In this document: piece after piece, positions 1 through 64,000 of the stretch | Numbering within the stretch: the first letter of the stretch is position 1 | Layout: the number at the start of each line of letters is the position of its first letter | Assembly: GCA_030603695.1 (NCBI GenBank) | Contig: JAUVXF010000013.1 | Location: 1-64,000 of the forward strand | From: Natronohydrobacter sp. | GTDB lineage: Bacteria; Pseudomonadota; Alphaproteobacteria; Rhodobacterales; Rhodobacteraceae | DNA: 64,000 nt | Direction: 5' to 3' | Translations under genes and position numbers: made by a program | The notes under the pieces: model-generated | What the model was told of the DNA's origin: nothing | The model's input: the letters and a program-made list of their open reading frames with translations, nothing else | The model's database searches: none

Positions 1-480
1 CATAGCTGAACAGCGACCCGCTCGTCTCGTCCGTCCCGCGCATCATCACCCCCGATACTGCCGTGTAAAGGGTGAATCATGTTCTCAAACCGCTGTCGAG
101 GCAGGACTATTTCAGCAGCCTGCTAAACATATTCACACTCTTTGTTATCACCGATTCTGTCAAACAAACCTAAGACTTCGAATTGTTTCTTTAGTGAGTG
201 ATGGGTGAAAAAGAGCGTTTTACATATTTAGTTGGAAAAGTGTTTTGACAGCTGGTTGGGTACGGGCTTTCACCCTGTCCAATGTGGTGTTTGCGGTATC
301 TTGCATGGCTAGGCTGGACTGTTTCCGTGCATGTCTTGCATCGCGCTGATGATGGCAAGCCGGCGTCGCGATGACCCCCGAAGCGATGTTGCATTCGCGG
401 GATATGCGGCACCACATTTGGGGTGTTAATCGCTATACGTCCGGCGTATGGTGGTGGCATTGTTTGTCGAATTTTGAATC
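1..480. other. Region upstream of rfbC with no supportable gene
   Basis: About 480 bases with a visibly lower GC content than the rest of the window. A short frame ends at the TAA around position 66 and could be the last codons of a gene, but a TAG at 3-5 closes that frame within the window, so it cannot be tied to anything. Other open frames here are short and unrecognisable. The region probably carries the promoter of the rfb operon; I cannot pick out convincing -35/-10 hexamers. Confidence 0.4.
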
Positions 481-1045
481 ATGAATATTGATCTGCTTGC
501 CATCCCTGGGCTTGTTTTGATTGTTCCGCGCCGCTTCACAGATGCGCGCGGTTGGTTTTCCGAGACATGGAATGCCAGCGAGCTGGCCCGTTCTGGTGTG
601 CAGCTACCGCCCTTCGTGCAAGACAATCACAGTTTTTCCGATGCCGTGCATACATTGCGCGGCTTGCACTATCAGCGCCCCCCCCTATGCCCAAGACAAG
701 CTTGTGCGCTGTAGCCGGGGGGCCGTGTTGGATGTTGCGGTGGATGTGCGCATAGGCTCTCCGCATTACGGGCAGTGGGTGGCGCTAGAGCTTTCTGCCG
801 AAAACGGCGCACAGCTATTCATTCCCAAGGGGTTTTTGCACGGGTTTCTGACGCTAAGCGAAGGTTGCGAGGTGCAATATAAGTGCACTGCGCCTTTCGA
901 TCCTGCCTGTGATGGTGCCGTGCATTGGGACAGTCTGGGCATAGATTGGGGGTGTTGCGCGCCAATCGTATCGGAAAAAGATGCTGGTGCCATTCCGTTT
1001 GAAAGTTTTGACAGCCCGTTCTTGTCAGAATGGGGCGGGAAATGA
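481..1045 (+). pseudogene. rfbC: dTDP-4-dehydrorhamnose 3,5-epimerase, frameshifted
   Basis: RfbC epimerises C3 and C5 of dTDP-4-keto-6-deoxyglucose, the third step of dTDP-L-rhamnose synthesis. The first frame (481-714) carries the family start FTDARGWFSETWN and the signature LRGLHYQ. It then runs out of frame inside a run of eight C at 678-685. Dropping one C joins it to the +2 frame, which continues PPYAQDKLVRC, then FIPKGFLHGF, and ends at 1045. The reconstructed protein would be about 187 residues, normal for RfbC. The last codon overlaps the start of rfbB (ATGA). A homopolymer sequencing or assembly error, a true mutation, or a slippage site are all possible. The rest of the reading frame looks intact, which favours an error or a recent event. 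No clear ribosome binding site precedes the ATG at 481. Confidence 0.85.
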
Positions 1046-2085
1046 AACTTCTGGTCACAGGTGGGGCGGGGTTTATTGGCTCTGCGGTGGTGCGTCTGGC
1101 CGTGGCGCGCGGGCATGATGTGGTCAATCTGGATGCGCTAACCTATGCGGCGTGCTTGGGAAATGTGGCATCTGTGGCGCAAAGCCCGCTTTATGCCTTT
1201 GAGCATGCCGATATACGCGACCGTGCCGCGCTGGATGGTATCTTTGCCGCCCACCAGCCCGATGCGGTCATGCATCTGGCCGCCGAAAGCCATGTGGATC
1301 GGTCAATCGATGGGCCGGGCGATTTCGTTTCCACCAATATATCTGGCACCTATCAGGTGCTGGAGGCCTCGCGCGCGTATTGGCAGGGGCGGGGCCGCCC
1401 GCAGGATTTCCGCTTTCATCATATCAGCACGGATGAGGTGTTTGGCGCGCTTGGCCCGGTTGGACAATTCACCGAGACCACGCCTTATGATCCGCGCTCG
1501 CCCTATGCGGCCAGCAAAGCAGCAAGCGACCATCTGGTGCGCGCCTGGTATCATACTTACGGGTTGCCAGTGGTGCTCAGCAATTGTTCCAACAATTACG
1601 GCCCTTATCATTTCCCTGAAAAACTGATTCCCGTCATTATCCTCAACGCAATCGCGGGCAAGGCACTGCCGATCTATGGCGATGGATCGAATGTGCGCGA
1701 CTGGCTGTATGTCGAGGATCACGCCGAAGCGCTGCTTCTGGTGCTGGGGCGCGGTGCGGTGGGGCGCAGCTATAATATCGGGGGCGAGAATGAACGCTCC
1801 AATCTGGAACTGGTGCAAAGCCTGTGTGCCATTCTGGATGAGTTGCGGCCAAAGGCCCAAGGCTCTTATGCCGATCAGATCACCTTTGTGCCAGATCGCC
1901 CGGGCCATGATGCCCGCTATGCGATAGACGCCACGCGCATCCGCGCAGAACTGGGCTGGCGCCCCTCGGTCACTCTGGAGGAAGGCTTGCGCCGCACTGT
2001 GGCGTGGTATCTGGCGCATGAAGCGTGGTGGCGTCCACTTCTGGCGCGCGATGGCGTGGGGCAGCGCCTGGGGGTTGGGGCATGA
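1042..2085 (+). CDS. rfbB: dTDP-glucose 4,6-dehydratase
   Basis: Converts dTDP-D-glucose to dTDP-4-keto-6-deoxy-D-glucose with bound NAD+, step two of the dTDP-L-rhamnose pathway in the cytoplasm. The protein is 347 residues, an extended SDR. The N-terminal glycine motif TGGAGFIG binds [15 protein letters not shown] follows, the catalytic pair sits in [12 protein letters not shown] (YxxxK), and [17 protein letters not shown] is the family signature. The start at 1042 is preferred over the in-frame ATG at 1030 because it gives the N-terminus MKLLVTGG and forms an ATGA overlap with the rfbC stop, as at the next two junctions. The four rfb genes are therefore probably translationally coupled. 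Confidence 0.96.
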
Positions 2086-2930
2086 TCCTTGTCTTTGGGC
2101 AAAGCGGACAAGTGGCGCGTGATTTGGCAGCACTTGCGCCAGATGCGCTGTGTCTGGGGCGCGATGCGGCCGATCTGGCCGATCCTGCCGCCTGCGCCGC
2201 CGTGATCCGCGCGCATGCCCCGCGTGCCGTGATCAATGCGGCCGCTTATACCGCCGTGGATCGGGCAGAGGGCGAAGAGGGTCTTGCCACCACGATCAAT
2301 GGCGCGGCCCCTGCGGCAATGGCCACAGCATGCGCGGCCTTGGGCGTGCCTTTGGTGCAGATTTCGACGGATTATGTTTTTGATGGCATCGGCCAAATCC
2401 CCTTTTTGCCCGATGATCCCACAGGGCCGCTTAATGCTTATGGCCGCTCAAAACTCTGCGGCGAAGTGGGGGTGCGTGCGGCTGGTGGGGCATATGCAAT
2501 CTTGCGCACAAGCTGGGTGTTTTCCGAACATGGCAGCAATTTTGTTAAAACCATGCTGCGGCTGGGGGCAAGCCGCGACAGCTTGCAGGTTGTGGCCGAT
2601 CAGATTGGCGGGCCAACGCCCGCGCGTGCCATTGCTGCGGCCTGTCTGCGCATGGCAGAGGTGCTGCAAGATGCGCCGTCACATTCCGGGACATACCATT
2701 TTGCAGGTGCGCCCCATAGCAGTTGGGCGGGCTTTGCCCGCGCGATCATGGCCAAGGCCGGGCTTGCCTGCCGGATCGAGGATATTGCAACAGCGGATTA
2801 CCCCACGGCTGCGCGCCGTCCGCTGAATTCGCGCCTGAATTGTGCCGGTCTGGACAGATTTGGCCTGTCCCAACCGGATTGGCGGCTTGAGTTGGGCGCA
2901 GTTATTGACGCGATGAGGGGCAAGCCATGA
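2082..2930 (+). CDS. rfbD: dTDP-4-dehydrorhamnose reductase
   Basis: Final enzyme of dTDP-L-rhamnose synthesis, an NAD(P)H-dependent reduction of the 4-keto group. The 282-residue protein begins [12 protein letters not shown], the short nucleotide-binding motif typical of Rfb[13 protein letters not shown] follows, then STDYVFDG, and the catalytic YGRSK at about residue 120. The ATG at 2082 overlaps the rfbB stop (ATGA) and gives the usual length; the longer reading frame that begins at 2025 would add an unsupported N-terminal extension. Confidence 0.95.
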
Positions 2931-3805
2931 GCGCGCGCAAGGGCATCATTCTGGCCGGTGGGTCTGGCACGCGGCTTTGGCCGATCACGATGGGTGTGTC
3001 CAAGCAGCTTTTGCCGGTCTATGACAAGCCGATGATCTATTACCCCCTCTCGGTTCTGATGCTGGCAGGAATCCGAGAAATTGCGATCATCACCACCCCC
3101 GACGATCAGGCGCAGTTTCGGCGGCTTTTGGGGGATGGTGGCCAATGGGGCCTGCGCTTTGAGTGGATTGTGCAGCCAGCCCCTGATGGACTGGCGCAGG
3201 CCTATTTGCTGGCGCAAGATTTCCTTGCGGGTGGCCCGTCTGCCATGGTGCTGGGTGACAATATCTTTTTTGGGCATGGCCTGCCCGAAGTGCTGGCCAC
3301 CGCCAATGCCCGCACCAGTGGCGGCACTGTCTTTGGCTATCATGTCACCGATCCCGAACGTTACGGCGTTGTGGATTTTGACGATACAGGCGCAGTGCGC
3401 GCGATTGTGGAAAAACCCCTTATCGCGCCGTCCAATTATGCGGTAACGGGGCTGTATTTCCTTGATGGGCGCGCGCCAGAACTGGCAGCGCAGCTGCGCC
3501 CCTCTGCGCGTGGAGAGTTGGAGATTACGTCGCTGTTAGAACTGTATCTGGCAGATGGCACGCTGCATGTGGAAAAAATGGGGCGCGGATTTGCATGGCT
3601 GGACACTGGCACCCATGCCAGCCTTCTGGACGCGGGCAATTTTGTGCGCACCCTGACGGAACGTCAGGGGCTGCAAGTTGGCTCTCCCGACGAGATTGCT
3701 TTTCGGGCAGGCTGGATCAATCTTGCGCAACTGGGCGAACGGGCAGAGCAGTTCAGGAAAAATGAGTATGGCAGGTATCTGGGGAACTTGCTGAACACCA
3801 GGTAG
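2927..3805 (+). CDS. rfbA: Glucose-1-phosphate thymidylyltransferase
   Basis: First committed step of dTDP-L-rhamnose synthesis: glucose-1-phosphate plus dTTP gives dTDP-glucose. The 292-residue protein carries the nucleotidyltransferase signature GGSGTRLWP near residue 10 and [18 protein letters not shown] just after it. [12 protein letters not shown] marks the metal-binding region and [13 protein letters not shown] the substrate loop. The ATG overlaps the rfbD stop. It ends the operon; no glycosyltransferase follows, so the rhamnose acceptor (O-antigen, exopolysaccharide or other glycan) is not indicated here. Confidence 0.96.
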
Positions 3806-4169
3806 CGGCCCCCCAAAGCATGCATAAACTTGCGGCCAGCGCGAACACGGCAGACCGTTTTCATAAAAAGTTTGATTTACAGTGGCTTGAGTTGCGTTGA
3901 ATGCCAGTCTGCACCATCGGCTTTCATGGCTGAACCTGTCTGTTTCAGCCTATCTGCTGTAAAAATGTGCAGTCTAATCAGACACTGCCAGCACACAGAG
4001 ATTTCGCGTTTCTGGTCACTTATCCACTGGTGTTTCCCCAGAAACGGTGGAAAACTTTAAGCTTGGCATAATTGCCAACAGAAAATGACGACAACTGCCG
4101 AAGGCAATAACCGCACCGGGCCAAGGCCCGGCATCTGCGGAATGCTTTTCGGTTTGCGCGGGGTCTGAC
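3806..4169. other. Intergenic region between rfbA and the cNMP-binding gene
   Basis: 364 bases without a convincing gene. The one open frame (3830-4060) resembles nothing and has non-coding composition. At 4116-4131 there is a perfect hairpin, CCGGGCC then AA then GGCCCGG. It lacks a T-run and lies just ahead of the next gene, so a simple terminator role is doubtful. The promoter of the gene at 4170 is presumably in here but I cannot define it. Confidence 0.4.
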
Positions 4170-4901
4170 TTGGAACTGACACTGGAAGCCGCATTTTCCA
4201 GAGAGGGGATGCTGGGGCATTTTGCCTATCTTCTCTTGGTGCTCTCAATGCTCATGCGCCAGATGGTATTGTTGCGGCTGTTTTTTGTGGCCTCTGCGAT
4301 TGTCAGTATCGCTTATGCTTTTCTTGTTCTGACTGATCCTGTCAGCGTGTTTTGGGAATCGCTTTTGATTCTGGTCAATACGGGCCAGTTGTTCCTGATC
4401 TGGTGGACAAATCGCAACACCCAGTTTGATGCGCGCGAAACGGCGTTTCGCCTAGCGCATTTCCCGGAACTTTCCGCGCGAAATTTCAAAATCCTGCTCT
4501 CGGCCGGGGGGTGGGCAAATCTGCCTGCACAGACCTGCCTTGCGACAGAGGGCCAGCCTGTTCCCTCGCTTGTCTATCTGGCGCGTGGGGTAGCTGACGT
4601 GCGGGTTGGCGGCAATGTGATCGGGCAATGCGGGCCGGGCAGTTTTGTGGGCGAGATGACCGTTTCCAAGGCAGAGCCTGCGTCTGCCACGGTTGTCTTG
4701 CAAGAGCCTGCAAATGTCTGGCAGCTTGACGCGCAGAATCTGCGCGATCTGGTCGCACGCAATCCAGATATAAATGCAGCGCTTGACGCAGCCTTTTTCC
4801 GGGTGTTGCGCGCACGGATCATAGAGCGCAATCACAAGGATGCCGCCGCGCAATTTGGCAGCGCAGCGGGCGCAGGGGCGGCGGATCAGAGCAAGGGCTG
4901 A
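4170..4901 (+). CDS. Membrane protein with cyclic nucleotide-binding (Popeye-like) domain
   Basis: 243 residues. The N-terminal third has three hydrophobic segments (about residues 14-32, 35-55 and 58-80). The C-terminal part resembles a CNMP-binding fold of the CAP_ED type, with the turn VIGQCGPGSFVGEMTV at about residues 150-165. That layout (three helices then a cNMP-like domain) is that of bacterial Popeye-domain proteins. Ligand and output are unknown, and the arginine expected after the phosphate-binding glutamate in true cAMP sites is not evident. The annotated start is TTG at 4170. An ATG at 4209 follows a purine-rich stretch and would give MLGHFAYLLL, so the true start may be there. 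It is an isolated gene that converges on tonB. Confidence 0.7.
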   Translation: MELTLEAAFSREGMLGHFAYLLLVLSMLMRQMVLLRLFFVASAIVSIAYAFLVLTDPVSVFWESLLILVNTGQLFLIWWTNRNTQFDARETAFRLAHFPELSARNFKILLSAGGWANLPAQTCLATEGQPVPSLVYLARGVADVRVGGNVIGQCGPGSFVGEMTVSKAEPASATVVLQEPANVWQLDAQNLRDLVARNPDINAALDAAFFRVLRARIIERNHKDAAAQFGSAAGAGAADQSKG

Positions 4902-4954
4902 GGGGCACCCTTTCTGGCGCCAAAAAGATGGCGGCCATCTTGGTATAATGCGAT

Positions 4955-5917
4955 TTAACGTCCGACAAATTCAAAGCTGAACTGGCGTTGCGCGCCATTG
5001 GGCGGCGGTGGAAAGGGGGCCGCGCGGCGGATATGGTCAAGCGCGGTCTGGTCTAGCCCCGGATGGCCGGAAGACCGGGCCAGAGTGAGAGAGGCCAGCG
5101 CGCCACGATCATCCAGACTGAAGGCCACCAGAACTTGCCCGCGCGCCGGGCTTCTGGCCTGTCGGGTGCGCTGGATGCGGCGCAGCACCTCTCCGGGGTA
5201 GTTTGATGCGGCTGCGTTGCCCGGTGCCACTGCTTGCGCGCGTGTGGGCGCTGCATTGGCCGATTGCCCGTCCGAATTTTGCTGGCTACCGCGCGTAGCG
5301 GTTTGGGGGGCGTTGCCCTGTGGGGCAGGGGCGGGCGCTGAACGCTCTGGCCGCGGGGCCGGTTTGCGGCTGGTTTCGGGGGCCAGAGCGGGTGCTAGAT
5401 CGGGGGGCGCTGGGTTTGGGGCCATGGCTTCGGCCTGTGCCATCTGCTGTGGTGGTGTGGGGGGGTGTTCCGGCGCGTGCAGCGCAGCTGCCTCTGGCGC
5501 TGGGGCCATGGGCAAAACGGCGGTTTCTGCCGCAGGTGCCATGGGCACGGCCATGGCGGGGGCGATCTGGCGCGCAGCTGATGGCGAAAGGGGCTGCGCG
5601 GCGGGATCAGGCAAGATCGGCTCTGCCTGTGCAGGTGTTTCAGGTTCCGTTGCAGACGGGGTGATGATGCCCTGTGCAAAATCGGCAAAGGATGTGCCAA
5701 GGGCGGCTGGGGCGCCTTCGCCACCGCCTGCAATCAGCGTGCTATCGCGCGGGGCAAAAGCCGCCATTGCGCCCATATGTGCCAAGAGAGATATGCTTGC
5801 GGCCAGTGCGACAAGGTGCCCGCGCGGCGCGATATCCAGCCGCCGCAAATCGCGCGGGCTGACCAGCGGGCAGCCATCGCGCTGGGGGCAGGCGCGGAGC
5901 AGGGCAAGCGCTGTCAT
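4955..5917 (-). CDS. tonB: TonB family energy transducer
   Basis: Transmits proton-motive force from ExbB/ExbD to outer-membrane receptors. The 320-residue protein has one membrane anchor at about residues 35-55. A long periplasmic linker rich in Ala, Pro and Glu follows (about 65-230), then a TonB C-terminal domain starting YPGEVLRRIQRTRQAR and containing GQVLVAFSLDDRGAL. It is the last gene of a five-gene minus-strand operon and its ATG overlaps the exbD stop. The divergent hmu genes and heme receptor suggest it is dedicated to heme uptake, which is an inference from position. Confidence 0.9.
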   Translation of the reverse strand: MTALALLRACPQRDGCPLVSPRDLRRLDIAPRGHLVALAASISLLAHMGAMAAFAPRDSTLIAGGGEGAPAALGTSFADFAQGIITPSATEPETPAQAEPILPDPAAQPLSPSAARQIAPAMAVPMAPAAETAVLPMAPAPEAAALHAPEHPPTPPQQMAQAEAMAPNPAPPDLAPALAPETSRKPAPRPERSAPAPAPQGNAPQTATRGSQQNSDGQSANAAPTRAQAVAPGNAAASNYPGEVLRRIQRTRQARSPARGQVLVAFSLDDRGALASLTLARSSGHPGLDQTALDHIRRAAPFPPPPNGAQRQFSFEFVGR

Positions 5918-6294
5918 GGCACCCCCCGTTCGGTAATGATCACCAATTCGCCAATCCCTGCCGCACGCAAACCCTGCGCCAGCGTCACCAGATCAATGGC
6001 AGGTGCCGCGCGGTCTGGCAGCAGGCGCACGCGCTCTGTGCCGATGACGGCGGCAATCGCGGCCTCTGTGCTTAAGGTTTGTCCTGCAAGGCGCAAGCTG
6101 CCATCGGCCAGCATGACCAGCGCATCGGAAGGCGGTTCGGTGGCAATGTCTTGCAGGTTCACTAGGTGCACATCGGGGTCAGGGCGCGGTGCAAGGCTGC
6201 CTGCGATCAAAAAGAAGATCAGCATCAGAAATACGATATTGATCAGCGCAATCGTGGGTTCTGCGCGCGCGCGCGGCGGGGCGGCGGCCCTCAT
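5914..6294 (-). CDS. exbD: ExbD/TolR biopolymer transport protein (second copy)
   Basis: 126 residues. One transmembrane helix near the N-terminus (IALINIVFLMLIFFLIAG) is followed by a periplasmic ExbD/TolR domain. The proton-pathway aspartate normally found at the start of the ExbD helix (DVIF in the neighbouring copy) is Asn here (INIVF), so this copy may not conduct protons by itself. It overlaps by ATGA with the exbD copy upstream and with tonB downstream. The two ExbD proteins probably form a heteromeric stator with ExbB; that is inferred from the operon. Confidence 0.87.
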   Translation of the reverse strand: MRAAAPPRARAEPTIALINIVFLMLIFFLIAGSLAPRPDPDVHLVNLQDIATEPPSDALVMLADGSLRLAGQTLSTEAAIAAVIGTERVRLLPDRAAPAIDLVTLAQGLRAAGIGELVIITERGVP

Positions 6295-6677
6295 TGTGCC
6301 GCGCCCAAAACGGCCAGCCGCCAGCCTGACAGGCTCTGGATCCGCTGGAGAATCTCTGCAAAAGCCTGAGCGCTGACCCCGTCGCCAAGTGCCAGTAAAA
6401 CCAACCCGTCACCACGCGCGGCCAATTCCGCCTGCAAGCCTTCTGGCGTGGCCGCCCGGCCATCCAGCCGCAGCCCCTCGGCGCGCAGTTGCACAAAGGC
6501 GGGCGGCGTTTCGGGCGCGGCACTTGCCCCGCCCATCGCCAGATCAAGCGGCAATTCGCCTTGCCGCACAAAGGTGGAACTGAGCATGAAGAACAAAAGC
6601 AGCAAAAAGATCACATCAATCAGCGATGTCATCGAAAGCCGCTTGCGCCTTGGGGGAATGGCCAGCCGCTCAGGCAT
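6291..6677 (-). CDS. exbD: ExbD/TolR biopolymer transport protein (first copy)
   Basis: About 128 residues. A basic N-terminus (RRKRLSMTSLIDVIF) leads into a single helix that includes the conserved Asp of ExbD/TolR, followed by the periplasmic domain. It works with ExbB as the proton-driven motor that energises TonB. The start was taken at 6677, which overlaps the end of exbB by 8 bases; an in-frame ATG at 6692 would add five residues. Neither has a strong ribosome binding site, which fits translational coupling. Confidence 0.9.
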   Translation of the reverse strand: MPERLAIPPRRKRLSMTSLIDVIFLLLLFFMLSSTFVRQGELPLDLAMGGASAAPETPPAFVQLRAEGLRLDGRAATPEGLQAELAARGDGLVLLALGDGVSAQAFAEILQRIQSLSGWRLAVLGAAQ

Positions 6678-7341
6678 GGGCCAACCCGCCATGTTGGGGG
6701 GCGGTTAGGGGGCAATGATCTTGCGCCAGCCCCCGACACAGCGCCACATCTATGATCTGCATGGCCAACCGCGCTTCGCGCGCAACACGCGCTTCAAACC
6801 ATGTCAGCACCAAAGAGGCAGGCATCGCCACGCCCAAGCCAACCGCCGTTGTCAGAAGTGCCACCCATATACCGCCCGCAAGGGCCGAAGGATCGACAGA
6901 TGCGCCCGCCTCTTGCAGGGCCTGAAAGGCCGTGATCATGCCCAGAACCGTGCCGAACAGCCCCAGCAGCGGGGCAACCTGCGCAATGGAATCCAGCAGG
7001 CGAAACCCCGATTGCAACCGGGCGATAGCCTCTTCTGCCAGCCCTGTCAGTCGCGCGCGCAAAGCCTCTGGTTCGCCGCTTGCCCCAAGGGCGAGCACCG
7101 CCAAAGGGGCCAGATGGCTGCGCGCCTGCGCCGCTTGGCGCAACGCTGCCTGTGTGGCGCCCTTGTCGGCCTGATCCAGCGCCGCAACAAGGGCCGCATG
7201 ATCGCCCAGCCTTGCGCGCTCAAACTGCCACAGCTTTATCAGCACCAGCGCCACAGCCAGAACCGACATGGCCAGCAAGATCGCGACAACTGGCCCGCCA
7301 AGGGCCAGAAATTCCTGCACCGCGCCGAAAATTGCGGTCAT
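6670..7341 (-). CDS. exbB: ExbB/TolQ proton channel
   Basis: 223-residue inner-membrane protein of the MotA/TolQ/ExbB family. It has a first helix at about residues 12-32, a cytoplasmic loop, and two helices near the C-terminus. The family signature falls in LLGLFGTVLGMITAFQAL and in GGIWVALLTTAVGLGVAMPA. The start at 7341 gives MTAIFGAVQEF and overlaps the stop of the upstream gene (ATGA). The longer reading frame from 7458 would lie mostly inside the neighbour and is rejected. Confidence 0.93.
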   Translation of the reverse strand: MTAIFGAVQEFLALGGPVVAILLAMSVLAVALVLIKLWQFERARLGDHAALVAALDQADKGATQAALRQAAQARSHLAPLAVLALGASGEPEALRARLTGLAEEAIARLQSGFRLLDSIAQVAPLLGLFGTVLGMITAFQALQEAGASVDPSALAGGIWVALLTTAVGLGVAMPASLVLTWFEARVAREARLAMQIIDVALCRGLAQDHCPLTAPQHGGLAHA

Positions 7342-7730
7342 TTCAGCACCTCTATATCCAGATTGCTGCCAACGCGCAGCGCCGCGCCGCAATCTTTGGC
7401 GGGTAAGGGGGTGCAGAGTGCCATTGCATTGAACAGCACGCGCCCCAGATCGGCACAATCCAGTCCCGGCAAGTTGAAGCTGCGCACGCGCAAGCCATTG
7501 GCAGGCAGGCTTTGGAAATCCAGCAAGCTTAGGCGCAGCACACGCGATTCGCGGTTCAGCAGCACGATCTCGGCCTGAATTTGTTCGAAATCCGTGGCCA
7601 GTTCGTTTTCCAGCACAAACACCAACTGGCAGTGATCCGCAGCCGGATTGGCCTGATCCAGCCGGATGGAAAGCCCCTCTGCCGCTGCGGGCGCAAGGCC
7701 AAGACCAAGTAAAAACGCCAGAACGCGCAT
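7338..7730 (-). CDS. Small exported protein of unknown function in the exbBD-tonB operon
   Basis: 130 residues. An N-terminal signal peptide (MRVLAFLLGLGLAPAAAEG) has a plausible AxA cleavage site, so the mature protein should be periplasmic. Three cysteines remain (in DHCQLVFV, LDCADLG and KDCGAAL), with another in ALCTPL, and disulfides are likely. I do not recognise a catalytic motif. It is first in the operon and overlaps exbB by four bases, so it is very likely co-translated with the TonB motor. A periplasmic accessory or assembly role is a guess. Confidence 0.75.
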   Translation of the reverse strand: MRVLAFLLGLGLAPAAAEGLSIRLDQANPAADHCQLVFVLENELATDFEQIQAEIVLLNRESRVLRLSLLDFQSLPANGLRVRSFNLPGLDCADLGRVLFNAMALCTPLPAKDCGAALRVGSNLDIEVLK

Positions 7731-7785
7731 AAAATAACCCTTTTCAGTGGGGATGTTACACAGGGCTGGCGCAAAGGCTGGCAGC

Positions 7786-7827
7786 GCAGAATTTCTGCTT
7801 GCAGTGGGGTTAGCATTGTCTTAGTAA
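7786..7827 (+). promoter_or_regulatory. Candidate operator and promoter between the tonB and hmu operons
   Basis: A perfect inverted repeat GCAGAATTTCTGC lies at 7786-7798 in the divergent intergenic region. Directly next to it a promoter-like pair reads toward hmuS: TTGCAG (7799-7804), 17 bases, TAGTAA (7822-7827). The location suggests an iron- or heme-responsive repressor site controlling both arms. It is not a clean match to a Fur box, and the AGAA/TTCT halves are spaced by one base instead of the three of a typical Irr element, so the regulator is unknown. Confidence 0.35.
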
Positions 7828-7927
7828 AACTGTCAAGATTGAAGCGCCCGCCGCTTCATGCGCCATCCAGCCCCGAGCCAGAGCCGCGCCTGACCTTTCA
7901 GACCCGCGAACACCTCAGGAGCCTGCC

Positions 7928-8962
7928 ATGACGCTGGATACTATTGCCCCCATTTCCCCCGCCGATCTGCGCCGCGCGCGCGCCGACACCCCCAAGGCCC
8001 GCGCCCGTGATCTTGCGCAAAGCCTTGGCGTCAGCGAGGCTGCGCTTGTTGCCGCCCATGTCGATGACGCGCATGTGTTGCGCATAGACCCGGATGTGGA
8101 TCGCCTCTTTCCCGCCATCCAGACGCTTGGCGATGTCATGGCGCTGACGCGCAACGCCTCTTGCGTGCATGAACGCACGGGAACCTATGAGGATTTCCAT
8201 TCTGGGGTGCATGCCTCGATGGTGCTGGGGCCAGAGATAGATTTGCGGATGTTCCCGAAACATTGGGTGCATGGGTTCGCGCTGCTGGATGGCCCGCGCC
8301 CCTCTGTTCAGGTATTCGATGCGGCGGGGGATGCCGTGCATAAGGTGTTTTTGACAGATGCCTCTGACCGCGCGGCCTTTGCCGCGCTGGTGCGCAACCT
8401 GCGCCTTTCGGATCAGAGCGACAGCTTCACCCCGCAACCCCGCGCACCTGTCGAACCCGCCAAGCTGCGCGCCGACAAGGCCGCAGAGTTGCGCCGCGAA
8501 TGGGGGGAAATGACAGATACCCATCAATTTCTGCGCATGGTGTCCAAATTGAAAATGAACCGGCTGGGCGCGTACCGTGTGGCGGGTGCGCCATGGGCCT
8601 TTGCACTGCGCACCGATGCGGTAACACAGGTTTTGCATCAGGCGGCGCAAGACCAGATCCCGGTCATGATCTTTGTGGGCAATCAGGGTTGCATCCAGAT
8701 TCATGGTGGCACAGTTGCGCGGATCGAACCGATGGGGCCGTGGATCAACGTGCTTGATCCGCGCTTCAACCTGCATCTGCGCGCAGATCATATTGCAGAG
8801 GTCTGGCATGTGCTTAAACCCACGCGCGATGGCATGGCCCATTCGATAGAGGCCTTTGATAGCGAAGGCGCATTGATCGTGCAGATTTTTGGCAAACGCG
8901 CCCCCGATACAAGCGCATTCCGCGCGATGATGGAAGCATTGCCCCGCAAGGCGGAGATGTAA
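7928..8962 (+). CDS. hmuS: Hemin-degrading/heme chaperone protein, HmuS family
   Basis: 344-residue cytoplasmic protein of the HemS/HmuS/ChuS family, which accepts imported heme and passes it on or degrades it. It shows the two-repeat layout of the family. Repeat one contains VMALTRNASCVHERTGTYED and FPKHWVHGFAL; repeat two contains FVGNQGCIQIHGG, INVLDPRFNLHLR and VWHVLKPTRDG. The ATG follows an AGGAG ribosome binding site. It is the first gene of hmuS-T-U-V and only three bases separate it from hmuT. Confidence 0.93.
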   Translation: MTLDTIAPISPADLRRARADTPKARARDLAQSLGVSEAALVAAHVDDAHVLRIDPDVDRLFPAIQTLGDVMALTRNASCVHERTGTYEDFHSGVHASMVLGPEIDLRMFPKHWVHGFALLDGPRPSVQVFDAAGDAVHKVFLTDASDRAAFAALVRNLRLSDQSDSFTPQPRAPVEPAKLRADKAAELRREWGEMTDTHQFLRMVSKLKMNRLGAYRVAGAPWAFALRTDAVTQVLHQAAQDQIPVMIFVGNQGCIQIHGGTVARIEPMGPWINVLDPRFNLHLRADHIAEVWHVLKPTRDGMAHSIEAFDSEGALIVQIFGKRAPDTSAFRAMMEALPRKAEM

Positions 8963-8965
8963 GCC

Positions 8966-9805
8966 ATGCTGCGACTGGGTATTTTTCTGGCCGTGCTTGC
9001 CACCCCTTTGGCAGCACAGGAACGGGTTATTGTGCTGGGTGGCGGGCTTGCCGAAATCGTTTATGCCTTGGGGCAAGAGCATCGTCTGGTGGGGCGCGAT
9101 ACAACCGCCAGTTTCCCGCCCGAAATCATGGCGCTGCCCGATGTGGGCTATGTGCGCGCGCTTTCGCCCGAAGGGTTGCTTGCGCTTGATCCTGATCTGA
9201 TCCTTGCCTCTGAAGGGTCTGGCCCGGTGGAAACGGTGCAGATCATGCAGGCGGCCTCTGTGCCCTTTGTCCAGATCACCGAAGACCCCAGCGCGGCGGC
9301 TGTGCTGGAACGCGTGACAGCCGTGGCCGGGCATCTGGGCACAGAGGCGGCTGGCGCGGCCCTTGTGGCGCAACTGGAGGCCGAATTCGCAGCCCTGGCC
9401 GAAGTGACACAGGCTGTCACCACGCCAAAGCGGGTGATGTTCATTCTTTCGGCCAGCGGTGGGCGCATTAACGCAGCAGGGCGCGATAGCGGCGCAGAGG
9501 CCATGATCCGGCTTGCGGGCGGGGTGAATGCCTTTGACGATTTCTCAGGCTATCGCCTGCTCAGCGACGAGGCCATCACCGCCGCTGCGCCCGATGTGCT
9601 CTTGATGATGGATCGGGGCGGTGATCATGCCCTCTCGGACGCCGAAATTCTGGCCCATCCCGCACTGGGCCTGACACCCGCAGCCGAACAGGGCGCGGTG
9701 ATCCGCATGAATGGCATCTATCTGTTGGGTTTTGGCCCGCGCACGGCGCAAGCCGCGCAAGAGTTGCATGGTGCCCTATACCCGCAGCCACATAAAGGGG
9801 GCTAA
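8966..9805 (+). CDS. hmuT: Heme ABC transporter periplasmic binding protein
   Basis: 279 residues with a short signal peptide ending around PLAAQE. The type III (BtuF-like) binding-protein fold is indicated by RVIVLGGGLAEIVYALG near the N-terminus and DPDLILASEGSG, plus the C-terminal LLGFGPRTAQAAQELH. It binds heme delivered by the outer-membrane receptor and hands it to HmuUV. The order between hmuS and hmuU is standard for the family. Confidence 0.93.
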   Translation: MLRLGIFLAVLATPLAAQERVIVLGGGLAEIVYALGQEHRLVGRDTTASFPPEIMALPDVGYVRALSPEGLLALDPDLILASEGSGPVETVQIMQAASVPFVQITEDPSAAAVLERVTAVAGHLGTEAAGAALVAQLEAEFAALAEVTQAVTTPKRVMFILSASGGRINAAGRDSGAEAMIRLAGGVNAFDDFSGYRLLSDEAITAAAPDVLLMMDRGGDHALSDAEILAHPALGLTPAAEQGAVIRMNGIYLLGFGPRTAQAAQELHGALYPQPHKGG

Positions 9806-9809
9806 GCGC

Positions 9810-10889
9810 ATGGTGGCCCTGACTTGGACACGCGGCGCGGACAGCACCGCAAGCGGCGATCGTTCGGCCCGCGCGCGCGTCACTTTGCTGGCACTGGTGG
9901 CGTTTGTCGTGCTGGCCTCTCTGGCCTCTCTGGGCACAGGGGCGGCAGGGGTGTCCTTGCCGCAAGTGCTGGGCAAATGGCTGGCAGGCGAAGGCCTGAC
10001 CCTGCGCGAACATGTGGTCTTGTTTGATATCCGCTTGCCGCGCTTGCTGACAGGGATGTTGGTGGGTGCATCGCTGGCGGTTTCCGGCGCGGTTATGCAA
10101 GGGCTTTTCCGCAACCCTTTGGCCGATCCCGGGATTGTGGGGGTGGGTGCCGGGGCCGGGCTGGGTGCGGTGCTGGCGATTGTGCTGGGCGCGTTTCTGC
10201 CGCCTGCCATTCTGGCTGTGGCGGGCATGCATCTTGTGCCGCTGGCCGCGTTTGTCGGGGGCTGGGTAACCACGCTGATCCTCTATCGCGTTTCTACCCG
10301 CGCGGGGCGCACCTCTGTGGCAACCATGCTGCTGGCGGGGATCGCGCTGGGCGCGCTGTCCGGGGCGCTGACAGGTATTCTGGTTTATATCGCGGATGAC
10401 CAGCAATTGCGCGATCTAACCTTTTGGGGCCTTGGCTCTCTGGCCGGGGCAAGTTGGGCCAAGCTGGCGGCGGCTGCGCCCATCATGGTGCTGGCGCTGG
10501 TGGCCGCGCCCCTGCTGGCGCGTGCGCTCAATGGTCTGGCCTTGGGAGAGGGGGCGGCCGCGCATCTGGGGATTGCGGTGCAGCGCATGAAATCCCTGGC
10601 AATCCTGACAGTGGCTGGCGCAACCGGGGCGGCCGTGGCTGTATCGGGGGGGATTGGCTTTATCGGGATTGTCGTGCCGCATCTGTTGCGCTTGGTCATG
10701 GGGCCGGATCATCGTTTTCTTCTGCCTGCGGCGGCACTGCTGGGGGCGGGGTTGCTGCTTTTGGCCGATATCATCGCGCGGCTGATTATCGCACCGGCGG
10801 AATTGCCGATTGGCATTGTGACAGCGGTTTTGGGTGGCCCGGTGTTTTTATGGATATTGCTGCGCCGTCGCGGCATTGTGGATATGTGA
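9810..10889 (+). CDS. hmuU: Heme ABC transporter permease
   Basis: 359-residue FecCD/BtuC-family permease with about nine or ten hydrophobic helices. Family motifs include DIRLPRLLTGMLVGASLAVSG, FRNPLADPGIVGVGAGAGLG and GFIGIVVPHLLRL. The start at 9810 (MVALTWTRG) was chosen because the longer frame from 9711 lies inside hmuT. It pairs with HmuV in the inner membrane. Confidence 0.93.
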   Translation: MVALTWTRGADSTASGDRSARARVTLLALVAFVVLASLASLGTGAAGVSLPQVLGKWLAGEGLTLREHVVLFDIRLPRLLTGMLVGASLAVSGAVMQGLFRNPLADPGIVGVGAGAGLGAVLAIVLGAFLPPAILAVAGMHLVPLAAFVGGWVTTLILYRVSTRAGRTSVATMLLAGIALGALSGALTGILVYIADDQQLRDLTFWGLGSLAGASWAKLAAAAPIMVLALVAAPLLARALNGLALGEGAAAHLGIAVQRMKSLAILTVAGATGAAVAVSGGIGFIGIVVPHLLRLVMGPDHRFLLPAAALLGAGLLLLADIIARLIIAPAELPIGIVTAVLGGPVFLWILLRRRGIVDM

Positions 10890-10895
10890 GGGGCC

Positions 10896-11684
10896 ATGCT
10901 GGAGGCACGCGATATTTGCGTCACGCTGGGGCGCAAACAGGTTCTGGAGGGCGCGTGTCTCCGCGCCCTTGCGGGCCGGATGACTGTGATTGTTGGCCCC
11001 AACGGATCGGGCAAGACCACGCTTTTGCGCGCCATCACGGGCGATCTTCCCTATAGCGGCACAGTTACGCTGGATGGGCAGGATATGCGCCACTTGCCCG
11101 GCCCCGCGCTGGCAGAGCGGCGCGCCGTGCTGCCGCAGGCCAGCCAGCTGGCCTTTCCCTTTACCGTGCATGAGGTGGTGCGCCTTGGCATGGGCGGGCG
11201 CATTGCGCTGCGCCCGGATGCTGCGCATCTGCCCGCCCGCGCGCTGGAACGCGTGGGGCTGTCAGGCTATGGCGCGCGCTTCTTTCAGGAACTTTCGGGC
11301 GGCGAGCAGGCCCGCGCCCAACTGGCGCGCGTGCTCTTGCAGGTCTGGCACCCTGTGCAAGACGGTGTGCCGCGCTGGCTGTTTCTGGATGAACCCGTCG
11401 CGGCGCTGGATATCGGTCATCAGTTGCAGGTCATGCAACTGGCGCGTGATTTTGCGCGTGCGGGCGGCGGGGTTGTCGCGGTCATGCATGATCTGAACCT
11501 GACAGCCATGTTCGCCGATCAGGTGGTGCTGATGCTGGAAGGCCGCGTTCTGGCGCATGGGCCAGTGGCAGAGGTGCTGACAGATCAGCACCTGTCGCGC
11601 GCTTATGGCTGCCGCTTGCGCGTGTCCCGCCCGCCAGTTCAGGGGGCAACATATATTCTGCCACAGGCGACAGAAATGGCCTGA
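10896..11684 (+). CDS. hmuV: Heme ABC transporter ATP-binding protein
   Basis: 262-residue ATPase with Walker A GPNGSGKTT at about residues 33-41, the signature LSGGEQARAQLAR, Walker B LFLDEPVAALD and the switch histidine in VMHDLN. The family resembles FhuC/BtuD. It starts six bases after the hmuU stop and powers HmuU-mediated heme import. Confidence 0.94.
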   Translation: MLEARDICVTLGRKQVLEGACLRALAGRMTVIVGPNGSGKTTLLRAITGDLPYSGTVTLDGQDMRHLPGPALAERRAVLPQASQLAFPFTVHEVVRLGMGGRIALRPDAAHLPARALERVGLSGYGARFFQELSGGEQARAQLARVLLQVWHPVQDGVPRWLFLDEPVAALDIGHQLQVMQLARDFARAGGGVVAVMHDLNLTAMFADQVVLMLEGRVLAHGPVAEVLTDQHLSRAYGCRLRVSRPPVQGATYILPQATEMA

Positions 11685-11775
11685 GATATACTTGACTCTT
11701 TTGCTTGGGCAAAATAGCCCATGCGCCACACTGCCAGCGGTATCGCCAGCCTGAACCACAAAATAGGGGATACCG

Positions 11776-13863
11776 ATGACACCACACCAAAGGCGCCGCG
11801 CGCGCCTGCTTGCAACCATGGCACTGCCCGCGCTGCTTTTGGCGCCGCTTCCCGCCCTTGCACAACAGGCAGAGGGCGCGCAGGCCACATCTTTCCTTGG
11901 GCGTATCGTGCTGGGCTTTGGCCGCGCGCGCGTGGCGATTGACACGCCCCAAGCCGTCAGCACGCTGGAACAAGACGATATCGACCGCGAGCAGCCTGCC
12001 AAACCGGGTGATCTGCTGCGCACCATTCCCGGCGCAACCGTGCAGGGCGGCGACCGCATGACAGGCCAGCGCTTCAACATCCGCGGGATCGGCGGCGATG
12101 CCTCGGATCAGAACCGCATTATCATCACGGTGGACGGGGTCGAGAAATACGGCGAACTGTATCAGGTGGGCCAGTTCTTTGGCGAGCCAGAGCTTTATCG
12201 CCGCGTCGAGGTGCTGCGCGGCCCGGCCTCTTCCGCGCTTTATGGGTCGGGTGCCTTGGGCGGTGTGGTGGCCTTTGAAACCAAAGATGCCGCCGATTTT
12301 CTGAAACCGGGCACAGATACCGCGCTGCGGCTGCGGGGCGGGGCCAATACAAACGGGGCGGGGGGCTTTGGCTCTGTCATTCTGGCGCAGCGCTTTGGCG
12401 CGGCTGTGGAGATGCTGGCCGCGATTACGCATCGCAGCGAAGGTGATTACCGCGCAGGTGACGGCACCCGCGTTACCGGATCTGGCATGGCGGGCACATC
12501 GGGCTTGCTGAAGGGAACCTACCGCTTTGGCAATGATGCCGAGCAAACCCTCAGCCTGTCGCTGACACGCTGGCTCAGTGACGAGGATAACGCCAATTAT
12601 TCCTCTGTCTCCAACCTGCTGGGCAGTTTTGGCACAGTGGATCGCAAAGCGCAGGATGACACTGCCACCCTGATCTGGACAAACCCCGCCACGGGCAATC
12701 CTTGGCTGGACAGCCGGGTGCAGCTGACCTATTCGCGCACGCTGATTGACCAGAAAAACGCCCGCAATCCGGGCGGCATTCCCAGTGCCATTTTCAATGA
12801 TGCGCGCTATCATTATACCACCCTTGGCCTGCGCGCGGAAAACCGCATCCAGTTTCAGGGCGCGGGCTGGGAGAATTACCTGACACTGGGCTTTGCCGCG
12901 AGTGACCAAAAGCGCCGCGCGCAGCATACGGGCGGGACTTTCACCTTCCACCCGGAAGGGCGCGAGCACAAATATGGGCTTTTCCTGCAAAACGAGTTCA
13001 TCTGGAACGAGCAATTCACGGCTGTTCTGGGCCTGCGCCGCGACCGTGTGCGCGTCACGCCCTCGCGCGATCTGGCCTTTGCATCTACGCGCAGCAATAG
13101 CGCCGGGGTCGCCTCTCTTGCGCTGCATTACAAGATCAATGAGGCTTGGGCGGTCTTTGGCTCTTTCGCCCAGACCGAACGCGCGCCCACACTTGACGAG
13201 GTGTTTGATGTGGGCACAGCCGCACCCGGTGTGTTGCGCAGCTTCTCGCCTGATCTGCAACCAGAGCGCGCGCGCACGATAGAGGCCGGGTTTTCCTTTG
13301 GCAGTACCGATATCTTCGCTGAGGGCGATAGCCTTGATCTGAAAGTGACCGCCTTTTCCAACCGGATTTCAAACAAGATCGACCGTCGCAACCGGCTTGT
13401 GCCCGGTTCCACCTATGAAAACATAGCCCGCGCCCATATCCGCGGGATAGAGTTGGAAGGCGGTTATGACGCGCAGGATCTGTTCGGGAAATTCGCCTAT
13501 TCCCGCATTCTGGGCACAGACAGCGCCACTGGCGCGCGGCTGAATTCCACCCCTGCGGATGAATTGGTGCTGGAACTGGGCGCGCGTGCTTTCGAGCAGA
13601 CGCTGGAATATGGCTGGCGCGGCACGTTCGTGCGCGCGGCAAGTCTGGCAACTGGCGAGGCTTTTCCCGGCTATGGGGTGAATGATCTTTTTGTCACCTG
13701 GCAGCCAGATCAGGGCGCTTTGGCGGGGTTGGATGTGCAATTGGCGGTCAATAACATATTTGACAAAACCTATCGCAATATCCTCAGTGGCAGCTTTGCC
13801 ACGAACGAGCCACGCCGGGGCCGTGATATCCGCCTGTCTGTGGGCAGGCAGTTTGACTGGTAA
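11776..13863 (+). CDS. hmuR: TonB-dependent heme/hemoglobin receptor
   Basis: 695-residue outer-membrane receptor. A signal peptide (about residues 1-30, ending LPALAQQ) precedes the plug domain: TLEQDDIDREQPAKPGDLL, QRFNIRGIGG and RVEVLRGPASSALYGSGALGG. The beta-barrel ends in Phe-Asp-Trp, the usual aromatic terminus. Heme-receptor landmarks are visible as TERAPTLDEVF (FRAP-like box) followed by SPDLQPERARTIE (NPNL-like box). A 91-base gap after hmuV could hold its own promoter, though only a TTGACT at 11692-11697 stands out. It is transcribed toward the NRPS and a shared terminator lies between them. Confidence 0.92.
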   Translation: MTPHQRRRARLLATMALPALLLAPLPALAQQAEGAQATSFLGRIVLGFGRARVAIDTPQAVSTLEQDDIDREQPAKPGDLLRTIPGATVQGGDRMTGQRFNIRGIGGDASDQNRIIITVDGVEKYGELYQVGQFFGEPELYRRVEVLRGPASSALYGSGALGGVVAFETKDAADFLKPGTDTALRLRGGANTNGAGGFGSVILAQRFGAAVEMLAAITHRSEGDYRAGDGTRVTGSGMAGTSGLLKGTYRFGNDAEQTLSLSLTRWLSDEDNANYSSVSNLLGSFGTVDRKAQDDTATLIWTNPATGNPWLDSRVQLTYSRTLIDQKNARNPGGIPSAIFNDARYHYTTLGLRAENRIQFQGAGWENYLTLGFAASDQKRRAQHTGGTFTFHPEGREHKYGLFLQNEFIWNEQFTAVLGLRRDRVRVTPSRDLAFASTRSNSAGVASLALHYKINEAWAVFGSFAQTERAPTLDEVFDVGTAAPGVLRSFSPDLQPERARTIEAGFSFGSTDIFAEGDSLDLKVTAFSNRISNKIDRRNRLVPGSTYENIARAHIRGIELEGGYDAQDLFGKFAYSRILGTDSATGARLNSTPADELVLELGARAFEQTLEYGWRGTFVRAASLATGEAFPGYGVNDLFVTWQPDQGALAGLDVQLAVNNIFDKTYRNILSGSFATNEPRRGRDIRLSVGRQFDW

Positions 13864-13892
13864 AGCACCTTTCCCCGGCAAGTGAAAACAGC

Positions 13893-13925
13893 AGACAGCG
13901 CGGGAATAGCCCTGCGCTGTCTTTG
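13893..13925. terminator. Bidirectional hairpin between hmuR and the NRPS gene
   Basis: The arms AGACAGCGC (13893-13901) and GCGCTGTCT (13914-13922) form a nine-base stem extended by GGG and CCC around a short AATA loop. A T-rich stretch follows on the plus strand. It sits in the 68-base gap between two convergent genes, which suits a shared rho-independent terminator. Confidence 0.75.
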
Positions 13926-13931
13926 TCATAT

Positions 13932-16900
13932 CTACCCATTCTGCGGGTTCTGGGCCAACATCCAGCGTATCACGGCGGCAAGGCTACGCTCTGCCGTGGC
14001 CATGTCTGCGGCTATTTCGGGCACGGGCAGCGGCGGCGGGGCGTAGCGCGCAAGCAGGGCTTCCGCCTCTTCAAGCGGGATCATGCTGTCGGGAACATCT
14101 TTCAAGAGCAGGGCATAGCCGCGCAAGCGTGGCAAAAGCCAGCCAGAGGGGTGATTGCGCTGCGCCTGCAACAGGGCCATCGCGCGCGAAAGCCAGTCAT
14201 GCGTGCCAATCAGGCGCGGTGACAGGCCGTTTGCTTCCATCGCGCGCGCAATGCTTTCCGCGGGGGCGGCACCATGGGTGAAAATATGCGCAATACCTTG
14301 CGGAACATCGGCCTGTGCAAGGCCAAGGATCATCTGTGTGGCATGATCGACCGAGGCCCAGGGCAGGGGAATGGCGCTTAGGCCGCTGGGGATGGCCCGC
14401 AAATCCAGAAACAGGCTTAGAAAGCCTTGGCCGATATCCTGAGCCGCGTAATACCCCGTCTGGGAATCGCCAATCACAAGGCCGGGGCGCAGGATGGTGG
14501 CGTGATAGCCTTTGTCGCGCGCCGTCAGGATCATCTGTTCTGCGGCCCATTTGGACAGGTTGTAGCCACTGCTGATCGCGGGTTCTGTCACACGCGCATC
14601 AAACCCGTCGCGCAGCCTGTCTAGCGGGGTCTGGAGCACGCCAAGCGTAGAGATATAGACCAGCGATTTCGGCTTATGCGCTGACATGATCTGCAAAAGC
14701 TGCAACGTGCTGAGCGTGTTGACACCGCGCATCATGGCATAGGGCTTGAAGGCGTGAACCCCCGCACCGTTATGCACGATCATATCCACCTCGCGTGCGA
14801 GGCTATCGCGTGCCTGCGCAGTTAGCCCCAGATCGGGCAAGGCCAGATCACCCATTTCCACATGAATGCGCGCTGCATAGCCCTGCGGCAGCCCTGCGCC
14901 ATCTATGCTGTGCAATTCCTGCACAATCCGGGCATGGGCGCTGGCGGCATCTTTGCCACGCGCAAGGCATATGATTTTTGCGCGCGTGTCCTGTAGCAAA
15001 TCGCGCAGCAGATAGCGCCCGATCAGCCCTGTGGCGCCTGTCAGCAAAATGGTTTGCGCGGCGCGCAACTGGGCTGCTTGGCCATTCGGGGCGGGGGGCA
15101 GTGTATCGGCCAGCGCAATATCGCTGCGCGCCTGTGCAACATCGGTTTCGGTTTGCGGCAGATCGCTATCTTGATTTTCGGCCATCGCGCTGGCGAGTGC
15201 GGCGATATCACCTGCCTCGAATATCAGGCGCAGCGGAATGGGAGTGCCGGTGTCTTGCTCCAAAGCCGCCGCAAGACGCACGGCCAAAAGCGAATTGCCC
15301 CCAAGCGTGAAGAAATTGTCATGCCGTCCGATTTGGGGCGCGGGCTGGGCGGTTTCCTCTTCCAGCAGGGTTGCTATATGATGGGCAATCATCGTTTCCA
15401 ACGCGCCTTCGGGCGGGAAGTGCTGGCCTTGCGCCAGATCGGGGCCAAGGGCGGGCAGGCGCTTTGGGTCCAGCTTGCCATTGGGGCCGCGCGGCAGCCC
15501 CTCCAGCCGGTGCAGGGCTGCGGGAACCATATAGCCCGGCAGCGCCGCACGCAGTGCGGCCATCAGCGCGCCAGCCTCTGCCGTGCCTGTGAAAAACCCC
15601 TCCAGACGCGGGGCCGCGCTGCCTGTCGCGCGCGCGACGACCATGGCCTCTTGCACACCCGGCTGGCCCATCATCACAGCGGCAATTTCTTCCGGTTCAA
15701 TCCGAAAGCCACGGATTTTTACCTGATTATCCATCCGGCCCAGAAATTCCAGCACCCCATCTGCCCGCCAGCGCACCTTGTCGCCTGTGCGGTAGAGTGT
15801 GCGGCCCGGCTCTAGCGGGTCTGCAACAAAGCGCGCGCCGGTCAGCTGCGGTAAATTCACATAGCCGCGCGCAAGGCCGGGGCCGCCCAAAGCCAATTCT
15901 CCGTCTATCCCGATGCCTACAGGCTGCAATTGCGCATCGCGCACGGTGGCCAGATAATTGGGCAAGGGCTGGCCAATCGGCAACACCGCCAAGTCGAAAT
16001 CCGCAGGCGTGACGCGGTGATAGCTGGCTTCGATACAGGTTTCTGTCGGGCCATAGACATTGAACAGCGCAACATCCGGCAAGGCCCGCGCGATGCGCTG
16101 CGCCACAGCGCCCGACAGCGCCTCTCCGCCCAGCATAAGCTGGCGCAGGGCCAGCCCATCGAGGGGCGGCGCGCTGAGCATGGCCGCAAAGACCGAGGGC
16201 ACCATGTTCAGATGCGTGACCTTGCGCTTGTGCAGCAAGTCCCAAAACTCTGCCGCGCCCATCTGCTTGAGATCGGGGGCCATGACCACTGTGGCCCCTG
16301 TCAGCAGTGGCAACAGCATTTCTTGCAGCGATACATCAAACCCGATGGAAACCCCCGCCAGAACATGATCGCCAAAGCCCGTCTTGCAATGCGCCCCCGC
16401 CCGCGCGGCGCAAAGATGGGCCAGCGCGCGGTGGGCCACGGCCACGCCCTTTGGCCTGCCAGATGTGCCAGAGGTATAGATGATATAGGCCAGCGCCTCT
16501 GGGTCTTGGAACACAGGCAGGGGGGTGGCGGGGCTGTCGGGCAGGCTGTCCAGCCTGTCAAGGATCAGAACCGCGCCTGCATCCTGTGCGGCATGGCCAA
16601 GACGCTCTGACGGGTAATCGGGATCAAGCGGCAGATAGACAGCCCCCGCGCGCGATATGGCCAAGAGCGCGATGCAGGTGGCGGCAGAACGCGCCATGCG
16701 CACGCCGACTACATCGCCTGCCCGCACCCCTGCGGCAATCAGGCTGCGCGCCAGCCTGAGGCTTTGGTCGTGGACAAAGCCGTAGCTGAGCGCCGTGCCA
16801 TCACAATCCACGATTGCAGTGGTATCTGGCGCGGCTGTGGCTTGGGCATCGAACAGATGCTCCAGGCGCGCGCAGCGCCAATCCAGCGCTGTCACCTCGA

Positions 16901-18239
16901 AGCGTGATATTTGTGCGGCCTCTGATGGGGCCAGCGCGGGAATGGTGGCAAAATCGGGCCGCGCGCCATTTGGGGCGCAATCTTGCACAAATGCCGAGAT
17001 TGCGCCTTCCAGCAATTCGGCCAGCATATGCGCGTCCAAAACCCCTGCATAGTCGGGATTTACCGCAATCCGGTAGTTCAGCGCCCCTGTTGCCGGATCA
17101 TCGGTGGCGTGAAAGCTGATGGGGCTGGCCTCTCGTGTATCAATAACAGCGCTGGTGATTTCGGGCGGAAAGCCAAGCGCTGTCGCACCGGGCATATAAG
17201 AAAGCGCAACATCAAAAAGCCCAACCCCGCCTTGCCCTGTCATGCCCAATGCGCGCGCAAGTGTATCTATGGAAATGCGGTTATGGCGCAGGTCTGCATC
17301 CCAAGCCTCGCTGAATGCGGCAAGACAGTCTTGCAGGCTCCACCATTCCTCAAAGCAGATGCGCAAGGGAATGACGCCTGTCATCATGCCCAGCGTGTGC
17401 AGTGTCTTTGCATCGCGCCGATGCAAGGCCAGACCGCAGACCAGATCATTTTGCCCAAAGCGGCGCGCAAGCGTTATCGCCAGCAGCCCAAACAACGCAC
17501 GCGGCGCAGACAGATTGGCGGCCTTGGCGGCTGTCAGAAATCCGCGCTCTGCCGGGATGTGGCCAAAGGCTGTATGCGCAAAGGGGTTTTGTGATGGTTT
17601 GGGAAGGGCGGGGATCAGTTTTTCCGGCAGATTGGCAAGGCGCGCTTTCCAATAGGCCAGATCACGCTGGAATTGAGGGGACGTGTTGTAATCCTGATCC
17701 GCCGCAATGATCGGCATAACAGAGCTTGGTTCAATATTTGGCAGGGGCAGCCCCTGTGACTGGGCAAAATAGGTTTGAAACCACTGTTGCAACACAAGCT
17801 GCATTGTCAGACTGTCGGCAATTATATGGTGAAAGCACAACACAAGGTAGCGCAATCCCCCGATGGTCAGCAGATGCACCCGAAACAGGGGGGCATCGCC
17901 AAAGGGAAGCGGCATGGAAAAGAGTTGCGCAAGATGCGCCTGAAACGCGGCATCTGGATCTTGTGCTGACAGCGTGACCTCGAACAGCGGCGGAGTGCAA
18001 TCAGACGATACCCATTGTCTGGGCGTGTTGGGGTCAATGCGCAGGCGCAACCCCTCATGGTTTTCCAGAAGCACCCGAAGCGAGGCGCGCAGGCACGCGC
18101 TGTCCAGATCAAGCCCGGTCTTGATCCAGCACCCCAGCCGATATCCGGCTGGGCCGGATATCTGGCTATCAAACCAAAGCGGTACCTGAGCATTTCCCAA
18201 AGCGAAATAATGCGTCATTATCTGATTGCTGCCGTCCAT
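13932..18239 (-). CDS. Nonribosomal peptide synthetase, C-A-T-reductase
   Basis: 1435 residues in one module. The condensation domain (about 1-430) has HHIIADS near residue 136, so the second His and Asp are present. The adenylation domain (about 440-930) has YTSGTSGRPKG near 591, NVYGPTET near 728, YRTGDKVRW and NGKLDPKRLP. The carrier domain has LGGNSLLAVRL near 982. The C-terminal thioester reductase domain (about 1065-1400) has LLTGATGLIGR near 1069 and a catalytic YNLSK near 1228. By family knowledge such modules join an acyl chain to one amino acid and release it by NAD(P)H reduction as an aldehyde or alcohol. A by-eye alignment to GrsA gives pocket residues D-V-Q-N-M-G-V-I-E-K, which I cannot match to a substrate; the Asp indicates a normal alpha-amino acid. 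It lies 58 bases after the PKS stop, so the PKS most likely supplies the acyl chain. Confidence 0.93.
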   Translation of the reverse strand: MDGSNQIMTHYFALGNAQVPLWFDSQISGPAGYRLGCWIKTGLDLDSACLRASLRVLLENHEGLRLRIDPNTPRQWVSSDCTPPLFEVTLSAQDPDAAFQAHLAQLFSMPLPFGDAPLFRVHLLTIGGLRYLVLCFHHIIADSLTMQLVLQQWFQTYFAQSQGLPLPNIEPSSVMPIIAADQDYNTSPQFQRDLAYWKARLANLPEKLIPALPKPSQNPFAHTAFGHIPAERGFLTAAKAANLSAPRALFGLLAITLARRFGQNDLVCGLALHRRDAKTLHTLGMMTGVIPLRICFEEWWSLQDCLAAFSEAWDADLRHNRISIDTLARALGMTGQGGVGLFDVALSYMPGATALGFPPEITSAVIDTREASPISFHATDDPATGALNYRIAVNPDYAGVLDAHMLAELLEGAISAFVQDCAPNGARPDFATIPALAPSEAAQISRFEVTALDWRCARLEHLFDAQATAAPDTTAIVDCDGTALSYGFVHDQSLRLARSLIAAGVRAGDVVGVRMARSAATCIALLAISRAGAVYLPLDPDYPSERLGHAAQDAGAVLILDRLDSLPDSPATPLPVFQDPEALAYIIYTSGTSGRPKGVAVAHRALAHLCAARAGAHCKTGFGDHVLAGVSIGFDVSLQEMLLPLLTGATVVMAPDLKQMGAAEFWDLLHKRKVTHLNMVPSVFAAMLSAPPLDGLALRQLMLGGEALSGAVAQRIARALPDVALFNVYGPTETCIEASYHRVTPADFDLAVLPIGQPLPNYLATVRDAQLQPVGIGIDGELALGGPGLARGYVNLPQLTGARFVADPLEPGRTLYRTGDKVRWRADGVLEFLGRMDNQVKIRGFRIEPEEIAAVMMGQPGVQEAMVVARATGSAAPRLEGFFTGTAEAGALMAALRAALPGYMVPAALHRLEGLPRGPNGKLDPKRLPALGPDLAQGQHFPPEGALETMIAHHIATLLEEETAQPAPQIGRHDNFFTLGGNSLLAVRLAAALEQDTGTPIPLRLIFEAGDIAALASAMAENQDSDLPQTETDVAQARSDIALADTLPPAPNGQAAQLRAAQTILLTGATGLIGRYLLRDLLQDTRAKIICLARGKDAASAHARIVQELHSIDGAGLPQGYAARIHVEMGDLALPDLGLTAQARDSLAREVDMIVHNGAGVHAFKPYAMMRGVNTLSTLQLLQIMSAHKPKSLVYISTLGVLQTPLDRLRDGFDARVTEPAISSGYNLSKWAAEQMILTARDKGYHATILRPGLVIGDSQTGYYAAQDIGQGFLSLFLDLRAIPSGLSAIPLPWASVDHATQMILGLAQADVPQGIAHIFTHGAAPAESIARAMEANGLSPRLIGTHDWLSRAMALLQAQRNHPSGWLLPRLRGYALLLKDVPDSMIPLEEAEALLARYAPPPLPVPEIAADMATAERSLAAVIRWMLAQNPQNG

Positions 18240-18297
18240 ATCCCAACCTCACCAAAAGGCTGCGCCCGACCGAAGCAGGGCGCAGGGCCTCTTGCGT

Positions 18298-21200
18298 TTA
18301 TGCGGCATCCTGCGCTTGTTTTGCGTCGGTTCCGGGGGCTTCTGGTGTGTCATCCAACCCTTCAACCCCCAATAGCTTGGCAACTTGATCCGCCACCGCC
18401 AAAAGCGAGGCCGCGCCCAAAAGCTGCATCACCGGGATAGACTGCCCCACATCACGTTCCAGAGCGTTGGCCAGTTCCACCGCCATCAGCGAATCCAGCC
18501 CCAGATCGCCAAGCGCCTGTTGCGGGTTTATCTGTGCGGCGGTTGTGCCCATCACCCGCGCGGCGGTTTCGATGATCCTGTCCAGAACAAAGCCGCGCTG
18601 TTCGGCCTTGGGCATATTGGCCATCAGATCGGCCAGGGTTTCATCGGCTTGCAACAGCGCGGTTGCATCGCTGGGCACGATGGGCAGAAACCGTGGAACG
18701 CGCGCGGCAGGCAACATCTGGTGCAGGCGCTGCAAATCAAACCGTGCCACACTGACGCGCGAGGCCCCGGCGGCAAGCACACGCCCCAGATCGGCCAAGG
18801 CGTCATGCGCGGGGGTTGCATCCAGGCCCGTGCGCGCTTTCAGCATGTCGCGCACATTCTCATGACGCGTCAGAAAGCCAACATCCTGAATAGCCCCCCA
18901 GCCGATTGCCAAAGCAGGCAAGCCCAATGCGCGGCGATACTGCGCCAAGGCATCCAGATAGAGATTGGCCGCCACATAGGCCCCCTGTCCGGGATTGCCC
19001 ACCACCGCCGAAGAAGAGGAGTAGAGAACAAACACTTCCAGCGCGTCTTGCAATGTGGCCTGATGCAGGTTCCACGCGCCCACCATCTTGGGCAGGTAAA
19101 CGCGGGCAATCTGATCTGGCTCTATTTTCTGGATAGGGGCATCTTCAATCACGGCGGCAGAGTGAATAATCCCGATCAGCGGGGGCATCTGGGTGCGGAT
19201 GGTTTCCAGCACCGCGTCCAGTTGCGCCGGATCGGCAATATCGGCGGCGAAGGCGCGTGCCTCTATCCCGGCGGCGGCGAATTCGGCCAGCGCGGCCTTG
19301 GCCTCGTCACGGGTGGCCCCGCTGCGAGAGACCAGCGCCAGCGCGGTGGCGCCTTGTTCAACCAGCCATTTCGCACTGGCCAGACCAAAACCGCCCAAGC
19401 CGCCTGTCACCAGATATGTGCCCCCGGCGCGGATGGGATTGCGGGCAGGAACGACATATAAATTTTCCGGCCTGTCCAGTTCCAGAGAGATCACCAGCTT
19501 GCCCAGATGGCGCGATTGCTGCATGGCGCGAAACGCTTCTTGCGCGCGCGAAATTGGGATCACCTGATGGGGCAACGGCGTAAGCGTGCCATCTGCAAAT
19601 TGCGCAATCACCTGTGCAAACAGGCGCTGGGCAAGGGCGGGCCGCTCTATCAGCAAGGTATCGGCATCTATCCCGAAATAGGACAGGTTGTTGCGGAACG
19701 GGCGTAGCCCAATGCGGCTATTGTCATAGAAATCCCGCTTTCCAATCTCAAGAAAGCGCCCGAATGGCTTGAGAATATTCAGGTTTTTCAGAATTGCTTC
19801 GCCTGCGAGGGAGTTGAGGATCACATCCACCCCCGCGCCCTTGGTAATCTCCATCACCCTGTCGGCATAATCCAGCGAGCGCGAGTTGAGCACATGATCC
19901 ACCCCCAGCATTTCCAGCATGCGCCGCTTGGTGGCTGATCCGGCAGTGCCAATTACGACAGCGCCCTTTTGCTTGGCAATCTGGATTGCCGCAAGGCCAA
20001 CACCGCCCGCCGCGCCGTGAATAAGGATTGTCTCGCCCGGTTCCAGCCGCGCCAGATAATCCAGCCCATACCATGCTGTCAGAAAGACGGTTGGCACAGT
20101 GGCGGCCTGTGGGAATGTCATGCCATCTGGCATCTTGACCACAGATTTCGCCGCTGTCGTGACATGCGAACCAAAACAGGATGAGGCGAAGGCCAGCACC
20201 CTGTCACCTGCTTGCAACCCTGTCACGCCTGAACCAACGCGCAGCACAACGCCCGCGCATTCCATCCCGATGGTTGCGCCGGAAAAGCCGTGTTCCACGG
20301 CCTCTTCGGGCAGCATTCCCATGCACCACAGCACATCGCGGAAATTCAGGCCCGCAGCTTTGACGGCGATTTCGACCTCGTTCTCGCCTGGGGCCTTGCG
20401 CGTGGTTGCGCGCAGATACAGCGATTGCAGCCCCGATTGCGGCACGAAATCCAGCGCGAAAGAGGGGGCTTTTTGCTGCGCATGGCGCGCTTCATCGGCA
20501 ATGGTTGTAATCCGCTCGCGGTTTACATAGCGGTGCCCATCTGCAAGCTGCACTTCGGTTTCCATGTCCTTGCGCGCCAGTTCCGCTGCCAGCACGGCGC
20601 TGTCATCGGGATCGCACAGATCAATCAGGCGAAGATCAAGCCCGCCATGCTCGTTCCCGATCACCCGGCCAAGGCCCCAAAGCGCGGCCTCTGACGGGTC
20701 TGCCGGGCCAGTGCCATTGGCGCGGGCAAAGGCCCCGCGCGTGACAATGCCAAGGGCGCAATCGCGGTCTTGGCGCACCAGTTCCAGCGCTCCCACCAGC
20801 GCCACTGCGGCAAGTGTGCGTCTGGCCTGCCTGTTGTGCAGCTCTGCACTGGGCTGCGCATCGCCCAACAAAATAACGCGCGTGGCTTCGGTGCTGTCCA
20901 GCACAGCGCGCAGGGTGTCGCGCGCCGTTTCGGTATCTTGATCCGGGAAGGGGATGACAGTGGCATCATGGCCAAGCGCGCCCAGATCCCGCGCCAGATT
21001 TTCCGCAAATCCTATGGGGTTTTCGGCAAGAATAACGAATGTGTTACGCTGTGCGACTGTATCTGTTTGGACAAGCGCGCCAAGGCGTATCTGTCGGCGG
21101 GTTGCGATAAACAGTCCTGCGCCAGCATGCGAGAGATGGCTTACATCCTCAAACCCGGCGCTTTGCAGGGTTTGGGCTGCGATCTCGGAGGGTTTGCCCA

Positions 21201-24200
21201 GCATAAGCCGCGCGGCTGCGCTGGTGTCGGGGGCGGGCGCAATCAGTTTCGCGCCATCTGCCATCACCTCTTGCAGATGCTCCAGCACCCCTGCCAGATG
21301 TTCAGGCCATGTGCCAAGCCCGGTTGCGATGACAAGATCGAAATAGCCCAAGGGCAAGCCCTGTTCTCCAAGCGGCTGGGCCGGGTTTGCGCGGGCGGTG
21401 CGAAGAAATTTATGCGCGGCCAGGCGGCGTTCGGCGCGCGCGACCAAGCCCTCGGCGGGATCGGTAAACAGGTAATCCGCGCGCTCGGCAGGGATAAGCG
21501 GCAATAGCCAGGATGCAAGCCCGCCTGTGCCACCTGCAATTTCCAGAATCCGCATTGGCCTGTTTTCGGGCCAGCCCTTGAGCACAGCATCCACAGTTGC
21601 AATCGCAAGCTGATTAAGCGGGGCGGCAAAAGGCGCGGTGTCTTGCACTTGCTCCAGCACTGCGGCGGCTGGCTCTGCCACCTCTTTGCCGCGCAGGCGT
21701 GCGGGCAGGCTTTCGCCCTGTTCTGCCAGAAGCAGCAATTCTGCCTGATACCCGGGGTTGCGGCGGAAGGTTTCTTGCCACAGGGCTGCGGGATCGGGCC
21801 GCGCGTCTTGCGCCCAAACCCATGCCGCGCCGTCTTGGCGGATTTGGCCCGCAGCGGCGGCAATATCTATGACATGCTGCAACAGCGCCCCTTCGCTGCG
21901 CCCCAAACGGGCCGCGCGGGCAAGGCCGGGCAGGGTGAAACTGCCCTCGGCCGGGCAAAGCGGGGCAAGGGCGCGGGCGGCATAAAGCCCGGCGATCTGA
22001 TCCAGCGTGGCGCGCAGGGCATCATCCGGGGCGGGTGCAAGCTGAATTTCGGGTTGTGGCAGGGCGGGCAGGCCATGGGCGCGCACCACCTGCGTATCTG
22101 GCCGCCACCATTCAGAGGTGAGGGGCGAGAGCGCCTCACCTGTCAGATTGGCCTTTTGGCAGCGCCCCCCTTCCAGATAAAGAACCACTGCGCCATCGGG
22201 GCCAAGAAGCGTGAAATTCGCCACCACAGAGCGCGCGGATTCGCGGGTGATCTGCACATGGCAATACAGTTCTGCCGGTAACTGGGCATAGCTGCGCACG
22301 CGCTCAAATGCGACAGGGATGGTGCTGATATTGCGGCCATCCAATTGCCAGACCAGCGGAATGATGGCCTGAAGGCAACTGTCAAACAAGGCGGGGTGGG
22401 CACGATATGCGCCCAGTTTCGCGGTAGCGGGAAACTCCAGCCGGATTTTGGCAAAAGCCTCGCGCCTGGGGGCATCGGGGCTGGAGAGGTGCACATCCTG
22501 CAAGCCCTGAAAGAATGGCCCATAGTGCAACCCGCGCGCAGATGCGGCGGCGTAATGCGCGCCTGCATCCAGATGAATGGGAAGTTGCGCGCGCAGTGCT
22601 GCTAGATCAAGCATCGGGGCGGCCTGATCTTCTATTGCGCTAAGCCTTGCGCGCACATGCACCTGATATTCCCGCGCATCACGATCTCGGCGCGAACTGA
22701 TGGTCACGGTTGTATCGCGCGCATCAATCACGGTTTGCACAATCGGGTCATTCTGCTCGCCCAGCACCAGCGGGCGCAGGATCTGCAAATTCTCGACCTC
22801 TAGGATCGTGTCTGCGCCCCAGTTCTGCACCCCGCCTGCCAGCAGCAATTCCAGATAGCCCGCAGCCGGAAACAAAACCGAACCTTGCACCACATGATCT
22901 GCCAGATAGCCAAGCGTATTCTTGTCAATTGGCATTTCCCAGCTGGGATTGACCGCAGGCAGGCGGACGCCCAAAAGCGGGTGGTCGCGCTTGGTGGGCA
23001 TGAAACTGTCAGGCAGGCCAGCTGCGCCCCGCCAATGGCGTTCGCGCTGCCATGGGTATTTCGGCAAGGCGGGCAGAGTGGCGGGGCGCTGATACAGGGT
23101 TTCCAGCGCCGCCGCCCCATTTGCCAGCGCTGCCGCAATCGCGGTTGCACAGTTCTCGGCATCGGATTCGGGCCTGTCCTTGCCGGGGCGGCGCAGCGTT
23201 TCCAGAACTGTGGCGCTGGCCCCTGTGGCGCGGGCGGTTTGCGCCACATAGTCTTTCAAGACAGGGTGCGGGCCGATTTCAATGAACAGGCCGATCCCGT
23301 GCTCTGCCAGCAGATGCGACACAGCGCCATGAAAATTGACGGGCTGGCGCACATTGTCAAACCAATACCCGGCATCCAGCTTTTGCCCCTCCAAGAGCTT
23401 GCCAGTTACCGTAGAGATGAAGGGCAGGGCGCTGGCCTTGGGGGCAAGCCCCGCCAGCGCGGCCAGAAGCGCGGAGCGGATTGGATCCATGGCGCTGGTA
23501 TGGAACGGGTAATCCAGTTGCAACATACGCGCAAATTTGCCCGCAGCGCTGACATGATCGGCCAGTTTTTGCAGCAAAACGGCATCGCCTGCCACAGTTA
23601 CTGCCGCAGGCCCGTTGATGGCCGCGATTTCCAGCCAGCCGCCAATCTGGGCAATGGCCTTTTGCGCCTCGTCCCTATCCAGCCCCAAAGCCAGCATTTT
23701 GCCAGTTCCGGCTGTGCGCGCCTGTTCTTGCGAGCGGTGGAAGATCACAAGCGTGGCCTGTTCCAATGTCAGCGCGCCACTTGCGCAAGCGGCGGCAACT
23801 TCGCCGACAGAATGGCCAAATACGGCGGCGGGCATGATCCCGGCCTTGCTGAAAACAGCCGTGAGGCCCATTTGCAGGGCAAAGAGCATGGGTTGCGCCA
23901 CTTCGGTGGCTGCAATGCGGGATTGGTCTTCGGGCTTGGCCATTTCATCCAGCAATGACCAACCTGCAAGCGGCGCAAAAATGGCATCCACTTCGGCAAT
24001 CGTGGCCCGAAAGATCGGATCAGAGGCCAAAAGCGCGCGCCCCATTCCCCACCATTGCGGGCCATTGCCGGAATAGACAAAGGCCGTTGGCACATGCGCG
24101 CCCTCGCGCGCCCCGCTTGCGGTGCCGGGCTGTGGCGTGCCGTCAGCCCAGTGCTCCAGCTTCTCGGCGGCCTGTGAGGCGGTGGTGGCGGCGATGGCCA

Positions 24201-25695
24201 GACGCAGGCGCAACAGCGAACGGCAGCGCGCGGCGGCATGCGCGATGGTGGCATAATCTGCGCCCGGTTCGCGCAGAAGGGCCGCATATTTGCGCGCCAA
24301 GTCCCGCAAGGCCCCTTCGCTATTGGCAGACAAGATCAGATGCGCAGGTGCGGCAAGGGTATTTTCACGCGCGGGCGTGCGGTATTCCTCGATAATGGCA
24401 TGGGCATTTGTGCCCCCAAAGCCGAAGGAATTTACCCCGATTATCACATCATGTTCGGGCAGCGGCAGGGGTTTATCCACAACGCGCAATTTCCAGCCCT
24501 CGAAATCTATCTTGGGATTGGGGGTGTTGAAATGCAGCTGCGCGGGGATTTCACGGTGTTTGAGCGCCAGAATGACCTTGGTCATGCCTGCAATCCCAGA
24601 GGCCGGTTCCAGATGGCCGATATTGGATTTCACCGATCCAATATGACACATGCTGCCATCTGCGCGGGGTGCGCCCAGAACCTTGCCCAAAGCGCCGCAT
24701 TCAATCGGGTCGCCCACGGTTGTGCCGGTGCCATGGGCCTCTACATAGAAAACCTGCTCTGCCGCAATGCCTGCCGCACCGTAAAGCTGTGCCAAAAGTT
24801 CTGCCTGCGCATCGCCATTTGGCATGGCCAGCCCCAATGTGCGGCCATCAGAGTTGATCCCGGTCGCCCGGATCACGCATAAAATGGGGTCGCCATCGCG
24901 CTCGGCATCTTCCAGCCGTTTCAGATAGACCAGACCACCCCCTTCAGAGCGCACATAGCCATTGCCGTTGGCATCAAAGCTTTTGCACCGGCCATCGGGC
25001 GACAGCATAGAGGCGCGCGAAAACCCAAGCCAGGGCCGGATATCGGCCAGCACACTGACGCCGCCGGCAAGTGCGCCATCACATTCGCCCCGCCCGATGG
25101 CCTGACAGGCCTGATGAATACAGACAAGGCTGGACGAACACGCCGTATCAATCGCCAGGCTTGGCCCATGCAGATCGAACACATAAGACAGCCGATTGGC
25201 CGCAATGCTGAAGGAAACACCTGTGTTTGAATAGGCATCGGGCCAGCCTGCGCCTGCCATCTGCGCGTAATCATTGCTGGAAATACCGACATAGACGCCG
25301 ATATTCTGCCCCGCCACACTGCGCGGCGGCAGGCCCGCATCCTCGAATGCTTCCCATGCCAGTTCCAGAAGCAGGCGTTGCTGCGGGTCGATCTGCTTTG
25401 CCTCACGCGGAGAGATGCCGAAGAAATCGGCATCAAACCCGTCAATCCGCTCCAACAGGCCGCAGGATTTGGTATAAACCCGGCCAGGGCGGTCGGGGTT
25501 GGGATTGTGCCAGCCCAGATCCCAGCGATCCCCTTGCACCTCGCCCACAGCATCGCGGCCTGATTTCAGAAAGTCCCATAGCTCTTCTGGCGAATTCGCG
25601 CCCCCCGGAAATCTGCCGCTAAAGCCCACCACTGCAATCGGGCAGAGCGGCTGGGCAGGCTGTGGCGCGGGGTGGTGTGGGGAATGATGTTTCAT
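18298..25695 (-). CDS. Highly reducing type I polyketide synthase, KS-AT-DH-MT-ER-KR-ACP
   Basis: 2465 residues. Domains in order with landmarks: KS with DTACSSSL (about residue 185), VEAHGTGT and KSNIGHLE. AT with GHSVGE (about 629) and the selectivity stretch DYPFHTSAMDP, nearer malonyl-type than methylmalonyl-type. DH with HVVQGSVLFP (about 935) and later DSCLQ. A methyltransferase-like domain with LEIAGGTGG (about 1386), but the usual LHA histidine motif is not seen (GLGTW there). ER with GAAGGVGLAAIQIA (about 1898). KR with TGGLGGFG (about 2098) and a catalytic Tyr in GAYVAANLY (about 2245). ACP with LGLDSLMAVEL (about 2400). One full set of reducing domains suggests iterative synthesis of a saturated or partly saturated chain. 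The start at 25695 follows AGGAGA; the longer frame from 25824 would overlap the RND gene. There is no thioesterase, consistent with hand-off to the NRPS. Confidence 0.93.
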   Translation of the reverse strand: MKHHSPHHPAPQPAQPLCPIAVVGFSGRFPGGANSPEELWDFLKSGRDAVGEVQGDRWDLGWHNPNPDRPGRVYTKSCGLLERIDGFDADFFGISPREAKQIDPQQRLLLELAWEAFEDAGLPPRSVAGQNIGVYVGISSNDYAQMAGAGWPDAYSNTGVSFSIAANRLSYVFDLHGPSLAIDTACSSSLVCIHQACQAIGRGECDGALAGGVSVLADIRPWLGFSRASMLSPDGRCKSFDANGNGYVRSEGGGLVYLKRLEDAERDGDPILCVIRATGINSDGRTLGLAMPNGDAQAELLAQLYGAAGIAAEQVFYVEAHGTGTTVGDPIECGALGKVLGAPRADGSMCHIGSVKSNIGHLEPASGIAGMTKVILALKHREIPAQLHFNTPNPKIDFEGWKLRVVDKPLPLPEHDVIIGVNSFGFGGTNAHAIIEEYRTPARENTLAAPAHLILSANSEGALRDLARKYAALLREPGADYATIAHAAARCRSLLRLRLAIAATTASQAAEKLEHWADGTPQPGTASGAREGAHVPTAFVYSGNGPQWWGMGRALLASDPIFRATIAEVDAIFAPLAGWSLLDEMAKPEDQSRIAATEVAQPMLFALQMGLTAVFSKAGIMPAAVFGHSVGEVAAACASGALTLEQATLVIFHRSQEQARTAGTGKMLALGLDRDEAQKAIAQIGGWLEIAAINGPAAVTVAGDAVLLQKLADHVSAAGKFARMLQLDYPFHTSAMDPIRSALLAALAGLAPKASALPFISTVTGKLLEGQKLDAGYWFDNVRQPVNFHGAVSHLLAEHGIGLFIEIGPHPVLKDYVAQTARATGASATVLETLRRPGKDRPESDAENCATAIAAALANGAAALETLYQRPATLPALPKYPWQRERHWRGAAGLPDSFMPTKRDHPLLGVRLPAVNPSWEMPIDKNTLGYLADHVVQGSVLFPAAGYLELLLAGGVQNWGADTILEVENLQILRPLVLGEQNDPIVQTVIDARDTTVTISSRRDRDAREYQVHVRARLSAIEDQAAPMLDLAALRAQLPIHLDAGAHYAAASARGLHYGPFFQGLQDVHLSSPDAPRREAFAKIRLEFPATAKLGAYRAHPALFDSCLQAIIPLVWQLDGRNISTIPVAFERVRSYAQLPAELYCHVQITRESARSVVANFTLLGPDGAVVLYLEGGRCQKANLTGEALSPLTSEWWRPDTQVVRAHGLPALPQPEIQLAPAPDDALRATLDQIAGLYAARALAPLCPAEGSFTLPGLARAARLGRSEGALLQHVIDIAAAAGQIRQDGAAWVWAQDARPDPAALWQETFRRNPGYQAELLLLAEQGESLPARLRGKEVAEPAAAVLEQVQDTAPFAAPLNQLAIATVDAVLKGWPENRPMRILEIAGGTGGLASWLLPLIPAERADYLFTDPAEGLVARAERRLAAHKFLRTARANPAQPLGEQGLPLGYFDLVIATGLGTWPEHLAGVLEHLQEVMADGAKLIAPAPDTSAAARLMLGKPSEIAAQTLQSAGFEDVSHLSHAGAGLFIATRRQIRLGALVQTDTVAQRNTFVILAENPIGFAENLARDLGALGHDATVIPFPDQDTETARDTLRAVLDSTEATRVILLGDAQPSAELHNRQARRTLAAVALVGALELVRQDRDCALGIVTRGAFARANGTGPADPSEAALWGLGRVIGNEHGGLDLRLIDLCDPDDSAVLAAELARKDMETEVQLADGHRYVNRERITTIADEARHAQQKAPSFALDFVPQSGLQSLYLRATTRKAPGENEVEIAVKAAGLNFRDVLWCMGMLPEEAVEHGFSGATIGMECAGVVLRVGSGVTGLQAGDRVLAFASSCFGSHVTTAAKSVVKMPDGMTFPQAATVPTVFLTAWYGLDYLARLEPGETILIHGAAGGVGLAAIQIAKQKGAVVIGTAGSATKRRMLEMLGVDHVLNSRSLDYADRVMEITKGAGVDVILNSLAGEAILKNLNILKPFGRFLEIGKRDFYDNSRIGLRPFRNNLSYFGIDADTLLIERPALAQRLFAQVIAQFADGTLTPLPHQVIPISRAQEAFRAMQQSRHLGKLVISLELDRPENLYVVPARNPIRAGGTYLVTGGLGGFGLASAKWLVEQGATALALVSRSGATRDEAKAALAEFAAAGIEARAFAADIADPAQLDAVLETIRTQMPPLIGIIHSAAVIEDAPIQKIEPDQIARVYLPKMVGAWNLHQATLQDALEVFVLYSSSSAVVGNPGQGAYVAANLYLDALAQYRRALGLPALAIGWGAIQDVGFLTRHENVRDMLKARTGLDATPAHDALADLGRVLAAGASRVSVARFDLQRLHQMLPAARVPRFLPIVPSDATALLQADETLADLMANMPKAEQRGFVLDRIIETAARVMGTTAAQINPQQALGDLGLDSLMAVELANALERDVGQSIPVMQLLGAASLLAVADQVAKLLGVEGLDDTPEAPGTDAKQAQDAA

Positions 25696-25807
25696 TGAAA
25701 TCTCCTGCATCCGGCAATCGTGGGCTGAAATCTTTGACGGGCGATGAAAAAGGGAAACGAAATTATCTGTTTTGGGTTTTCGGGTCTGCGGCGAAGGGGC
25801 GGTGCTG

Positions 25808-28800
25808 TCATGGGTCTGGGGCACGAAAGGCTTGCTTCAGCCTGTCTTCCAGATCTGGCTGAACAGCTGCGCGGCGCTGTGGCGCCTGTCTTTGGCGCGC
25901 AACGCTGGTTGGGGTCAGGCCCAGCAAGGGCGGGGCATTGCGATTGGGCGCTGTCTCGGCCGGACTGGGCAGGCGCAGAACCAGCCCGGAGCGGCAATAG
26001 GCCAGGCGGAAATAGGCTGGCGCAAACAGAAAGGCGAGGGTGCCTGACAACAGCACCCCACCCGCCACCGCGGCCGCGAATGGGGGCCAAAACAGCCCGC
26101 CCGAAAACAAGAGCGGCAAAAACCCCCCAAAGGTTGTCAGCGTGGTGGAGAAAATATGCCGCGCCCCCGCCATCACTTCTGCAAGGATTGCATCCAGATC
26201 GCCAGCGGCGGCGCGCAGATTGCCTTGCAGTGCAGTGAAAATGATGATCGTGGCGTTCACCGATACCCCGATAGACCCGATCACCCCGATCAAGGCGTTG
26301 ATCCCAAGGGGAAAGCCCATCAGCGCCACCGAAAGCAGCGACAGCCCGGCAGACAGGCCCGCCACGATCACTGTGCCCAGTGTCAGCCGGAATGATCTGA
26401 ACGTCAGCACCAGCGCACCAAGGCTAAGCGCCACAATCAGCGCGAGCGAGGCAAGAAGCCCGTTCACCGTGGCGTCACGCTCATCGCTCTCACCGCCAAT
26501 TTCCAGCCGATACCCTTCAGGGAGTGTAATATTTGCATCTGCAATTGAGGCCAAAGCGGTGCGCAGCAACTCTTCGGGCAGGATATCGGGTTGCGGATAG
26601 GCTTGGACAAAGTTCATCCGCTCGCCGCGCATGCGCAGGATCAGGGCTTGTGTGATGTCCAGTCGCGGCACAGCCAGCGCCGAAAGCGGGAGTGTTGCAA
26701 GATCCGTTGCGGCGCTGCGGGGCAGGGCCGTGAGGATGGGGAGATCATTGATTGCGTCTGAATTGCCCAGAACAGAGGCCGCGAATTGTACCCGGATCGG
26801 GATTTGGCGTGTGCCATCTGTCAGCGCGCCCGCCTCCATGCCCGAAAGCCCGGCCTGCAACTGGCCCGCAATCGCGCCTTCTGTCAGGCCAAGCAGGTTT
26901 AATGTGGCGCTGTCCATCTGGTAGCGCAACTGGGGTGTGCCGCCTGTCAGGCCCGCGCGCACTTGCGCGGTCTGTGGCAAAGCGGCAATGGCGGTTTCCA
27001 CTGCGGCACCGATGCGGCGCAAGTCTTCCAGTTCTGGCCCAAAGATGCGCAGCTCTACAGGCGCGCCCACGGGTGGGCCTTGCACCAAGGCTTGCACGAT
27101 CACCCGCGCTTCGGGGAAGCGGGTGGTCAAATCCTGTTGCAGACTGGCCAGAATGGCCCGTGTTGCGGCGGGGGTTTGTGTTGTGATCATGCCTTGGGCA
27201 AAGGCGGGTTCATTGCGGCGCGGGCTGGCAATATTGTAATAAAAGGCAGGCGCGGCCCCGCCCGATACCCAATAGCTGCTCTCTACCCCCTCCAGCTCAT
27301 GCAAATAGGTGTCAATCCGGCGCACCAGATCATCGGTGCGGCGCAAAGTGGCATGGGCGGGCAGTTCCAGCGTGATGTGAAATTGGTTGCGTTCCACCAG
27401 TGGGAAGAATTGCGGGGTCAGAAATATGACAGAGGCAAAGCCCATCAGCGGCAATGCCAGCGCCGCGCACATGCTGATGCGGGGATTGGCAATAAAATAC
27501 TGCAACCCTGCCGCGAAGCGCGCTTGTTGGGCCTGCGCGATAGGGGCGGGTTGGGAAAAGGCAGGCAAAAGATGGGCTGCAAGCGGGGCAGTCAGGATCA
27601 GCGCCAGCAGGAATGACCAGAACAGCATGACAGAAACGGCGATTGCGATGGTGCTGACAAAATCACCTGTATTGCCCGGCAGCAGGATCATGGGCAGGAA
27701 TGTCAGGATCGTTGTGACCGTAGAAGCCGCGAGGGGCAGAAACAAACGCCGCGCCGCTTCGGTTGCGGCCTGCACGCGCCCTTCGCCTCCGTTCAGGCGG
27801 CGGCGCACTGTATCGGTGGTGACAATGGCGCTATCCACCACCAGCCCAAGTGCCACGATTAGCCCCGCAATGGACATCTGCTGCAAGGGCATATCCAGAA
27901 AGCGAAACGTGACCAGCGTGGCAAGGCTGACAACAGGCAGGATAAGCCCCACAATCGCCGCCGCCTGCCAGCCCAGCGTCACCGCCAGCACCGCTGCCAC
28001 GATCGCCATGCCAAACACCATGTTGCGCCCGACCTCTGCCAAGCGTTCCAATGTGTAGCCGCTTTGGTCAAACAGCACCGATACCCCAAGGCCACGCGGC
28101 AGGGTTTGGCGCATGGCGGTTATCTCTTTATGAACCAGCGCCATCCAGCGGTCTGCCTGCGCGCCGTCTTCCACCACTGCGGCAATCAAGATGGCCGGAT
28201 TGCCATTCGCGCGCGCCAGTGCGGCAGCCGGGCTGCGCACATGATGTGCAATCTCTGCCACATCCCCAAGGCGCAGCACGGCATCTGTGCCACTGCCGCG
28301 CAGGGGGATGGCGCGCAGATCATCCGCTTGGCCCAGCCTGCCAGAAAGTTCGAGAGTGCTGTCCAGCCCTTCGCTTTGATAGCGCCCGGCAAGGGCGGTA
28401 TCATTCACCCGCCGTATGGCAGTTGCGATTTCTGCCACTGACAGCCCATCGCCACTGGTGGCAAAAGGATCGACACTGACCAGTATCTCTTCTTCCGGCA
28501 GGCCAAACAAACGCACAACCCGCGTTTGCGCAATGGCGCGAATGCGGGTTTCCAGCGCCTCGGCAAAGCGGGTCGCAATGATGGGAGAGAGCGCAGGATC
28601 AAGGATTTCCACGGCGATGACAGTGCTATAGGCCGCCACGCCGTCTGTATCAATCTGCGGCGCCAGCGCGCCGTCTGGAAATGTTGCGCGCGCCCGTGCC
28701 ACGGCTTCGCGCAACTCGATCCAGACCTGCTCTATCAGATCGTCTGGCACAGTATCATGCACCGAAAGCGTGACCACAGACACCCCCCGAAGCGAGGCGC

Positions 28801-29041
28801 TGGAATAGAAATCGATGCTGGAAATGGCTTTGATCTGATCTTCAATCGGTGTGGAAACAAGCGCTTCTATCACGCCCGGTTCTGCGCCCGGCATAAGCGT
28901 TGTGATGCTGGCAAAACGATTGGTGAAACTGGGGTCTTCCTGCCGGCCCAATGTCCAGAGCGCCGACAAGCCGCCCACCACAAGGATGGCAATAAACATG
29001 GCCAGCACACGGGTTTCGCGGAAAAAATACCCCGACAGCAT
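25808..29041 (-). CDS. RND efflux transporter permease
   Basis: 1077-residue inner-membrane pump of the AcrB/HAE superfamily. It has the first helix, a large periplasmic loop (about 30-330), six helices, a second periplasmic loop and six final helices. The helix 4 proton-relay motif reads GLVVDSAIV, with one Asp where AcrB-type pumps have two. It starts four bases from the membrane-fusion gene stop and ends 113 bases before the PKS start. The position inside the PKS-NRPS operon argues for export of, or self-protection from, the product. The last about 60 residues are Pro/Arg-rich and look unconserved. Confidence 0.92.
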   Translation of the reverse strand: MLSGYFFRETRVLAMFIAILVVGGLSALWTLGRQEDPSFTNRFASITTLMPGAEPGVIEALVSTPIEDQIKAISSIDFYSSASLRGVSVVTLSVHDTVPDDLIEQVWIELREAVARARATFPDGALAPQIDTDGVAAYSTVIAVEILDPALSPIIATRFAEALETRIRAIAQTRVVRLFGLPEEEILVSVDPFATSGDGLSVAEIATAIRRVNDTALAGRYQSEGLDSTLELSGRLGQADDLRAIPLRGSGTDAVLRLGDVAEIAHHVRSPAAALARANGNPAILIAAVVEDGAQADRWMALVHKEITAMRQTLPRGLGVSVLFDQSGYTLERLAEVGRNMVFGMAIVAAVLAVTLGWQAAAIVGLILPVVSLATLVTFRFLDMPLQQMSIAGLIVALGLVVDSAIVTTDTVRRRLNGGEGRVQAATEAARRLFLPLAASTVTTILTFLPMILLPGNTGDFVSTIAIAVSVMLFWSFLLALILTAPLAAHLLPAFSQPAPIAQAQQARFAAGLQYFIANPRISMCAALALPLMGFASVIFLTPQFFPLVERNQFHITLELPAHATLRRTDDLVRRIDTYLHELEGVESSYWVSGGAAPAFYYNIASPRRNEPAFAQGMITTQTPAATRAILASLQQDLTTRFPEARVIVQALVQGPPVGAPVELRIFGPELEDLRRIGAAVETAIAALPQTAQVRAGLTGGTPQLRYQMDSATLNLLGLTEGAIAGQLQAGLSGMEAGALTDGTRQIPIRVQFAASVLGNSDAINDLPILTALPRSAATDLATLPLSALAVPRLDITQALILRMRGERMNFVQAYPQPDILPEELLRTALASIADANITLPEGYRLEIGGESDERDATVNGLLASLALIVALSLGALVLTFRSFRLTLGTVIVAGLSAGLSLLSVALMGFPLGINALIGVIGSIGVSVNATIIIFTALQGNLRAAAGDLDAILAEVMAGARHIFSTTLTTFGGFLPLLFSGGLFWPPFAAAVAGGVLLSGTLAFLFAPAYFRLAYCRSGLVLRLPSPAETAPNRNAPPLLGLTPTSVARQRQAPQRRAAVQPDLEDRLKQAFRAPDP

Positions 29042-29044
29042 GCG

Positions 29045-30148
29045 CTATTCCGCCCGCACTGTCTGGCCCGGCACGATTTTATGCGCGCCGATGCTGATAA
29101 TCTGCGTTCCATCCTCAAAGAGGCCGCTGACATAGGCCATATCGCCGCGCAAATGGCGGACTTCTATGGCGATTGGTTCTGCAACCTGTGTTTCTGTTAC
29201 GCCAAGCAGTGTCCAATAGCCTTGCGAACCGGGGCGCATGGCATCGACCGGCACCCATGCCCCGCGCTGGCGCAGGGGAAGTTCGGCCAGCAGGCTTGCG
29301 GTCTGGCCAAAGCCTGTGATCTCTTCTGCCTCGACCGTAAACAGGGCAATGCGGGTATTGCTGCGCAGATCAATATCAGGGCGCAGCGCATGAAGCGTGA
29401 GGGCATATATCCGCCCATTCACATCAAGGCGGGGGTTTTGCAGGGCTGCGGGATCAAGTGACATGGGCAGGCCCGCCCGAAAATTTGCGCGCCCGCGCTC
29501 GAATATCGAAATCACGGGCTGGCCTGCGGCCACGGCCTCGCCCAATGTGGCGCGGGTTGCGCCGACAACGGCATCAAACGGGGCGGTAAGATCTGTATCG
29601 CGCAAACGCAGATCAAGGCGGGCCAAGGCCCCTTCCGCTTCTGCGATTGCAGCACCAAGCGCGTAGCTTTCGGCGCGCGCGCGATCCAGACTGTTCGCAG
29701 GCGCGGCCCCGCGCGCTACCAGACGTTCCAGCCGGGTGATTTCCGCCAGTGCAAGGGCGAGACGGTTCTGCACAGTTTGCAGGTTGGCGGCAACGGCCTG
29801 CCGCTCCAGTGCAAGCGCATCACGCGACACCCGCGCCAGCACATCGCCCTTGCGCACACTATCGCCTTCGCGCACCGTGATTTGCGCAATGATTCCGCCA
29901 AATTCAAAGCCCAGCTCGGCGGTCTGGCTGGCCTCCAGCCGGCCCAGAAACTGCCTGTTGACAAGTATCTGATCTTCAACCCTCAGCGACATCAGCCCCA
30001 CAGGCACCGCTTGGCCGGAGACCGAGGCCAAGCCTTGCCCCGCCTTGCCGCCCCAGACACCGCCCAGCAACAGCGCCACGCTTGCGAGTGCCGCGGCGCC
30101 AAGGGCCACTGTTGCGCGACTTATCCGAGGGGGAAAGGGCCAATTCAC
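29045..30148 (-). CDS. RND efflux membrane-fusion (periplasmic adaptor) protein
   Basis: 367 residues of the AcrA/HlyD class. An N-terminal membrane anchor (about 12-33) is followed by a first lipoyl half containing TAELGFEFGGIIAQITVREGD. An alpha-helical hairpin (about 110-175) is next, then a second lipoyl half with LTAPFDAVVGATRATLGEAV. It bridges the RND pump and the outer-membrane factor. Four bases separate it from the pump gene, so the two are co-translated. A 163-base gap separates it from the outer-membrane factor gene. Confidence 0.91.
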   Translation of the reverse strand: MNWPFPPRISRATVALGAAALASVALLLGGVWGGKAGQGLASVSGQAVPVGLMSLRVEDQILVNRQFLGRLEASQTAELGFEFGGIIAQITVREGDSVRKGDVLARVSRDALALERQAVAANLQTVQNRLALALAEITRLERLVARGAAPANSLDRARAESYALGAAIAEAEGALARLDLRLRDTDLTAPFDAVVGATRATLGEAVAAGQPVISIFERGRANFRAGLPMSLDPAALQNPRLDVNGRIYALTLHALRPDIDLRSNTRIALFTVEAEEITGFGQTASLLAELPLRQRGAWVPVDAMRPGSQGYWTLLGVTETQVAEPIAIEVRHLRGDMAYVSGLFEDGTQIISIGAHKIVPGQTVRAE

Positions 30149-30311
30149 GTCACTTCGCTTTCACATGATCCAAACAAACCAATTGCGCCGTCATATCGGG
30201 CATCAGGAAACAAACACGCCCTAAATGCGCCTGCGTTTACATTTGCAAAACGATTGGTTCAGGATTGCGCTAAGATCATGGTGAAAATGTGTTTTTGTGC
30301 CCGCATTGTCG
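30149..30311 (-). other. Gap between outer-membrane factor and adaptor genes
   Basis: 163 bases, AT-richer than the flanking genes, with no open reading frame worth calling. It could hold a second promoter for the adaptor-RND-PKS-NRPS part of the operon. I saw no clear promoter hexamers, operator or terminator. Confidence 0.3.
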
Positions 30312-31781
30312 TTAGTTCTGTGCGGCGGCCTGTCGGGATTGGGGCTGCGTTCCCATGCCAAGGCGCAGGTTCAAATCCACAAATGTCAGCGCGCGCGACA
30401 GGCGCGCATCGGCAAGCGCGTTTTCGGACTGTGCCAGATCGGCTTCCAGCGCATATAGTTCTGACAATGTGGCGGTGCCTTCGCGAGAGGCGTCTTTCAG
30501 CAGGCGTTGCGCTTGGGATTGCAAGTGGACGGCGCGCTCTATCGCGGCTTCATTTTGGGCCGCTATGCCGTAATCCAGAAGGGCCGCTTCTACCTCATAT
30601 AGCGCCGTAAGCACGGCAGAGGCCCAAGCCTGATAGGCCGCGTCCAGCCGAAGCGAGGCACCATCCACCGCCGCCAATGTGGCGCGCCGGGGCAGGGATG
30701 GCAGGCGCAGCGAGGGGCCAAAGCCTGTGACCACCCCGCTGCTGCGCCCCGGCCCAAAGCGCAAGGCGCGCGCTTCAATCGTGCCAGACAGCGACAGGCT
30801 TGGATACAGCGCGGCACGCGATTTCCCAAGCGCGGCGCGTGCGGCATCATAGCGGGCCTCTGCCATGCGCAGATCGGGGCGGTTGCGGATCAGATCGGCG
30901 GGAAGGGCAGGGTCTGGGGCAAGACGCGCGCGGGGTTGGTTGGTGCGCGCATGCAAGGCGCGCAAAAATTCGGGTGGGGCCGCGCCGGGCGCATCGCCCA
31001 TCAGGATGGTCAGGCGCAAAATGGTTTTGGCCACAGTGGTTTCCAGATTGCGCCTGTCTGCGTCCAGCGCCGCGAGCCGCGCTTCGCTGCGCAGGCTGTC
31101 AATCCGCGTGCCAACGCCATCAGCAGCCAGTGCGCGCGCGATATCCAGCGTTTCGCGCTGACGGCGGATTTCGGATTGTGCAAGCGCAAGGCGTTGTTGG
31201 CTGTGGCGCAATGCCAGATAGGTATCGGCGATTTCGCCAATCAGCAAAAGCTGTGCGCTTGCGCTTTCGGCATCGGCAAAAGCGGCCTCTGCGGCGGCGC
31301 CCAGCCTGTCGGCCTCGCGCTCGCGCCCCAGATCAAAGATTGTTTCCAGTCCCAATCTGCCGCTGATGGTTGACTCCGTTGTGCGCAAGCGCCCGCCATG
31401 TGCGCTGGCTGATCCTTCAGTGGAGAGGTTGGTAAGCCCCCGGATGGCCCCGGTTTCCACATATGCCGCACGCGCGCGCAGCTGCGCTGCCGCAAGATCG
31501 GGGCTGCCCTGTAAAGCGCGTGCGACAAGCGCATCCAGCGTGGGGTCTTGAAACCCGCGCCACCATTGGCTTTCATCCAGCAGGCGCGGTGATGGGCGGA
31601 TGGTGCCTTGCCATGAATTTGCAAAGGGAAAGCTTGGATTTTGCCCATCCATCGGGGGCGCGCAGCCTGCAAGGCTGCCCAAAAGCGCAGCAATCACAGC
31701 GCCTTTGCGCAGGCTTTGTCCTGATTTGGGCGCATGATACCGCGCCGCACGGGCTGCGGAGGGATGAAAAGACTTGCGCAT
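30312..31781 (-). CDS. Outer-membrane efflux lipoprotein, TolC/NodT family
   Basis: About 489 residues. The N-terminal region has a lipoprotein signal with lipobox LAGC, so the mature protein would be acylated at that Cys. Two TolC-type repeats follow, rich in long helices. The motif RPDLRMAEARYDAARAALG is characteristic of NodT-family channels. The start at 31781 is preferred because a promoter-like element lies just upstream, and the longer frame from 31832 would begin upstream of that -10. It is the outlet of the tripartite pump encoded by the next two genes. Confidence 0.9.
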   Translation of the reverse strand: MRKSFHPSAARAARYHAPKSGQSLRKGAVIAALLGSLAGCAPPMDGQNPSFPFANSWQGTIRPSPRLLDESQWWRGFQDPTLDALVARALQGSPDLAAAQLRARAAYVETGAIRGLTNLSTEGSASAHGGRLRTTESTISGRLGLETIFDLGREREADRLGAAAEAAFADAESASAQLLLIGEIADTYLALRHSQQRLALAQSEIRRQRETLDIARALAADGVGTRIDSLRSEARLAALDADRRNLETTVAKTILRLTILMGDAPGAAPPEFLRALHARTNQPRARLAPDPALPADLIRNRPDLRMAEARYDAARAALGKSRAALYPSLSLSGTIEARALRFGPGRSSGVVTGFGPSLRLPSLPRRATLAAVDGASLRLDAAYQAWASAVLTALYEVEAALLDYGIAAQNEAAIERAVHLQSQAQRLLKDASREGTATLSELYALEADLAQSENALADARLSRALTFVDLNLRLGMGTQPQSRQAAAQN

Positions 31782-31822
31782 AATTGCCTGTCTGCTTGCC
31801 AGATATTCCTGATCTTGCACCA

Positions 31823-31852
31823 GATATACCAACTAAAGAGATAAATGTCTCT
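31823..31852 (-). promoter_or_regulatory. Candidate promoter with overlapping inverted repeat ahead of the efflux/PKS operon
   Basis: On the minus strand GAGACA (31846-31851), a 17-base spacer and TATATC (31823-31828) form a promoter-like pair upstream of the outer-membrane factor gene. An inverted repeat AGAGA-TAAATG-TCTCT (31837-31852) covers the -35 and spacer, a usual place for a repressor. No regulator gene is adjacent, so the controlling protein is unknown. Confidence 0.4.
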
Positions 31853-31895
31853 CTAAAAGATGGGGTGCCGGTGGATTGCGCGCGTGGCGGTTTTC

Positions 31896-32618
31896 TTATT
31901 CAGGCCGATTAACCAGCCAAGTCAGCACATGATCGGCGCGGATGTCATAGCAAACCTGCACGCGAAATCCCTGTGGCACATCAGGGTGCAAGGCTTCTGT
32001 GATTTGAAATTGCAGGCTGTCTTGCGATACCGCGCCCAGTAATTCGGCGGCGCTGAAACCGAAAAACCGGCCCACACGCGGGTAAAGCGCCTTGAAAATG
32101 CTTTCTTTGGCGGAAAACAGCAGGGTTGCGGCTATTTCTGGCGGATATCCCATGTCAGCCCGCGCAAGCGCGGCCTCGCGCGCAGACAGGCATTTGGCGA
32201 CAATCGCCGCGAGGGCGGTTCCGGTGGCAATGCGTTCCAGATCGATCCCGCATAAGTGGTTGGGAACACAGGTTACCAGACTGGCCGCGCGCCCGTGGCT
32301 ATGGGTAATTGCGCCTGCAAGCCCTTGTGGCCAGATGGGCGCGCGATCCGTGCCCGCGCGAATGTCATGGGCCGGCAGATGAAGGGCTTGCAGCGCAAGT
32401 GCCGCGCTGATCCGCCCAGCCAGAAAATCCGCCTGCCGTTTGGCTGCCATGCCGGGCAGCGCTGGTGGCGGTTCTATGCCGTAGGCGGCAAACAGCGCCG
32501 GATCATAGCGCAGCGGATCGAAGGCCATCTCGACCAGTGCAACCCCCGCGCCAAGCCCGTCTCGCACTGTGGCCTTGGTCACAAAGCTATCGGGCGAAAT
32601 CTGGGCAGCCGGGATCAT
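31896..32618 (-). CDS. 4'-phosphopantetheinyl transferase, EntD/Sfp type
   Basis: About 240 residues. Family residues are present: FLAGRISAALAL, ITHSHG, the Mg-binding GIDLERI and FSAKESIFKAL with the WxxKES-type Glu and Lys. It transfers phosphopantetheine from CoA to carrier domains and should activate the PKS ACP and the NRPS carrier domain. The start at 32618 gives a normal length; longer frames run back into soxZ. It lies 55 bases after soxZ on the same strand, so it may be read from the sulfur operon as well as serving the biosynthetic cluster. Confidence 0.88.
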   Translation of the reverse strand: MIPAAQISPDSFVTKATVRDGLGAGVALVEMAFDPLRYDPALFAAYGIEPPPALPGMAAKRQADFLAGRISAALALQALHLPAHDIRAGTDRAPIWPQGLAGAITHSHGRAASLVTCVPNHLCGIDLERIATGTALAAIVAKCLSAREAALARADMGYPPEIAATLLFSAKESIFKALYPRVGRFFGFSAAELLGAVSQDSLQFQITEALHPDVPQGFRVQVCYDIRADHVLTWLVNRPE

Positions 32619-32673
32619 GCGCTGGTTGCGCTCTGGGGTGATCGCAGTAACAGGGGCAATGCCACCGGGCGCA

Positions 32674-32979
32674 TCAGGACACAGAAACACTGCCTTCGGC
32701 GCGAAACTCTGTTCCATCCTCATGCGTCCAGATGAATTCAAAATCACCAGGCGCAGCGGCGCGCAGGTAGAAGGTGAAGGTCGGATTGGCGGCGCTGCCA
32801 TTGCCAAAATCATAGCTGAGCACCGTTTGCCCATTCATGCGCGCGTCAAACCGCGCCAGCATATCGCGCGGGTTATCCGAGGACAGGCCCGTCACCATCG
32901 GGTGATCTATCAGGGTGCGGATTTCGATTTCCTCGCCTGCACTGGCAGAGCGGGGCAGGCGAACTCTGGGTGTGGACAT
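32674..32979 (-). CDS. soxZ: Thiosulfate oxidation carrier complex subunit SoxZ
   Basis: 101 residues, the usual SoxZ size, with the immunoglobulin-like core (PRVRLPRSASAGEEIEIRTL, then HPMVTGL). SoxZ pairs with SoxY in the periplasm and is exported with it, so its lack of a signal peptide is normal. The start at 32979 has an AGGAG site eight bases ahead, which overlaps the soxY stop region. The gap to soxY is ten bases. Confidence 0.93.
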   Translation of the reverse strand: MSTPRVRLPRSASAGEEIEIRTLIDHPMVTGLSSDNPRDMLARFDARMNGQTVLSYDFGNGSAANPTFTFYLRAAAPGDFEFIWTHEDGTEFRAEGSVSVS

Positions 32980-32989
32980 GGTTTTCTCC

Positions 32990-33442
32990 TCAGGTTGCGC
33001 AGCCGCCAACAGATACGGTCACGATCGCGGCCTGACTTAGCACGCGGCCATCTGACAATTCCGCCAGAACCAGAAATTCCTGTTCCTCGGCCAGCCTGAT
33101 GCGGGTGAACACTTCGGCCCGCGCCAGTTGTGGCCCAAGATGGAAGCTGCCGATATCGGGCGCGGGGTTGCGCGTGGCGATGATATGAATGGCGCGCACA
33201 TGGTCTGCTTCTGTCATCGGGCTGTCAATGCGCACTGTCAGCGGCACTTGTGCCCCATTCTCGGCCACGCGCGGCAGATCAAGCTCTATCCCGCCCTCAA
33301 TGGCCGCGCGCCCATCAAGCAACTGGTCGCGCCATGCTTGCCATTCGGCATTTTCCTCTGCCCGAAGAGCTGTGCCGCCAACAAGAACAAGTGCGGCAGA
33401 GACTGCCGCACCCTGTAGAAATTCGCGCCGATTGCCTGTCAT
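32990..33442 (-). CDS. soxY: Thiosulfate oxidation carrier protein SoxY with variant C-terminus
   Basis: 150 residues. The N-terminus has a twin-arginine signal (NRREFLQGAAVSAAL), as expected for exported SoxYZ. The mature part matches SoxY: LTVRIDSPMTEADHVRAIHI and HLGP. SoxY carries sulfur intermediates on the Cys of a C-terminal GGCGG arm; here the protein ends VSVGGCAT, so the Cys is kept but the last two glycines are Ala-Thr. The start at 33442 is chosen because it gives a clean Tat signal; the longer frame runs into the neighbouring gene. Confidence 0.9.
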   Translation of the reverse strand: MTGNRREFLQGAAVSAALVLVGGTALRAEENAEWQAWRDQLLDGRAAIEGGIELDLPRVAENGAQVPLTVRIDSPMTEADHVRAIHIIATRNPAPDIGSFHLGPQLARAEVFTRIRLAEEQEFLVLAELSDGRVLSQAAIVTVSVGGCAT

Positions 33443-33464
33443 CAAGCGTCCTTTCGTATTTGCC

Positions 33465-34757
33465 TTACGAGAACATATCCCGTGTGATGCTGTCATACCA
33501 TGCGTCTGCATAGCTTGCTTCCAGCCTGCGGTTTTCTGCCAGTTCCGACAATGGGCCGCGCGGTGAAATGCCGCCCGAATCCGGGGTTTCGGCAAAGCCC
33601 TCATCCGTGGGACGGAACACGCCCACTACCGAAAACCCGTAATCCGCCCCGCCATGGCTGTAGCAGGTGTTGAAATACACCGGATCACTGGGTGCGGGTT
33701 GGCCTGTCATTTCAGCCAGCGCCGCCGCAACCGCGGTTTTGGACGTGGAATTGGCAATATAGCCCGATTTCGGCAAAGGCGCTGCGATATTGGCATCCCC
33801 GATCACATGGATATCGGCGGCTGCATTGGCCTCGAATGTGCGGGAGTTGACAGGAACCCAGCCGGACTCGTCTGCCAGCCCGGTATCCCGCGCAATCGCG
33901 GCCGCAAATTGCGGCGCGATCACATTGCCCACATCAACTCGGTGCTCTTCGCCGAATTCGCTGATGAAAAGCTTGTTTTCCACATCCACGCGCACGATCT
34001 TGCCGTCCTGATTGCCGGGAACCCATTCTATCATGTCGCCATATAGCTCGGCCCAGGTATCTTGAAAGAGGCCCTGTTTCGAGAATCCCTCTTTGGCATC
34101 GAATGCCAGGATTTTCGCGGTCGGGTTGGCCTGCTTCAGGTAATGCGCGATCATGGAGATACGCTCATAGGGGCCGGGGGGGCAGCGGAACGGGTTGCCG
34201 GGAATGGCAAGGCCCACAACACCACCTTCGGGCAGCGCTTCCAGTTGCTGGCGCAGCAGGGTGATTTGCGAACCGTCCCCGCCCATCCACGCATGCGGGA
34301 AAATCTGCGCGGCGGCTTCATCATAGCCTTCAATCGCGCCCCAGCGCAGCCCGATCCCCGGAGAGACGATCAGTTTGTCATACCCAACATCTGCCCCGCT
34401 GGCCAAGCGCACTGATTTTGCCACCGGATCAATATCCGCCGCGCGGTCTTGCAGCACAGTCACGCCGCGTGCGCGCAGCCCATCATAGGAATGGGTGATC
34501 TGGGGTAGTTCCCGCTTGCCGCCCAAAATCAGGTTGCCATAGGGGCAAGTGATGAAGGTGGGATATGGCTCTATCAGCGTCACCTCGACTTCGGGGTAAG
34601 TGATGCGTGCAAAGCGGGCGGCAGAGGCCCCGCCAAACCCGCCCCCGATAATCACAAGGCGGCCTGTGGTGTTGGCGCGCAGCAGGGATGGCGCGGCAAG
34701 GGTTGCGGCACTTGCGCCAATCAGGGCGCCAAAGCTGCGACGTGTCAGGATTGTCAT
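33465..34757 (-). CDS. Flavocytochrome c sulfide dehydrogenase flavoprotein subunit (FccB/SoxF)
   Basis: 430 residues. A Tat signal (TRRSFGALIG) precedes the FAD-binding motif RLVIIGGGFGGASAA. Redox cysteines are likely those in FITCPYGN, RCPPGPYER and NTCYSHGG. The enzyme oxidises sulfide to sulfur in the periplasm and passes electrons to a c-type cytochrome. The small cytochrome c gene just upstream is the obvious partner and soxYZ follow directly. Confidence 0.92.
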   Translation of the reverse strand: MTILTRRSFGALIGASAATLAAPSLLRANTTGRLVIIGGGFGGASAARFARITYPEVEVTLIEPYPTFITCPYGNLILGGKRELPQITHSYDGLRARGVTVLQDRAADIDPVAKSVRLASGADVGYDKLIVSPGIGLRWGAIEGYDEAAAQIFPHAWMGGDGSQITLLRQQLEALPEGGVVGLAIPGNPFRCPPGPYERISMIAHYLKQANPTAKILAFDAKEGFSKQGLFQDTWAELYGDMIEWVPGNQDGKIVRVDVENKLFISEFGEEHRVDVGNVIAPQFAAAIARDTGLADESGWVPVNSRTFEANAAADIHVIGDANIAAPLPKSGYIANSTSKTAVAAALAEMTGQPAPSDPVYFNTCYSHGGADYGFSVVGVFRPTDEGFAETPDSGGISPRGPLSELAENRRLEASYADAWYDSITRDMFS

Positions 34758-34769
34758 GGGCTTGGCTCC

Positions 34770-35066
34770 TTATTGGATCGATGCGAAATAATCAGCGAGG
34801 ATTTGAACTTCCTCATCCGTATATCCCGGCGCGATGCGGTTCATGATTGTGGCAGGGCGCGAATTGTCGCGAAACTCTTGCCAGATGGCAAGAAAGGCAT
34901 CGCGATCATAACCCGCAATCCGGGCAACCGCGCCTTGCCCCTCGCCGGATTGGCCATGGCAGCCTGCGCACCCCTGCGCAATAAGCGGCGTTGGTTGTTC
35001 GGCAAATGCGGGGGCGGCAAGCAAACTTGCGCCAAGCGCCGCAGCAATCAGACTGATGCGTGTCAT
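34770..35066 (-). CDS. Small periplasmic cytochrome c (FccA/SoxE-like)
   Basis: 98 residues. A signal peptide ends at AFAEQ, followed by one heme c motif CAGCH and a likely distal Met in ATIMNRIAPGYT. The start at 35066 follows AAAGGA and gives a clean signal peptide; the longer frame does not. It lies 12 bases before the sulfide dehydrogenase flavoprotein, so it is most likely its cytochrome subunit or electron acceptor. Confidence 0.9.
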   Translation of the reverse strand: MTRISLIAAALGASLLAAPAFAEQPTPLIAQGCAGCHGQSGEGQGAVARIAGYDRDAFLAIWQEFRDNSRPATIMNRIAPGYTDEEVQILADYFASIQ

Positions 35067-35175
35067 CTGGTATCCTTTCCTGTTCACGTCCCCATTTAGC
35101 GCAAATCTGGCCATCTTGGAATATATTGCTAAAATTTCGGCGGATACGCTGTTCAAATTGGAAAAAATTCCCAGA

Positions 35176-36369
35176 TCATCGCGGATTATCAAGATGAAAT
35201 AGTGGCCTTAGCCATAATCCCAGAACGTTACCGGGCAAAGCGGCGATAATCCAGAACCACCCATGCAGGCTGCCCGAGGCCACACCAGAGAAAAACGCGC
35301 TGATATTGCAGCCAAAGGCCATGCGCGCGCCGTAGCCCAGCATCAACCCGCCCAGAATGGCGGCCAGCAGTGGCCGAAACCCGATCCGCCAATCAGGGGC
35401 AAACCGGCCTGCAAGCCCTGCCGCCAGAAAGGCCCCCAGAACCAGCGCGACATTCATCAGATGCGTTGCATCCTGCACCAGCGGGCGGTGCAGCAGATCA
35501 ATGCGTGTGGGATCTTCCCAATAGGGCCAGAATACAGGATCGGCCCAGCCCGCCGCTTCGGCCACGCGCGCGCCCCATGTGGCAAAGGCCTGGGTTATGC
35601 CCCAAGGCCGCCCGGCAATCGCCAAAGTGGCAAAATTCAGCACGGCCAACGCCAGTGCCGCCCAGGCCAAGGGCCAGGGGCCGGACAGAAAGCTTGCGCC
35701 GGGCCTGCGAAATAAGGGTTCAACCGCGCCTGTCTTGCGGTGCTCGCGCCGCGCAAGCGCGTAAAAAATCGCCGCAAAAACCGCAAGGTTCAGCGCCAAG
35801 GCAGGCCACAGGCCCAGCGTTTCGGGCAAGGAGACGGGGGGCAGGGCAGGCAGGTTTTCCCAGCGCTCTATATCCCATGCGCCCAGCGTCATGCCTGCGA
35901 CAAAGCACACCAGCGTCACCCCCGTTCGCGTATCGCCGCCCCCTGTGGTGTACAGCGTGCCAGAGGCGCAGCCGCCCCCCAGTTGCATCCCGATCCCGAA
36001 CAGAAACGCGCCGATCACAACCTCCCACCCGGCAGGAAAGACAAAGCCGCGCACAGGCTGGCCAAAGAGCGACCCCGCCGCAAGGGCAGGAAAGAACAGC
36101 AGCACCGCCACGCCCAGCATCAGCATTTGCGCCCGCACCGCCCCGCTGCGCCCTGTCAGGATGCAGTTGCGATAGGCCCCCGTAAACCCGAAGGCCGCGT
36201 GATACAGCGCAAAGCCAAGCCCCGCGCCCACGCCCCACAGCGCCACCAGCCGCCCCGATCCGTGGGCCACCACATAGGCCGCCCCCAGACACAATGCGCC
36301 AAGCGCAAGTATGAGCGGGAAGATTTGCGGCTGGCGCAGAAGGGCCGCACTGGTGTTAAGAGGGGGCAT
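35176..36369 (-). CDS. YeeE/YedE family sulfur-compound transporter
   Basis: About 397 residues with roughly ten membrane helices. It carries YeeE/YedE cysteine motifs, GGGCASGTLY in the first half and YGARMAFGCNISAF in the second. Family members import thiosulfate or related sulfane compounds. It is the first gene of the sulfur operon. The start at 36369 (MPPLNTSAALL) is uncertain; an ATG at 36423 is in frame. Confidence 0.87.
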   Translation of the reverse strand: MPPLNTSAALLRQPQIFPLILALGALCLGAAYVVAHGSGRLVALWGVGAGLGFALYHAAFGFTGAYRNCILTGRSGAVRAQMLMLGVAVLLFFPALAAGSLFGQPVRGFVFPAGWEVVIGAFLFGIGMQLGGGCASGTLYTTGGGDTRTGVTLVCFVAGMTLGAWDIERWENLPALPPVSLPETLGLWPALALNLAVFAAIFYALARREHRKTGAVEPLFRRPGASFLSGPWPLAWAALALAVLNFATLAIAGRPWGITQAFATWGARVAEAAGWADPVFWPYWEDPTRIDLLHRPLVQDATHLMNVALVLGAFLAAGLAGRFAPDWRIGFRPLLAAILGGLMLGYGARMAFGCNISAFFSGVASGSLHGWFWIIAALPGNVLGLWLRPLFHLDNPR

Positions 36370-36539
36370 GGCAAAATCCGATATCTGAGAGTAATCTTTG
36401 ATACCGCGCCTATTGGCTGGCATCAAGCACGGGGGGGGCTTTCACAGGCGGCTTTCACGGGGGGGCTTTGCTTGGCTCTGCTTGAAAGCAGCTTCTGCGC
36501 ACTACATCTGTTGCAAGAGATTCAGGCGTCAAGGAAACC

Positions 36540-37268
36540 ATGCAGCTTCGCTTTCACCCCTGCGCAAAAGAGGCGCTATTTCTGGCTGTGCTGGGTTTTG
36601 GCGCAGTTGCCGGGCTTGGGGTGTTTTTGGTTGGTTCCAACCCATTGGCGGTGCTTGTGGCGCTGGGGGCCTATGCCATCAGCGCAGCCCTTGTCGGGTT
36701 TTACATGCTGCGCACCTATCCGCATGCGCGCCTTGGGCTGTGCAACCGCGTCACCTATGCCCGGTTGGTTCTGACGGCGGCGCTTCTGGCGCCGTTATGG
36801 GGAAGCGCCGCGCCTTGGGCCATACTGAGCCTTGCGCTTCTTGCCCTTGTGCTGGACGGGGTGGATGGCTGGCTTGCCCGGCGCGAGGGGTTGGTATCCG
36901 CCTTTGGGGCGCGGTTTGACATGGAAGTGGATGCAGCGCTTGGCCTTGTCCTTGCAGTCAATGTCTGGGCCTCTGGGGTCGTTGGGCTGGCGGTGCTGAT
37001 ACTGGGGTTGCCGCGCTATGTCTTTGTTGCCTCGGCCTTTATCTGGCCGTGGATGGCGCGGCCCTTGCCCCCCAGCCAAGCGCGCAAACTGGCCTGCGCC
37101 ATCCAGATTGGCGCGCTGATTGTGCTTCTTGTGCCGGGCTTGCCATCGGTGCTGGCGGATATTGTGCTTTTGGTGGCGGCGGTGGTGCTGTTGTGGTCTT
37201 TCGGGCGCGATACACTTTGGCTGTATCGCAAGCGTGGCCAGATTGCCGTGTCGGCGCCGCAATCATGA
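36540..37268 (+). CDS. CDP-alcohol phosphatidyltransferase family membrane protein
   Basis: 242 residues with about six helices. The family motif D-xx-DG-xx-AR-x8-G-xxx-D-xxx-D is complete in LDGVDGWLARREG followed by GARFDMEVD at about residues 104-128. It would transfer a phosphoalcohol or diacylglycerol-phosphate group from a CDP donor; the acceptor is unknown. AAGGA precedes the ATG. It is divergent from the sulfur operon and close to the RibA/PTPS cluster, though in a separate transcription unit. Confidence 0.88.
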   Translation: MQLRFHPCAKEALFLAVLGFGAVAGLGVFLVGSNPLAVLVALGAYAISAALVGFYMLRTYPHARLGLCNRVTYARLVLTAALLAPLWGSAAPWAILSLALLALVLDGVDGWLARREGLVSAFGARFDMEVDAALGLVLAVNVWASGVVGLAVLILGLPRYVFVASAFIWPWMARPLPPSQARKLACAIQIGALIVLLVPGLPSVLADIVLLVAAVVLLWSFGRDTLWLYRKRGQIAVSAPQS

Positions 37269-37357
37269 GGCCGCGAAGGGCGGGCGGCTGATATCGGTTC
37301 CAGCCGTCTTGTTGCCAGACCCGTCTTGCATGGCAATGGCGCGCGGCGCGGGAAAGG

Positions 37358-38086
37358 TTATGTCACGCGGCGCGCAAAAAGATCACCCGAAGGCGCATCG
37401 GCGGGCAGGGTTGCCAGCCATGCGCGCAATGCATCTGCATCGCGCCAGTCTTGCCACAAGAACCCCTCACGCTCGCCCCGCACGGGGTTGAACTGATAGG
37501 TTCCCAGCTGTTCCAGCCGTTCCAGAACGCCAAGCGTAAGCTCGGCAAACGCGGGCAGGTATTCGACCGAAAGAAGGGCCACCGGCTGCGACAGGCCAGA
37601 GAGCACCTCCAGTTCAAACCCCTCGACATCGATCTTGATATAGGCGGGCAGCCCATGTTGCGCGATCAGGCTGTCCAGTGTGACAACGCGCACAGTTTGT
37701 GTTTTGTCCCAGCGGACATGCGCAAATCCGGGCGTATCGGCGGCATCTGTGACAAAGCCTGTTTTGAGGGATGAAACTGTCGGATGCCGCGATGATATGG
37801 CCATTTGCGCCATGTCATCGGCTTTGCCTGCGGCGGCTTCTATCAGCTGGATATCTTTGGGAAGGGTCAGCCGCAGGTAGCGGGCAAACATGCCCTGCGG
37901 CTCCAGGGCGATGACCCGCGCGCCGGCGCGGCGCATGGCGCGCGCCCGCGTGCCCACATGCGCGCCCACATCAAACACCAGATCCCCCGGTGCCAGAATT
38001 TCGCGGTAAAACCCGCGCCACGCCCAGAGTGTCACGGGATTGTGATAAATCGCCAATGACCGCAACATCCCCAACCACTGATCCAT
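37358..38086 (-). CDS. FkbM family methyltransferase
   Basis: 242 residues. The SAM-binding region starts LVFDVGAHVGTRARAM, followed by VIALEPQGMFARYLRL, and the FkbM motif is IKIDVEGFELEVLSGL at about residues 160-175. Members O-methylate diverse sugars or small molecules, so the substrate cannot be stated. The start at 38086 has AAAGGGA upstream. It is divergent from ribA. Confidence 0.87.
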   Translation of the reverse strand: MDQWLGMLRSLAIYHNPVTLWAWRGFYREILAPGDLVFDVGAHVGTRARAMRRAGARVIALEPQGMFARYLRLTLPKDIQLIEAAAGKADDMAQMAISSRHPTVSSLKTGFVTDAADTPGFAHVRWDKTQTVRVVTLDSLIAQHGLPAYIKIDVEGFELEVLSGLSQPVALLSVEYLPAFAELTLGVLERLEQLGTYQFNPVRGEREGFLWQDWRDADALRAWLATLPADAPSGDLFARRVT

Positions 38087-38231
38087 TTCGTTCCCTTTTG
38101 CGCTCTTTGGGCTGAACATAGCGCGCATTGCGCGCTGTCGAGCGTTGATGTCACTTTGTCGGGGGCGTGTGCTCTTGCTTCTGCGACAAATGCCCTAATT
38201 AATTACCAAGTTCACGACAATCAGGGTTAAA

Positions 38232-39374
38232 ATGCTGCACCTGCCCGCCCAATCCGATGTGATGGCCCCCGCCACACCCAGCCCGCTGCCAGCGGCGGGC
38301 CTGTTGCCTGACAGTAGCGAGCGCGTGATGCGCGCGCGCAGCGATTTGCATCTGGGCTTGCCTGTGGCGCTTGTTGATGGCGATGAGGCCTGTCTTGTTG
38401 CCTTGGCCGAAGGAATGCAGGCGCGGCGCTATGGCGGGTTTCACGCTCTGGGCGCGCCGGAATTGGTGATAACGCGGCGCCGCGCTGCCGCCTTGGGCCT
38501 GCCGTTGGGACGTGACGCAGACGCGCTGTCAGTGCTGATCCCGTCTACTGCCGCTTTGGGTTGGATTGCGGCCATGGCCGGGAAAGACCAGAACGCGCCG
38601 CCTTCACCCAAAGGGCTTAGCTTGCGCACAGCAAGCCATGTGCAAAATGCCGGGCTTGCGCTGGCGCAAACTGTCGAAAGCTTGCCTGTAATTGTGACAG
38701 TCGCACTCGCTCCCGCTGAGATTGCCCGCATGGGATTATCCGCGATTGCCGCGCGCGATGTTCTGGCAGAACTCAGCCGGTATCAGAGCGCAGATTGTGT
38801 CAGCAAGGCAAGTTTGCCGATGCAGATGTCGGATGCCGGGCGCGTGCATGTCTTTCGGCTCCAGGCCAGCCGCGCCGAACATTACGCCATCGAGATCGGC
38901 AGCCCCGATTTTTCTGCGCCGGTGCTGGTGCGAATGCATTCCGCCTGCTTTACCGGCGATGTCCTGGGCAGCCTGAAATGCGATTGTGGCCCCCAACTGG
39001 CAGGGGCCATGGCGGCCATGTCCGATGCGGGTGGCGGGGTTTTGATCTATCTCAATCAGGAAGGCCGTGGCATTGGCCTTGCCAACAAGATGCGGGCCTA
39101 TGCGCTGCAAGATGGGGGCCTCGATACAGTAGAGGCAAATCACTGGCTTGGCTTTGAAGACGATATGCGCGATTTCCGCATTGGCGCCGAGATGCTGCGC
39201 CGGATGCAAATTGCCCGCGTGCGTCTGATGACCAATAACCCCGCCAAGGTGGCAGGTTTGGTGGCGCAGAATATAGAAGTGGTGTCACGCGTGCCGCTGC
39301 ATGTGGGGCGGGGGCCGCTGAACGCGGCCTATCTTGCCACAAAAGCAGCCAAGTCAGGACATTTGCTGCCATGA
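38232..39374 (+). CDS. ribA: GTP cyclohydrolase II with N-terminal extension
   Basis: 380 residues, about 180 longer than a stand-alone RibA. The C-terminal half is a clear GTP cyclohydrolase II: the zinc cysteines in SACFTGDVLGSLKCDCGPQL, YLNQEGRGIGLANKM and the substrate stretch RVRLMTNNPAKVAGL. It converts GTP to 2,5-diamino-6-ribosylamino-4-pyrimidinone 5'-phosphate. The N-terminal part lacks the DHBP synthase motifs I would expect, so it may be a degenerate RibB-like domain, as in other alphaproteobacterial RibA proteins. The stop overlaps the next gene by ATGA. The four genes that follow make a general riboflavin role less likely than a dedicated pathway. Confidence 0.88.
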   Translation: MLHLPAQSDVMAPATPSPLPAAGLLPDSSERVMRARSDLHLGLPVALVDGDEACLVALAEGMQARRYGGFHALGAPELVITRRRAAALGLPLGRDADALSVLIPSTAALGWIAAMAGKDQNAPPSPKGLSLRTASHVQNAGLALAQTVESLPVIVTVALAPAEIARMGLSAIAARDVLAELSRYQSADCVSKASLPMQMSDAGRVHVFRLQASRAEHYAIEIGSPDFSAPVLVRMHSACFTGDVLGSLKCDCGPQLAGAMAAMSDAGGGVLIYLNQEGRGIGLANKMRAYALQDGGLDTVEANHWLGFEDDMRDFRIGAEMLRRMQIARVRLMTNNPAKVAGLVAQNIEVVSRVPLHVGRGPLNAAYLATKAAKSGHLLP

Positions 39375-40324
39375 CCGCGCAAGCATTCTGGTGTATCGGC
39401 CCGCAACAGGGCGCCGTGCGGCCCGCCGCTTTGGGCGCGGGCGTGCTGGTGCAAACGCTATATACCGGGATCAGCCGGGGGACAGAGCGCCTTGTCTATG
39501 AAGGGCGTGTGCCCCCGTCTGAAAATGACCGGATGCGGGGGCCTGCGCAGGAAGGCTCGTTTCCTTTCCCCGTAAAATATGGCTATTGCGCGGTTGGGCG
39601 GGTTTGCGAAGGGCCGCGCAGCGGGCAGATTGTCTTTGCGCTGCACCCCCATCAGACCGCCTTTCGCCTGCCCGACAGCGCCCTAAGCGCCGTGCCCGAC
39701 TCTGTGCCCCCGGCGCGCGCCGTTCTGGCGGCCAATATGGAAACCGCGCTTAATCTGATCTGGGATAGCGGCGCCTCTGCCGGGGATCGGATTGCTGTGA
39801 TCGGCGCGGGTGTTCTGGGCGCGCTGACAGGGTATCTTGCCGCGCGCCTGCCTGGGGCAGAGGTGACGCTGATTGACCCAAACCCCGCGCGCGCCGGATT
39901 GGCCGCGCAATTGGGCTGCGCCTATGCAACCCCGGATCACGCACCGGGGGATTGCGATGTGGTTTTTCATCTCTCGGCCACGGCGGCGGGCTTGCGCCTT
40001 GCGCTGGATTTGGCCGGGCAAGAGGCCACGATCGTAGAGGGCAGCTGGCACGGGGCCGGGGAAACAGCTCTGCCATTGGGCGGGGCGTTTCACAGCCGCC
40101 GGCTGCGGCTGGTCAGTTCGCAAGTGGGCCAGTTGCCCGCCGCACGCCTGCCGCGCTGGACATATGCGCGGCGCATGGCCAAGGCATTGGCACTTTTGGC
40201 CGATCCTGCATTGGATGCGCTGATTTCAGGCGAAAGTGCGTTTTCCACCATGCCTGCCCACTATGGCGCGATCCTGTCCAACCCCGACACACTCTGTCAC
40301 CGCATTTTTTACCCCACATCCTGA
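39371..40324 (+). CDS. MDR-family (zinc alcohol dehydrogenase-like) oxidoreductase
   Basis: 317 residues. A Rossmann segment (IAVIGAGVLGALTGYLAA at about residues 138-155) and the general shape of medium-chain dehydrogenases are visible, with TLYTGISRGTERLVYEG near the N-terminus. The usual GHE catalytic zinc signature and four-cysteine structural zinc loop are not apparent, so a zinc-independent reductase is possible. It is translationally coupled to ribA. The substrate is presumably an intermediate of the surrounding pathway. Confidence 0.78.
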   Translation: MTAQAFWCIGPQQGAVRPAALGAGVLVQTLYTGISRGTERLVYEGRVPPSENDRMRGPAQEGSFPFPVKYGYCAVGRVCEGPRSGQIVFALHPHQTAFRLPDSALSAVPDSVPPARAVLAANMETALNLIWDSGASAGDRIAVIGAGVLGALTGYLAARLPGAEVTLIDPNPARAGLAAQLGCAYATPDHAPGDCDVVFHLSATAAGLRLALDLAGQEATIVEGSWHGAGETALPLGGAFHSRRLRLVSSQVGQLPAARLPRWTYARRMAKALALLADPALDALISGESAFSTMPAHYGAILSNPDTLCHRIFYPTS

Positions 40325-40338
40325 AGGAACCCTAGCCG

Positions 40339-40734
40339 ATGTTCGCTGTCGAAGTCCGAGATCACATCATGATTGGCCACTCGCTGCCCTCACCCGTATT
40401 CGGCCCTGCACAGGGGCTGCATGGGGCGACATTCACAGTCGATGCCGCATTTTTCACCGATGATATTGATGCGCATGGTCTGGTTGTCGATATCGGCCTT
40501 GCAACAGAGGCGCTGGCGCAGGTGCTGGAGCCATTGCGCTATAAGAACCTTGATGAGGTGCCGGAATTCAAAGGAAAATTCACCACAACGGAATTTTTGT
40601 GCCATCATATCTTCGAGCAGATGGCAACGCGGTTGCGCGCAGGGGCGCTGGGCGATGGCGGGCGCGTGCGGCGGCTGCGGATCATGCTGCATGAAAGCCA
40701 TATCGCGCGCGCTTGGTATGAGGGGGCGATCTAA
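40339..40734 (+). CDS. 6-pyruvoyl-tetrahydropterin synthase/QueD-like protein
   Basis: 131 residues of the PTPS fold. The first zinc His is in MIGHSLP and the family stretch NLDEVPEFKGKFTTTEF is intact, as is the Glu in LHESHIARAWY. The second zinc pair normally reads HGH; here it is LHGATF, so one His is Ala, and the catalytic Cys usually four residues before is also missing. Classic QueD or PTPS chemistry is therefore doubtful. It lies 14 bases after the dehydrogenase and two bases before the methyltransferase. Confidence 0.83.
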   Translation: MFAVEVRDHIMIGHSLPSPVFGPAQGLHGATFTVDAAFFTDDIDAHGLVVDIGLATEALAQVLEPLRYKNLDEVPEFKGKFTTTEFLCHHIFEQMATRLRAGALGDGGRVRRLRIMLHESHIARAWYEGAI

Positions 40735-40736
40735 GC

Positions 40737-41525
40737 ATGGCATTCTCGGCTCAGTGGCTGGCGCTGCGTGATCCGGCTGATCTGGCGGCGCGCGATGTCA
40801 CAGTCTTGCGCGCGGCCGCACAGGCGGCCGGGCCAAAGCCGCTGATCCTTGATCTTGGCTGCGGAACAGGTGCGACATGGCGCGCGCTGTCACCCTATCT
40901 GCCCGAAGGCACGCGCTGGCGGCTTGTGGATAATGACCCGGAATTGCTGCGCCTTGCGGCAGCGCAAATCGGGCCGAGCGCTGAAATGGTGCTGGCCGAT
41001 CTGTCCGGTAACACCGCGCTGCCACTAGAGGGGGTAACGCTTGTTACGGCCTCTGCCTTGCTGGATCTGGTGTCAGGCGCGTGGCTTCACGCGCTTGTGG
41101 GCCAAGTGAAGGTGCCTTTTTACGCGGCGCTCAGCTATGATGGGTATATGGCCTGGACACCCGAACACCCGCAGGATCGTGCAGTTACCGCTGCTTTCAA
41201 CCAGCACCAGCGCGGGGATAAAGGTTTTGGCCCGGCCCTTGGCCCGGATGCCGGGCCGCGCGCGATTGCAGCCTTCGGGGCCGCAGGTTTTGCGGTGCAA
41301 GATGCCCAGTCTCCGTGGCAGATTGGCCCGGATATGGCGCAATTGCATGCTGAACTGGTGGCAGGCATTGCCCAGGCTGCGCAGGATATGGGCCTGCCCG
41401 ATGCACCCGCCTGGGCGCAAGCCCGCCAAAGCCAGATGGCATCGTCTTCCTGTGTGATCGGGCATGTGGATATTCTGGCCATACCCGCCACGCAGCATTC
41501 CAAGGGGCAGGCCAATGCAGGTTGA
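40737..41525 (+). CDS. Class I SAM-dependent methyltransferase
   Basis: 262 residues. SAM motif I is PLILDLGCGTGATWRAL at about residues 38-54, and the acidic residue of motif II lies in WRLVDNDPELL. Specificity is not readable. It overlaps the start of the RibD-like reductase and is tightly packed after the PTPS-like gene, so methylation of a pteridine or pyrimidine intermediate is a reasonable inference. Confidence 0.84.
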   Translation: MAFSAQWLALRDPADLAARDVTVLRAAAQAAGPKPLILDLGCGTGATWRALSPYLPEGTRWRLVDNDPELLRLAAAQIGPSAEMVLADLSGNTALPLEGVTLVTASALLDLVSGAWLHALVGQVKVPFYAALSYDGYMAWTPEHPQDRAVTAAFNQHQRGDKGFGPALGPDAGPRAIAAFGAAGFAVQDAQSPWQIGPDMAQLHAELVAGIAQAAQDMGLPDAPAWAQARQSQMASSSCVIGHVDILAIPATQHSKGQANAG

Positions 41526-42336
41526 GGTTACATCACGGGTCTGGAAGCGCCTGCTGGATATCCGCCATGGGCAAGGCTGCCATTGCTGCGGGACATGGAG
41601 CAGCGCAGAACGCGCGGCTCTGGCCCTGTATGGCCCGATTGCGCGGCGCGATCTGGGGCCGGTGACGCTGGCCCAGATAGGCCAATCGCTGGATGGGCGC
41701 ATCGCCACCATAACAGGCGATGCGCGCGATGTCTCTGGCCCCGATGGGCTGGCGCATTTGCACCGTATCAGGGCCTTGGTCGATGGGGTGGTCATCGGGG
41801 TGCGCACCGCCTTGCATGATGTCCCGCGCCTGACAGTGCGGCTATGTCCGGGGCCGAACCCGGCGCGGATCGTGATTGATCCGCATGGCCGCTTGCCGGA
41901 TGATGCGCCGGTGCTGCGCGCAGATGGCGCGCGCCGGTTTGTCATTCAGGCGGTGGCCAAGCCTCGCCCGCACGGCGTGACCGCAATTCGCCTGCATGCG
42001 AAAGACGGCCAGATCGCCCCGGCCCAGATATCGCAGGCCCTGCGTGCGGAAGGTTTGAATACTGTCCTGATAGAGGGCGGAGGGATCACGATTGCGCGCT
42101 TTCTGGAAGCGGGGCTGTTGTCGCGCCTGCATGTGGCGATTGCGCCAGTGCTGATTGGCGGCGGGCCGCAGGGCCTGACATTGCCCAGCCCTTGCGCCGT
42201 GCTGGCCGATGCGTTGCGCCCCGAAACGCGCCCCTATGCGTTGGGCAGTGATGTAGTGTTTGACTGTGCGCTTACGGCTGCGGCGCGCGAGGCGCGCGCG
42301 CCAGTGCATCTGCGCGTAGCCTCTGGCACGCGCTGA
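41515..42336 (+). CDS. RibD C-terminal (HTP reductase) family protein
   Basis: 273 residues with a dihydrofolate-reductase-like RibD_C domain: LAQIGQSLDGRIATITGDA, then VDGVVIGVRTALHD, then LIEGGGITIARFL and IAPVLIGGG. In riboflavin synthesis this domain reduces the ribosyl group of the RibA/deaminase product. No deaminase domain is attached here. The start at 41515 overlaps the methyltransferase by 11 bases. Ending the cluster with a RibA-pathway reductase supports a pathway that starts from GTP. Confidence 0.86.
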   Translation: MQVEVTSRVWKRLLDIRHGQGCHCCGTWSSAERAALALYGPIARRDLGPVTLAQIGQSLDGRIATITGDARDVSGPDGLAHLHRIRALVDGVVIGVRTALHDVPRLTVRLCPGPNPARIVIDPHGRLPDDAPVLRADGARRFVIQAVAKPRPHGVTAIRLHAKDGQIAPAQISQALRAEGLNTVLIEGGGITIARFLEAGLLSRLHVAIAPVLIGGGPQGLTLPSPCAVLADALRPETRPYALGSDVVFDCALTAAAREARAPVHLRVASGTR

Positions 42337-42351
42337 CAGGCCCTTGTGCCG

Positions 42352-43374
42352 TTATGGCCTGTCAGGCCGCGCGGTGGAATGGCGCACGACAAGTGTAATG
42401 GGCAATCTGATTGCTGCCTCGGCTTCCGGGGCGCGTTCTGTCAGGCGGCGCAGCAACAGGGCGGCAGTTTCCGTGCCAATGCTGGCGGCAGGAATATCCA
42501 CCGTTGTCAGAGAGGGCGACAAATGCGCCGCCACATCCACATTGTCGATCCCCGCAAATGACATGCCACTGGGAACGGATATCCCGCGTGCCTGTGCTTC
42601 GATCATACCGCCAATGGCCAAAAGATCGGCTGTGCCAATAATTGCACTGGGGCGTGGCACCATTTCCAGAAGCGTGGTGCAGCCAGAGCGCCCGGCAGCA
42701 ATTGTCAGCGGCTGTTCGCTGATCTGCGTGCGCGCCAGTGGCAGCCCCTCTTCTTGCAGCGCCGCGCGAATGCCGTTCACGCGGGCTTGCTGGCGGTCAT
42801 TGCTTTGCAGCCGCCCACAGATAACGCCAATGCGGGTATGGCCGATATCCAGCAGATAGCGCGCCACCAGATAGCCTGCCTGAAAGCTGTCAACAATCAC
42901 GCGGTCATGGCCCTCTCGGCCCTCCCACATCTGCACAATCGGAATATTGGCGGCTTCGATCATGGCCCAACTGGCTTGCGGGCGCTCTGCCCCCACCACG
43001 GCCAACCCATCCACCCCATGAGAGAGAAGCTGCCCCAGCGCCGCTGCCTCGCTTGCGGGGTCATATTCATGCGAAGCGATAAGAAGCTGATAGCCGTTTG
43101 CGGCGCAGGCGCGCTGCATTTCCTGCAAAGTGGATGAAAATATGGGGGAATTGAGCGTGGGCACAACCACCCCGATCGTATCGGAATGGCCAGAGGCCAG
43201 CGCGCGGGCCTTGCGGTTTGGGACATAGCCCAAGCGCAAGGCAACATCGCGGATTCGTTGCAGCGTATCTGGCTGCACCAAGGCGGGCTGTGACAATGCG
43301 CGCGAGACCGTGGCAATGGAATGGCCTGATTCCCGTGCGATGTCATTCAGGGTTGGTTTGCGGCGAAATGACAA
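42352..43374 (-). CDS. LacI family transcriptional regulator
   Basis: 340 residues. The N-terminal helix-turn-helix and hinge are typical (TLNDIARESGHSIATVSRAL, then GYVPNRKARALASG). The periplasmic-binding-protein-like effector domain follows, with TIGVVVPTLNSPIFS and GIDNVD. It is divergent from the sulfonate ABC operon, and the gap holds LacI-type palindromes, so it is likely that operon's repressor and its own. The effector is probably the imported compound or a product of it. Confidence 0.92.
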   Translation of the reverse strand: MSFRRKPTLNDIARESGHSIATVSRALSQPALVQPDTLQRIRDVALRLGYVPNRKARALASGHSDTIGVVVPTLNSPIFSSTLQEMQRACAANGYQLLIASHEYDPASEAAALGQLLSHGVDGLAVVGAERPQASWAMIEAANIPIVQMWEGREGHDRVIVDSFQAGYLVARYLLDIGHTRIGVICGRLQSNDRQQARVNGIRAALQEEGLPLARTQISEQPLTIAAGRSGCTTLLEMVPRPSAIIGTADLLAIGGMIEAQARGISVPSGMSFAGIDNVDVAAHLSPSLTTVDIPAASIGTETAALLLRRLTERAPEAEAAIRLPITLVVRHSTARPDRP

Positions 43375-43387
43375 ATTTCATGCCCTT

Positions 43388-43488
43388 TGTGAAAATTTAC
43401 ATTTGGAATTTTATATTAAAAAACAAGTTTATCAAGAAATTTTCGGAAAATTCTTGACAGGCTATGAGAAAATATGAAAGCGTTTACA
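43388..43488. promoter_or_regulatory. LacI-type operators between the regulator and the ABC operon
   Basis: Three palindromic elements lie in the AT-rich divergent gap. At 43475-43488 TGAAAGCGTTTACA has the central CG and flanking half-sites typical of LacI-family operators. At 43388-43401 TGTGAAAATTTACA is a related imperfect copy near the regulator start. At 43438-43450 ATTTTC-G-GAAAAT forms a third palindrome next to TTGACA (43454-43459). No well-spaced -10 for that -35 was found. Two or three sites would allow looping repression in both directions. Confidence 0.6.
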
Positions 43489-43506
43489 TAACAAGGGAGA
43501 GACAAA

Positions 43507-44289
43507 TTGCCGCGCAGGGTTTCGATAGGTTTTGCCACCATCCTTGTCGTTTGCATCCTCTGGTATGCGCTGACGACTGGCTTGGGAATTATTCCGTCTG
43601 GCCGCTTTCCATCCCCGGCCGAAACATGGTCGGCGCTGATCCATCTGTCGGGTCGCGGATATGGTGGGGGCGATCTGGCGATCCATGTCTACACCTCGCT
43701 GCGCTTGGTCGTGCTGGGCTTTTTGTTCGCCATCGTTACGGGCGTGCCGCTGGGCCTGCTGATGGGCTGGAGCCGCAAGGCAGAAGCCTTCATCAACCCG
43801 ATCTTCCTGATTATCCGCCCGATTCCCCCCCTCGCCTGGATTCCGCTGGCAATCTTGTGGCTGGGGCTGGGCGATGCCGCGAAGATGATGGTGATCTGGT
43901 TTTCGGCCTTCGTGCCTTCGGTGATCAATACCTATACCGGGGTGCGCAATATCGACCGCCCGGTGCTGGAAGCCGCCTATATGCTGGGCATGCCCAAGGG
44001 GCGCTTTGTGACCGAGGTTTTGGTTCCGGGTGCAAGCCCCATGATCTTCACAGGCCTGCGCCTTTCCTTGCAGGCCAGCTGGACAACGCTGGTCGCGGCA
44101 GAGCTGGTGGGCGCGTTCTACGGGATTGGCCGGGTTTTGAACGTGGCGCAGCAGGATTTGTATCCGGGCATGATCTTGGTGGGGATGATCGCAGTGGCCA
44201 TCCTTGGATGGGGCACGACAAAGGCGCTTGGTATGGCAGAACAGCGGGCCTTGCGCTGGAATACGGCTGCCTTGGCGGCGAGAGGGTAG
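43507..44289 (+). CDS. ABC transporter permease, NitT/TauT (sulfonate) type
   Basis: 260 residues, about six helices, with the permease EAA loop in EAAYMLGMPKGRFVTEVLVPGASP. The family is TauC/SsuC. The start is TTG at 43507, supported by GGGAGAG eight bases upstream. It is the first gene of the operon facing the LacI gene and is followed after four bases by a second permease, so the importer probably has a heterodimeric membrane part. Confidence 0.88.
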   Translation: MPRRVSIGFATILVVCILWYALTTGLGIIPSGRFPSPAETWSALIHLSGRGYGGGDLAIHVYTSLRLVVLGFLFAIVTGVPLGLLMGWSRKAEAFINPIFLIIRPIPPLAWIPLAILWLGLGDAAKMMVIWFSAFVPSVINTYTGVRNIDRPVLEAAYMLGMPKGRFVTEVLVPGASPMIFTGLRLSLQASWTTLVAAELVGAFYGIGRVLNVAQQDLYPGMILVGMIAVAILGWGTTKALGMAEQRALRWNTAALAARG

Positions 44290-44293
44290 GGCG

Positions 44294-45079
44294 ATGAATA
44301 AACAGATTACATTCGCACACTCCATCGGGCTGGGGATTCTGGGCTTGATCTGCTTTATCGGGCTATGGCAGGGGCTTGCCAGCAGCGATATTGTGCCAAG
44401 CGTCTTTCTGCCCTCGCCGCTGGAAGTGTATGACCGCTTCACCACCCTTCTGGAGCGCCGTTTTGCGGGCGCCACGCTGCCGGGGCATCTCGCCGCCAGC
44501 TTTCAGCGCTTTGCCTATGGCTTTATCCTCGCGGCGCTGATTGGCATACCGCTGGGCCTGCTGATGGGCTGGTATCAGGTGCTCGATGAAATCGTCTCGC
44601 CCCTGTTTGATGCGCTGCGCTTTGTTGCGCCGATTGCATGGGTTCCCTTCGCGGCCCTGTGGTTTGGCACGGGCATTGGCGGGCCGATCATGATCATCTT
44701 TGCAGGTGCTTTCCCGCCCTGTGTGATCAATGCCTACCGCGGCGCGAAATTCGTCGATCCGCGCCTGATAGAGGCCGCGAATATGCTGGGCACGCCCTCT
44801 CACCGGGTGATCCGCGAGGTGCTTTTGCCCTCTTCGGTGCCATCCATCATCTCTGGCCTGCGGGTGTCTGCCGGGCTGGGCTGGCAATCTCTGGTCGGGG
44901 CCGAATTGATCGTGGCCTCTGCGGGGGTGGGCTACATGATGGTGCAGGGGCAGGCGAATGTTTCAACAACAACCGTGATGGCCGGGATGGTTGCCATCGG
45001 GCTTGTGGGCCTTGCGCTGGACAGCGCGCTGCGCCTGATCGAGCGCATCATCCAGCGCCGTCGTGGGCTGGGACAGTGA
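44294..45079 (+). CDS. ABC transporter permease, NitT/TauT type (second)
   Basis: 261 residues, paralogous to the preceding permease, with the EAA loop in EAANMLGTPSHRVIREVLLPSSVP. The start at 44294 (MNKQITFAHS) is preferred because the longer frame from 44204 lies inside the first permease. Most SsuC/TauC systems use one permease gene, so a pair is less usual. Confidence 0.89.
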   Translation: MNKQITFAHSIGLGILGLICFIGLWQGLASSDIVPSVFLPSPLEVYDRFTTLLERRFAGATLPGHLAASFQRFAYGFILAALIGIPLGLLMGWYQVLDEIVSPLFDALRFVAPIAWVPFAALWFGTGIGGPIMIIFAGAFPPCVINAYRGAKFVDPRLIEAANMLGTPSHRVIREVLLPSSVPSIISGLRVSAGLGWQSLVGAELIVASAGVGYMMVQGQANVSTTTVMAGMVAIGLVGLALDSALRLIERIIQRRRGLGQ

Positions 45080-45103
45080 CAAGAATGAAAAGGGGCGAAT
45101 GAG

Positions 45104-45901
45104 ATGGGTGTAATCCAGTTCAAGGATGTTGGCAAAATCTTTGGCCCGAAGACCACGGGCTTCAAGGCGCTGCAAGACATCAACCTGGAAATCCGCGACA
45201 AGGAATTTGTCGCCATCGTGGGGCCATCGGGCTGTGGCAAGACAACCTGCCTGCGTATGGTGGCGGGGTTTGAAAATCCCACATCTGGCGAGGTCTTGGT
45301 CGATGGCACGCCCATCAAGCGCCCCGGCCCCAACCGCGCGGTGGTGTTTCAGCAATTCGCCCTGTTCCCGTGGAAAACGGTTTATGACAATATTGATATG
45401 GGGTTGCGCAACCTAAACATTGCGCGGCGCGAGCGTGAGGAACGGATCGCCGATATCCTCAACCTCATGAACCTCACGCAATATGCAGGCCATTTCCCGC
45501 ACCAACTGTCAGGCGGCATGCAGCAGCGTGTTGCGATTGCGCGGGCCTATGTTCTTGATCCCGATGTGTTGCTGATGGATGAACCCTTTGGTGCACTCGA
45601 TGCCCAGACGCGCGTTGTCATGCAAGAAGAACTTGTGCGCCTTGCCCGGAAAAACCCGCGCACCGTGTTGTTCATCACCCATGCCGTGGAAGAGGCCGTC
45701 TATCTGGCCGATCGCGTGGCGATCATGACCCGCGCACCGGGGCGGATTAAAGAGGTGCTTGATGTCGCCTCCATCCGCAATGCCGAGAATTGGGACAGCC
45801 ATGAGAAGATCGAAGATGTCATGGATTTGGAGAGTTTCGTGCATCTGCGCACACATATCTGGCGCAGCCTGCGCGAGGAAAAGGCAGCTCAACACGTTTG
45901 A
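45104..45901 (+). CDS. ABC transporter ATP-binding protein, TauB/SsuB type
   Basis: 265 residues. Walker A GPSGCGKTT, signature LSGGMQQRVAIARA, Walker B VLLMDEPFGALD and the switch His in FITHAVEEAV are all present. It energises the two permeases upstream and works with the binding protein downstream. Confidence 0.93.
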   Translation: MGVIQFKDVGKIFGPKTTGFKALQDINLEIRDKEFVAIVGPSGCGKTTCLRMVAGFENPTSGEVLVDGTPIKRPGPNRAVVFQQFALFPWKTVYDNIDMGLRNLNIARREREERIADILNLMNLTQYAGHFPHQLSGGMQQRVAIARAYVLDPDVLLMDEPFGALDAQTRVVMQEELVRLARKNPRTVLFITHAVEEAVYLADRVAIMTRAPGRIKEVLDVASIRNAENWDSHEKIEDVMDLESFVHLRTHIWRSLREEKAAQHV

Positions 45902-45935
45902 GACTGACAAAAACCACCAGAGGAGGAAAGACCCT

Positions 45936-46982
45936 ATGAAGCTATCATTCAAGGCCCTTGCCCTTGCAACAGCGGCAAGCTTTGCAACAATCGCCCCGGC
46001 GCAATCGCAAGACCTGACGCCAATCAACCTCAGCTATCAGCCTGCACTATATTGGGCGCTGCCCTTCTATCTGGCCACGGAATTTGGCTGGTGGGCGGAA
46101 GTGGGCCTTGATCCCAGCTTCACCACCTTCCCCGCTGGCGCGCCCCAGATTGCGGCTGCGCAGGCAAATGATTGGGATGTGGGCGGCACAGGCTCTGTTC
46201 CTGCCGTTCTGGGGGCCGCGCGTTTTGGCCTGCAAACCATCGGCCTGACCAATGACGAAAGCGCCGGCAATGCGCTGATGGCCACCAATGATGCGATTGA
46301 AGAATTCCGCGCCAATCCCGAAAGCATCCGGGGCCAGCGTATCTTGCTGACAACCAACTCCACTGTGGATTTCGCCACCCAGTCTTGTCTGGAGCAGTGG
46401 GGCCTGAGCCAGTCTGATGTGGAATATGTCAATCTGGCCCAAGCGCAGGTGATCACAGGGATCATCGCGGGCGAGGCCAAGCTGGCAGGTGTCTGGGCCC
46501 CCAATACCTACACACTGCAAGAGCGCGCGAATAGCGATTACCTGTGCTCTGGCGCAGATGCGGGTGCGATTGTTCCCGGTGCGCTGGTTGTGCGTCCGGG
46601 CTTTGCCGAAGAACACCCCGACCGTGTCGCACGCGTGCTTGCAGCCTTCTTGCGTGGTGTCGTCTGGGCCAAGGAAAACCCTGAAGAAGCCCGCCGTCAT
46701 CTGGTCGATTTCTATTCCGAAGGCGGGGTCGAGATTTCGGATGCGGCTGTGAATGCCGAGTTTGAATTGCGCCCCACCTTCCCGCTGGAAGAGCAGCTTG
46801 CGCTGCTTGATCGTTCTGCCGGTGATAGCCAGGTGGATCAGTGGTTGACCGCGATTGGCGATTTCATGACCTCGGTTGGCACAACGGAAACCACGCCAGT
46901 GGCTGCGGATTTCATCAATCCGACATTCATGCAGATGGTCATGGATGATCCAGAATTGCGGGCATTTGCCAATAACGAATGA
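45936..46982 (+). CDS. ABC transporter substrate-binding protein, NitT/TauT type
   Basis: 348 residues. A signal peptide ends near APAQSQD and is followed by LSYQPALYWALPFYLATEFG, typical of the NMT1/TauA fold. The start at 45936 has AGGAGGAAAG just ahead; the longer frame runs into the ATPase gene. It presents the substrate to the importer. Since an HpsN-like gene follows, 2,3-dihydroxypropane-1-sulfonate or a close relative is the likely ligand, by inference. Confidence 0.9.
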   Translation: MKLSFKALALATAASFATIAPAQSQDLTPINLSYQPALYWALPFYLATEFGWWAEVGLDPSFTTFPAGAPQIAAAQANDWDVGGTGSVPAVLGAARFGLQTIGLTNDESAGNALMATNDAIEEFRANPESIRGQRILLTTNSTVDFATQSCLEQWGLSQSDVEYVNLAQAQVITGIIAGEAKLAGVWAPNTYTLQERANSDYLCSGADAGAIVPGALVVRPGFAEEHPDRVARVLAAFLRGVVWAKENPEEARRHLVDFYSEGGVEISDAAVNAEFELRPTFPLEEQLALLDRSAGDSQVDQWLTAIGDFMTSVGTTETTPVAADFINPTFMQMVMDDPELRAFANNE

Positions 46983-48365
<1,383 letters not shown>

Positions 48366-48368
48366 GCC

Positions 48369-49574
48369 ATGGCGCTGCTGCCTGATCTGGGGCGCCCGCC
48401 CGAAATTCCGGCCAGCGCGATGGCGACAGCCATGGCGCTGCTGGAAACAGGCCGCCTGCACCGTTACGGCGAGGTGGCTGGCACAGGTGGGCTGGTGGCG
48501 CAGTTGGAGCGCGCGTTTGCCCGCCTGATGGGCCGTTCCTATGCGGTGGCTGTCAATTCCTGTGGCGCGGCCCTGTTTCTGGCCCTGCGCGCGGCAGGGG
48601 TGCGCCCCGGTGATCCCGTGTTGATGAACGCCTTCACCCTTGGCCCTGTGCCGGGCGCGCTGGATCATGCAGGCGCGCGCCCGGTGCTGGTGGAAATCAC
48701 ACCCGATCTGACCATTGATCTGGATGATCTGCGCGCCAAGGCCAAGGCCAGTGACGCGCGCGTGCTGATGCTCTCGCATATGCGCGGGCATTTGTGCGAT
48801 TTGCGCGCGCTCTCGGCGCTGTGTTGCGAATTGGGCGTCAGCGTGATCGAGGATTGCGCGCATACTCTGGGCGCATCCTGGGACGGGCAGCAGGCGGGCA
48901 CATTCGGGCTGGCGGGCTGTTTCAGCTTTCAATCGGGCAAGCATGTGAACACGGGCGAGGGGGGCATGCTGGTAACGGATGATCCCGATATCGCCGCGCA
49001 AGCAATCCTGCATTCGGGCAGCTATATGCTTTATGGCCAGAATGGCACTGTGCCCCCTGCAGAGGTGATGGAACGCTGGCGCGGGCGCTGCGGGAATTAC
49101 TCGCTGCGCATGTCGGAGTTGGTGGCCGCCCTTGCCTTGCCGCAACTGCCCCTGCTTTCCGCGCGGGTGGCGGATTGGAACGCAAGCCACGATCATATCG
49201 CCGCACGGCTGGCGCAGGCAGAGGGGTTTCTTCTGCCACATCGCCCCAAGGCCGAGAGCTATGCCCAAAGCTCGTTGCAATTTCGCTTGCCGGGCTGGCC
49301 TTTGGAACAGATGCGCGCCTTTGTGCAGGCGGCGCGGGCGGCAGGTGTCTGGGTGAAATGGTTCGGATCGGAACTGCCCGAAGGCTACAGTTCCAACCCC
49401 GCGCAATGGCATGGCGCACAAGCGGCAGAAGTGCCGCGCGCCTGCCAGATACAGGCCACACTTTGCGATATACGCTTGCCGCTTGGGCTAAGCCCGCAAG
49501 AGTGTGACGCGGTTGCAGATACGCTGATTGCCACGGCCAGCGCTACCAGAAAGGCCCACCATGCCCCGGCTTGA
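48369..49574 (+). CDS. DegT/DnrJ/EryC1 family aminotransferase
   Basis: 401 residues. The PLP lysine is in [17 protein letters not shown] at about residue 195 and the PLP Asp in [11 protein letters not shown]. The family usually aminates nucleotide sugars, so a member inside a sulfonate catabolic operon is unexpected. It starts three bases after hpsN and overlaps the SDR gene by 14 bases, so co-expression is certain by layout. It might remove or add an amino group on a C3 sulfonate, or act on another compound taken up by the same importer. Confidence 0.85.
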
Positions 49575-50319
49575 TACGCTCTTTGATCTGACAGGCCGCA
49601 GCGCGCTTGTGACAGGCGGCAATTCCGGCATTGGCCTTGCAATGGCGCGTGCCTTGGGGCTGCAAGGGGCAAGCTTGCATCTGGCCGCGCGCGACAGTGC
49701 GAAATTGAAGGCCGCTTGCGATGATCTGGCGCGCGATGGCATTACCGCACAGGCCCATCCCACCGATCTGGCCGATCCCGCCGGGCTGGCCGCATTGGCA
49801 CAGGCCACGGGTGGGGTTGATATCATCATCAATGCAGCAGGGGTAAACCTGCGCCAACCCTATGCCCAAGTGACGCCAGAGGCGTTTGACCTGCATATGG
49901 CGCTGCATCTGCGCGCGCCGTTTTTGCTGGTGCAGCATCTGGCCCCGCAGATGATCGCGCAGGGCTGGGGGCGGGTGCTTAATCTGGCCTCGTTGCAATC
50001 GCAGCGCGCCTTTGCCAATTCAGCACCTTACGGCGCGGCCAAAGGCGGTGTGGTGCAGCTAACCCGCGCCATGGCGCAGGAATTTTCTGGCCATGGCATA
50101 ACCTGCAACGCCATCGCGCCGGGGTTTTTCCCCACCCCCCTCACAGCGCCCGTTTTCAATGACGAGGCCCTTGCCGCCGCCAATGCCGCGCGCACCGCGA
50201 TTGGGCGCAACGGGGCGTTGGAGGATCTGTACGGCGCGACTGTCTTTCTGTGTTCGGATGCCGCCGCCTATGTCACCGGCCAGACGCTTTATGTCGATGG
50301 CGGGTTTACTGCAAAATAA
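49561..50319 (+). CDS. Short-chain dehydrogenase/reductase
   Basis: 252 residues. The cofactor motif TGGNSGIG is near residue 20, NAAG follows, and the catalytic Ser and YGAAK are near 140-155, followed by APGFFPTPL. The start at 49561 overlaps the aminotransferase end. In known dihydroxypropanesulfonate pathways, 2-dehydrogenases interconvert the enantiomers ahead of HpsN. This gene and the MDR gene after it are reasonable HpsO/HpsP-like candidates, but I assign no name. Confidence 0.87.
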
Positions 50320-50328
50320 GGAATACCC

Positions 50329-51330
50329 ATGCGCGCGCTTGTCTATACTGGCCGGAACAAGATGATCGTGACGGATCAACCCATGCCCCAGCCCGCGCCG
50401 GGCGAGGTGCTGGTGGCCGTGCATGCGGTGGGCATTTGCGGCTCTGACATGCACGCCTATCATGGCTATGATGATCGCCGCCCCCCGCCTTTGGTTCTGG
50501 GGCATGAGGCGGCGGGGCTGATCGCCTCTGGCCCGCGCACGGGCGAGGCAGTTGCCATCAACCCGCTGGTGGTTGACCCCGATTGCCCGGTGGTGCGGGC
50601 CGGGCGGCCGCATCTGTCGCCCACGCGCGCCATTATCTCCATGCCGCCGCGTCCGGGGGCATTTGCCGAATATGTGACGATACCAGAGCGCAATATTCTG
50701 CCCGTCCCCTCTGGTCTAAGCCTTAGCCATGCCGCGCTCAGCGAGCCTGTTGCCGTATCCTGGCACGCCATGCGTATCGGGCTGGAGCGGTTGAACATGC
50801 AAAATCCGCGTGTGCTGGTGCAAGGGGGCGGCGCGATTGGAGTGGCGGCAGCGCTGGTTGCACGGCTGATGGGGGCGGCGCGGATTGATCTGGCCGAACC
50901 CCATGCAGGGCGGCGCGCGATGGTCGCGCAAGAACCGGAGATCACGGCCTTTGACCCCACAACCGAAGATCCCGGCGACAGCGCCTATGATCTGATCATA
51001 GATGCCGTTGGCGCAGTGGCCACGCGGCAGGCCGCATCACGGCTGGTGCGGCCCGGTGGCGTGATTGTGCATGTGGGGCTTTTGCCGGGGCAAGAGGGCT
51101 ACGATATCCGCCGTATCACATTACAGGAAATCACGGTCACTGGCAGCTATTGCTACACGCCCGAAGATTTTGCCGCCTCTCTGGCGGCCTTGGGGGCGGG
51201 CCAGTTGGGGGCTTTGGCATGGGTTGAAATGCGCCCGCTTTTCACTGGCCCCCAAGCCTTTGCCGATCTGGATGCAGGGCGGGTGAATGCCGCAAAGATT
51301 GTGCTGGAAGTGGATCACACTTCGGCTTGA
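50329..51330 (+). CDS. Zinc-type medium-chain alcohol dehydrogenase with reduced structural zinc loop
   Basis: 333 residues. The catalytic zinc ligands look intact: GICGSDMH, LGHEAAG and the Glu in LSEPVAVSWHAM. The lobe that normally holds four structural-zinc cysteines reads DPDCPVVRAGRPHLS, keeping only one. The Rossmann motif is GGGAIGVAA. It resembles idonate/threonine/sorbitol dehydrogenases and is the likely partner of the SDR in oxidising a polyol sulfonate. Its end overlaps the convergent GntR gene by 16 bases. Confidence 0.86.
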   Translation: MRALVYTGRNKMIVTDQPMPQPAPGEVLVAVHAVGICGSDMHAYHGYDDRRPPPLVLGHEAAGLIASGPRTGEAVAINPLVVDPDCPVVRAGRPHLSPTRAIISMPPRPGAFAEYVTIPERNILPVPSGLSLSHAALSEPVAVSWHAMRIGLERLNMQNPRVLVQGGGAIGVAAALVARLMGAARIDLAEPHAGRRAMVAQEPEITAFDPTTEDPGDSAYDLIIDAVGAVATRQAASRLVRPGGVIVHVGLLPGQEGYDIRRITLQEITVTGSYCYTPEDFAASLAALGAGQLGALAWVEMRPLFTGPQAFADLDAGRVNAAKIVLEVDHTSA

Positions 51331-52052
51331 TAATGCAGATGGGCGGAATTGACCCAGGAATGGCGCAATTCCAGCGGCGCATCTGAATAATCCAGCGCGA
51401 CCCGGCGGATATGCAAAACCGGTGCGCCCAGGGCCAAGCCAAGTTCATCCGCGCAGGCCCCTTCGGCGCTTGTGGCCGTAACCTGTTCGCGCGCGCGGTG
51501 AACCGTGGCTGCAAATTCTGTCTGATACAGTTGATACAGCGTGTTTGGCAGCGCTTGGGGGTGGGTTTCCAGCGCGCCAAAACGTGCGGCATCTAGTAGG
51601 ATATGCTCATAGATGATCGGCGTGCCATCCCCCTCGCGCACGCGGGTGATGCAGATCACTTCTGCCCCCGCCTTTAGCCCCAGCGCTGCCGCCTCTGCCG
51701 CGCTGGACGCGCGCCGCGCGCGCGTCAGAACGCGGCTTTCAGGGCGCAATGTGGTTCCATCAGCGCGGCGCAGATTGAAAAAGCGAAACAGCACCGCGTC
51801 GCTGTCATGGCTGGCAACGACAGTACCCTTGCCTTGGCGGCGCACCACCACCCCTTCGGCGGCCATATCCAGCAGGGCCTTGCGCAGTGTGCCCACGGCA
51901 ACGCCGTAATCTTCGGCCAGCCGGGTTTCTGGCGGCAGATATGTGCCCGGCGACCACTCGCCCGCCTCGATCCGGGCCATCATCAGATCGCGCAACTGGC
52001 GGTGCAGGGGCTGTGCAACAGGGCGCAAAGGCTGCGAGATTTCGGTCATCAT
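51315..52052 (-). CDS. GntR family regulator, HutC/UTRA type
   Basis: 245 residues. A winged helix-turn-helix at about residues 15-80 (GTYLPPETRLAEDYGVAVGT) is followed by a UTRA ligand-binding domain (EHILLDAARFG, then VLHIRRVALDYSDAPLELR). It is divergent from the slcC-suyAB genes and probably represses them and itself. A ligand such as sulfolactate or a related hydroxy-sulfonate is inferred from position. Confidence 0.9.
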   Translation of the reverse strand: MMTEISQPLRPVAQPLHRQLRDLMMARIEAGEWSPGTYLPPETRLAEDYGVAVGTLRKALLDMAAEGVVVRRQGKGTVVASHDSDAVLFRFFNLRRADGTTLRPESRVLTRARRASSAAEAAALGLKAGAEVICITRVREGDGTPIIYEHILLDAARFGALETHPQALPNTLYQLYQTEFAATVHRAREQVTATSAEGACADELGLALGAPVLHIRRVALDYSDAPLELRHSWVNSAHLHYQAEV

Positions 52053-52085
52053 CTGGCTTTCTGTCTGGGTTTGCCGGAAGGGGCA

Positions 52086-52118
52086 TTGACATAGCTATAA
52101 CATATAAACTATACAGTT
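52086..52118 (+). promoter_or_regulatory. Promoter with operator-like palindromes upstream of the sulfolactate genes
   Basis: TTGACA (52086-52091), an 18-base spacer and TATACA (52110-52115) make a good promoter toward slcC. ATAGCTAT (52091-52098) and AACT-ATAC-AGTT (52107-52118) are palindromes that cover the spacer and the -10. The divergent GntR regulator is the natural candidate to bind them. Confidence 0.55.
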
Positions 52119-52147
52119 TTCAACACGGCACTTACAGGAGCCTTACC

Positions 52148-53146
52148 ATGAGCACTGTCCCGCTCTCCGTCAATGCAGCCCGCGCACTTGTGCAGGATGT
52201 GTTTGGGGCATGCGGCATGCCAGAGGCGCTGGCCGCGCCCGCAGCCGCAGCGCTGGTGCTGGCAGAGCAAGAGGGCCTGCCCTCGCATGGCCTGGCGCGG
52301 GTTCCGTTTTACGCAGCCCAGATGCAGGCAGGCAAAGTTGTGGCAGATGCCGCGCCAAGCGTTGTGCGTGACGGCGCTGTGATCCGGGTGGATGCGGGCT
52401 ATGGGCTGGCCTTTGCAGCCATAGAGGCGGGGGCACAGGCTGCGCGCGACGTTGTGCGCGATTTGGGCGTGGCGGTTGTCAGCATTACCCATTCGCACCA
52501 TTTCGGGGTTGCCGGGCAGGCGGTAGAGCCGTTTGCGCGCCACGGGCTGATTGCGCTGGCTCTGGCCAATGCGCCCGCAGCCATGGCCCCTTGGGGCGGC
52601 AATCGCGCGCTTTATGGCACAAACCCCATCGCCTTTGCCGCGCCGCGTATGCAGGGCGATCCGCTATTGATTGATCTGTCGCTAAGCCATGTGGCACGCG
52701 GCAAGGTGATGCTGGCGCAAAAATCCGGCCAGCCCATTCCCGAAGGATGGGCGCTGGATGCGGCGGGCCAGCCCACCACGGATGCCAATGCCGCCATGGC
52801 AGGAACAATGTTGCCCTCTGGCGGGGCCAAGGGGGCGGCGCTGGCGCTGATGGTGGAATTGCTGACAGCCGGGCTGGCGGGGGCAAATTTCGCGTATCAG
52901 GCAAGCTCGCTTTTTGATGATAAAGGCGCGGCACCTGATCTGGCGCATTTCATTCTGGTTCTTGATCCGGCGCGCTTTGCACCGGGATTTGCCGAGCGCG
53001 CAGAAGCGATGTTTGCCGCGATAGAGGCGCAAGAGGGCGCGCGCCTGCCGGGCGCGCGGCGCATGTCAGAGCGCGCGGCGCGCGCGCAGCAGATCGAGAT
53101 ATCGCAAGCGCTGCATGATACGCTGACGGGCCTTGCCCGCAGCTGA
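52148..53146 (+). CDS. slcC: Malate/L-lactate dehydrogenase family, sulfolactate dehydrogenase-like
   Basis: 332 residues of the Ldh2/ComC family of NAD(P)-dependent 2-hydroxyacid dehydrogenases. Conserved stretches are GLPSHGLARVPFY, HSHHFGVAGQAVEPFA and YGTNPIAFAAP. Sulfolactate dehydrogenase SlcC/ComC is in this family and interconverts (R)-sulfolactate and sulfopyruvate; with suyAB directly after, the role is epimerising or feeding sulfolactate. The start at 52148 follows CAGGAG; the longer frame from 51887 crosses the promoter and is rejected. Confidence 0.83.
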   Translation: MSTVPLSVNAARALVQDVFGACGMPEALAAPAAAALVLAEQEGLPSHGLARVPFYAAQMQAGKVVADAAPSVVRDGAVIRVDAGYGLAFAAIEAGAQAARDVVRDLGVAVVSITHSHHFGVAGQAVEPFARHGLIALALANAPAAMAPWGGNRALYGTNPIAFAAPRMQGDPLLIDLSLSHVARGKVMLAQKSGQPIPEGWALDAAGQPTTDANAAMAGTMLPSGGAKGAALALMVELLTAGLAGANFAYQASSLFDDKGAAPDLAHFILVLDPARFAPGFAERAEAMFAAIEAQEGARLPGARRMSERAARAQQIEISQALHDTLTGLARS

Positions 53147-53179
53147 ACCCAAGTTGAAACCAAAGGGAGAGACAAGACC

Positions 53180-53476
53180 ATGACTGCAAACACCCACCCG
53201 CAATTGCTTGTCCATGACAAGGCCGACAATGTCGGTGTTGTCGTGGTAGAAGGGCTGACCGCTGGCACCGATATGCTCTGCGTGTGCACCGAGGATAATT
53301 CTGATTTTCGCCTGACAGCGAAAGCCGATATTCCCATCGGCCATAAAGTAGCGCTGGCGGCGCTGAAAGAGGGCGATACCGTCATCAAATATGGCGAAGA
53401 TATCGGCAAGATGGTGGGCAGCGCCGAAATTGGCGGCCATGTCCATACCCACAATATGAAAACCAAGCGCTGGTAA
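53180..53476 (+). CDS. suyA: (2R)-3-sulfolactate sulfo-lyase, alpha subunit
   Basis: 98 residues of the UxaA/SAF-domain type. The start [20 protein letters not shown] and the C-terminal [17 protein letters not shown] match SuyA. With SuyB it cleaves (R)-sulfolactate to pyruvate and sulfite. GGGAGAG precedes the ATG. It sits 13 bases before suyB. Confidence 0.94.
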
Positions 53477-53489
53477 GGGGGAACAAAGA

Positions 53490-54671
53490 ATGGCTTTTGA
53501 TTTCACACAAGAAACCGTCAAGGCATGGCGCCGTGAAAGCGGCCGTGTCGGCGTGCGCAACCATGTGCTGATCCTGCCGGTGGATGATATTTCCAACGCC
53601 GCCTGCGAGGCCGTGGCCAATAACGTAAAAGGCACAATGGCTATTCCGCATGCTTACGGGCGTTTGCAGTTTGGCGAAGATCTGGATCTGCATTTCCGCA
53701 CCATCATTGGCACGGGCGCAAACCCCAACGTTGCCGCTGTTGTGGTGATCGGGATTGAACCTGAATGGACAAAGATCATCGTCGATGGCATTGCCAAGAC
53801 CGGCAAACCCGTTGAAGGGTTCTGGATTGAGCAGAATGGCGATTTTGAAACCATCCGCCGCGCAAGCTGGAAGGCCAAGGAATATGTCCATTGGGCATCC
53901 GAGCTGCAAAAGGAAGATTGCCCGCTGACTGATTTGTGGGTGTCGACCAAATGTGGCGAATCCGATACCACCACGGGCCTCTCGTCCTGCCCGACTGTGG
54001 GCAATATGTATGACAAGCTGTTGCCGCATGGCCTGTATGGCGTGTTCGGGGAAACCTCTGAAATCACCGGCGCGGAACATATCTGCGTCAAGCGTGCGGC
54101 ATCGCCCGAAGTGGGCGAGAAGTTCATGAAAACATGGAAATCCTATCAGGATGATGTGATCGAACAGTTCAAAACCTCTGATCTGTCCGACAGCCAGCCC
54201 ACCAAGGGCAACATTCTGGGCGGCCTGTCCACGATCGAGGAAAAGGCATTGGGCAATCTTGAAAAGATTGGCCGCACCTCGACCTATATCGATGTTCTGG
54301 AACCTGCCGAAGCCCCTGAAAAGGGCCGGGGCCTGTATTTCATGGATACCTCTTCGGCGGCGGCGGAATGTGTGACGCTGATGGCGGCTGCGGGCTATGT
54401 GATCCATACCTTCCCGACAGGACAGGGCAATGTTGTGGGCAACCCGATTGTTCCGGTCATCAAAATCTCTGGCAACCCGCGCACCCTGCGCACCATGTCA
54501 GAGCATATTGATGTGGATGTAACAGGCGTGCTGCGCCGTGACATGACCATTGATCAGGCAGGTGATGCGCTGATTGAAATGATCAAGCGCACCGCAAATG
54601 GCCGCCTGACAGCCGCAGAGGCGCTGGGGCATCGGGAATTCTCGATGACAAAGCTCTATCGCTCGGCCTGA
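53490..54671 (+). CDS. suyB: (2R)-3-sulfolactate sulfo-lyase, beta subunit
   Basis: 393 residues, the large subunit, related to altronate and galactarate dehydratases. [38 protein letters not shown] (cysteines that likely hold an iron centre) and [20 protein letters not shown] are characteristic. It follows suyA closely, and a strong terminator comes after it. This is the desulfonating step of the region. Confidence 0.95.
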
Positions 54672-54691
54672 TTTGGCCTTACGCAACGCCG

Positions 54692-54717
54692 GGGGCGGGC
54701 GCTTTGCCCGCCCCTTT
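54692..54717 (+). terminator. Rho-independent terminator after suyB
   Basis: GGGGCGGGC (54692-54700), the five-base loop GCTTT and GCCCGCCCC (54706-54714), followed by TTTGC. The nine-base GC stem is strong but the T-run is short, so partial read-through into the exporter gene 40 bases later is likely. Confidence 0.7.
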
Positions 54718-54756
54718 GCTGTCTGACCGCCCCTTTCCCATCTGACAGAGGACGCC

Positions 54757-55773
54757 ATGACCCGCCTAGACCAATTCCGCGCATGGGGCGCACCACTTCT
54801 GCCGGGGCTGATGCTGGCAGCGACCATTGCCGCCGCATCTGCCTTTCTGGGGGCGCATTATGGGGCGCCGGTGATGCTGTTTGCGCTGTTGCTGGGCATG
54901 GCGTTCAATTTCCTGCACGAAGATGGCCCCTGCCGCGCAGGCGTGGAATTTGGCGCGAAATTCATTTTGCGGCTGGGTGTCGGGCTATTGGGCATTCGCA
55001 TCGCAATGGATGATATCGCCCAGATCGGGCTTGTGGGGGCGGGCGTGCTGGTGGGCCTTATCGCGCTGACCATTGGCACGGGCTTTCTGGCAGCCCCCCT
55101 GTTTCGCCGCCAATGGCGTTTCGCGCTGCTGACAGGTGGGGCCGTTGCGATATGCGGGGCATCTGCCGCGCTGGCCATTGCCGCCGTGATCCCGCCCAAT
55201 GACAAGACAGAGCGCAACACGCTTTTTACTGTCATGGCGGTAACGGCCCTGTCCACTGTTGCAATGGTTGCCTATCCGCTGCTGTTTCAGATGCTGGGCT
55301 TTAGTGAATTGCAACAGGGCTTTCTGATTGGCGCTACCATTCATGATGTGGCGCAGGTGGTGGGGGCGGGGTTTTCCGTTTCTGATACTGCCGGAGAGAT
55401 GGCGACGATTACGAAACTCTTTCGCGTGGCGATGCTGCCTGTGGTGCTGGTAACGATTGTGCTGGTGCTGCGCGCCGCCGGGCCGGGGCAAGAGGCTGGC
55501 AAAGGCAAGATCCCGCTTTTGCCGTGGTTCATGGTGCTGTTTCTGGGGCTTGTCGCCTTGGGCAGCGTGGTGGAACTTCCCGGCGCTTTGGTGGCACAGG
55601 TGGACACAATTTCGCGCGCCTGCCTGATTACGGCCATTGCTGCGCTGGGGGTGAAAACCTCTATCAAGGCGCTGACGGCCGTGGGTGGGGGGCATTTGGC
55701 GATTGTGGTGATAGAGACAGCTGTTTTGCTTGCTTTGGCAACAGCGGCGCTGTTGTGGCTGGATCTGATATAG
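54757..55773 (+). CDS. YeiH/COG2855 family putative sulfate or sulfite exporter
   Basis: 338-residue membrane protein with about ten helices. Family stretches include FILRLGVGLLGIRIAMDDI, GAVAICGASAALAIAAVIP and GATIHDVAQVVGAGFSVS. Members of this family (CuyZ/SuyZ in sulfonate operons) are proposed to export sulfite or sulfate released by desulfonation. The location after suyB fits that. AGAGGA lies upstream of the ATG. Confidence 0.88.
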   Translation: MTRLDQFRAWGAPLLPGLMLAATIAAASAFLGAHYGAPVMLFALLLGMAFNFLHEDGPCRAGVEFGAKFILRLGVGLLGIRIAMDDIAQIGLVGAGVLVGLIALTIGTGFLAAPLFRRQWRFALLTGGAVAICGASAALAIAAVIPPNDKTERNTLFTVMAVTALSTVAMVAYPLLFQMLGFSELQQGFLIGATIHDVAQVVGAGFSVSDTAGEMATITKLFRVAMLPVVLVTIVLVLRAAGPGQEAGKGKIPLLPWFMVLFLGLVALGSVVELPGALVAQVDTISRACLITAIAALGVKTSIKALTAVGGGHLAIVVIETAVLLALATAALLWLDLI

Positions 55774-55791
55774 CGGGACTCGGCCCTGTGA

Positions 55792-56322
55792 TCACATGCT
55801 TGCTGCGCTGTGCGCTTTTTGCAGGTTTTCTGCGCGCACAGTCACGCGCATCGGGGCGCCCATGATTTCCATCAGCACCCAGACCCGCTGGTCGGGCGCA
55901 ACGGATTCGATAGTTGCAACAAGTTCCGCGAATGGGCCAGACCGCAGGGTAACCATGTCACCCGGCGCAAGGCGGGCATAGGTTTGCAACTTGCCAGAGG
56001 GATCGCAACTTAGTTGCAACTGCTGGATCAACCCGGCAGGCACTTCGGTTGGTCGGGGGCCAAGGCTGACAAGCCGCGTGACCCCAATTGTCGAATTCAC
56101 CGACCGCCACCCGCCTTGCCGCATATCCAGAGCGACAAATATGTAACCGGGAAAAAGCGGGCGCAACTGGGTGACAAACACCCCGCGCAAGCGCCGTGTC
56201 TCCTCTATCATGGGCAGGAACGTGGCAAAGCCCTGCTGTGCCAGATTGCGTTTGGCAATGCGGTAGCTATTGGGCTTCAGTTGCGCGAGAAACCACTTGG
56301 TGCCATCGAGACCATCAGACAT
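55792..56322 (-). CDS. NusG/RfaH-like transcription antitermination protein
   Basis: 176 residues. The N-terminal NGN domain reads KWFLAQLKPNSYRIAKRNL, followed by PLFPGYIFVALD. The C-terminal KOW-like part has LAPGDMVTLRSGPFAELVATI. General NusG normally sits beside secE and rplK; here it is isolated, as with specialised paralogues (RfaH, LoaP or surface-polysaccharide NusG-like types) that let polymerase read long operons. The start at 56322 has AAAGGG upstream. The target is not evident; it converges on the exporter gene. Confidence 0.9.
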   Translation of the reverse strand: MSDGLDGTKWFLAQLKPNSYRIAKRNLAQQGFATFLPMIEETRRLRGVFVTQLRPLFPGYIFVALDMRQGGWRSVNSTIGVTRLVSLGPRPTEVPAGLIQQLQLSCDPSGKLQTYARLAPGDMVTLRSGPFAELVATIESVAPDQRVWVLMEIMGAPMRVTVRAENLQKAHSAASM

Positions 56323-56577
56323 GCTCAGACCCTTTCTGCCCTTTGATGGATATGCTCTAAAATGAGCGATAACAATATCAAAAGTTGAAAAATGCAGATA
56401 AAGATGGGAATGCTGCGCCGCTGCTGTCGGATATAAGGGCCGCGCACCTTTGACGGTGCGCCACCAGATCGCGGCAAGAAAGCTGTTTTCCGGCGCGAAA
56501 ATTGCGCTAGGTGTGACATGGGGTAGCGCTTGGGGCTGCCTATTTTGTGCGGCTCGTAACAGGAGTGATTGCAGGAT

Positions 56578-57717
56578 ATGGCACGCAAGCGCGCCTTCGG
56601 TGTTTTTGCCCTGCTTGGCGCGGCCGGGGTGGTTGGCGCGGCCTTGGTGTTCTGGCCCCTCGATCCGGCAGAGATATCCCTTGGCCCAAAAGCGCAAGGT
56701 GACTGGATGGCTGCCTTGGCCGGGCAAGAGGACGCCGGGTTCGTGCGCCCTTCGGGAGAGTGGGCCTTGCGCCTGCCAGATGATCACGCCGCGCATCCGG
56801 CGCAGCGTTCGGAACTTTGGCAGATATCGGCGCAGGTGCAGGGGCCGGATCTGGAAGTGATTTCTGTGCAATTCTCAGTATTGCGCCAAGGTGTTACCCC
56901 GCCCACAGAGGCCGCAAGCGGCAATATCTGGGATCTGCGCGATCTGTATCGCGCCCATGTGATTACCGCGCTTCAGCAGGGCGCGCAGGGTCAGGCTGAA
57001 GAACGTCTTGCGCGCGGCTTTGCCGGGCTGGCCGGTTATGACAGCGATATGCAGGAACTTCGGCTGGATGACTGGGCCTTGCGCTTTGGCGATGATACTG
57101 GCGCAAATCCTTGGCAATTTGCTGCAACCACGGGGGACATGCAGGTTACGCTAGAGTTTGAGGGCCTCAAACCCCCGCTGCCGCTTGTGGCCCCGGATGC
57201 GCCCTTTCGCGGCTATGCGGTGCCGCGGCTGGGTGTTACAGGCACAATCACAACGCCAAATGGGGCTATGCCTGTGACTGGCCTTGCATGGTTTGATCAT
57301 GTCTGGGGGGAATTGCCCTTGCCGGGGGCGGCACCTGTGGTGTCTGACAGATTGCTGGTGCACCTTGATACAGGCGATGATCTGGTGGTGATCACCTCGC
57401 GCCGGCGCGACGGGCAGGGCAGCCCCACGGTTGATGCCGTGATGATCGGCACAGATGGCCAAGCCAGCCAGATCAGCCCACAGCGTGCAGAGCTGGACTT
57501 CCTGCGCCTTTGGCAAGGAGAGGTCGGGATTTGGCCAGTTGAATGGCAGATCACTTTGGATGAAACGCTGGAATTGACAGTGTCGCCGGTATGGGATGCA
57601 CAGGAATACGCCTTTGCAACCCCTGTCTGGTCGGGTCTGGTGACAGTCGCGGGGGTGTATAACGGCCAGCCGGTGCGCGGCACAGGGCTTTTGCAATTGG
57701 CACAAGGCGGGATGTGA
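56578..57717 (+). CDS. CrtC/AttH-like lipocalin-type protein, exported or membrane-anchored
   Basis: About 379 residues. The N-terminus has one hydrophobic segment (FGVFALLGAAGVVGAALVFW). The rest resembles the AttH/hydroxyneurosporene synthase-like double-lipocalin family: SELWQISAQVQGPDLEVISVQ early, GLAWFDHVWGE in the middle, and a C-terminal VAGVYNGQPVRGTGLLQL. Members bind or hydrate hydrophobic molecules; no activity can be claimed. TTG at 56569 is an alternative start, and neither start has ideal spacing to AGGAG at 56561. The stop overlaps or abuts the cytochrome gene. Confidence 0.78.
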   Translation: MARKRAFGVFALLGAAGVVGAALVFWPLDPAEISLGPKAQGDWMAALAGQEDAGFVRPSGEWALRLPDDHAAHPAQRSELWQISAQVQGPDLEVISVQFSVLRQGVTPPTEAASGNIWDLRDLYRAHVITALQQGAQGQAEERLARGFAGLAGYDSDMQELRLDDWALRFGDDTGANPWQFAATTGDMQVTLEFEGLKPPLPLVAPDAPFRGYAVPRLGVTGTITTPNGAMPVTGLAWFDHVWGELPLPGAAPVVSDRLLVHLDTGDDLVVITSRRRDGQGSPTVDAVMIGTDGQASQISPQRAELDFLRLWQGEVGIWPVEWQITLDETLELTVSPVWDAQEYAFATPVWSGLVTVAGVYNGQPVRGTGLLQLAQGGM

Positions 57718-57719
57718 AC

Positions 57720-59153
57720 ATGCGGATAGGGCAGCGCAGTATCTGGATCGGGGCGGGCATGTTGGGGGCGGCGCTGTCGCTCTGGGTTGCGCTTGGGCCG
57801 CTCTTGCGCGGCACGTCCGATCCTGACAGGTTCCGCTCGCCTGTGGGAGAGGTTGAGGCCACGCCGCAGCGCCCCGGCTCTGTTGAAGCGGGATTTGCAG
57901 CGCTTGTGAACCAGCCCTATGTCAGTTGCGGAATGCCCTATGCCGCCTATCGCCGTGTGGCCCCCGAAACCAGCCCTGATCTGCTGTTGCCAGGGCGCGC
58001 GGGGCGCAATGCCGAATTGCCGTATTTCCTGACAGCGCATGTGAATGCGGATGGGGTGGAAATCGTCTCCAACAACTGTCTTGTGTGCCATGCAGCGCGC
58101 TTGGGCGATGAGATTGTCATAGGCCTGGGCGATGCCTTTGCCGATTTCACCGATGACCCCCGCCAGCTTGTGACGCAAACGGGCCGCTTTGTGCAAAGCC
58201 AGAGTGATGGCGCGGCCTGGGCGCATTGGGCCGACCGGATAGAGGGGATTGCGCCCTATATCCAGACCCGCACCTTGGGCATGAACCCGGCCACGAACCT
58301 GAGTTGGGCACTCATGGCGCATCGTGACCCCCGCACAATGGCCTGGTCACAAATCCCGCTGATGGATCCCCCCCCGCGCGATCCTGTGCCCGTGCGCACG
58401 CCGCCCTGGTGGTGGATGGGCAAGAAAAACGCGATGTTTTATACCACTATCGGGCGGGGTGATCATTCGCGCTATATGCTGTTTGCGTCGCTTCTCTGCG
58501 CTGACAGTGTGGCAGAGTTGGAAGAGATCGACCAATTTGCACCCGATATCCGCGCCTATCTTGCAAGCCTTGAAGCGCCTGCCTTTCCCTATCCGATTGA
58601 TGCGGGCTTGGCCGAACAGGGGCAGGCGCTGTTCACGCGCCATTGTGCGGCCTGTCACGGAACCTATGGCGAGGCGCCGCGCTATCCAAACCGGGTCATC
58701 GGGTTGGATGAGATCGGGACAGACCCGCTTTATGCCCGATCCATGACCGATGGCAGCCTTGATCGCTTTTTTGACTGGGTGGAACGCTCGCCGCATGGGG
58801 GCACAGTGCGCGCGGCCCCGGCCGAGGGGTATATCGCGCCGCCGCTGGATGGGATATGGGCGGTTGCGCCCTATTTCCACAATGGCGCCGTGCCCAGTCT
58901 GGCAGCCGTGCTGGACAGCCGTTTGCGCCCGCAATTCTGGCGCCATGTCACACCGCGCGCCTATGATCCTGCGGTGCTGGGGTGGCGGTTCGAGGTGCTG
59001 GAAACGGGCAAGGCAGCTGCGGCCAGCGCGACAGAGCGCGCGGCGATTTATGACACCACCTTGCCGGGCTATGGCAGGGATGGGCATACCTATGGCGATG
59101 ATCTGACAGATGATGACCGCGCCGCCTTGCTGGAATACCTCAAATCCCTGTAA
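57720..59153 (+). CDS. Diheme cytochrome c of the peroxidase/RoxA-like superfamily
   Basis: 477 residues. An N-terminal anchor or signal (GAGMLGAALSLWVALGPLL) is followed by two heme c motifs, CLVCH at about residue 122 and CAACH at about residue 308. The C-terminal PYFHNGAVPSLAAVL and EYLKSL ending resemble diheme peroxidases of the MauG/CcpA/RoxA group. Substrate is unknown. A GTG at 57714 overlapping the previous stop is an alternative start. It is coupled to the CrtC-like gene, suggesting oxidation of a hydrophobic compound in the periplasm. Confidence 0.82.
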   Translation: MRIGQRSIWIGAGMLGAALSLWVALGPLLRGTSDPDRFRSPVGEVEATPQRPGSVEAGFAALVNQPYVSCGMPYAAYRRVAPETSPDLLLPGRAGRNAELPYFLTAHVNADGVEIVSNNCLVCHAARLGDEIVIGLGDAFADFTDDPRQLVTQTGRFVQSQSDGAAWAHWADRIEGIAPYIQTRTLGMNPATNLSWALMAHRDPRTMAWSQIPLMDPPPRDPVPVRTPPWWWMGKKNAMFYTTIGRGDHSRYMLFASLLCADSVAELEEIDQFAPDIRAYLASLEAPAFPYPIDAGLAEQGQALFTRHCAACHGTYGEAPRYPNRVIGLDEIGTDPLYARSMTDGSLDRFFDWVERSPHGGTVRAAPAEGYIAPPLDGIWAVAPYFHNGAVPSLAAVLDSRLRPQFWRHVTPRAYDPAVLGWRFEVLETGKAAAASATERAAIYDTTLPGYGRDGHTYGDDLTDDDRAALLEYLKSL

Positions 59154-59180
59154 CACCGGGCAAGGCGGGCCATTTCGGCC

Positions 59181-60074
59181 TTACTGCGTGCGCACCAGCG
59201 CCCCGCGCTGCGCGATGACCTGCACTGCAATGTCATGCGCTTTTGCTGCGGCTTCTGACGGGGGGCAGCCGGACAGGCGCGCGGCGAGATAGCCGCCATT
59301 GAACGCATCGCCTGCGCCAGTGCTGTCAACCGGGCGTTGGGCGGGCGGGGAAAGCGTAACCTCTGCATCTGCGGATTTCACCAGAAACGGCGCACCGCCA
59401 TTTTTCACCACCACTTCGTCCGCACCTGCCGCGCACCAGCGCTTTGCGCAGGCTTCGGGCGTGGGATCGCCAAAAACGCGCGCTTCATCATCATAGCTGG
59501 GCAAGGCGATGGTTGCGCAGGCGGCGGCCTGTGTCAGGACGCTGCGCAAGGCATCCTGGCTTTCCCAAAGCGCAGGGCGGATATTTGGGTCAAAGGCCGT
59601 CAGTTTGCCTTTGGCCCGCGCTGCGCGCACCAAAGCCAGAAGGACGCCTCGCTTTTCAGGTGGCAGGATGGCCAGCGTAATTCCTGACAGATAGACCACA
59701 TCGGCAGCCTCTATCGCGGCTTGCAACAGGGTCTCATCATCGGCAAGGCCACGCGCCGCAGAGGTTGCGCGCCAATAGGCAAAGCTGCGCTCTCCCTCGG
59801 TCAGTTCTATCGCATAAAGGCCAATATTGCGCGCGGGGCTTTGGCGAATGAAGCGGGTATCTATCTGTTCTTTCGCCAGAAACTTCAGAAAACGCTTTGA
59901 AAAACTGTCTTCCCCTATGCAGGTAAGGTAACTGACAGTCCAATCCTGCCCCAGATAGCGCCGGGCATACCATGCGGTATTCAACGTATCCCCGGCAAAG
60001 CGTTGCTCCCACAAGCCGCTTTCGGTTTGTGACAATTCCACCATTGCCTCGCCGATTGACAGAAACAGGGCCAT
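59181..60074 (-). CDS. kdgK: 2-keto-3-deoxygluconate kinase
   Basis: 297-residue PfkB-family kinase. MALFLSIGEAMVEL opens the protein, the N-terminal region has AGDTLNTAWYARRYLG, and the C-terminal PfkB signature is DSTGAGDAFNGGYLAA. It phosphorylates 2-keto-3-deoxygluconate for the Entner-Doudoroff aldolase. The start at 60074 shares a base with the stop of uxuB (TGATG), so the two are coupled. The longer frame from 60248 lies inside uxuB. Confidence 0.91.
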   Translation of the reverse strand: MALFLSIGEAMVELSQTESGLWEQRFAGDTLNTAWYARRYLGQDWTVSYLTCIGEDSFSKRFLKFLAKEQIDTRFIRQSPARNIGLYAIELTEGERSFAYWRATSAARGLADDETLLQAAIEAADVVYLSGITLAILPPEKRGVLLALVRAARAKGKLTAFDPNIRPALWESQDALRSVLTQAAACATIALPSYDDEARVFGDPTPEACAKRWCAAGADEVVVKNGGAPFLVKSADAEVTLSPPAQRPVDSTGAGDAFNGGYLAARLSGCPPSEAAAKAHDIAVQVIAQRGALVRTQ

Positions 60075-61543
60075 CAGCTTTGCGCCTCCAGAGAGAGTGC
60101 CGCGCGCATTCCATGCGCAAGCATGCGTTCCAAGGCCCGCGTAACAGCATCTTGCCAGATGGCGGAGGCAACCAGCGGTTGGGGGAATAGCCCCGGCAGG
60201 CCCTGCAATCGCGCCACGATATGTGGCGCATCTGACGGCAGATCGCATAATGCGGCGGAAATCTGGGCCGCGCGCGGATCATGCAGCGGATAGGGCTGGC
60301 CCGCATCGTCACGGCCCAAGGCATAGCGCATCCAGCCTGCAACGGCGAAGGCGAAAGGCTGGATATCCTGCCCGCGCTCCAAACAGGCCAGCGCGGGTGC
60401 AAGCAGGCGCTGGGGCAGTTTCTCTGTGCCGTCTTTGGCAATCTGGCGCGTTTCATGGGCGATAGCCGGGTTGGCGAAGCGCAGTGCCAAGGCTTCTGCA
60501 TACTGGCCCAGATCAATGCCGGGCAGGGGCGGCAAAAGACTGGCTGCTGCGCGCAAATGGCGCTGCACAAGGCGCGCAAGATCAGGGCTTGCCATAACAT
60601 CGCGCACCAAGGGATACCCCGCCAGAAAGCCGCAATAGGCCAGCATGGAATGTGCCCCGTTCAGCATGGTCAGCTTCATGCGTTCATAGGGGGCCACATC
60701 TTGCACAAAGATCGCATTGCCAGCGGCCCAATCGGGGCGGCCGAGCGGGAAATCATCCTCTATAATCCATTGATGGAACTCTTCGGTCTCTATCGCGGCA
60801 AGATCTGTGTGGCCTGTTTGCTGCGCTGCCTCTGCAAGGGTTTGGGATGTGGGGGCAGGGGTGATCCGGTCAACCATCGTGCAGGGAAAGGCAATCTCTG
60901 CCGCGATCCATGCCGCCAGATCGGGATCAAGGCGCGTGGCAAAATCGATCAACGCGCTGCGCAGCAGGCGGCCATTTTCAGGCAGGTTGTCGCAGCTGAG
61001 AACGGTGAAGGGCGCAAGGCCGTGCTGGCGGCGGTGGCGCATTGCAGCCGCCAGCAATCCCAAAACCCCGCTTGGGTGTTCAGGATTGGCCAGATCGGCG
61101 GCAACAGCAGGGTGCGCCAAATCTGCCCCGCCGGTGGCCCGGTCAATCCCATAGCCGCGCTCGGTCACTGTCAGGCTGACAATGCGCGTTGCCGGAATGC
61201 AAAGCGCGGCCAATGTGGCGGCAGGGTCTGCGGCAATGACCTGCCCAACCGCACCGATCACGCGCGCTGTGCTGCCAGTCGCCGCGCGGGTTACAAGCGT
61301 ATAGCGCCCGTCTTGGGCGCCAAGCGTTTGCGCCAGGGCGCTATCGCGCAGCGCCACCGCGCAGATGCGCCAATCGCCGCCCGAAGCGGCCAGCGCCTGA
61401 TCCGTATATGCGCCAAGATGGGCGCGAAAAAACGCTCCTGCGCCAATATGGACGATCCCTGTGCCATGGTTCTCTGGCACATAGGCCGGGGGCAGGGCAG
61501 GGCCGCTGATCTGGCTGGTGGCCCCAAGTCTGGGCAGTGTCAC
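60074..61543 (-). CDS. uxuB: Mannitol dehydrogenase family, fructuronate reductase-like
   Basis: 489 residues. The NAD-binding segment is IVHIGAGAFFRAHLGAYTD near the N-terminus, and the catalytic stretch is KLTMLNGAHSMLAYCG. It converts D-fructuronate and D-mannonate. The GTG at 61543 overlaps the uxuA stop (GTGA) and gives the normal length; the longer frame is out of the question because it would lie inside uxuA. Mannitol 2-dehydrogenase is an alternative, but the neighbours point to hexuronate use. Confidence 0.89.
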   Translation of the reverse strand: MTLPRLGATSQISGPALPPAYVPENHGTGIVHIGAGAFFRAHLGAYTDQALAASGGDWRICAVALRDSALAQTLGAQDGRYTLVTRAATGSTARVIGAVGQVIAADPAATLAALCIPATRIVSLTVTERGYGIDRATGGADLAHPAVAADLANPEHPSGVLGLLAAAMRHRRQHGLAPFTVLSCDNLPENGRLLRSALIDFATRLDPDLAAWIAAEIAFPCTMVDRITPAPTSQTLAEAAQQTGHTDLAAIETEEFHQWIIEDDFPLGRPDWAAGNAIFVQDVAPYERMKLTMLNGAHSMLAYCGFLAGYPLVRDVMASPDLARLVQRHLRAAASLLPPLPGIDLGQYAEALALRFANPAIAHETRQIAKDGTEKLPQRLLAPALACLERGQDIQPFAFAVAGWMRYALGRDDAGQPYPLHDPRAAQISAALCDLPSDAPHIVARLQGLPGLFPQPLVASAIWQDAVTRALERMLAHGMRAALSLEAQS

Positions 61544-62757
61544 AGGCTCAATCCTTCCACCGGATGCGCAAGCGCTGTCATGATGCCGCGCAATTCCGCC
61601 AGCCCCTTGAGCCGCCCGATGGATGGATAGCCGGGCTGTGCCTTGCGTCCAAGATCGTCCAGAATATCCTGACCATGGTCTGGGCGCATGGGAATGTTGC
61701 AATCGCTGCGCCCTGCGGTGCGCCTGCGTGCCTCTTCGCGCAGCACTGCCGCGATAAACGCCACCATATCAGTGCCGCCGCCCAGATGCTCTGCCTCATA
61801 AAAACTGCCAGAGATCGCCTCGGTTTCGCGTGCGACATTGCGCATATGCAGGAAATGCACCCGCGCGCCCAGCCTGTCCATCATGCCGGGAATATCATTG
61901 TCAGGCCGCGCCCCCAGAGAGCCAGAGCATAGGGTGATCCCATTCGCGGGCAGATCAACGGCTTGCATGATGGCCTGATAATCGGCCTCTGTGGACATGA
62001 TGCGCGGCAGGCCCATCAGGGGAAAGGGCGGATCATCGGGGTGGCAGCACAGCCGCATTCCAAGGCTTTGCGCAACTGGCGCCACTTCCGACAAAAAATC
62101 GATCAGATTTTGGCGCAGGCGTTCGGCGGTGATATGGCGATATTCGGCCAGATGCCCGCGCACATCATCAAGTGTGAAATTCTCTGCCGCGCCGGGCAGG
62201 CCGAAGACGATATTGCGCGCAAGTGCCGCGCGCATGTCTTCTGTCATGCGGGCCGCGCGTTGGCTGGCTGCATCTGCAATTGCTGCGGGATAGTCCGCCG
62301 CCGCGCCGGGGCGGGCGAGAATGTGAATGTCAAAGGCTGCAAAATCGGTATGGTCGTAGCGCATGCAGGTAGCCCCATTGGGCAAACGCCATGCAAGATC
62401 GGTGCGTGTCCAGTCCAGAACCGGCATGAAGTTGTAGCAGATCACCTCTATCCCGGCCGCATGAAGGTTGTGCAGGGAGTGTTTGTAATTGCTGATATGG
62501 CTGCGCCAATCGCCTTTCTGTTTCTTGATATCTTCTGAAACCGGCAGGCTTTCGACCACTTCCCACGCAAGGCCAGAGGCAGAGCCATCGCGCATGCGCG
62601 AAATCTCGGATTGGCGGCGCGTGATTTCTGCACTGCTCCAGATTTCGCCTGTCGGGACATGGTGCAGCGCAGAGACAACGCCCTCAACACCCGCTTGCAG
62701 CATGTCATCAATAGAAACCAGATCTTTTGGCCCAAACCATCGCCATGTCTGACGCAT
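61540..62757 (-). CDS. uxuA: Mannonate dehydratase
   Basis: 405 residues, usual for UxuA. MRQTWRWFGPKDLVSIDDM, VVSALHHVPTGEIW, CCHPDDPPFPLMGLPRI and IPMRPDHGQDIL are family landmarks with metal-binding His, Cys and Asp residues. It dehydrates D-mannonate to 2-keto-3-deoxygluconate. It is the first gene of uxuA-uxuB-kdgK and is divergent from the GntR regulator. Confidence 0.95.
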   Translation of the reverse strand: MRQTWRWFGPKDLVSIDDMLQAGVEGVVSALHHVPTGEIWSSAEITRRQSEISRMRDGSASGLAWEVVESLPVSEDIKKQKGDWRSHISNYKHSLHNLHAAGIEVICYNFMPVLDWTRTDLAWRLPNGATCMRYDHTDFAAFDIHILARPGAAADYPAAIADAASQRAARMTEDMRAALARNIVFGLPGAAENFTLDDVRGHLAEYRHITAERLRQNLIDFLSEVAPVAQSLGMRLCCHPDDPPFPLMGLPRIMSTEADYQAIMQAVDLPANGITLCSGSLGARPDNDIPGMMDRLGARVHFLHMRNVARETEAISGSFYEAEHLGGGTDMVAFIAAVLREEARRRTAGRSDCNIPMRPDHGQDILDDLGRKAQPGYPSIGRLKGLAELRGIMTALAHPVEGLSL

Positions 62758-62827
62758 GAAAATCTCCTCTCGACGAACGCGCAGTGTTTTAACTTGTTTT
62801 CTTATACCACTTTCAATTTTGTTGACT

Positions 62828-62851
62828 AGTATGGAAGTATGATTGTATGGA
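62828..62851 (+). repeat. Three tandem 8-base repeats upstream of the GntR regulator
   Basis: AGTATGGA, AGTATGAT and TGTATGGA follow one another at 62828-62851, in the divergent region between uxuA and the regulator. TTGACT (62822-62827) lies directly ahead. The repeats could be a protein-binding array or chance; they are near the expected promoter. Confidence 0.35.
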
Positions 62852-62873
62852 AGATTCTCAGGGAGGCAGGCCG

Positions 62874-63587
62874 ATGATCCAAAGCGCCGCGCATACGATA
62901 GAGCTATCGCAGGAAACAGCCGTTGGCCCGCAGGTGCACCGGCTGTTGCGCGATCGCATTGTGCGCGGTGATCTGATGCCGGGAACGCGCATTTCCGAAA
63001 CCGAAGTGGCGGCAGAGTTTTCGGTCAGTCGCCAGCCCGTGCGCGAGGCATTCATCAAGTTGGCCGAAGAAAACCTGCTGGAAATCCGCCCGCAGCGCGG
63101 AACTTTCGTGCGCCGTATTTCCATGCCGGCCGTTTTATCGGCCCAGTTTGTGCGCGAAGCGGTCGAGGCCGATATCGTGCAAGCGCTGGCCGCTGCCCCG
63201 CCTGCCGGGCTGCTGGTGCGGTTGGGAAATCTGCTGGAACAGCAAAAAGCCGCCGCTGAAAACCCCGATCCCACAGATTTCGTCGCGCTGGATGAAGCTT
63301 TTCACCGTCAATTGGCCGAAGCGTTGGAGCAAGGGGCGGCGGCCGATATTCTGGAAGGGCTGAAAATACAGATGAACCGTGTGCGCCATCTGACGGCGCG
63401 CCAATTCTCGCGCCAGAAAGTTATCGCACAACATGGCGCCATCATCGAGGCAATTCGCGCGCAAGATGCAGTGCAGGCAAGCGCCGTAATGCGCACGCAT
63501 TTGCGCGAGATTCTCAATGACCTTCCGGCCATCGTGGCTGCGATGCCGGAATGTTTTGACCAGACGACCCGAAAACCGTCCGCATAA
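62874..63587 (+). CDS. GntR/FadR family regulator of hexuronate genes
   Basis: 237 residues. A winged helix-turn-helix (GTRISETEVAAEFSVSRQ) is followed by an FCD all-helical ligand domain (FVALDEAFHRQLAEAL, then QHGAIIEAIRAQDAVQASAV). UxuR/ExuR belong to this family. The start at 62874 has GGGAGG seven bases ahead; an in-frame ATG at 62847 is an alternative. It is divergent from uxuA and 15 bases before the TRAP gene, so it likely controls both. Confidence 0.9.
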   Translation: MIQSAAHTIELSQETAVGPQVHRLLRDRIVRGDLMPGTRISETEVAAEFSVSRQPVREAFIKLAEENLLEIRPQRGTFVRRISMPAVLSAQFVREAVEADIVQALAAAPPAGLLVRLGNLLEQQKAAAENPDPTDFVALDEAFHRQLAEALEQGAAADILEGLKIQMNRVRHLTARQFSRQKVIAQHGAIIEAIRAQDAVQASAVMRTHLREILNDLPAIVAAMPECFDQTTRKPSA

Positions 63588-63602
63588 ATACAGGAGGAAA
63601 CT

Positions 63603-64000
63603 ATGCTGACAGGACTTACTTTGAAGAAACTGCTTCTGGCCGGGATCGCCGCGCCTTTGTTGGCCTTTCCTGCCATGGCGCAGGATGTCACGCTCAAGTT
63701 GGGCCATCTGGCCAATGAAGATAACCCTTGGCACAAAGCTGCCGTCAAGTTTGGCGAAGAGCTGTCTGCCCTGACAGATGGCCGAATTGCAGTCGAAGTC
63801 TTCCCCAATGAATCGCTGGGCCGCGAGATGGATTTGATCAACGGCATGCAGCTTGGCACCGCCGATATGACGATCACAGGCGAAAGCTTGCAAAACTGGG
63901 CGCCTCTGGCGGCTCTTTTGGCAGTTCCCTATGCCTATACGTCGCTGGAGCATATGGACGAGGTGGCCTCTGGCGAGATTGGCGACATGATCGAAGCGCA
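63603..64000 (+). CDS. TRAP transporter substrate-binding protein, DctP family (partial)
   Basis: 132 residues visible; the gene runs off the window end. A signal peptide ends near FPAMAQD, then comes LKLGHLANEDNPWHKAAVKF and GRIAVEVFPNESLG, typical of DctP-type proteins. AGGAGG lies just before the ATG. With the uxu genes next to it, the ligand is probably a hexuronate such as glucuronate or galacturonate, by inference. Confidence 0.9.
   Translation, partial: MLTGLTLKKLLLAGIAAPLLAFPAMAQDVTLKLGHLANEDNPWHKAAVKFGEELSALTDGRIAVEVFPNESLGREMDLINGMQLGTADMTITGESLQNWAPLAALLAVPYAYTSLEHMDEVASGEIGDMIEA

Follow-up and report, generated by a model that had tools for sequence, protein, structure and literature searches.

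The stretch of DNA analysed here (64 kb, the window) contains six neighbouring genes, all on the minus strand and all open frames with zero internal stops. Their order is Sfp-type PPTase, outer membrane factor, adaptor, RND permease, PKS and NRPS. They are listed below together with the methyltransferase region of the PKS.

31896..32618, minus strand: Sfp-type 4'-phosphopantetheinyl transferase (PPTase), 240 aa; Pfam 4PPT_N 70.7 bits, ACPS 44.6 bits
30312..31781, minus strand: NodT/TolC-type outer membrane factor (OMF), 489 aa; TIGR01845 202 bits, cut-off 210
29045..30148, minus strand: RND periplasmic adaptor (MFP), 367 aa, GTG start; TIGR01730 158 bits, cut-off 95
25808..29041, minus strand: RND permease, 1077 aa; best model RND_permease_2, 286 bits, curated cut-off 1250
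18298..25695, minus strand: single-module reducing PKS, KS-AT-DH-(degenerate cMT)-ER-KR-ACP, 2465 aa; Pfam, motifs
20925..22125, minus strand: C-methyltransferase region within the PKS, probably inactive; CurJ alignment, His absent
13932..18239, minus strand: one-module NRPS, C-A-T-R, with a thioester reductase domain, 1435 aa; Pfam, TIGR01746

The open frames, together with Pfam and NCBIfam, bear out the six genes and their place as given in the original prediction. The recomputed intergenic gaps, from PPTase to NRPS, are 114, 163, 3, 112 and 58 bases, and the last value is the PKS-NRPS distance claimed there. The revised PPTase start (ATG 32618) coincides exactly with the end coordinate of that prediction; the revised OMF start is ATG 31781. 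The longest PKS frame opens at 25824, inside the pump gene, and the ATG at 25695, preceded by AGGAG, is the likelier start. A promoter scan returned 4 sites (5.5 expected) and a terminator scan 24 (20.7 expected). The genome of the window consists of 40 contigs and is 99.97% complete.

Permease, adaptor and OMF are encoded together, as in tripartite RND pumps. In NCBIfam the adaptor is over its curated cut-off, and the permease (286 of 1250 bits) and the OMF (202 of 210 bits) are below theirs. A simple hydropathy count of the permease gave 9 merged segments, which do not represent a topology.

Directly upstream of the PPTase and on the same strand (32674-36426, minus), there are SoxY-like, SoxZ-like (recognised by eye), sulfide:quinone reductase-like and YedE-like genes, all below curated cut-offs. 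The PPTase starts about 55 bases past the SoxZ-like stop and might be read together with this group. Elsewhere in the window (~53198-54662), a UxaA-type hydrolase stretch has ~80% DNA identity to Paracoccus plasmids. On the other side of the cluster, plus-strand genes point towards the NRPS (7928-13863); they encode HemS/ChuX, a binding protein, a FecCD permease, an ABC ATPase and a TonB haemin receptor whose score is over its cut-off. A distance of 68 bases separates these haem-uptake genes from the NRPS stop, a closeness that would suit a metallophore product tied to them. They are, however, convergent, on the opposite strand and of haem type; a TBDR probe matched no such genes alongside the related cluster of the sister genome G011, and no chelating-group enzymes were found in the cluster itself. 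We regard a metallophore as very improbable.

Domain composition of the PKS and the NRPS

The Pfam domains of the PKS are ketoacyl synthase, acyltransferase, dehydratase, methyltransferase, enoyl reductase (ADH/zinc), KR and PP-binding, and inspection showed the motifs of KS, AT, DH, ER, KR and ACP to be all intact. The NRPS contains Condensation, AMP-binding, PP-binding and NAD_binding_4 domains. Judged by motifs, both modules are active-site-complete, and they are encoded side by side. One reducing PKS and one NRPS module with a terminal reductase had been predicted, and the Pfam domains and the R motifs described below agree with this. The only PKS-type dehydratase match and the only Condensation match in the whole genome lie in the cluster PKS and NRPS, respectively. 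No second reducing PKS or NRPS able to feed or follow the cluster was found by the whole-genome domain search, which fits a single module that is either iterative or primed by fatty acids.

The nearest solved relative of the PKS is a bacterial PKS of the mycocerosic acid synthase type (MAS, PDB 9d2y, 1061 bits), an iterative PKS. MAS extends fatty acyl starters, and Pfam and NCBIfam revealed neither a loading domain nor an acyl ligase in the cluster; both points would suit a PKS that accepts an acyl chain already made by fatty-acid synthesis, lengthens it in one or a few rounds and passes it to the NRPS. Many single-module reducing PKSs, on the other hand, start from acetyl-CoA. We hold priming by a ready-made acyl chain to be less likely than full chain building by repeated use of the module. 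The AT motif is YPFH, which we take to be nearer to the malonyl-type HAFH than to the methylmalonyl-type YASH.

The cMT domain aligns with CurJ (E 1.9e-14), and T stands in the window at the position of the His in the CurJ motif ANVLHAT, presumably the catalytic His of the His-Glu dyad. This His is absent in all 11 PKSs compared (that of the window and 10 from the 16 related loci described below), and the SAM motif is uneven among them, Trp or Lys replacing a glycine in three. The predicted methyltransferase domain is recognisable, but working methylation is not borne out, the presumed catalytic His being absent and the SAM motif altered. The KS, AT, DH, ER, KR and ACP set of a single highly reducing module is present, and the functional C-methyltransferase that is optional in the iterative class appears to be missing. 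Use of a His-Glu dyad by such domains is described in one source (PMC9821293), and another reports a fungal PKS with a C-MeT that is inactive through SAM-motif changes (PMC6158276). The methyltransferase domain is probably degenerate and inactive, so that an unbranched chain would be expected.

In the NRPS, the motif HHIIADS is present, as are TGATGLIG and YNLSK in the R domain. The thioester reductase model TIGR01746 scores 217 bits (cut-off 213), and the NAD(P)H-binding and Tyr-Lys motifs are kept, as in NRPSs with reductive release. The R domain also aligns with 8v1x and with MxaA (131 bits); given these alignments and the motifs, reduction would be expected rather than cyclising release. 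In the register assumed here, the code of the A domain reads DVQNMGVIE, which was absent from the papers searched. Four of its nine positions match a glutamine code. The match to the ornithine code DVGEIGSIDK (PMC3992020) is likewise four of nine; the commonest code among the relatives, DVGNMGMID, shares six of nine with it. With low confidence, the amino acid may be polar or basic, either ornithine/lysine-like or glutamine.

Related clusters in the genus and beyond

Four of the 36 genus genomes contain the PKS at an identity of at least 56%, namely that of the window itself, G010 (72%), G002 (57%) and G011 (56%). All six parts are present in one same-genus genome, G011, while G010 and G002 have subsets of them. 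The G011 proteins are ~40-57% identical to those of the window (adaptor 46%, RND permease 57%, OMF 55%; the OMF of G002 is 49% identical). The G011 genes form two divergent groups, OMF and PPTase on one strand and MFP, RND, PKS and the NRPS start on the other; five genes lie on one contig, the NRPS starts at its end, and a piece with the R domain opens another contig. A 574-aa frame with a condensation match (40 bits; L013:2894-4618) opens the MFP-RND-PKS-NRPS group. In G002, the PKS and the NRPS start share a contig, and T-R, an alpha/beta-hydrolase, an MFS protein, PPTase and OMF are encoded on another. The window NRPS has no neighbouring hydrolase or MFS gene, the next gene being the convergent haemin receptor. 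In G010, PPTase and PKS are adjacent, no NRPS was found in the 5.3 kb left after the PKS on the contig, and a separate contig carries an R domain close to an MFS gene. Judging from this arrangement, the PKS need not always feed an adjoining NRPS.

The pump trio and the PPTase lie upstream on the same strand, as predicted, and in G011, too, the pump adjoins the PKS. An ordinary multidrug pump could have come to lie beside the PKS-NRPS pair by chance: in the stretch of G010 examined, PPTase and PKS are present without pump homologues, and the wider PKS family is accompanied by MATE, MFS or other pumps. Against chance stands G011, in which the MFP-RND-PKS-NRPS order is kept with 46-57% identity for pump and PKS, and OMF and PPTase are found divergent beside them. 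We consider fortuitous adjacency improbable. The five genes on one contig and the preserved order in G011 point to an association beyond chance; this is a genuine conserved cluster, and its RND pump would export the product.

It should be mentioned that many genus members contain another PKS (~2.1-2.2 thousand aa) and NRPS (~1.5 thousand aa) pair, located in G020 C1, G017 C109, G033 C76, G010 C39 and G011 C61. A PPTase-like gene lies near the NRPS of this pair in several of them. The whole-genome domain search did not find the pair in the genome of the window.

Beyond the genus, a search of the species-genome collection by AT-domain alignment yielded 85 stretches representing 27 loci. AT identity was at least 49% in 16 loci, three of them from the sister MAGs G010, G002 and G011. 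Eleven of the 16 have a condensation domain after the PKS within the stretch examined. Of the remaining five, three are cut off within the PKS by the end of their contig, and neither G010 nor a Xanthobacteraceae MAG shows such a domain. In the 13 loci from outside the genus, KS is 59-71% identical, and ER 64-73% identical in the 11 whose stretch covers it. The relatives belong to Methylobacterium, Rhizobium, Aureimonas, Bosea, Sphingomonas and other phyla, and mostly contain a PKS followed by an NRPS. Eight loci were mapped in more detail. In five of them the NRPS frame comprises two modules; in one Sphingomonas it is shorter (C-A-T-C), in Eremiobacterota it extends past the contig end, and in Edaphobacter the condensation protein is encoded separately. 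A thioesterase closes the one NRPS scanned, that of Methylobacterium, and all three relatives scanned encode a MATE-like protein between PKS and NRPS. Among the frames kept in the eight mapped loci there was no R-domain match; an R domain occurs near more distant PKSs of Acuticoccus (L087) and of a Deinococcus plasmid.

In the trees, the C domain of the window falls among first-module C domains (100/100), and its A domain pairs with the Methylobacterium second-module A domain (99/99), with the A domains of G002 and G011 excluded. These positions look as if two NRPS modules had shrunk to one, a history that we infer. On such comparisons, the window cluster is a one-module, reductively released variant of a scattered PKS family. 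Among the hits listed in the literature searches, which cover few subscription journals, there was no paper on the cluster, and the searches showed no described product of this family.

Other searches returned more distant matches. An NRPS-only search of genome contigs gave 10 stretches, none confirmed as a relative. All 3743 plasmid records matched by the PKS are less than 60% identical, and the annotation of five matching plasmids showed no PKS-NRPS-RND set. Three of the five, from Paraburkholderia, Caballeronia and Pseudomonas (L062, L063 and L065), encode distant full-length reducing PKSs that are 39-42% identical; genes for LTA-synthase, capsule and aminotransferase surround them, suggesting lipid-decorated surface polymers. 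The Deinococcus plasmid has genes for a PPTase, a condensation protein and a thioester reductase near its PKS, and the fifth plasmid has an MMPL transporter. With the NRPS as query, the best 15 of 2298 plasmid records are 30-33% identical. In a family sample with 197 other genomes, nine of these contain a PKS match at E <=1e-180 (36-42% identical); probes for NRPS C, NRPS R, RND, OMF and PPTase found no match around these nine PKSs, three of which lie on contigs shorter than 18 kb.

The cluster PPTase and the usual acpS site

The cluster PPTase (~240 aa) has 4PPT_N and ACPS domains over their cut-offs, as in Sfp-type enzymes. In the alignment its motifs GIDLE and FSAKESIFK are intact; we take GIDLE and KESIFK to be the metal and Lys-Glu catalytic motifs. 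It was the only match in a PF01648 search of its genome. It is not the sole PPTase-like gene, since a protein search of the same genome revealed a second one on contig C7 (L126:1086-1883). The 4PPT N-terminal domain of this paralogue scores 53 bits and PF01648 only 13 bits (cut-off 25); GLKIS replaces GIDLE and KLASYK replaces KESIFK. The same degenerate gene is present in G006, a genome in which acpS is kept. With the Npt model, the C7 paralogue scores as high as the cluster PPTase (59.1 and 58.2 bits), and it may for this reason retain some activity.

AcpS was found in 33 of the 36 genus genomes, among which that of the window is counted. The other two genomes lacking it are 79% and 88% complete; among genomes at least 90% complete, 23 of 24 contain acpS, and the exception is the genome of the window. 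In G028, acpS (TIGR00516) directly follows a pdxJ-like gene, itself located after DUF2062-like and RelA/SpoT-like genes (the three names are read from the sequences). In G009 and G010, acpS adjoins DUF2062-like and RelA-like genes, and an antisense frame was picked over the place of pdxJ. An antisense frame was picked over acpS as well in G010, and its place there was taken from the AcpS search of the 36 genomes. In the genome of the window, the RelA-like, DUF2062-like and pdxJ-like (79% identity) genes are in place on the 134-kb contig C8, and no AcpS match was found 3' of the pdxJ-like gene (best E 0.08), the next frame being on the opposite strand. The usual acpS site is thus empty, and it is unbroken inside this contig.

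With acpS not found and nothing in its usual place, the cluster PPTase is probably the sole intact PPTase of the organism; in the 40-contig genome, no other was found that keeps all motifs. The original prediction had assigned the cluster its own carrier-activating enzyme. The PPTase does adjoin the cluster; its dedication to the cluster alone is doubtful for the same reasons. The apparent acpS loss and the possible role capture formed no part of that prediction. The cluster PPTase may also serve fatty-acid synthesis; a single broad-range PPTase is described for Pseudomonas aeruginosa, and one is proposed for Legionella (PMC5126622). In G010, G011 and G002, both acpS and a cluster-type PPTase are present, and the loss therefore seems recent and particular to the lineage of the window.

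Alternatively, the PPTase could act in the cluster only, the fatty-acid ACP being activated by the C7 paralogue or by an acpS missed by the assembly or the model. Dedicated in-cluster Sfp-type PPTases are known (PMC9813960), 40 contigs leave gaps, and the paralogue keeps its 4PPT N-terminal domain and an Npt score level with that of the cluster enzyme. Its catalytic motifs are nevertheless changed and its PF01648 score is far below the cut-off, also in the acpS-keeping G006. AcpS is present in 23 of 24 near-complete genus genomes but was not found here, and its usual site is unbroken inside the 134-kb contig. We judge this alternative possible, though short of even chances. Our own combined proposal, put forward no less tentatively, is that the cluster PPTase replaced acpS and activates the fatty-acid carrier, and that the cluster products are N-acyl amino aldehydes with an unbranched chain, or cyclised derivatives of these. 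If true, one gene of an otherwise dispensable cluster would be essential, which would help to lock the cluster into the genome.

Proposed pathway and comparison with known systems

Based on the domains and motifs, we propose a compact biosynthesis-and-export cluster, a scheme that as a whole has roughly even chances of being right. The Sfp-type PPTase would activate the PKS and NRPS carrier domains and, acpS being missing, probably the fatty-acid carrier protein too. Both iteration and chain length we infer: the single PKS module would be used repeatedly with malonyl units, giving a chain that is fully reduced and, the cMT being degenerate, unmethylated. The condensation domain of the NRPS belongs to the kind found after the PKS in related clusters; it would join this acyl chain to one polar or basic amino acid. 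The R domain would release an aldehyde, or an alcohol after a second reduction, so that the predicted product is an N-acyl amino aldehyde or alcohol. If the amino acid is ornithine, the aldehyde would close a ring with the side-chain amine. The three RND pump proteins would then export the product.

This would be a six-gene bacterial assembly line with export, small enough to be expressed whole, in which bacteria arrive at the domain order of fungal PKS-NRPS hybrids. The acpS loss beside an intact cluster PPTase would offer a testable case of a secondary-metabolism gene assuming an essential function, and would bear on how such clusters become fixed.

Among the systems compared, the loci of Methylobacterium nonmethylotrophicum, Aureimonas Leaf427, Rhizobium SL86, Bosea Leaf344 and Sphingomonas have the same PKS domain order, and their first C domain belongs to the same clade as that of the window. 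They differ in having mostly a two-module NRPS (5 of 8 mapped loci), a MATE gene between PKS and NRPS (3 of 3 scanned), a thioesterase end in the one scanned and no R match in the mapped loci; to our knowledge, none has a known product. MAS (PDB 9d2y), like the window PKS, is a single fully reducing module. It is described as using methylmalonyl units, and the window PKS differs from it in the degenerate cMT insert and the NRPS that follows. The fungal psoA (PDB 9x29) has the same domain order, with a single PKS and a single NRPS module and an R-type end. In the window, however, there are two separate genes and not one fused polypeptide, and the window PKS scores 591 bits with psoA and 578 with LovB, less than with MAS (1061). 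With two genes and the higher MAS score, fungal descent was set low, and the likeness to fungal PKS-NRPSs looks convergent. The R domain is similar to that of MxaA (myxalamid), and its Y...K motif is kept in the window; MxaA is part of a many-module line.

Frontalamide-type polycyclic tetramate macrolactam clusters (PMC3992020) are also bacterial and combine one PKS with one NRPS module bearing an ornithine-type A domain. Their type is KS-AT-DH-KR-ACP with a thioesterase, in contrast to the full reduction and R release predicted for the window. Finally, the genome of the window, with no AcpS found and one intact Sfp-type PPTase, resembles those of Pseudomonas aeruginosa and Legionella (PMC5126622). 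Unlike in those organisms, the PPTase of the window lies inside a PKS-NRPS cluster, in a genus in which 23 of 24 near-complete genomes keep AcpS.
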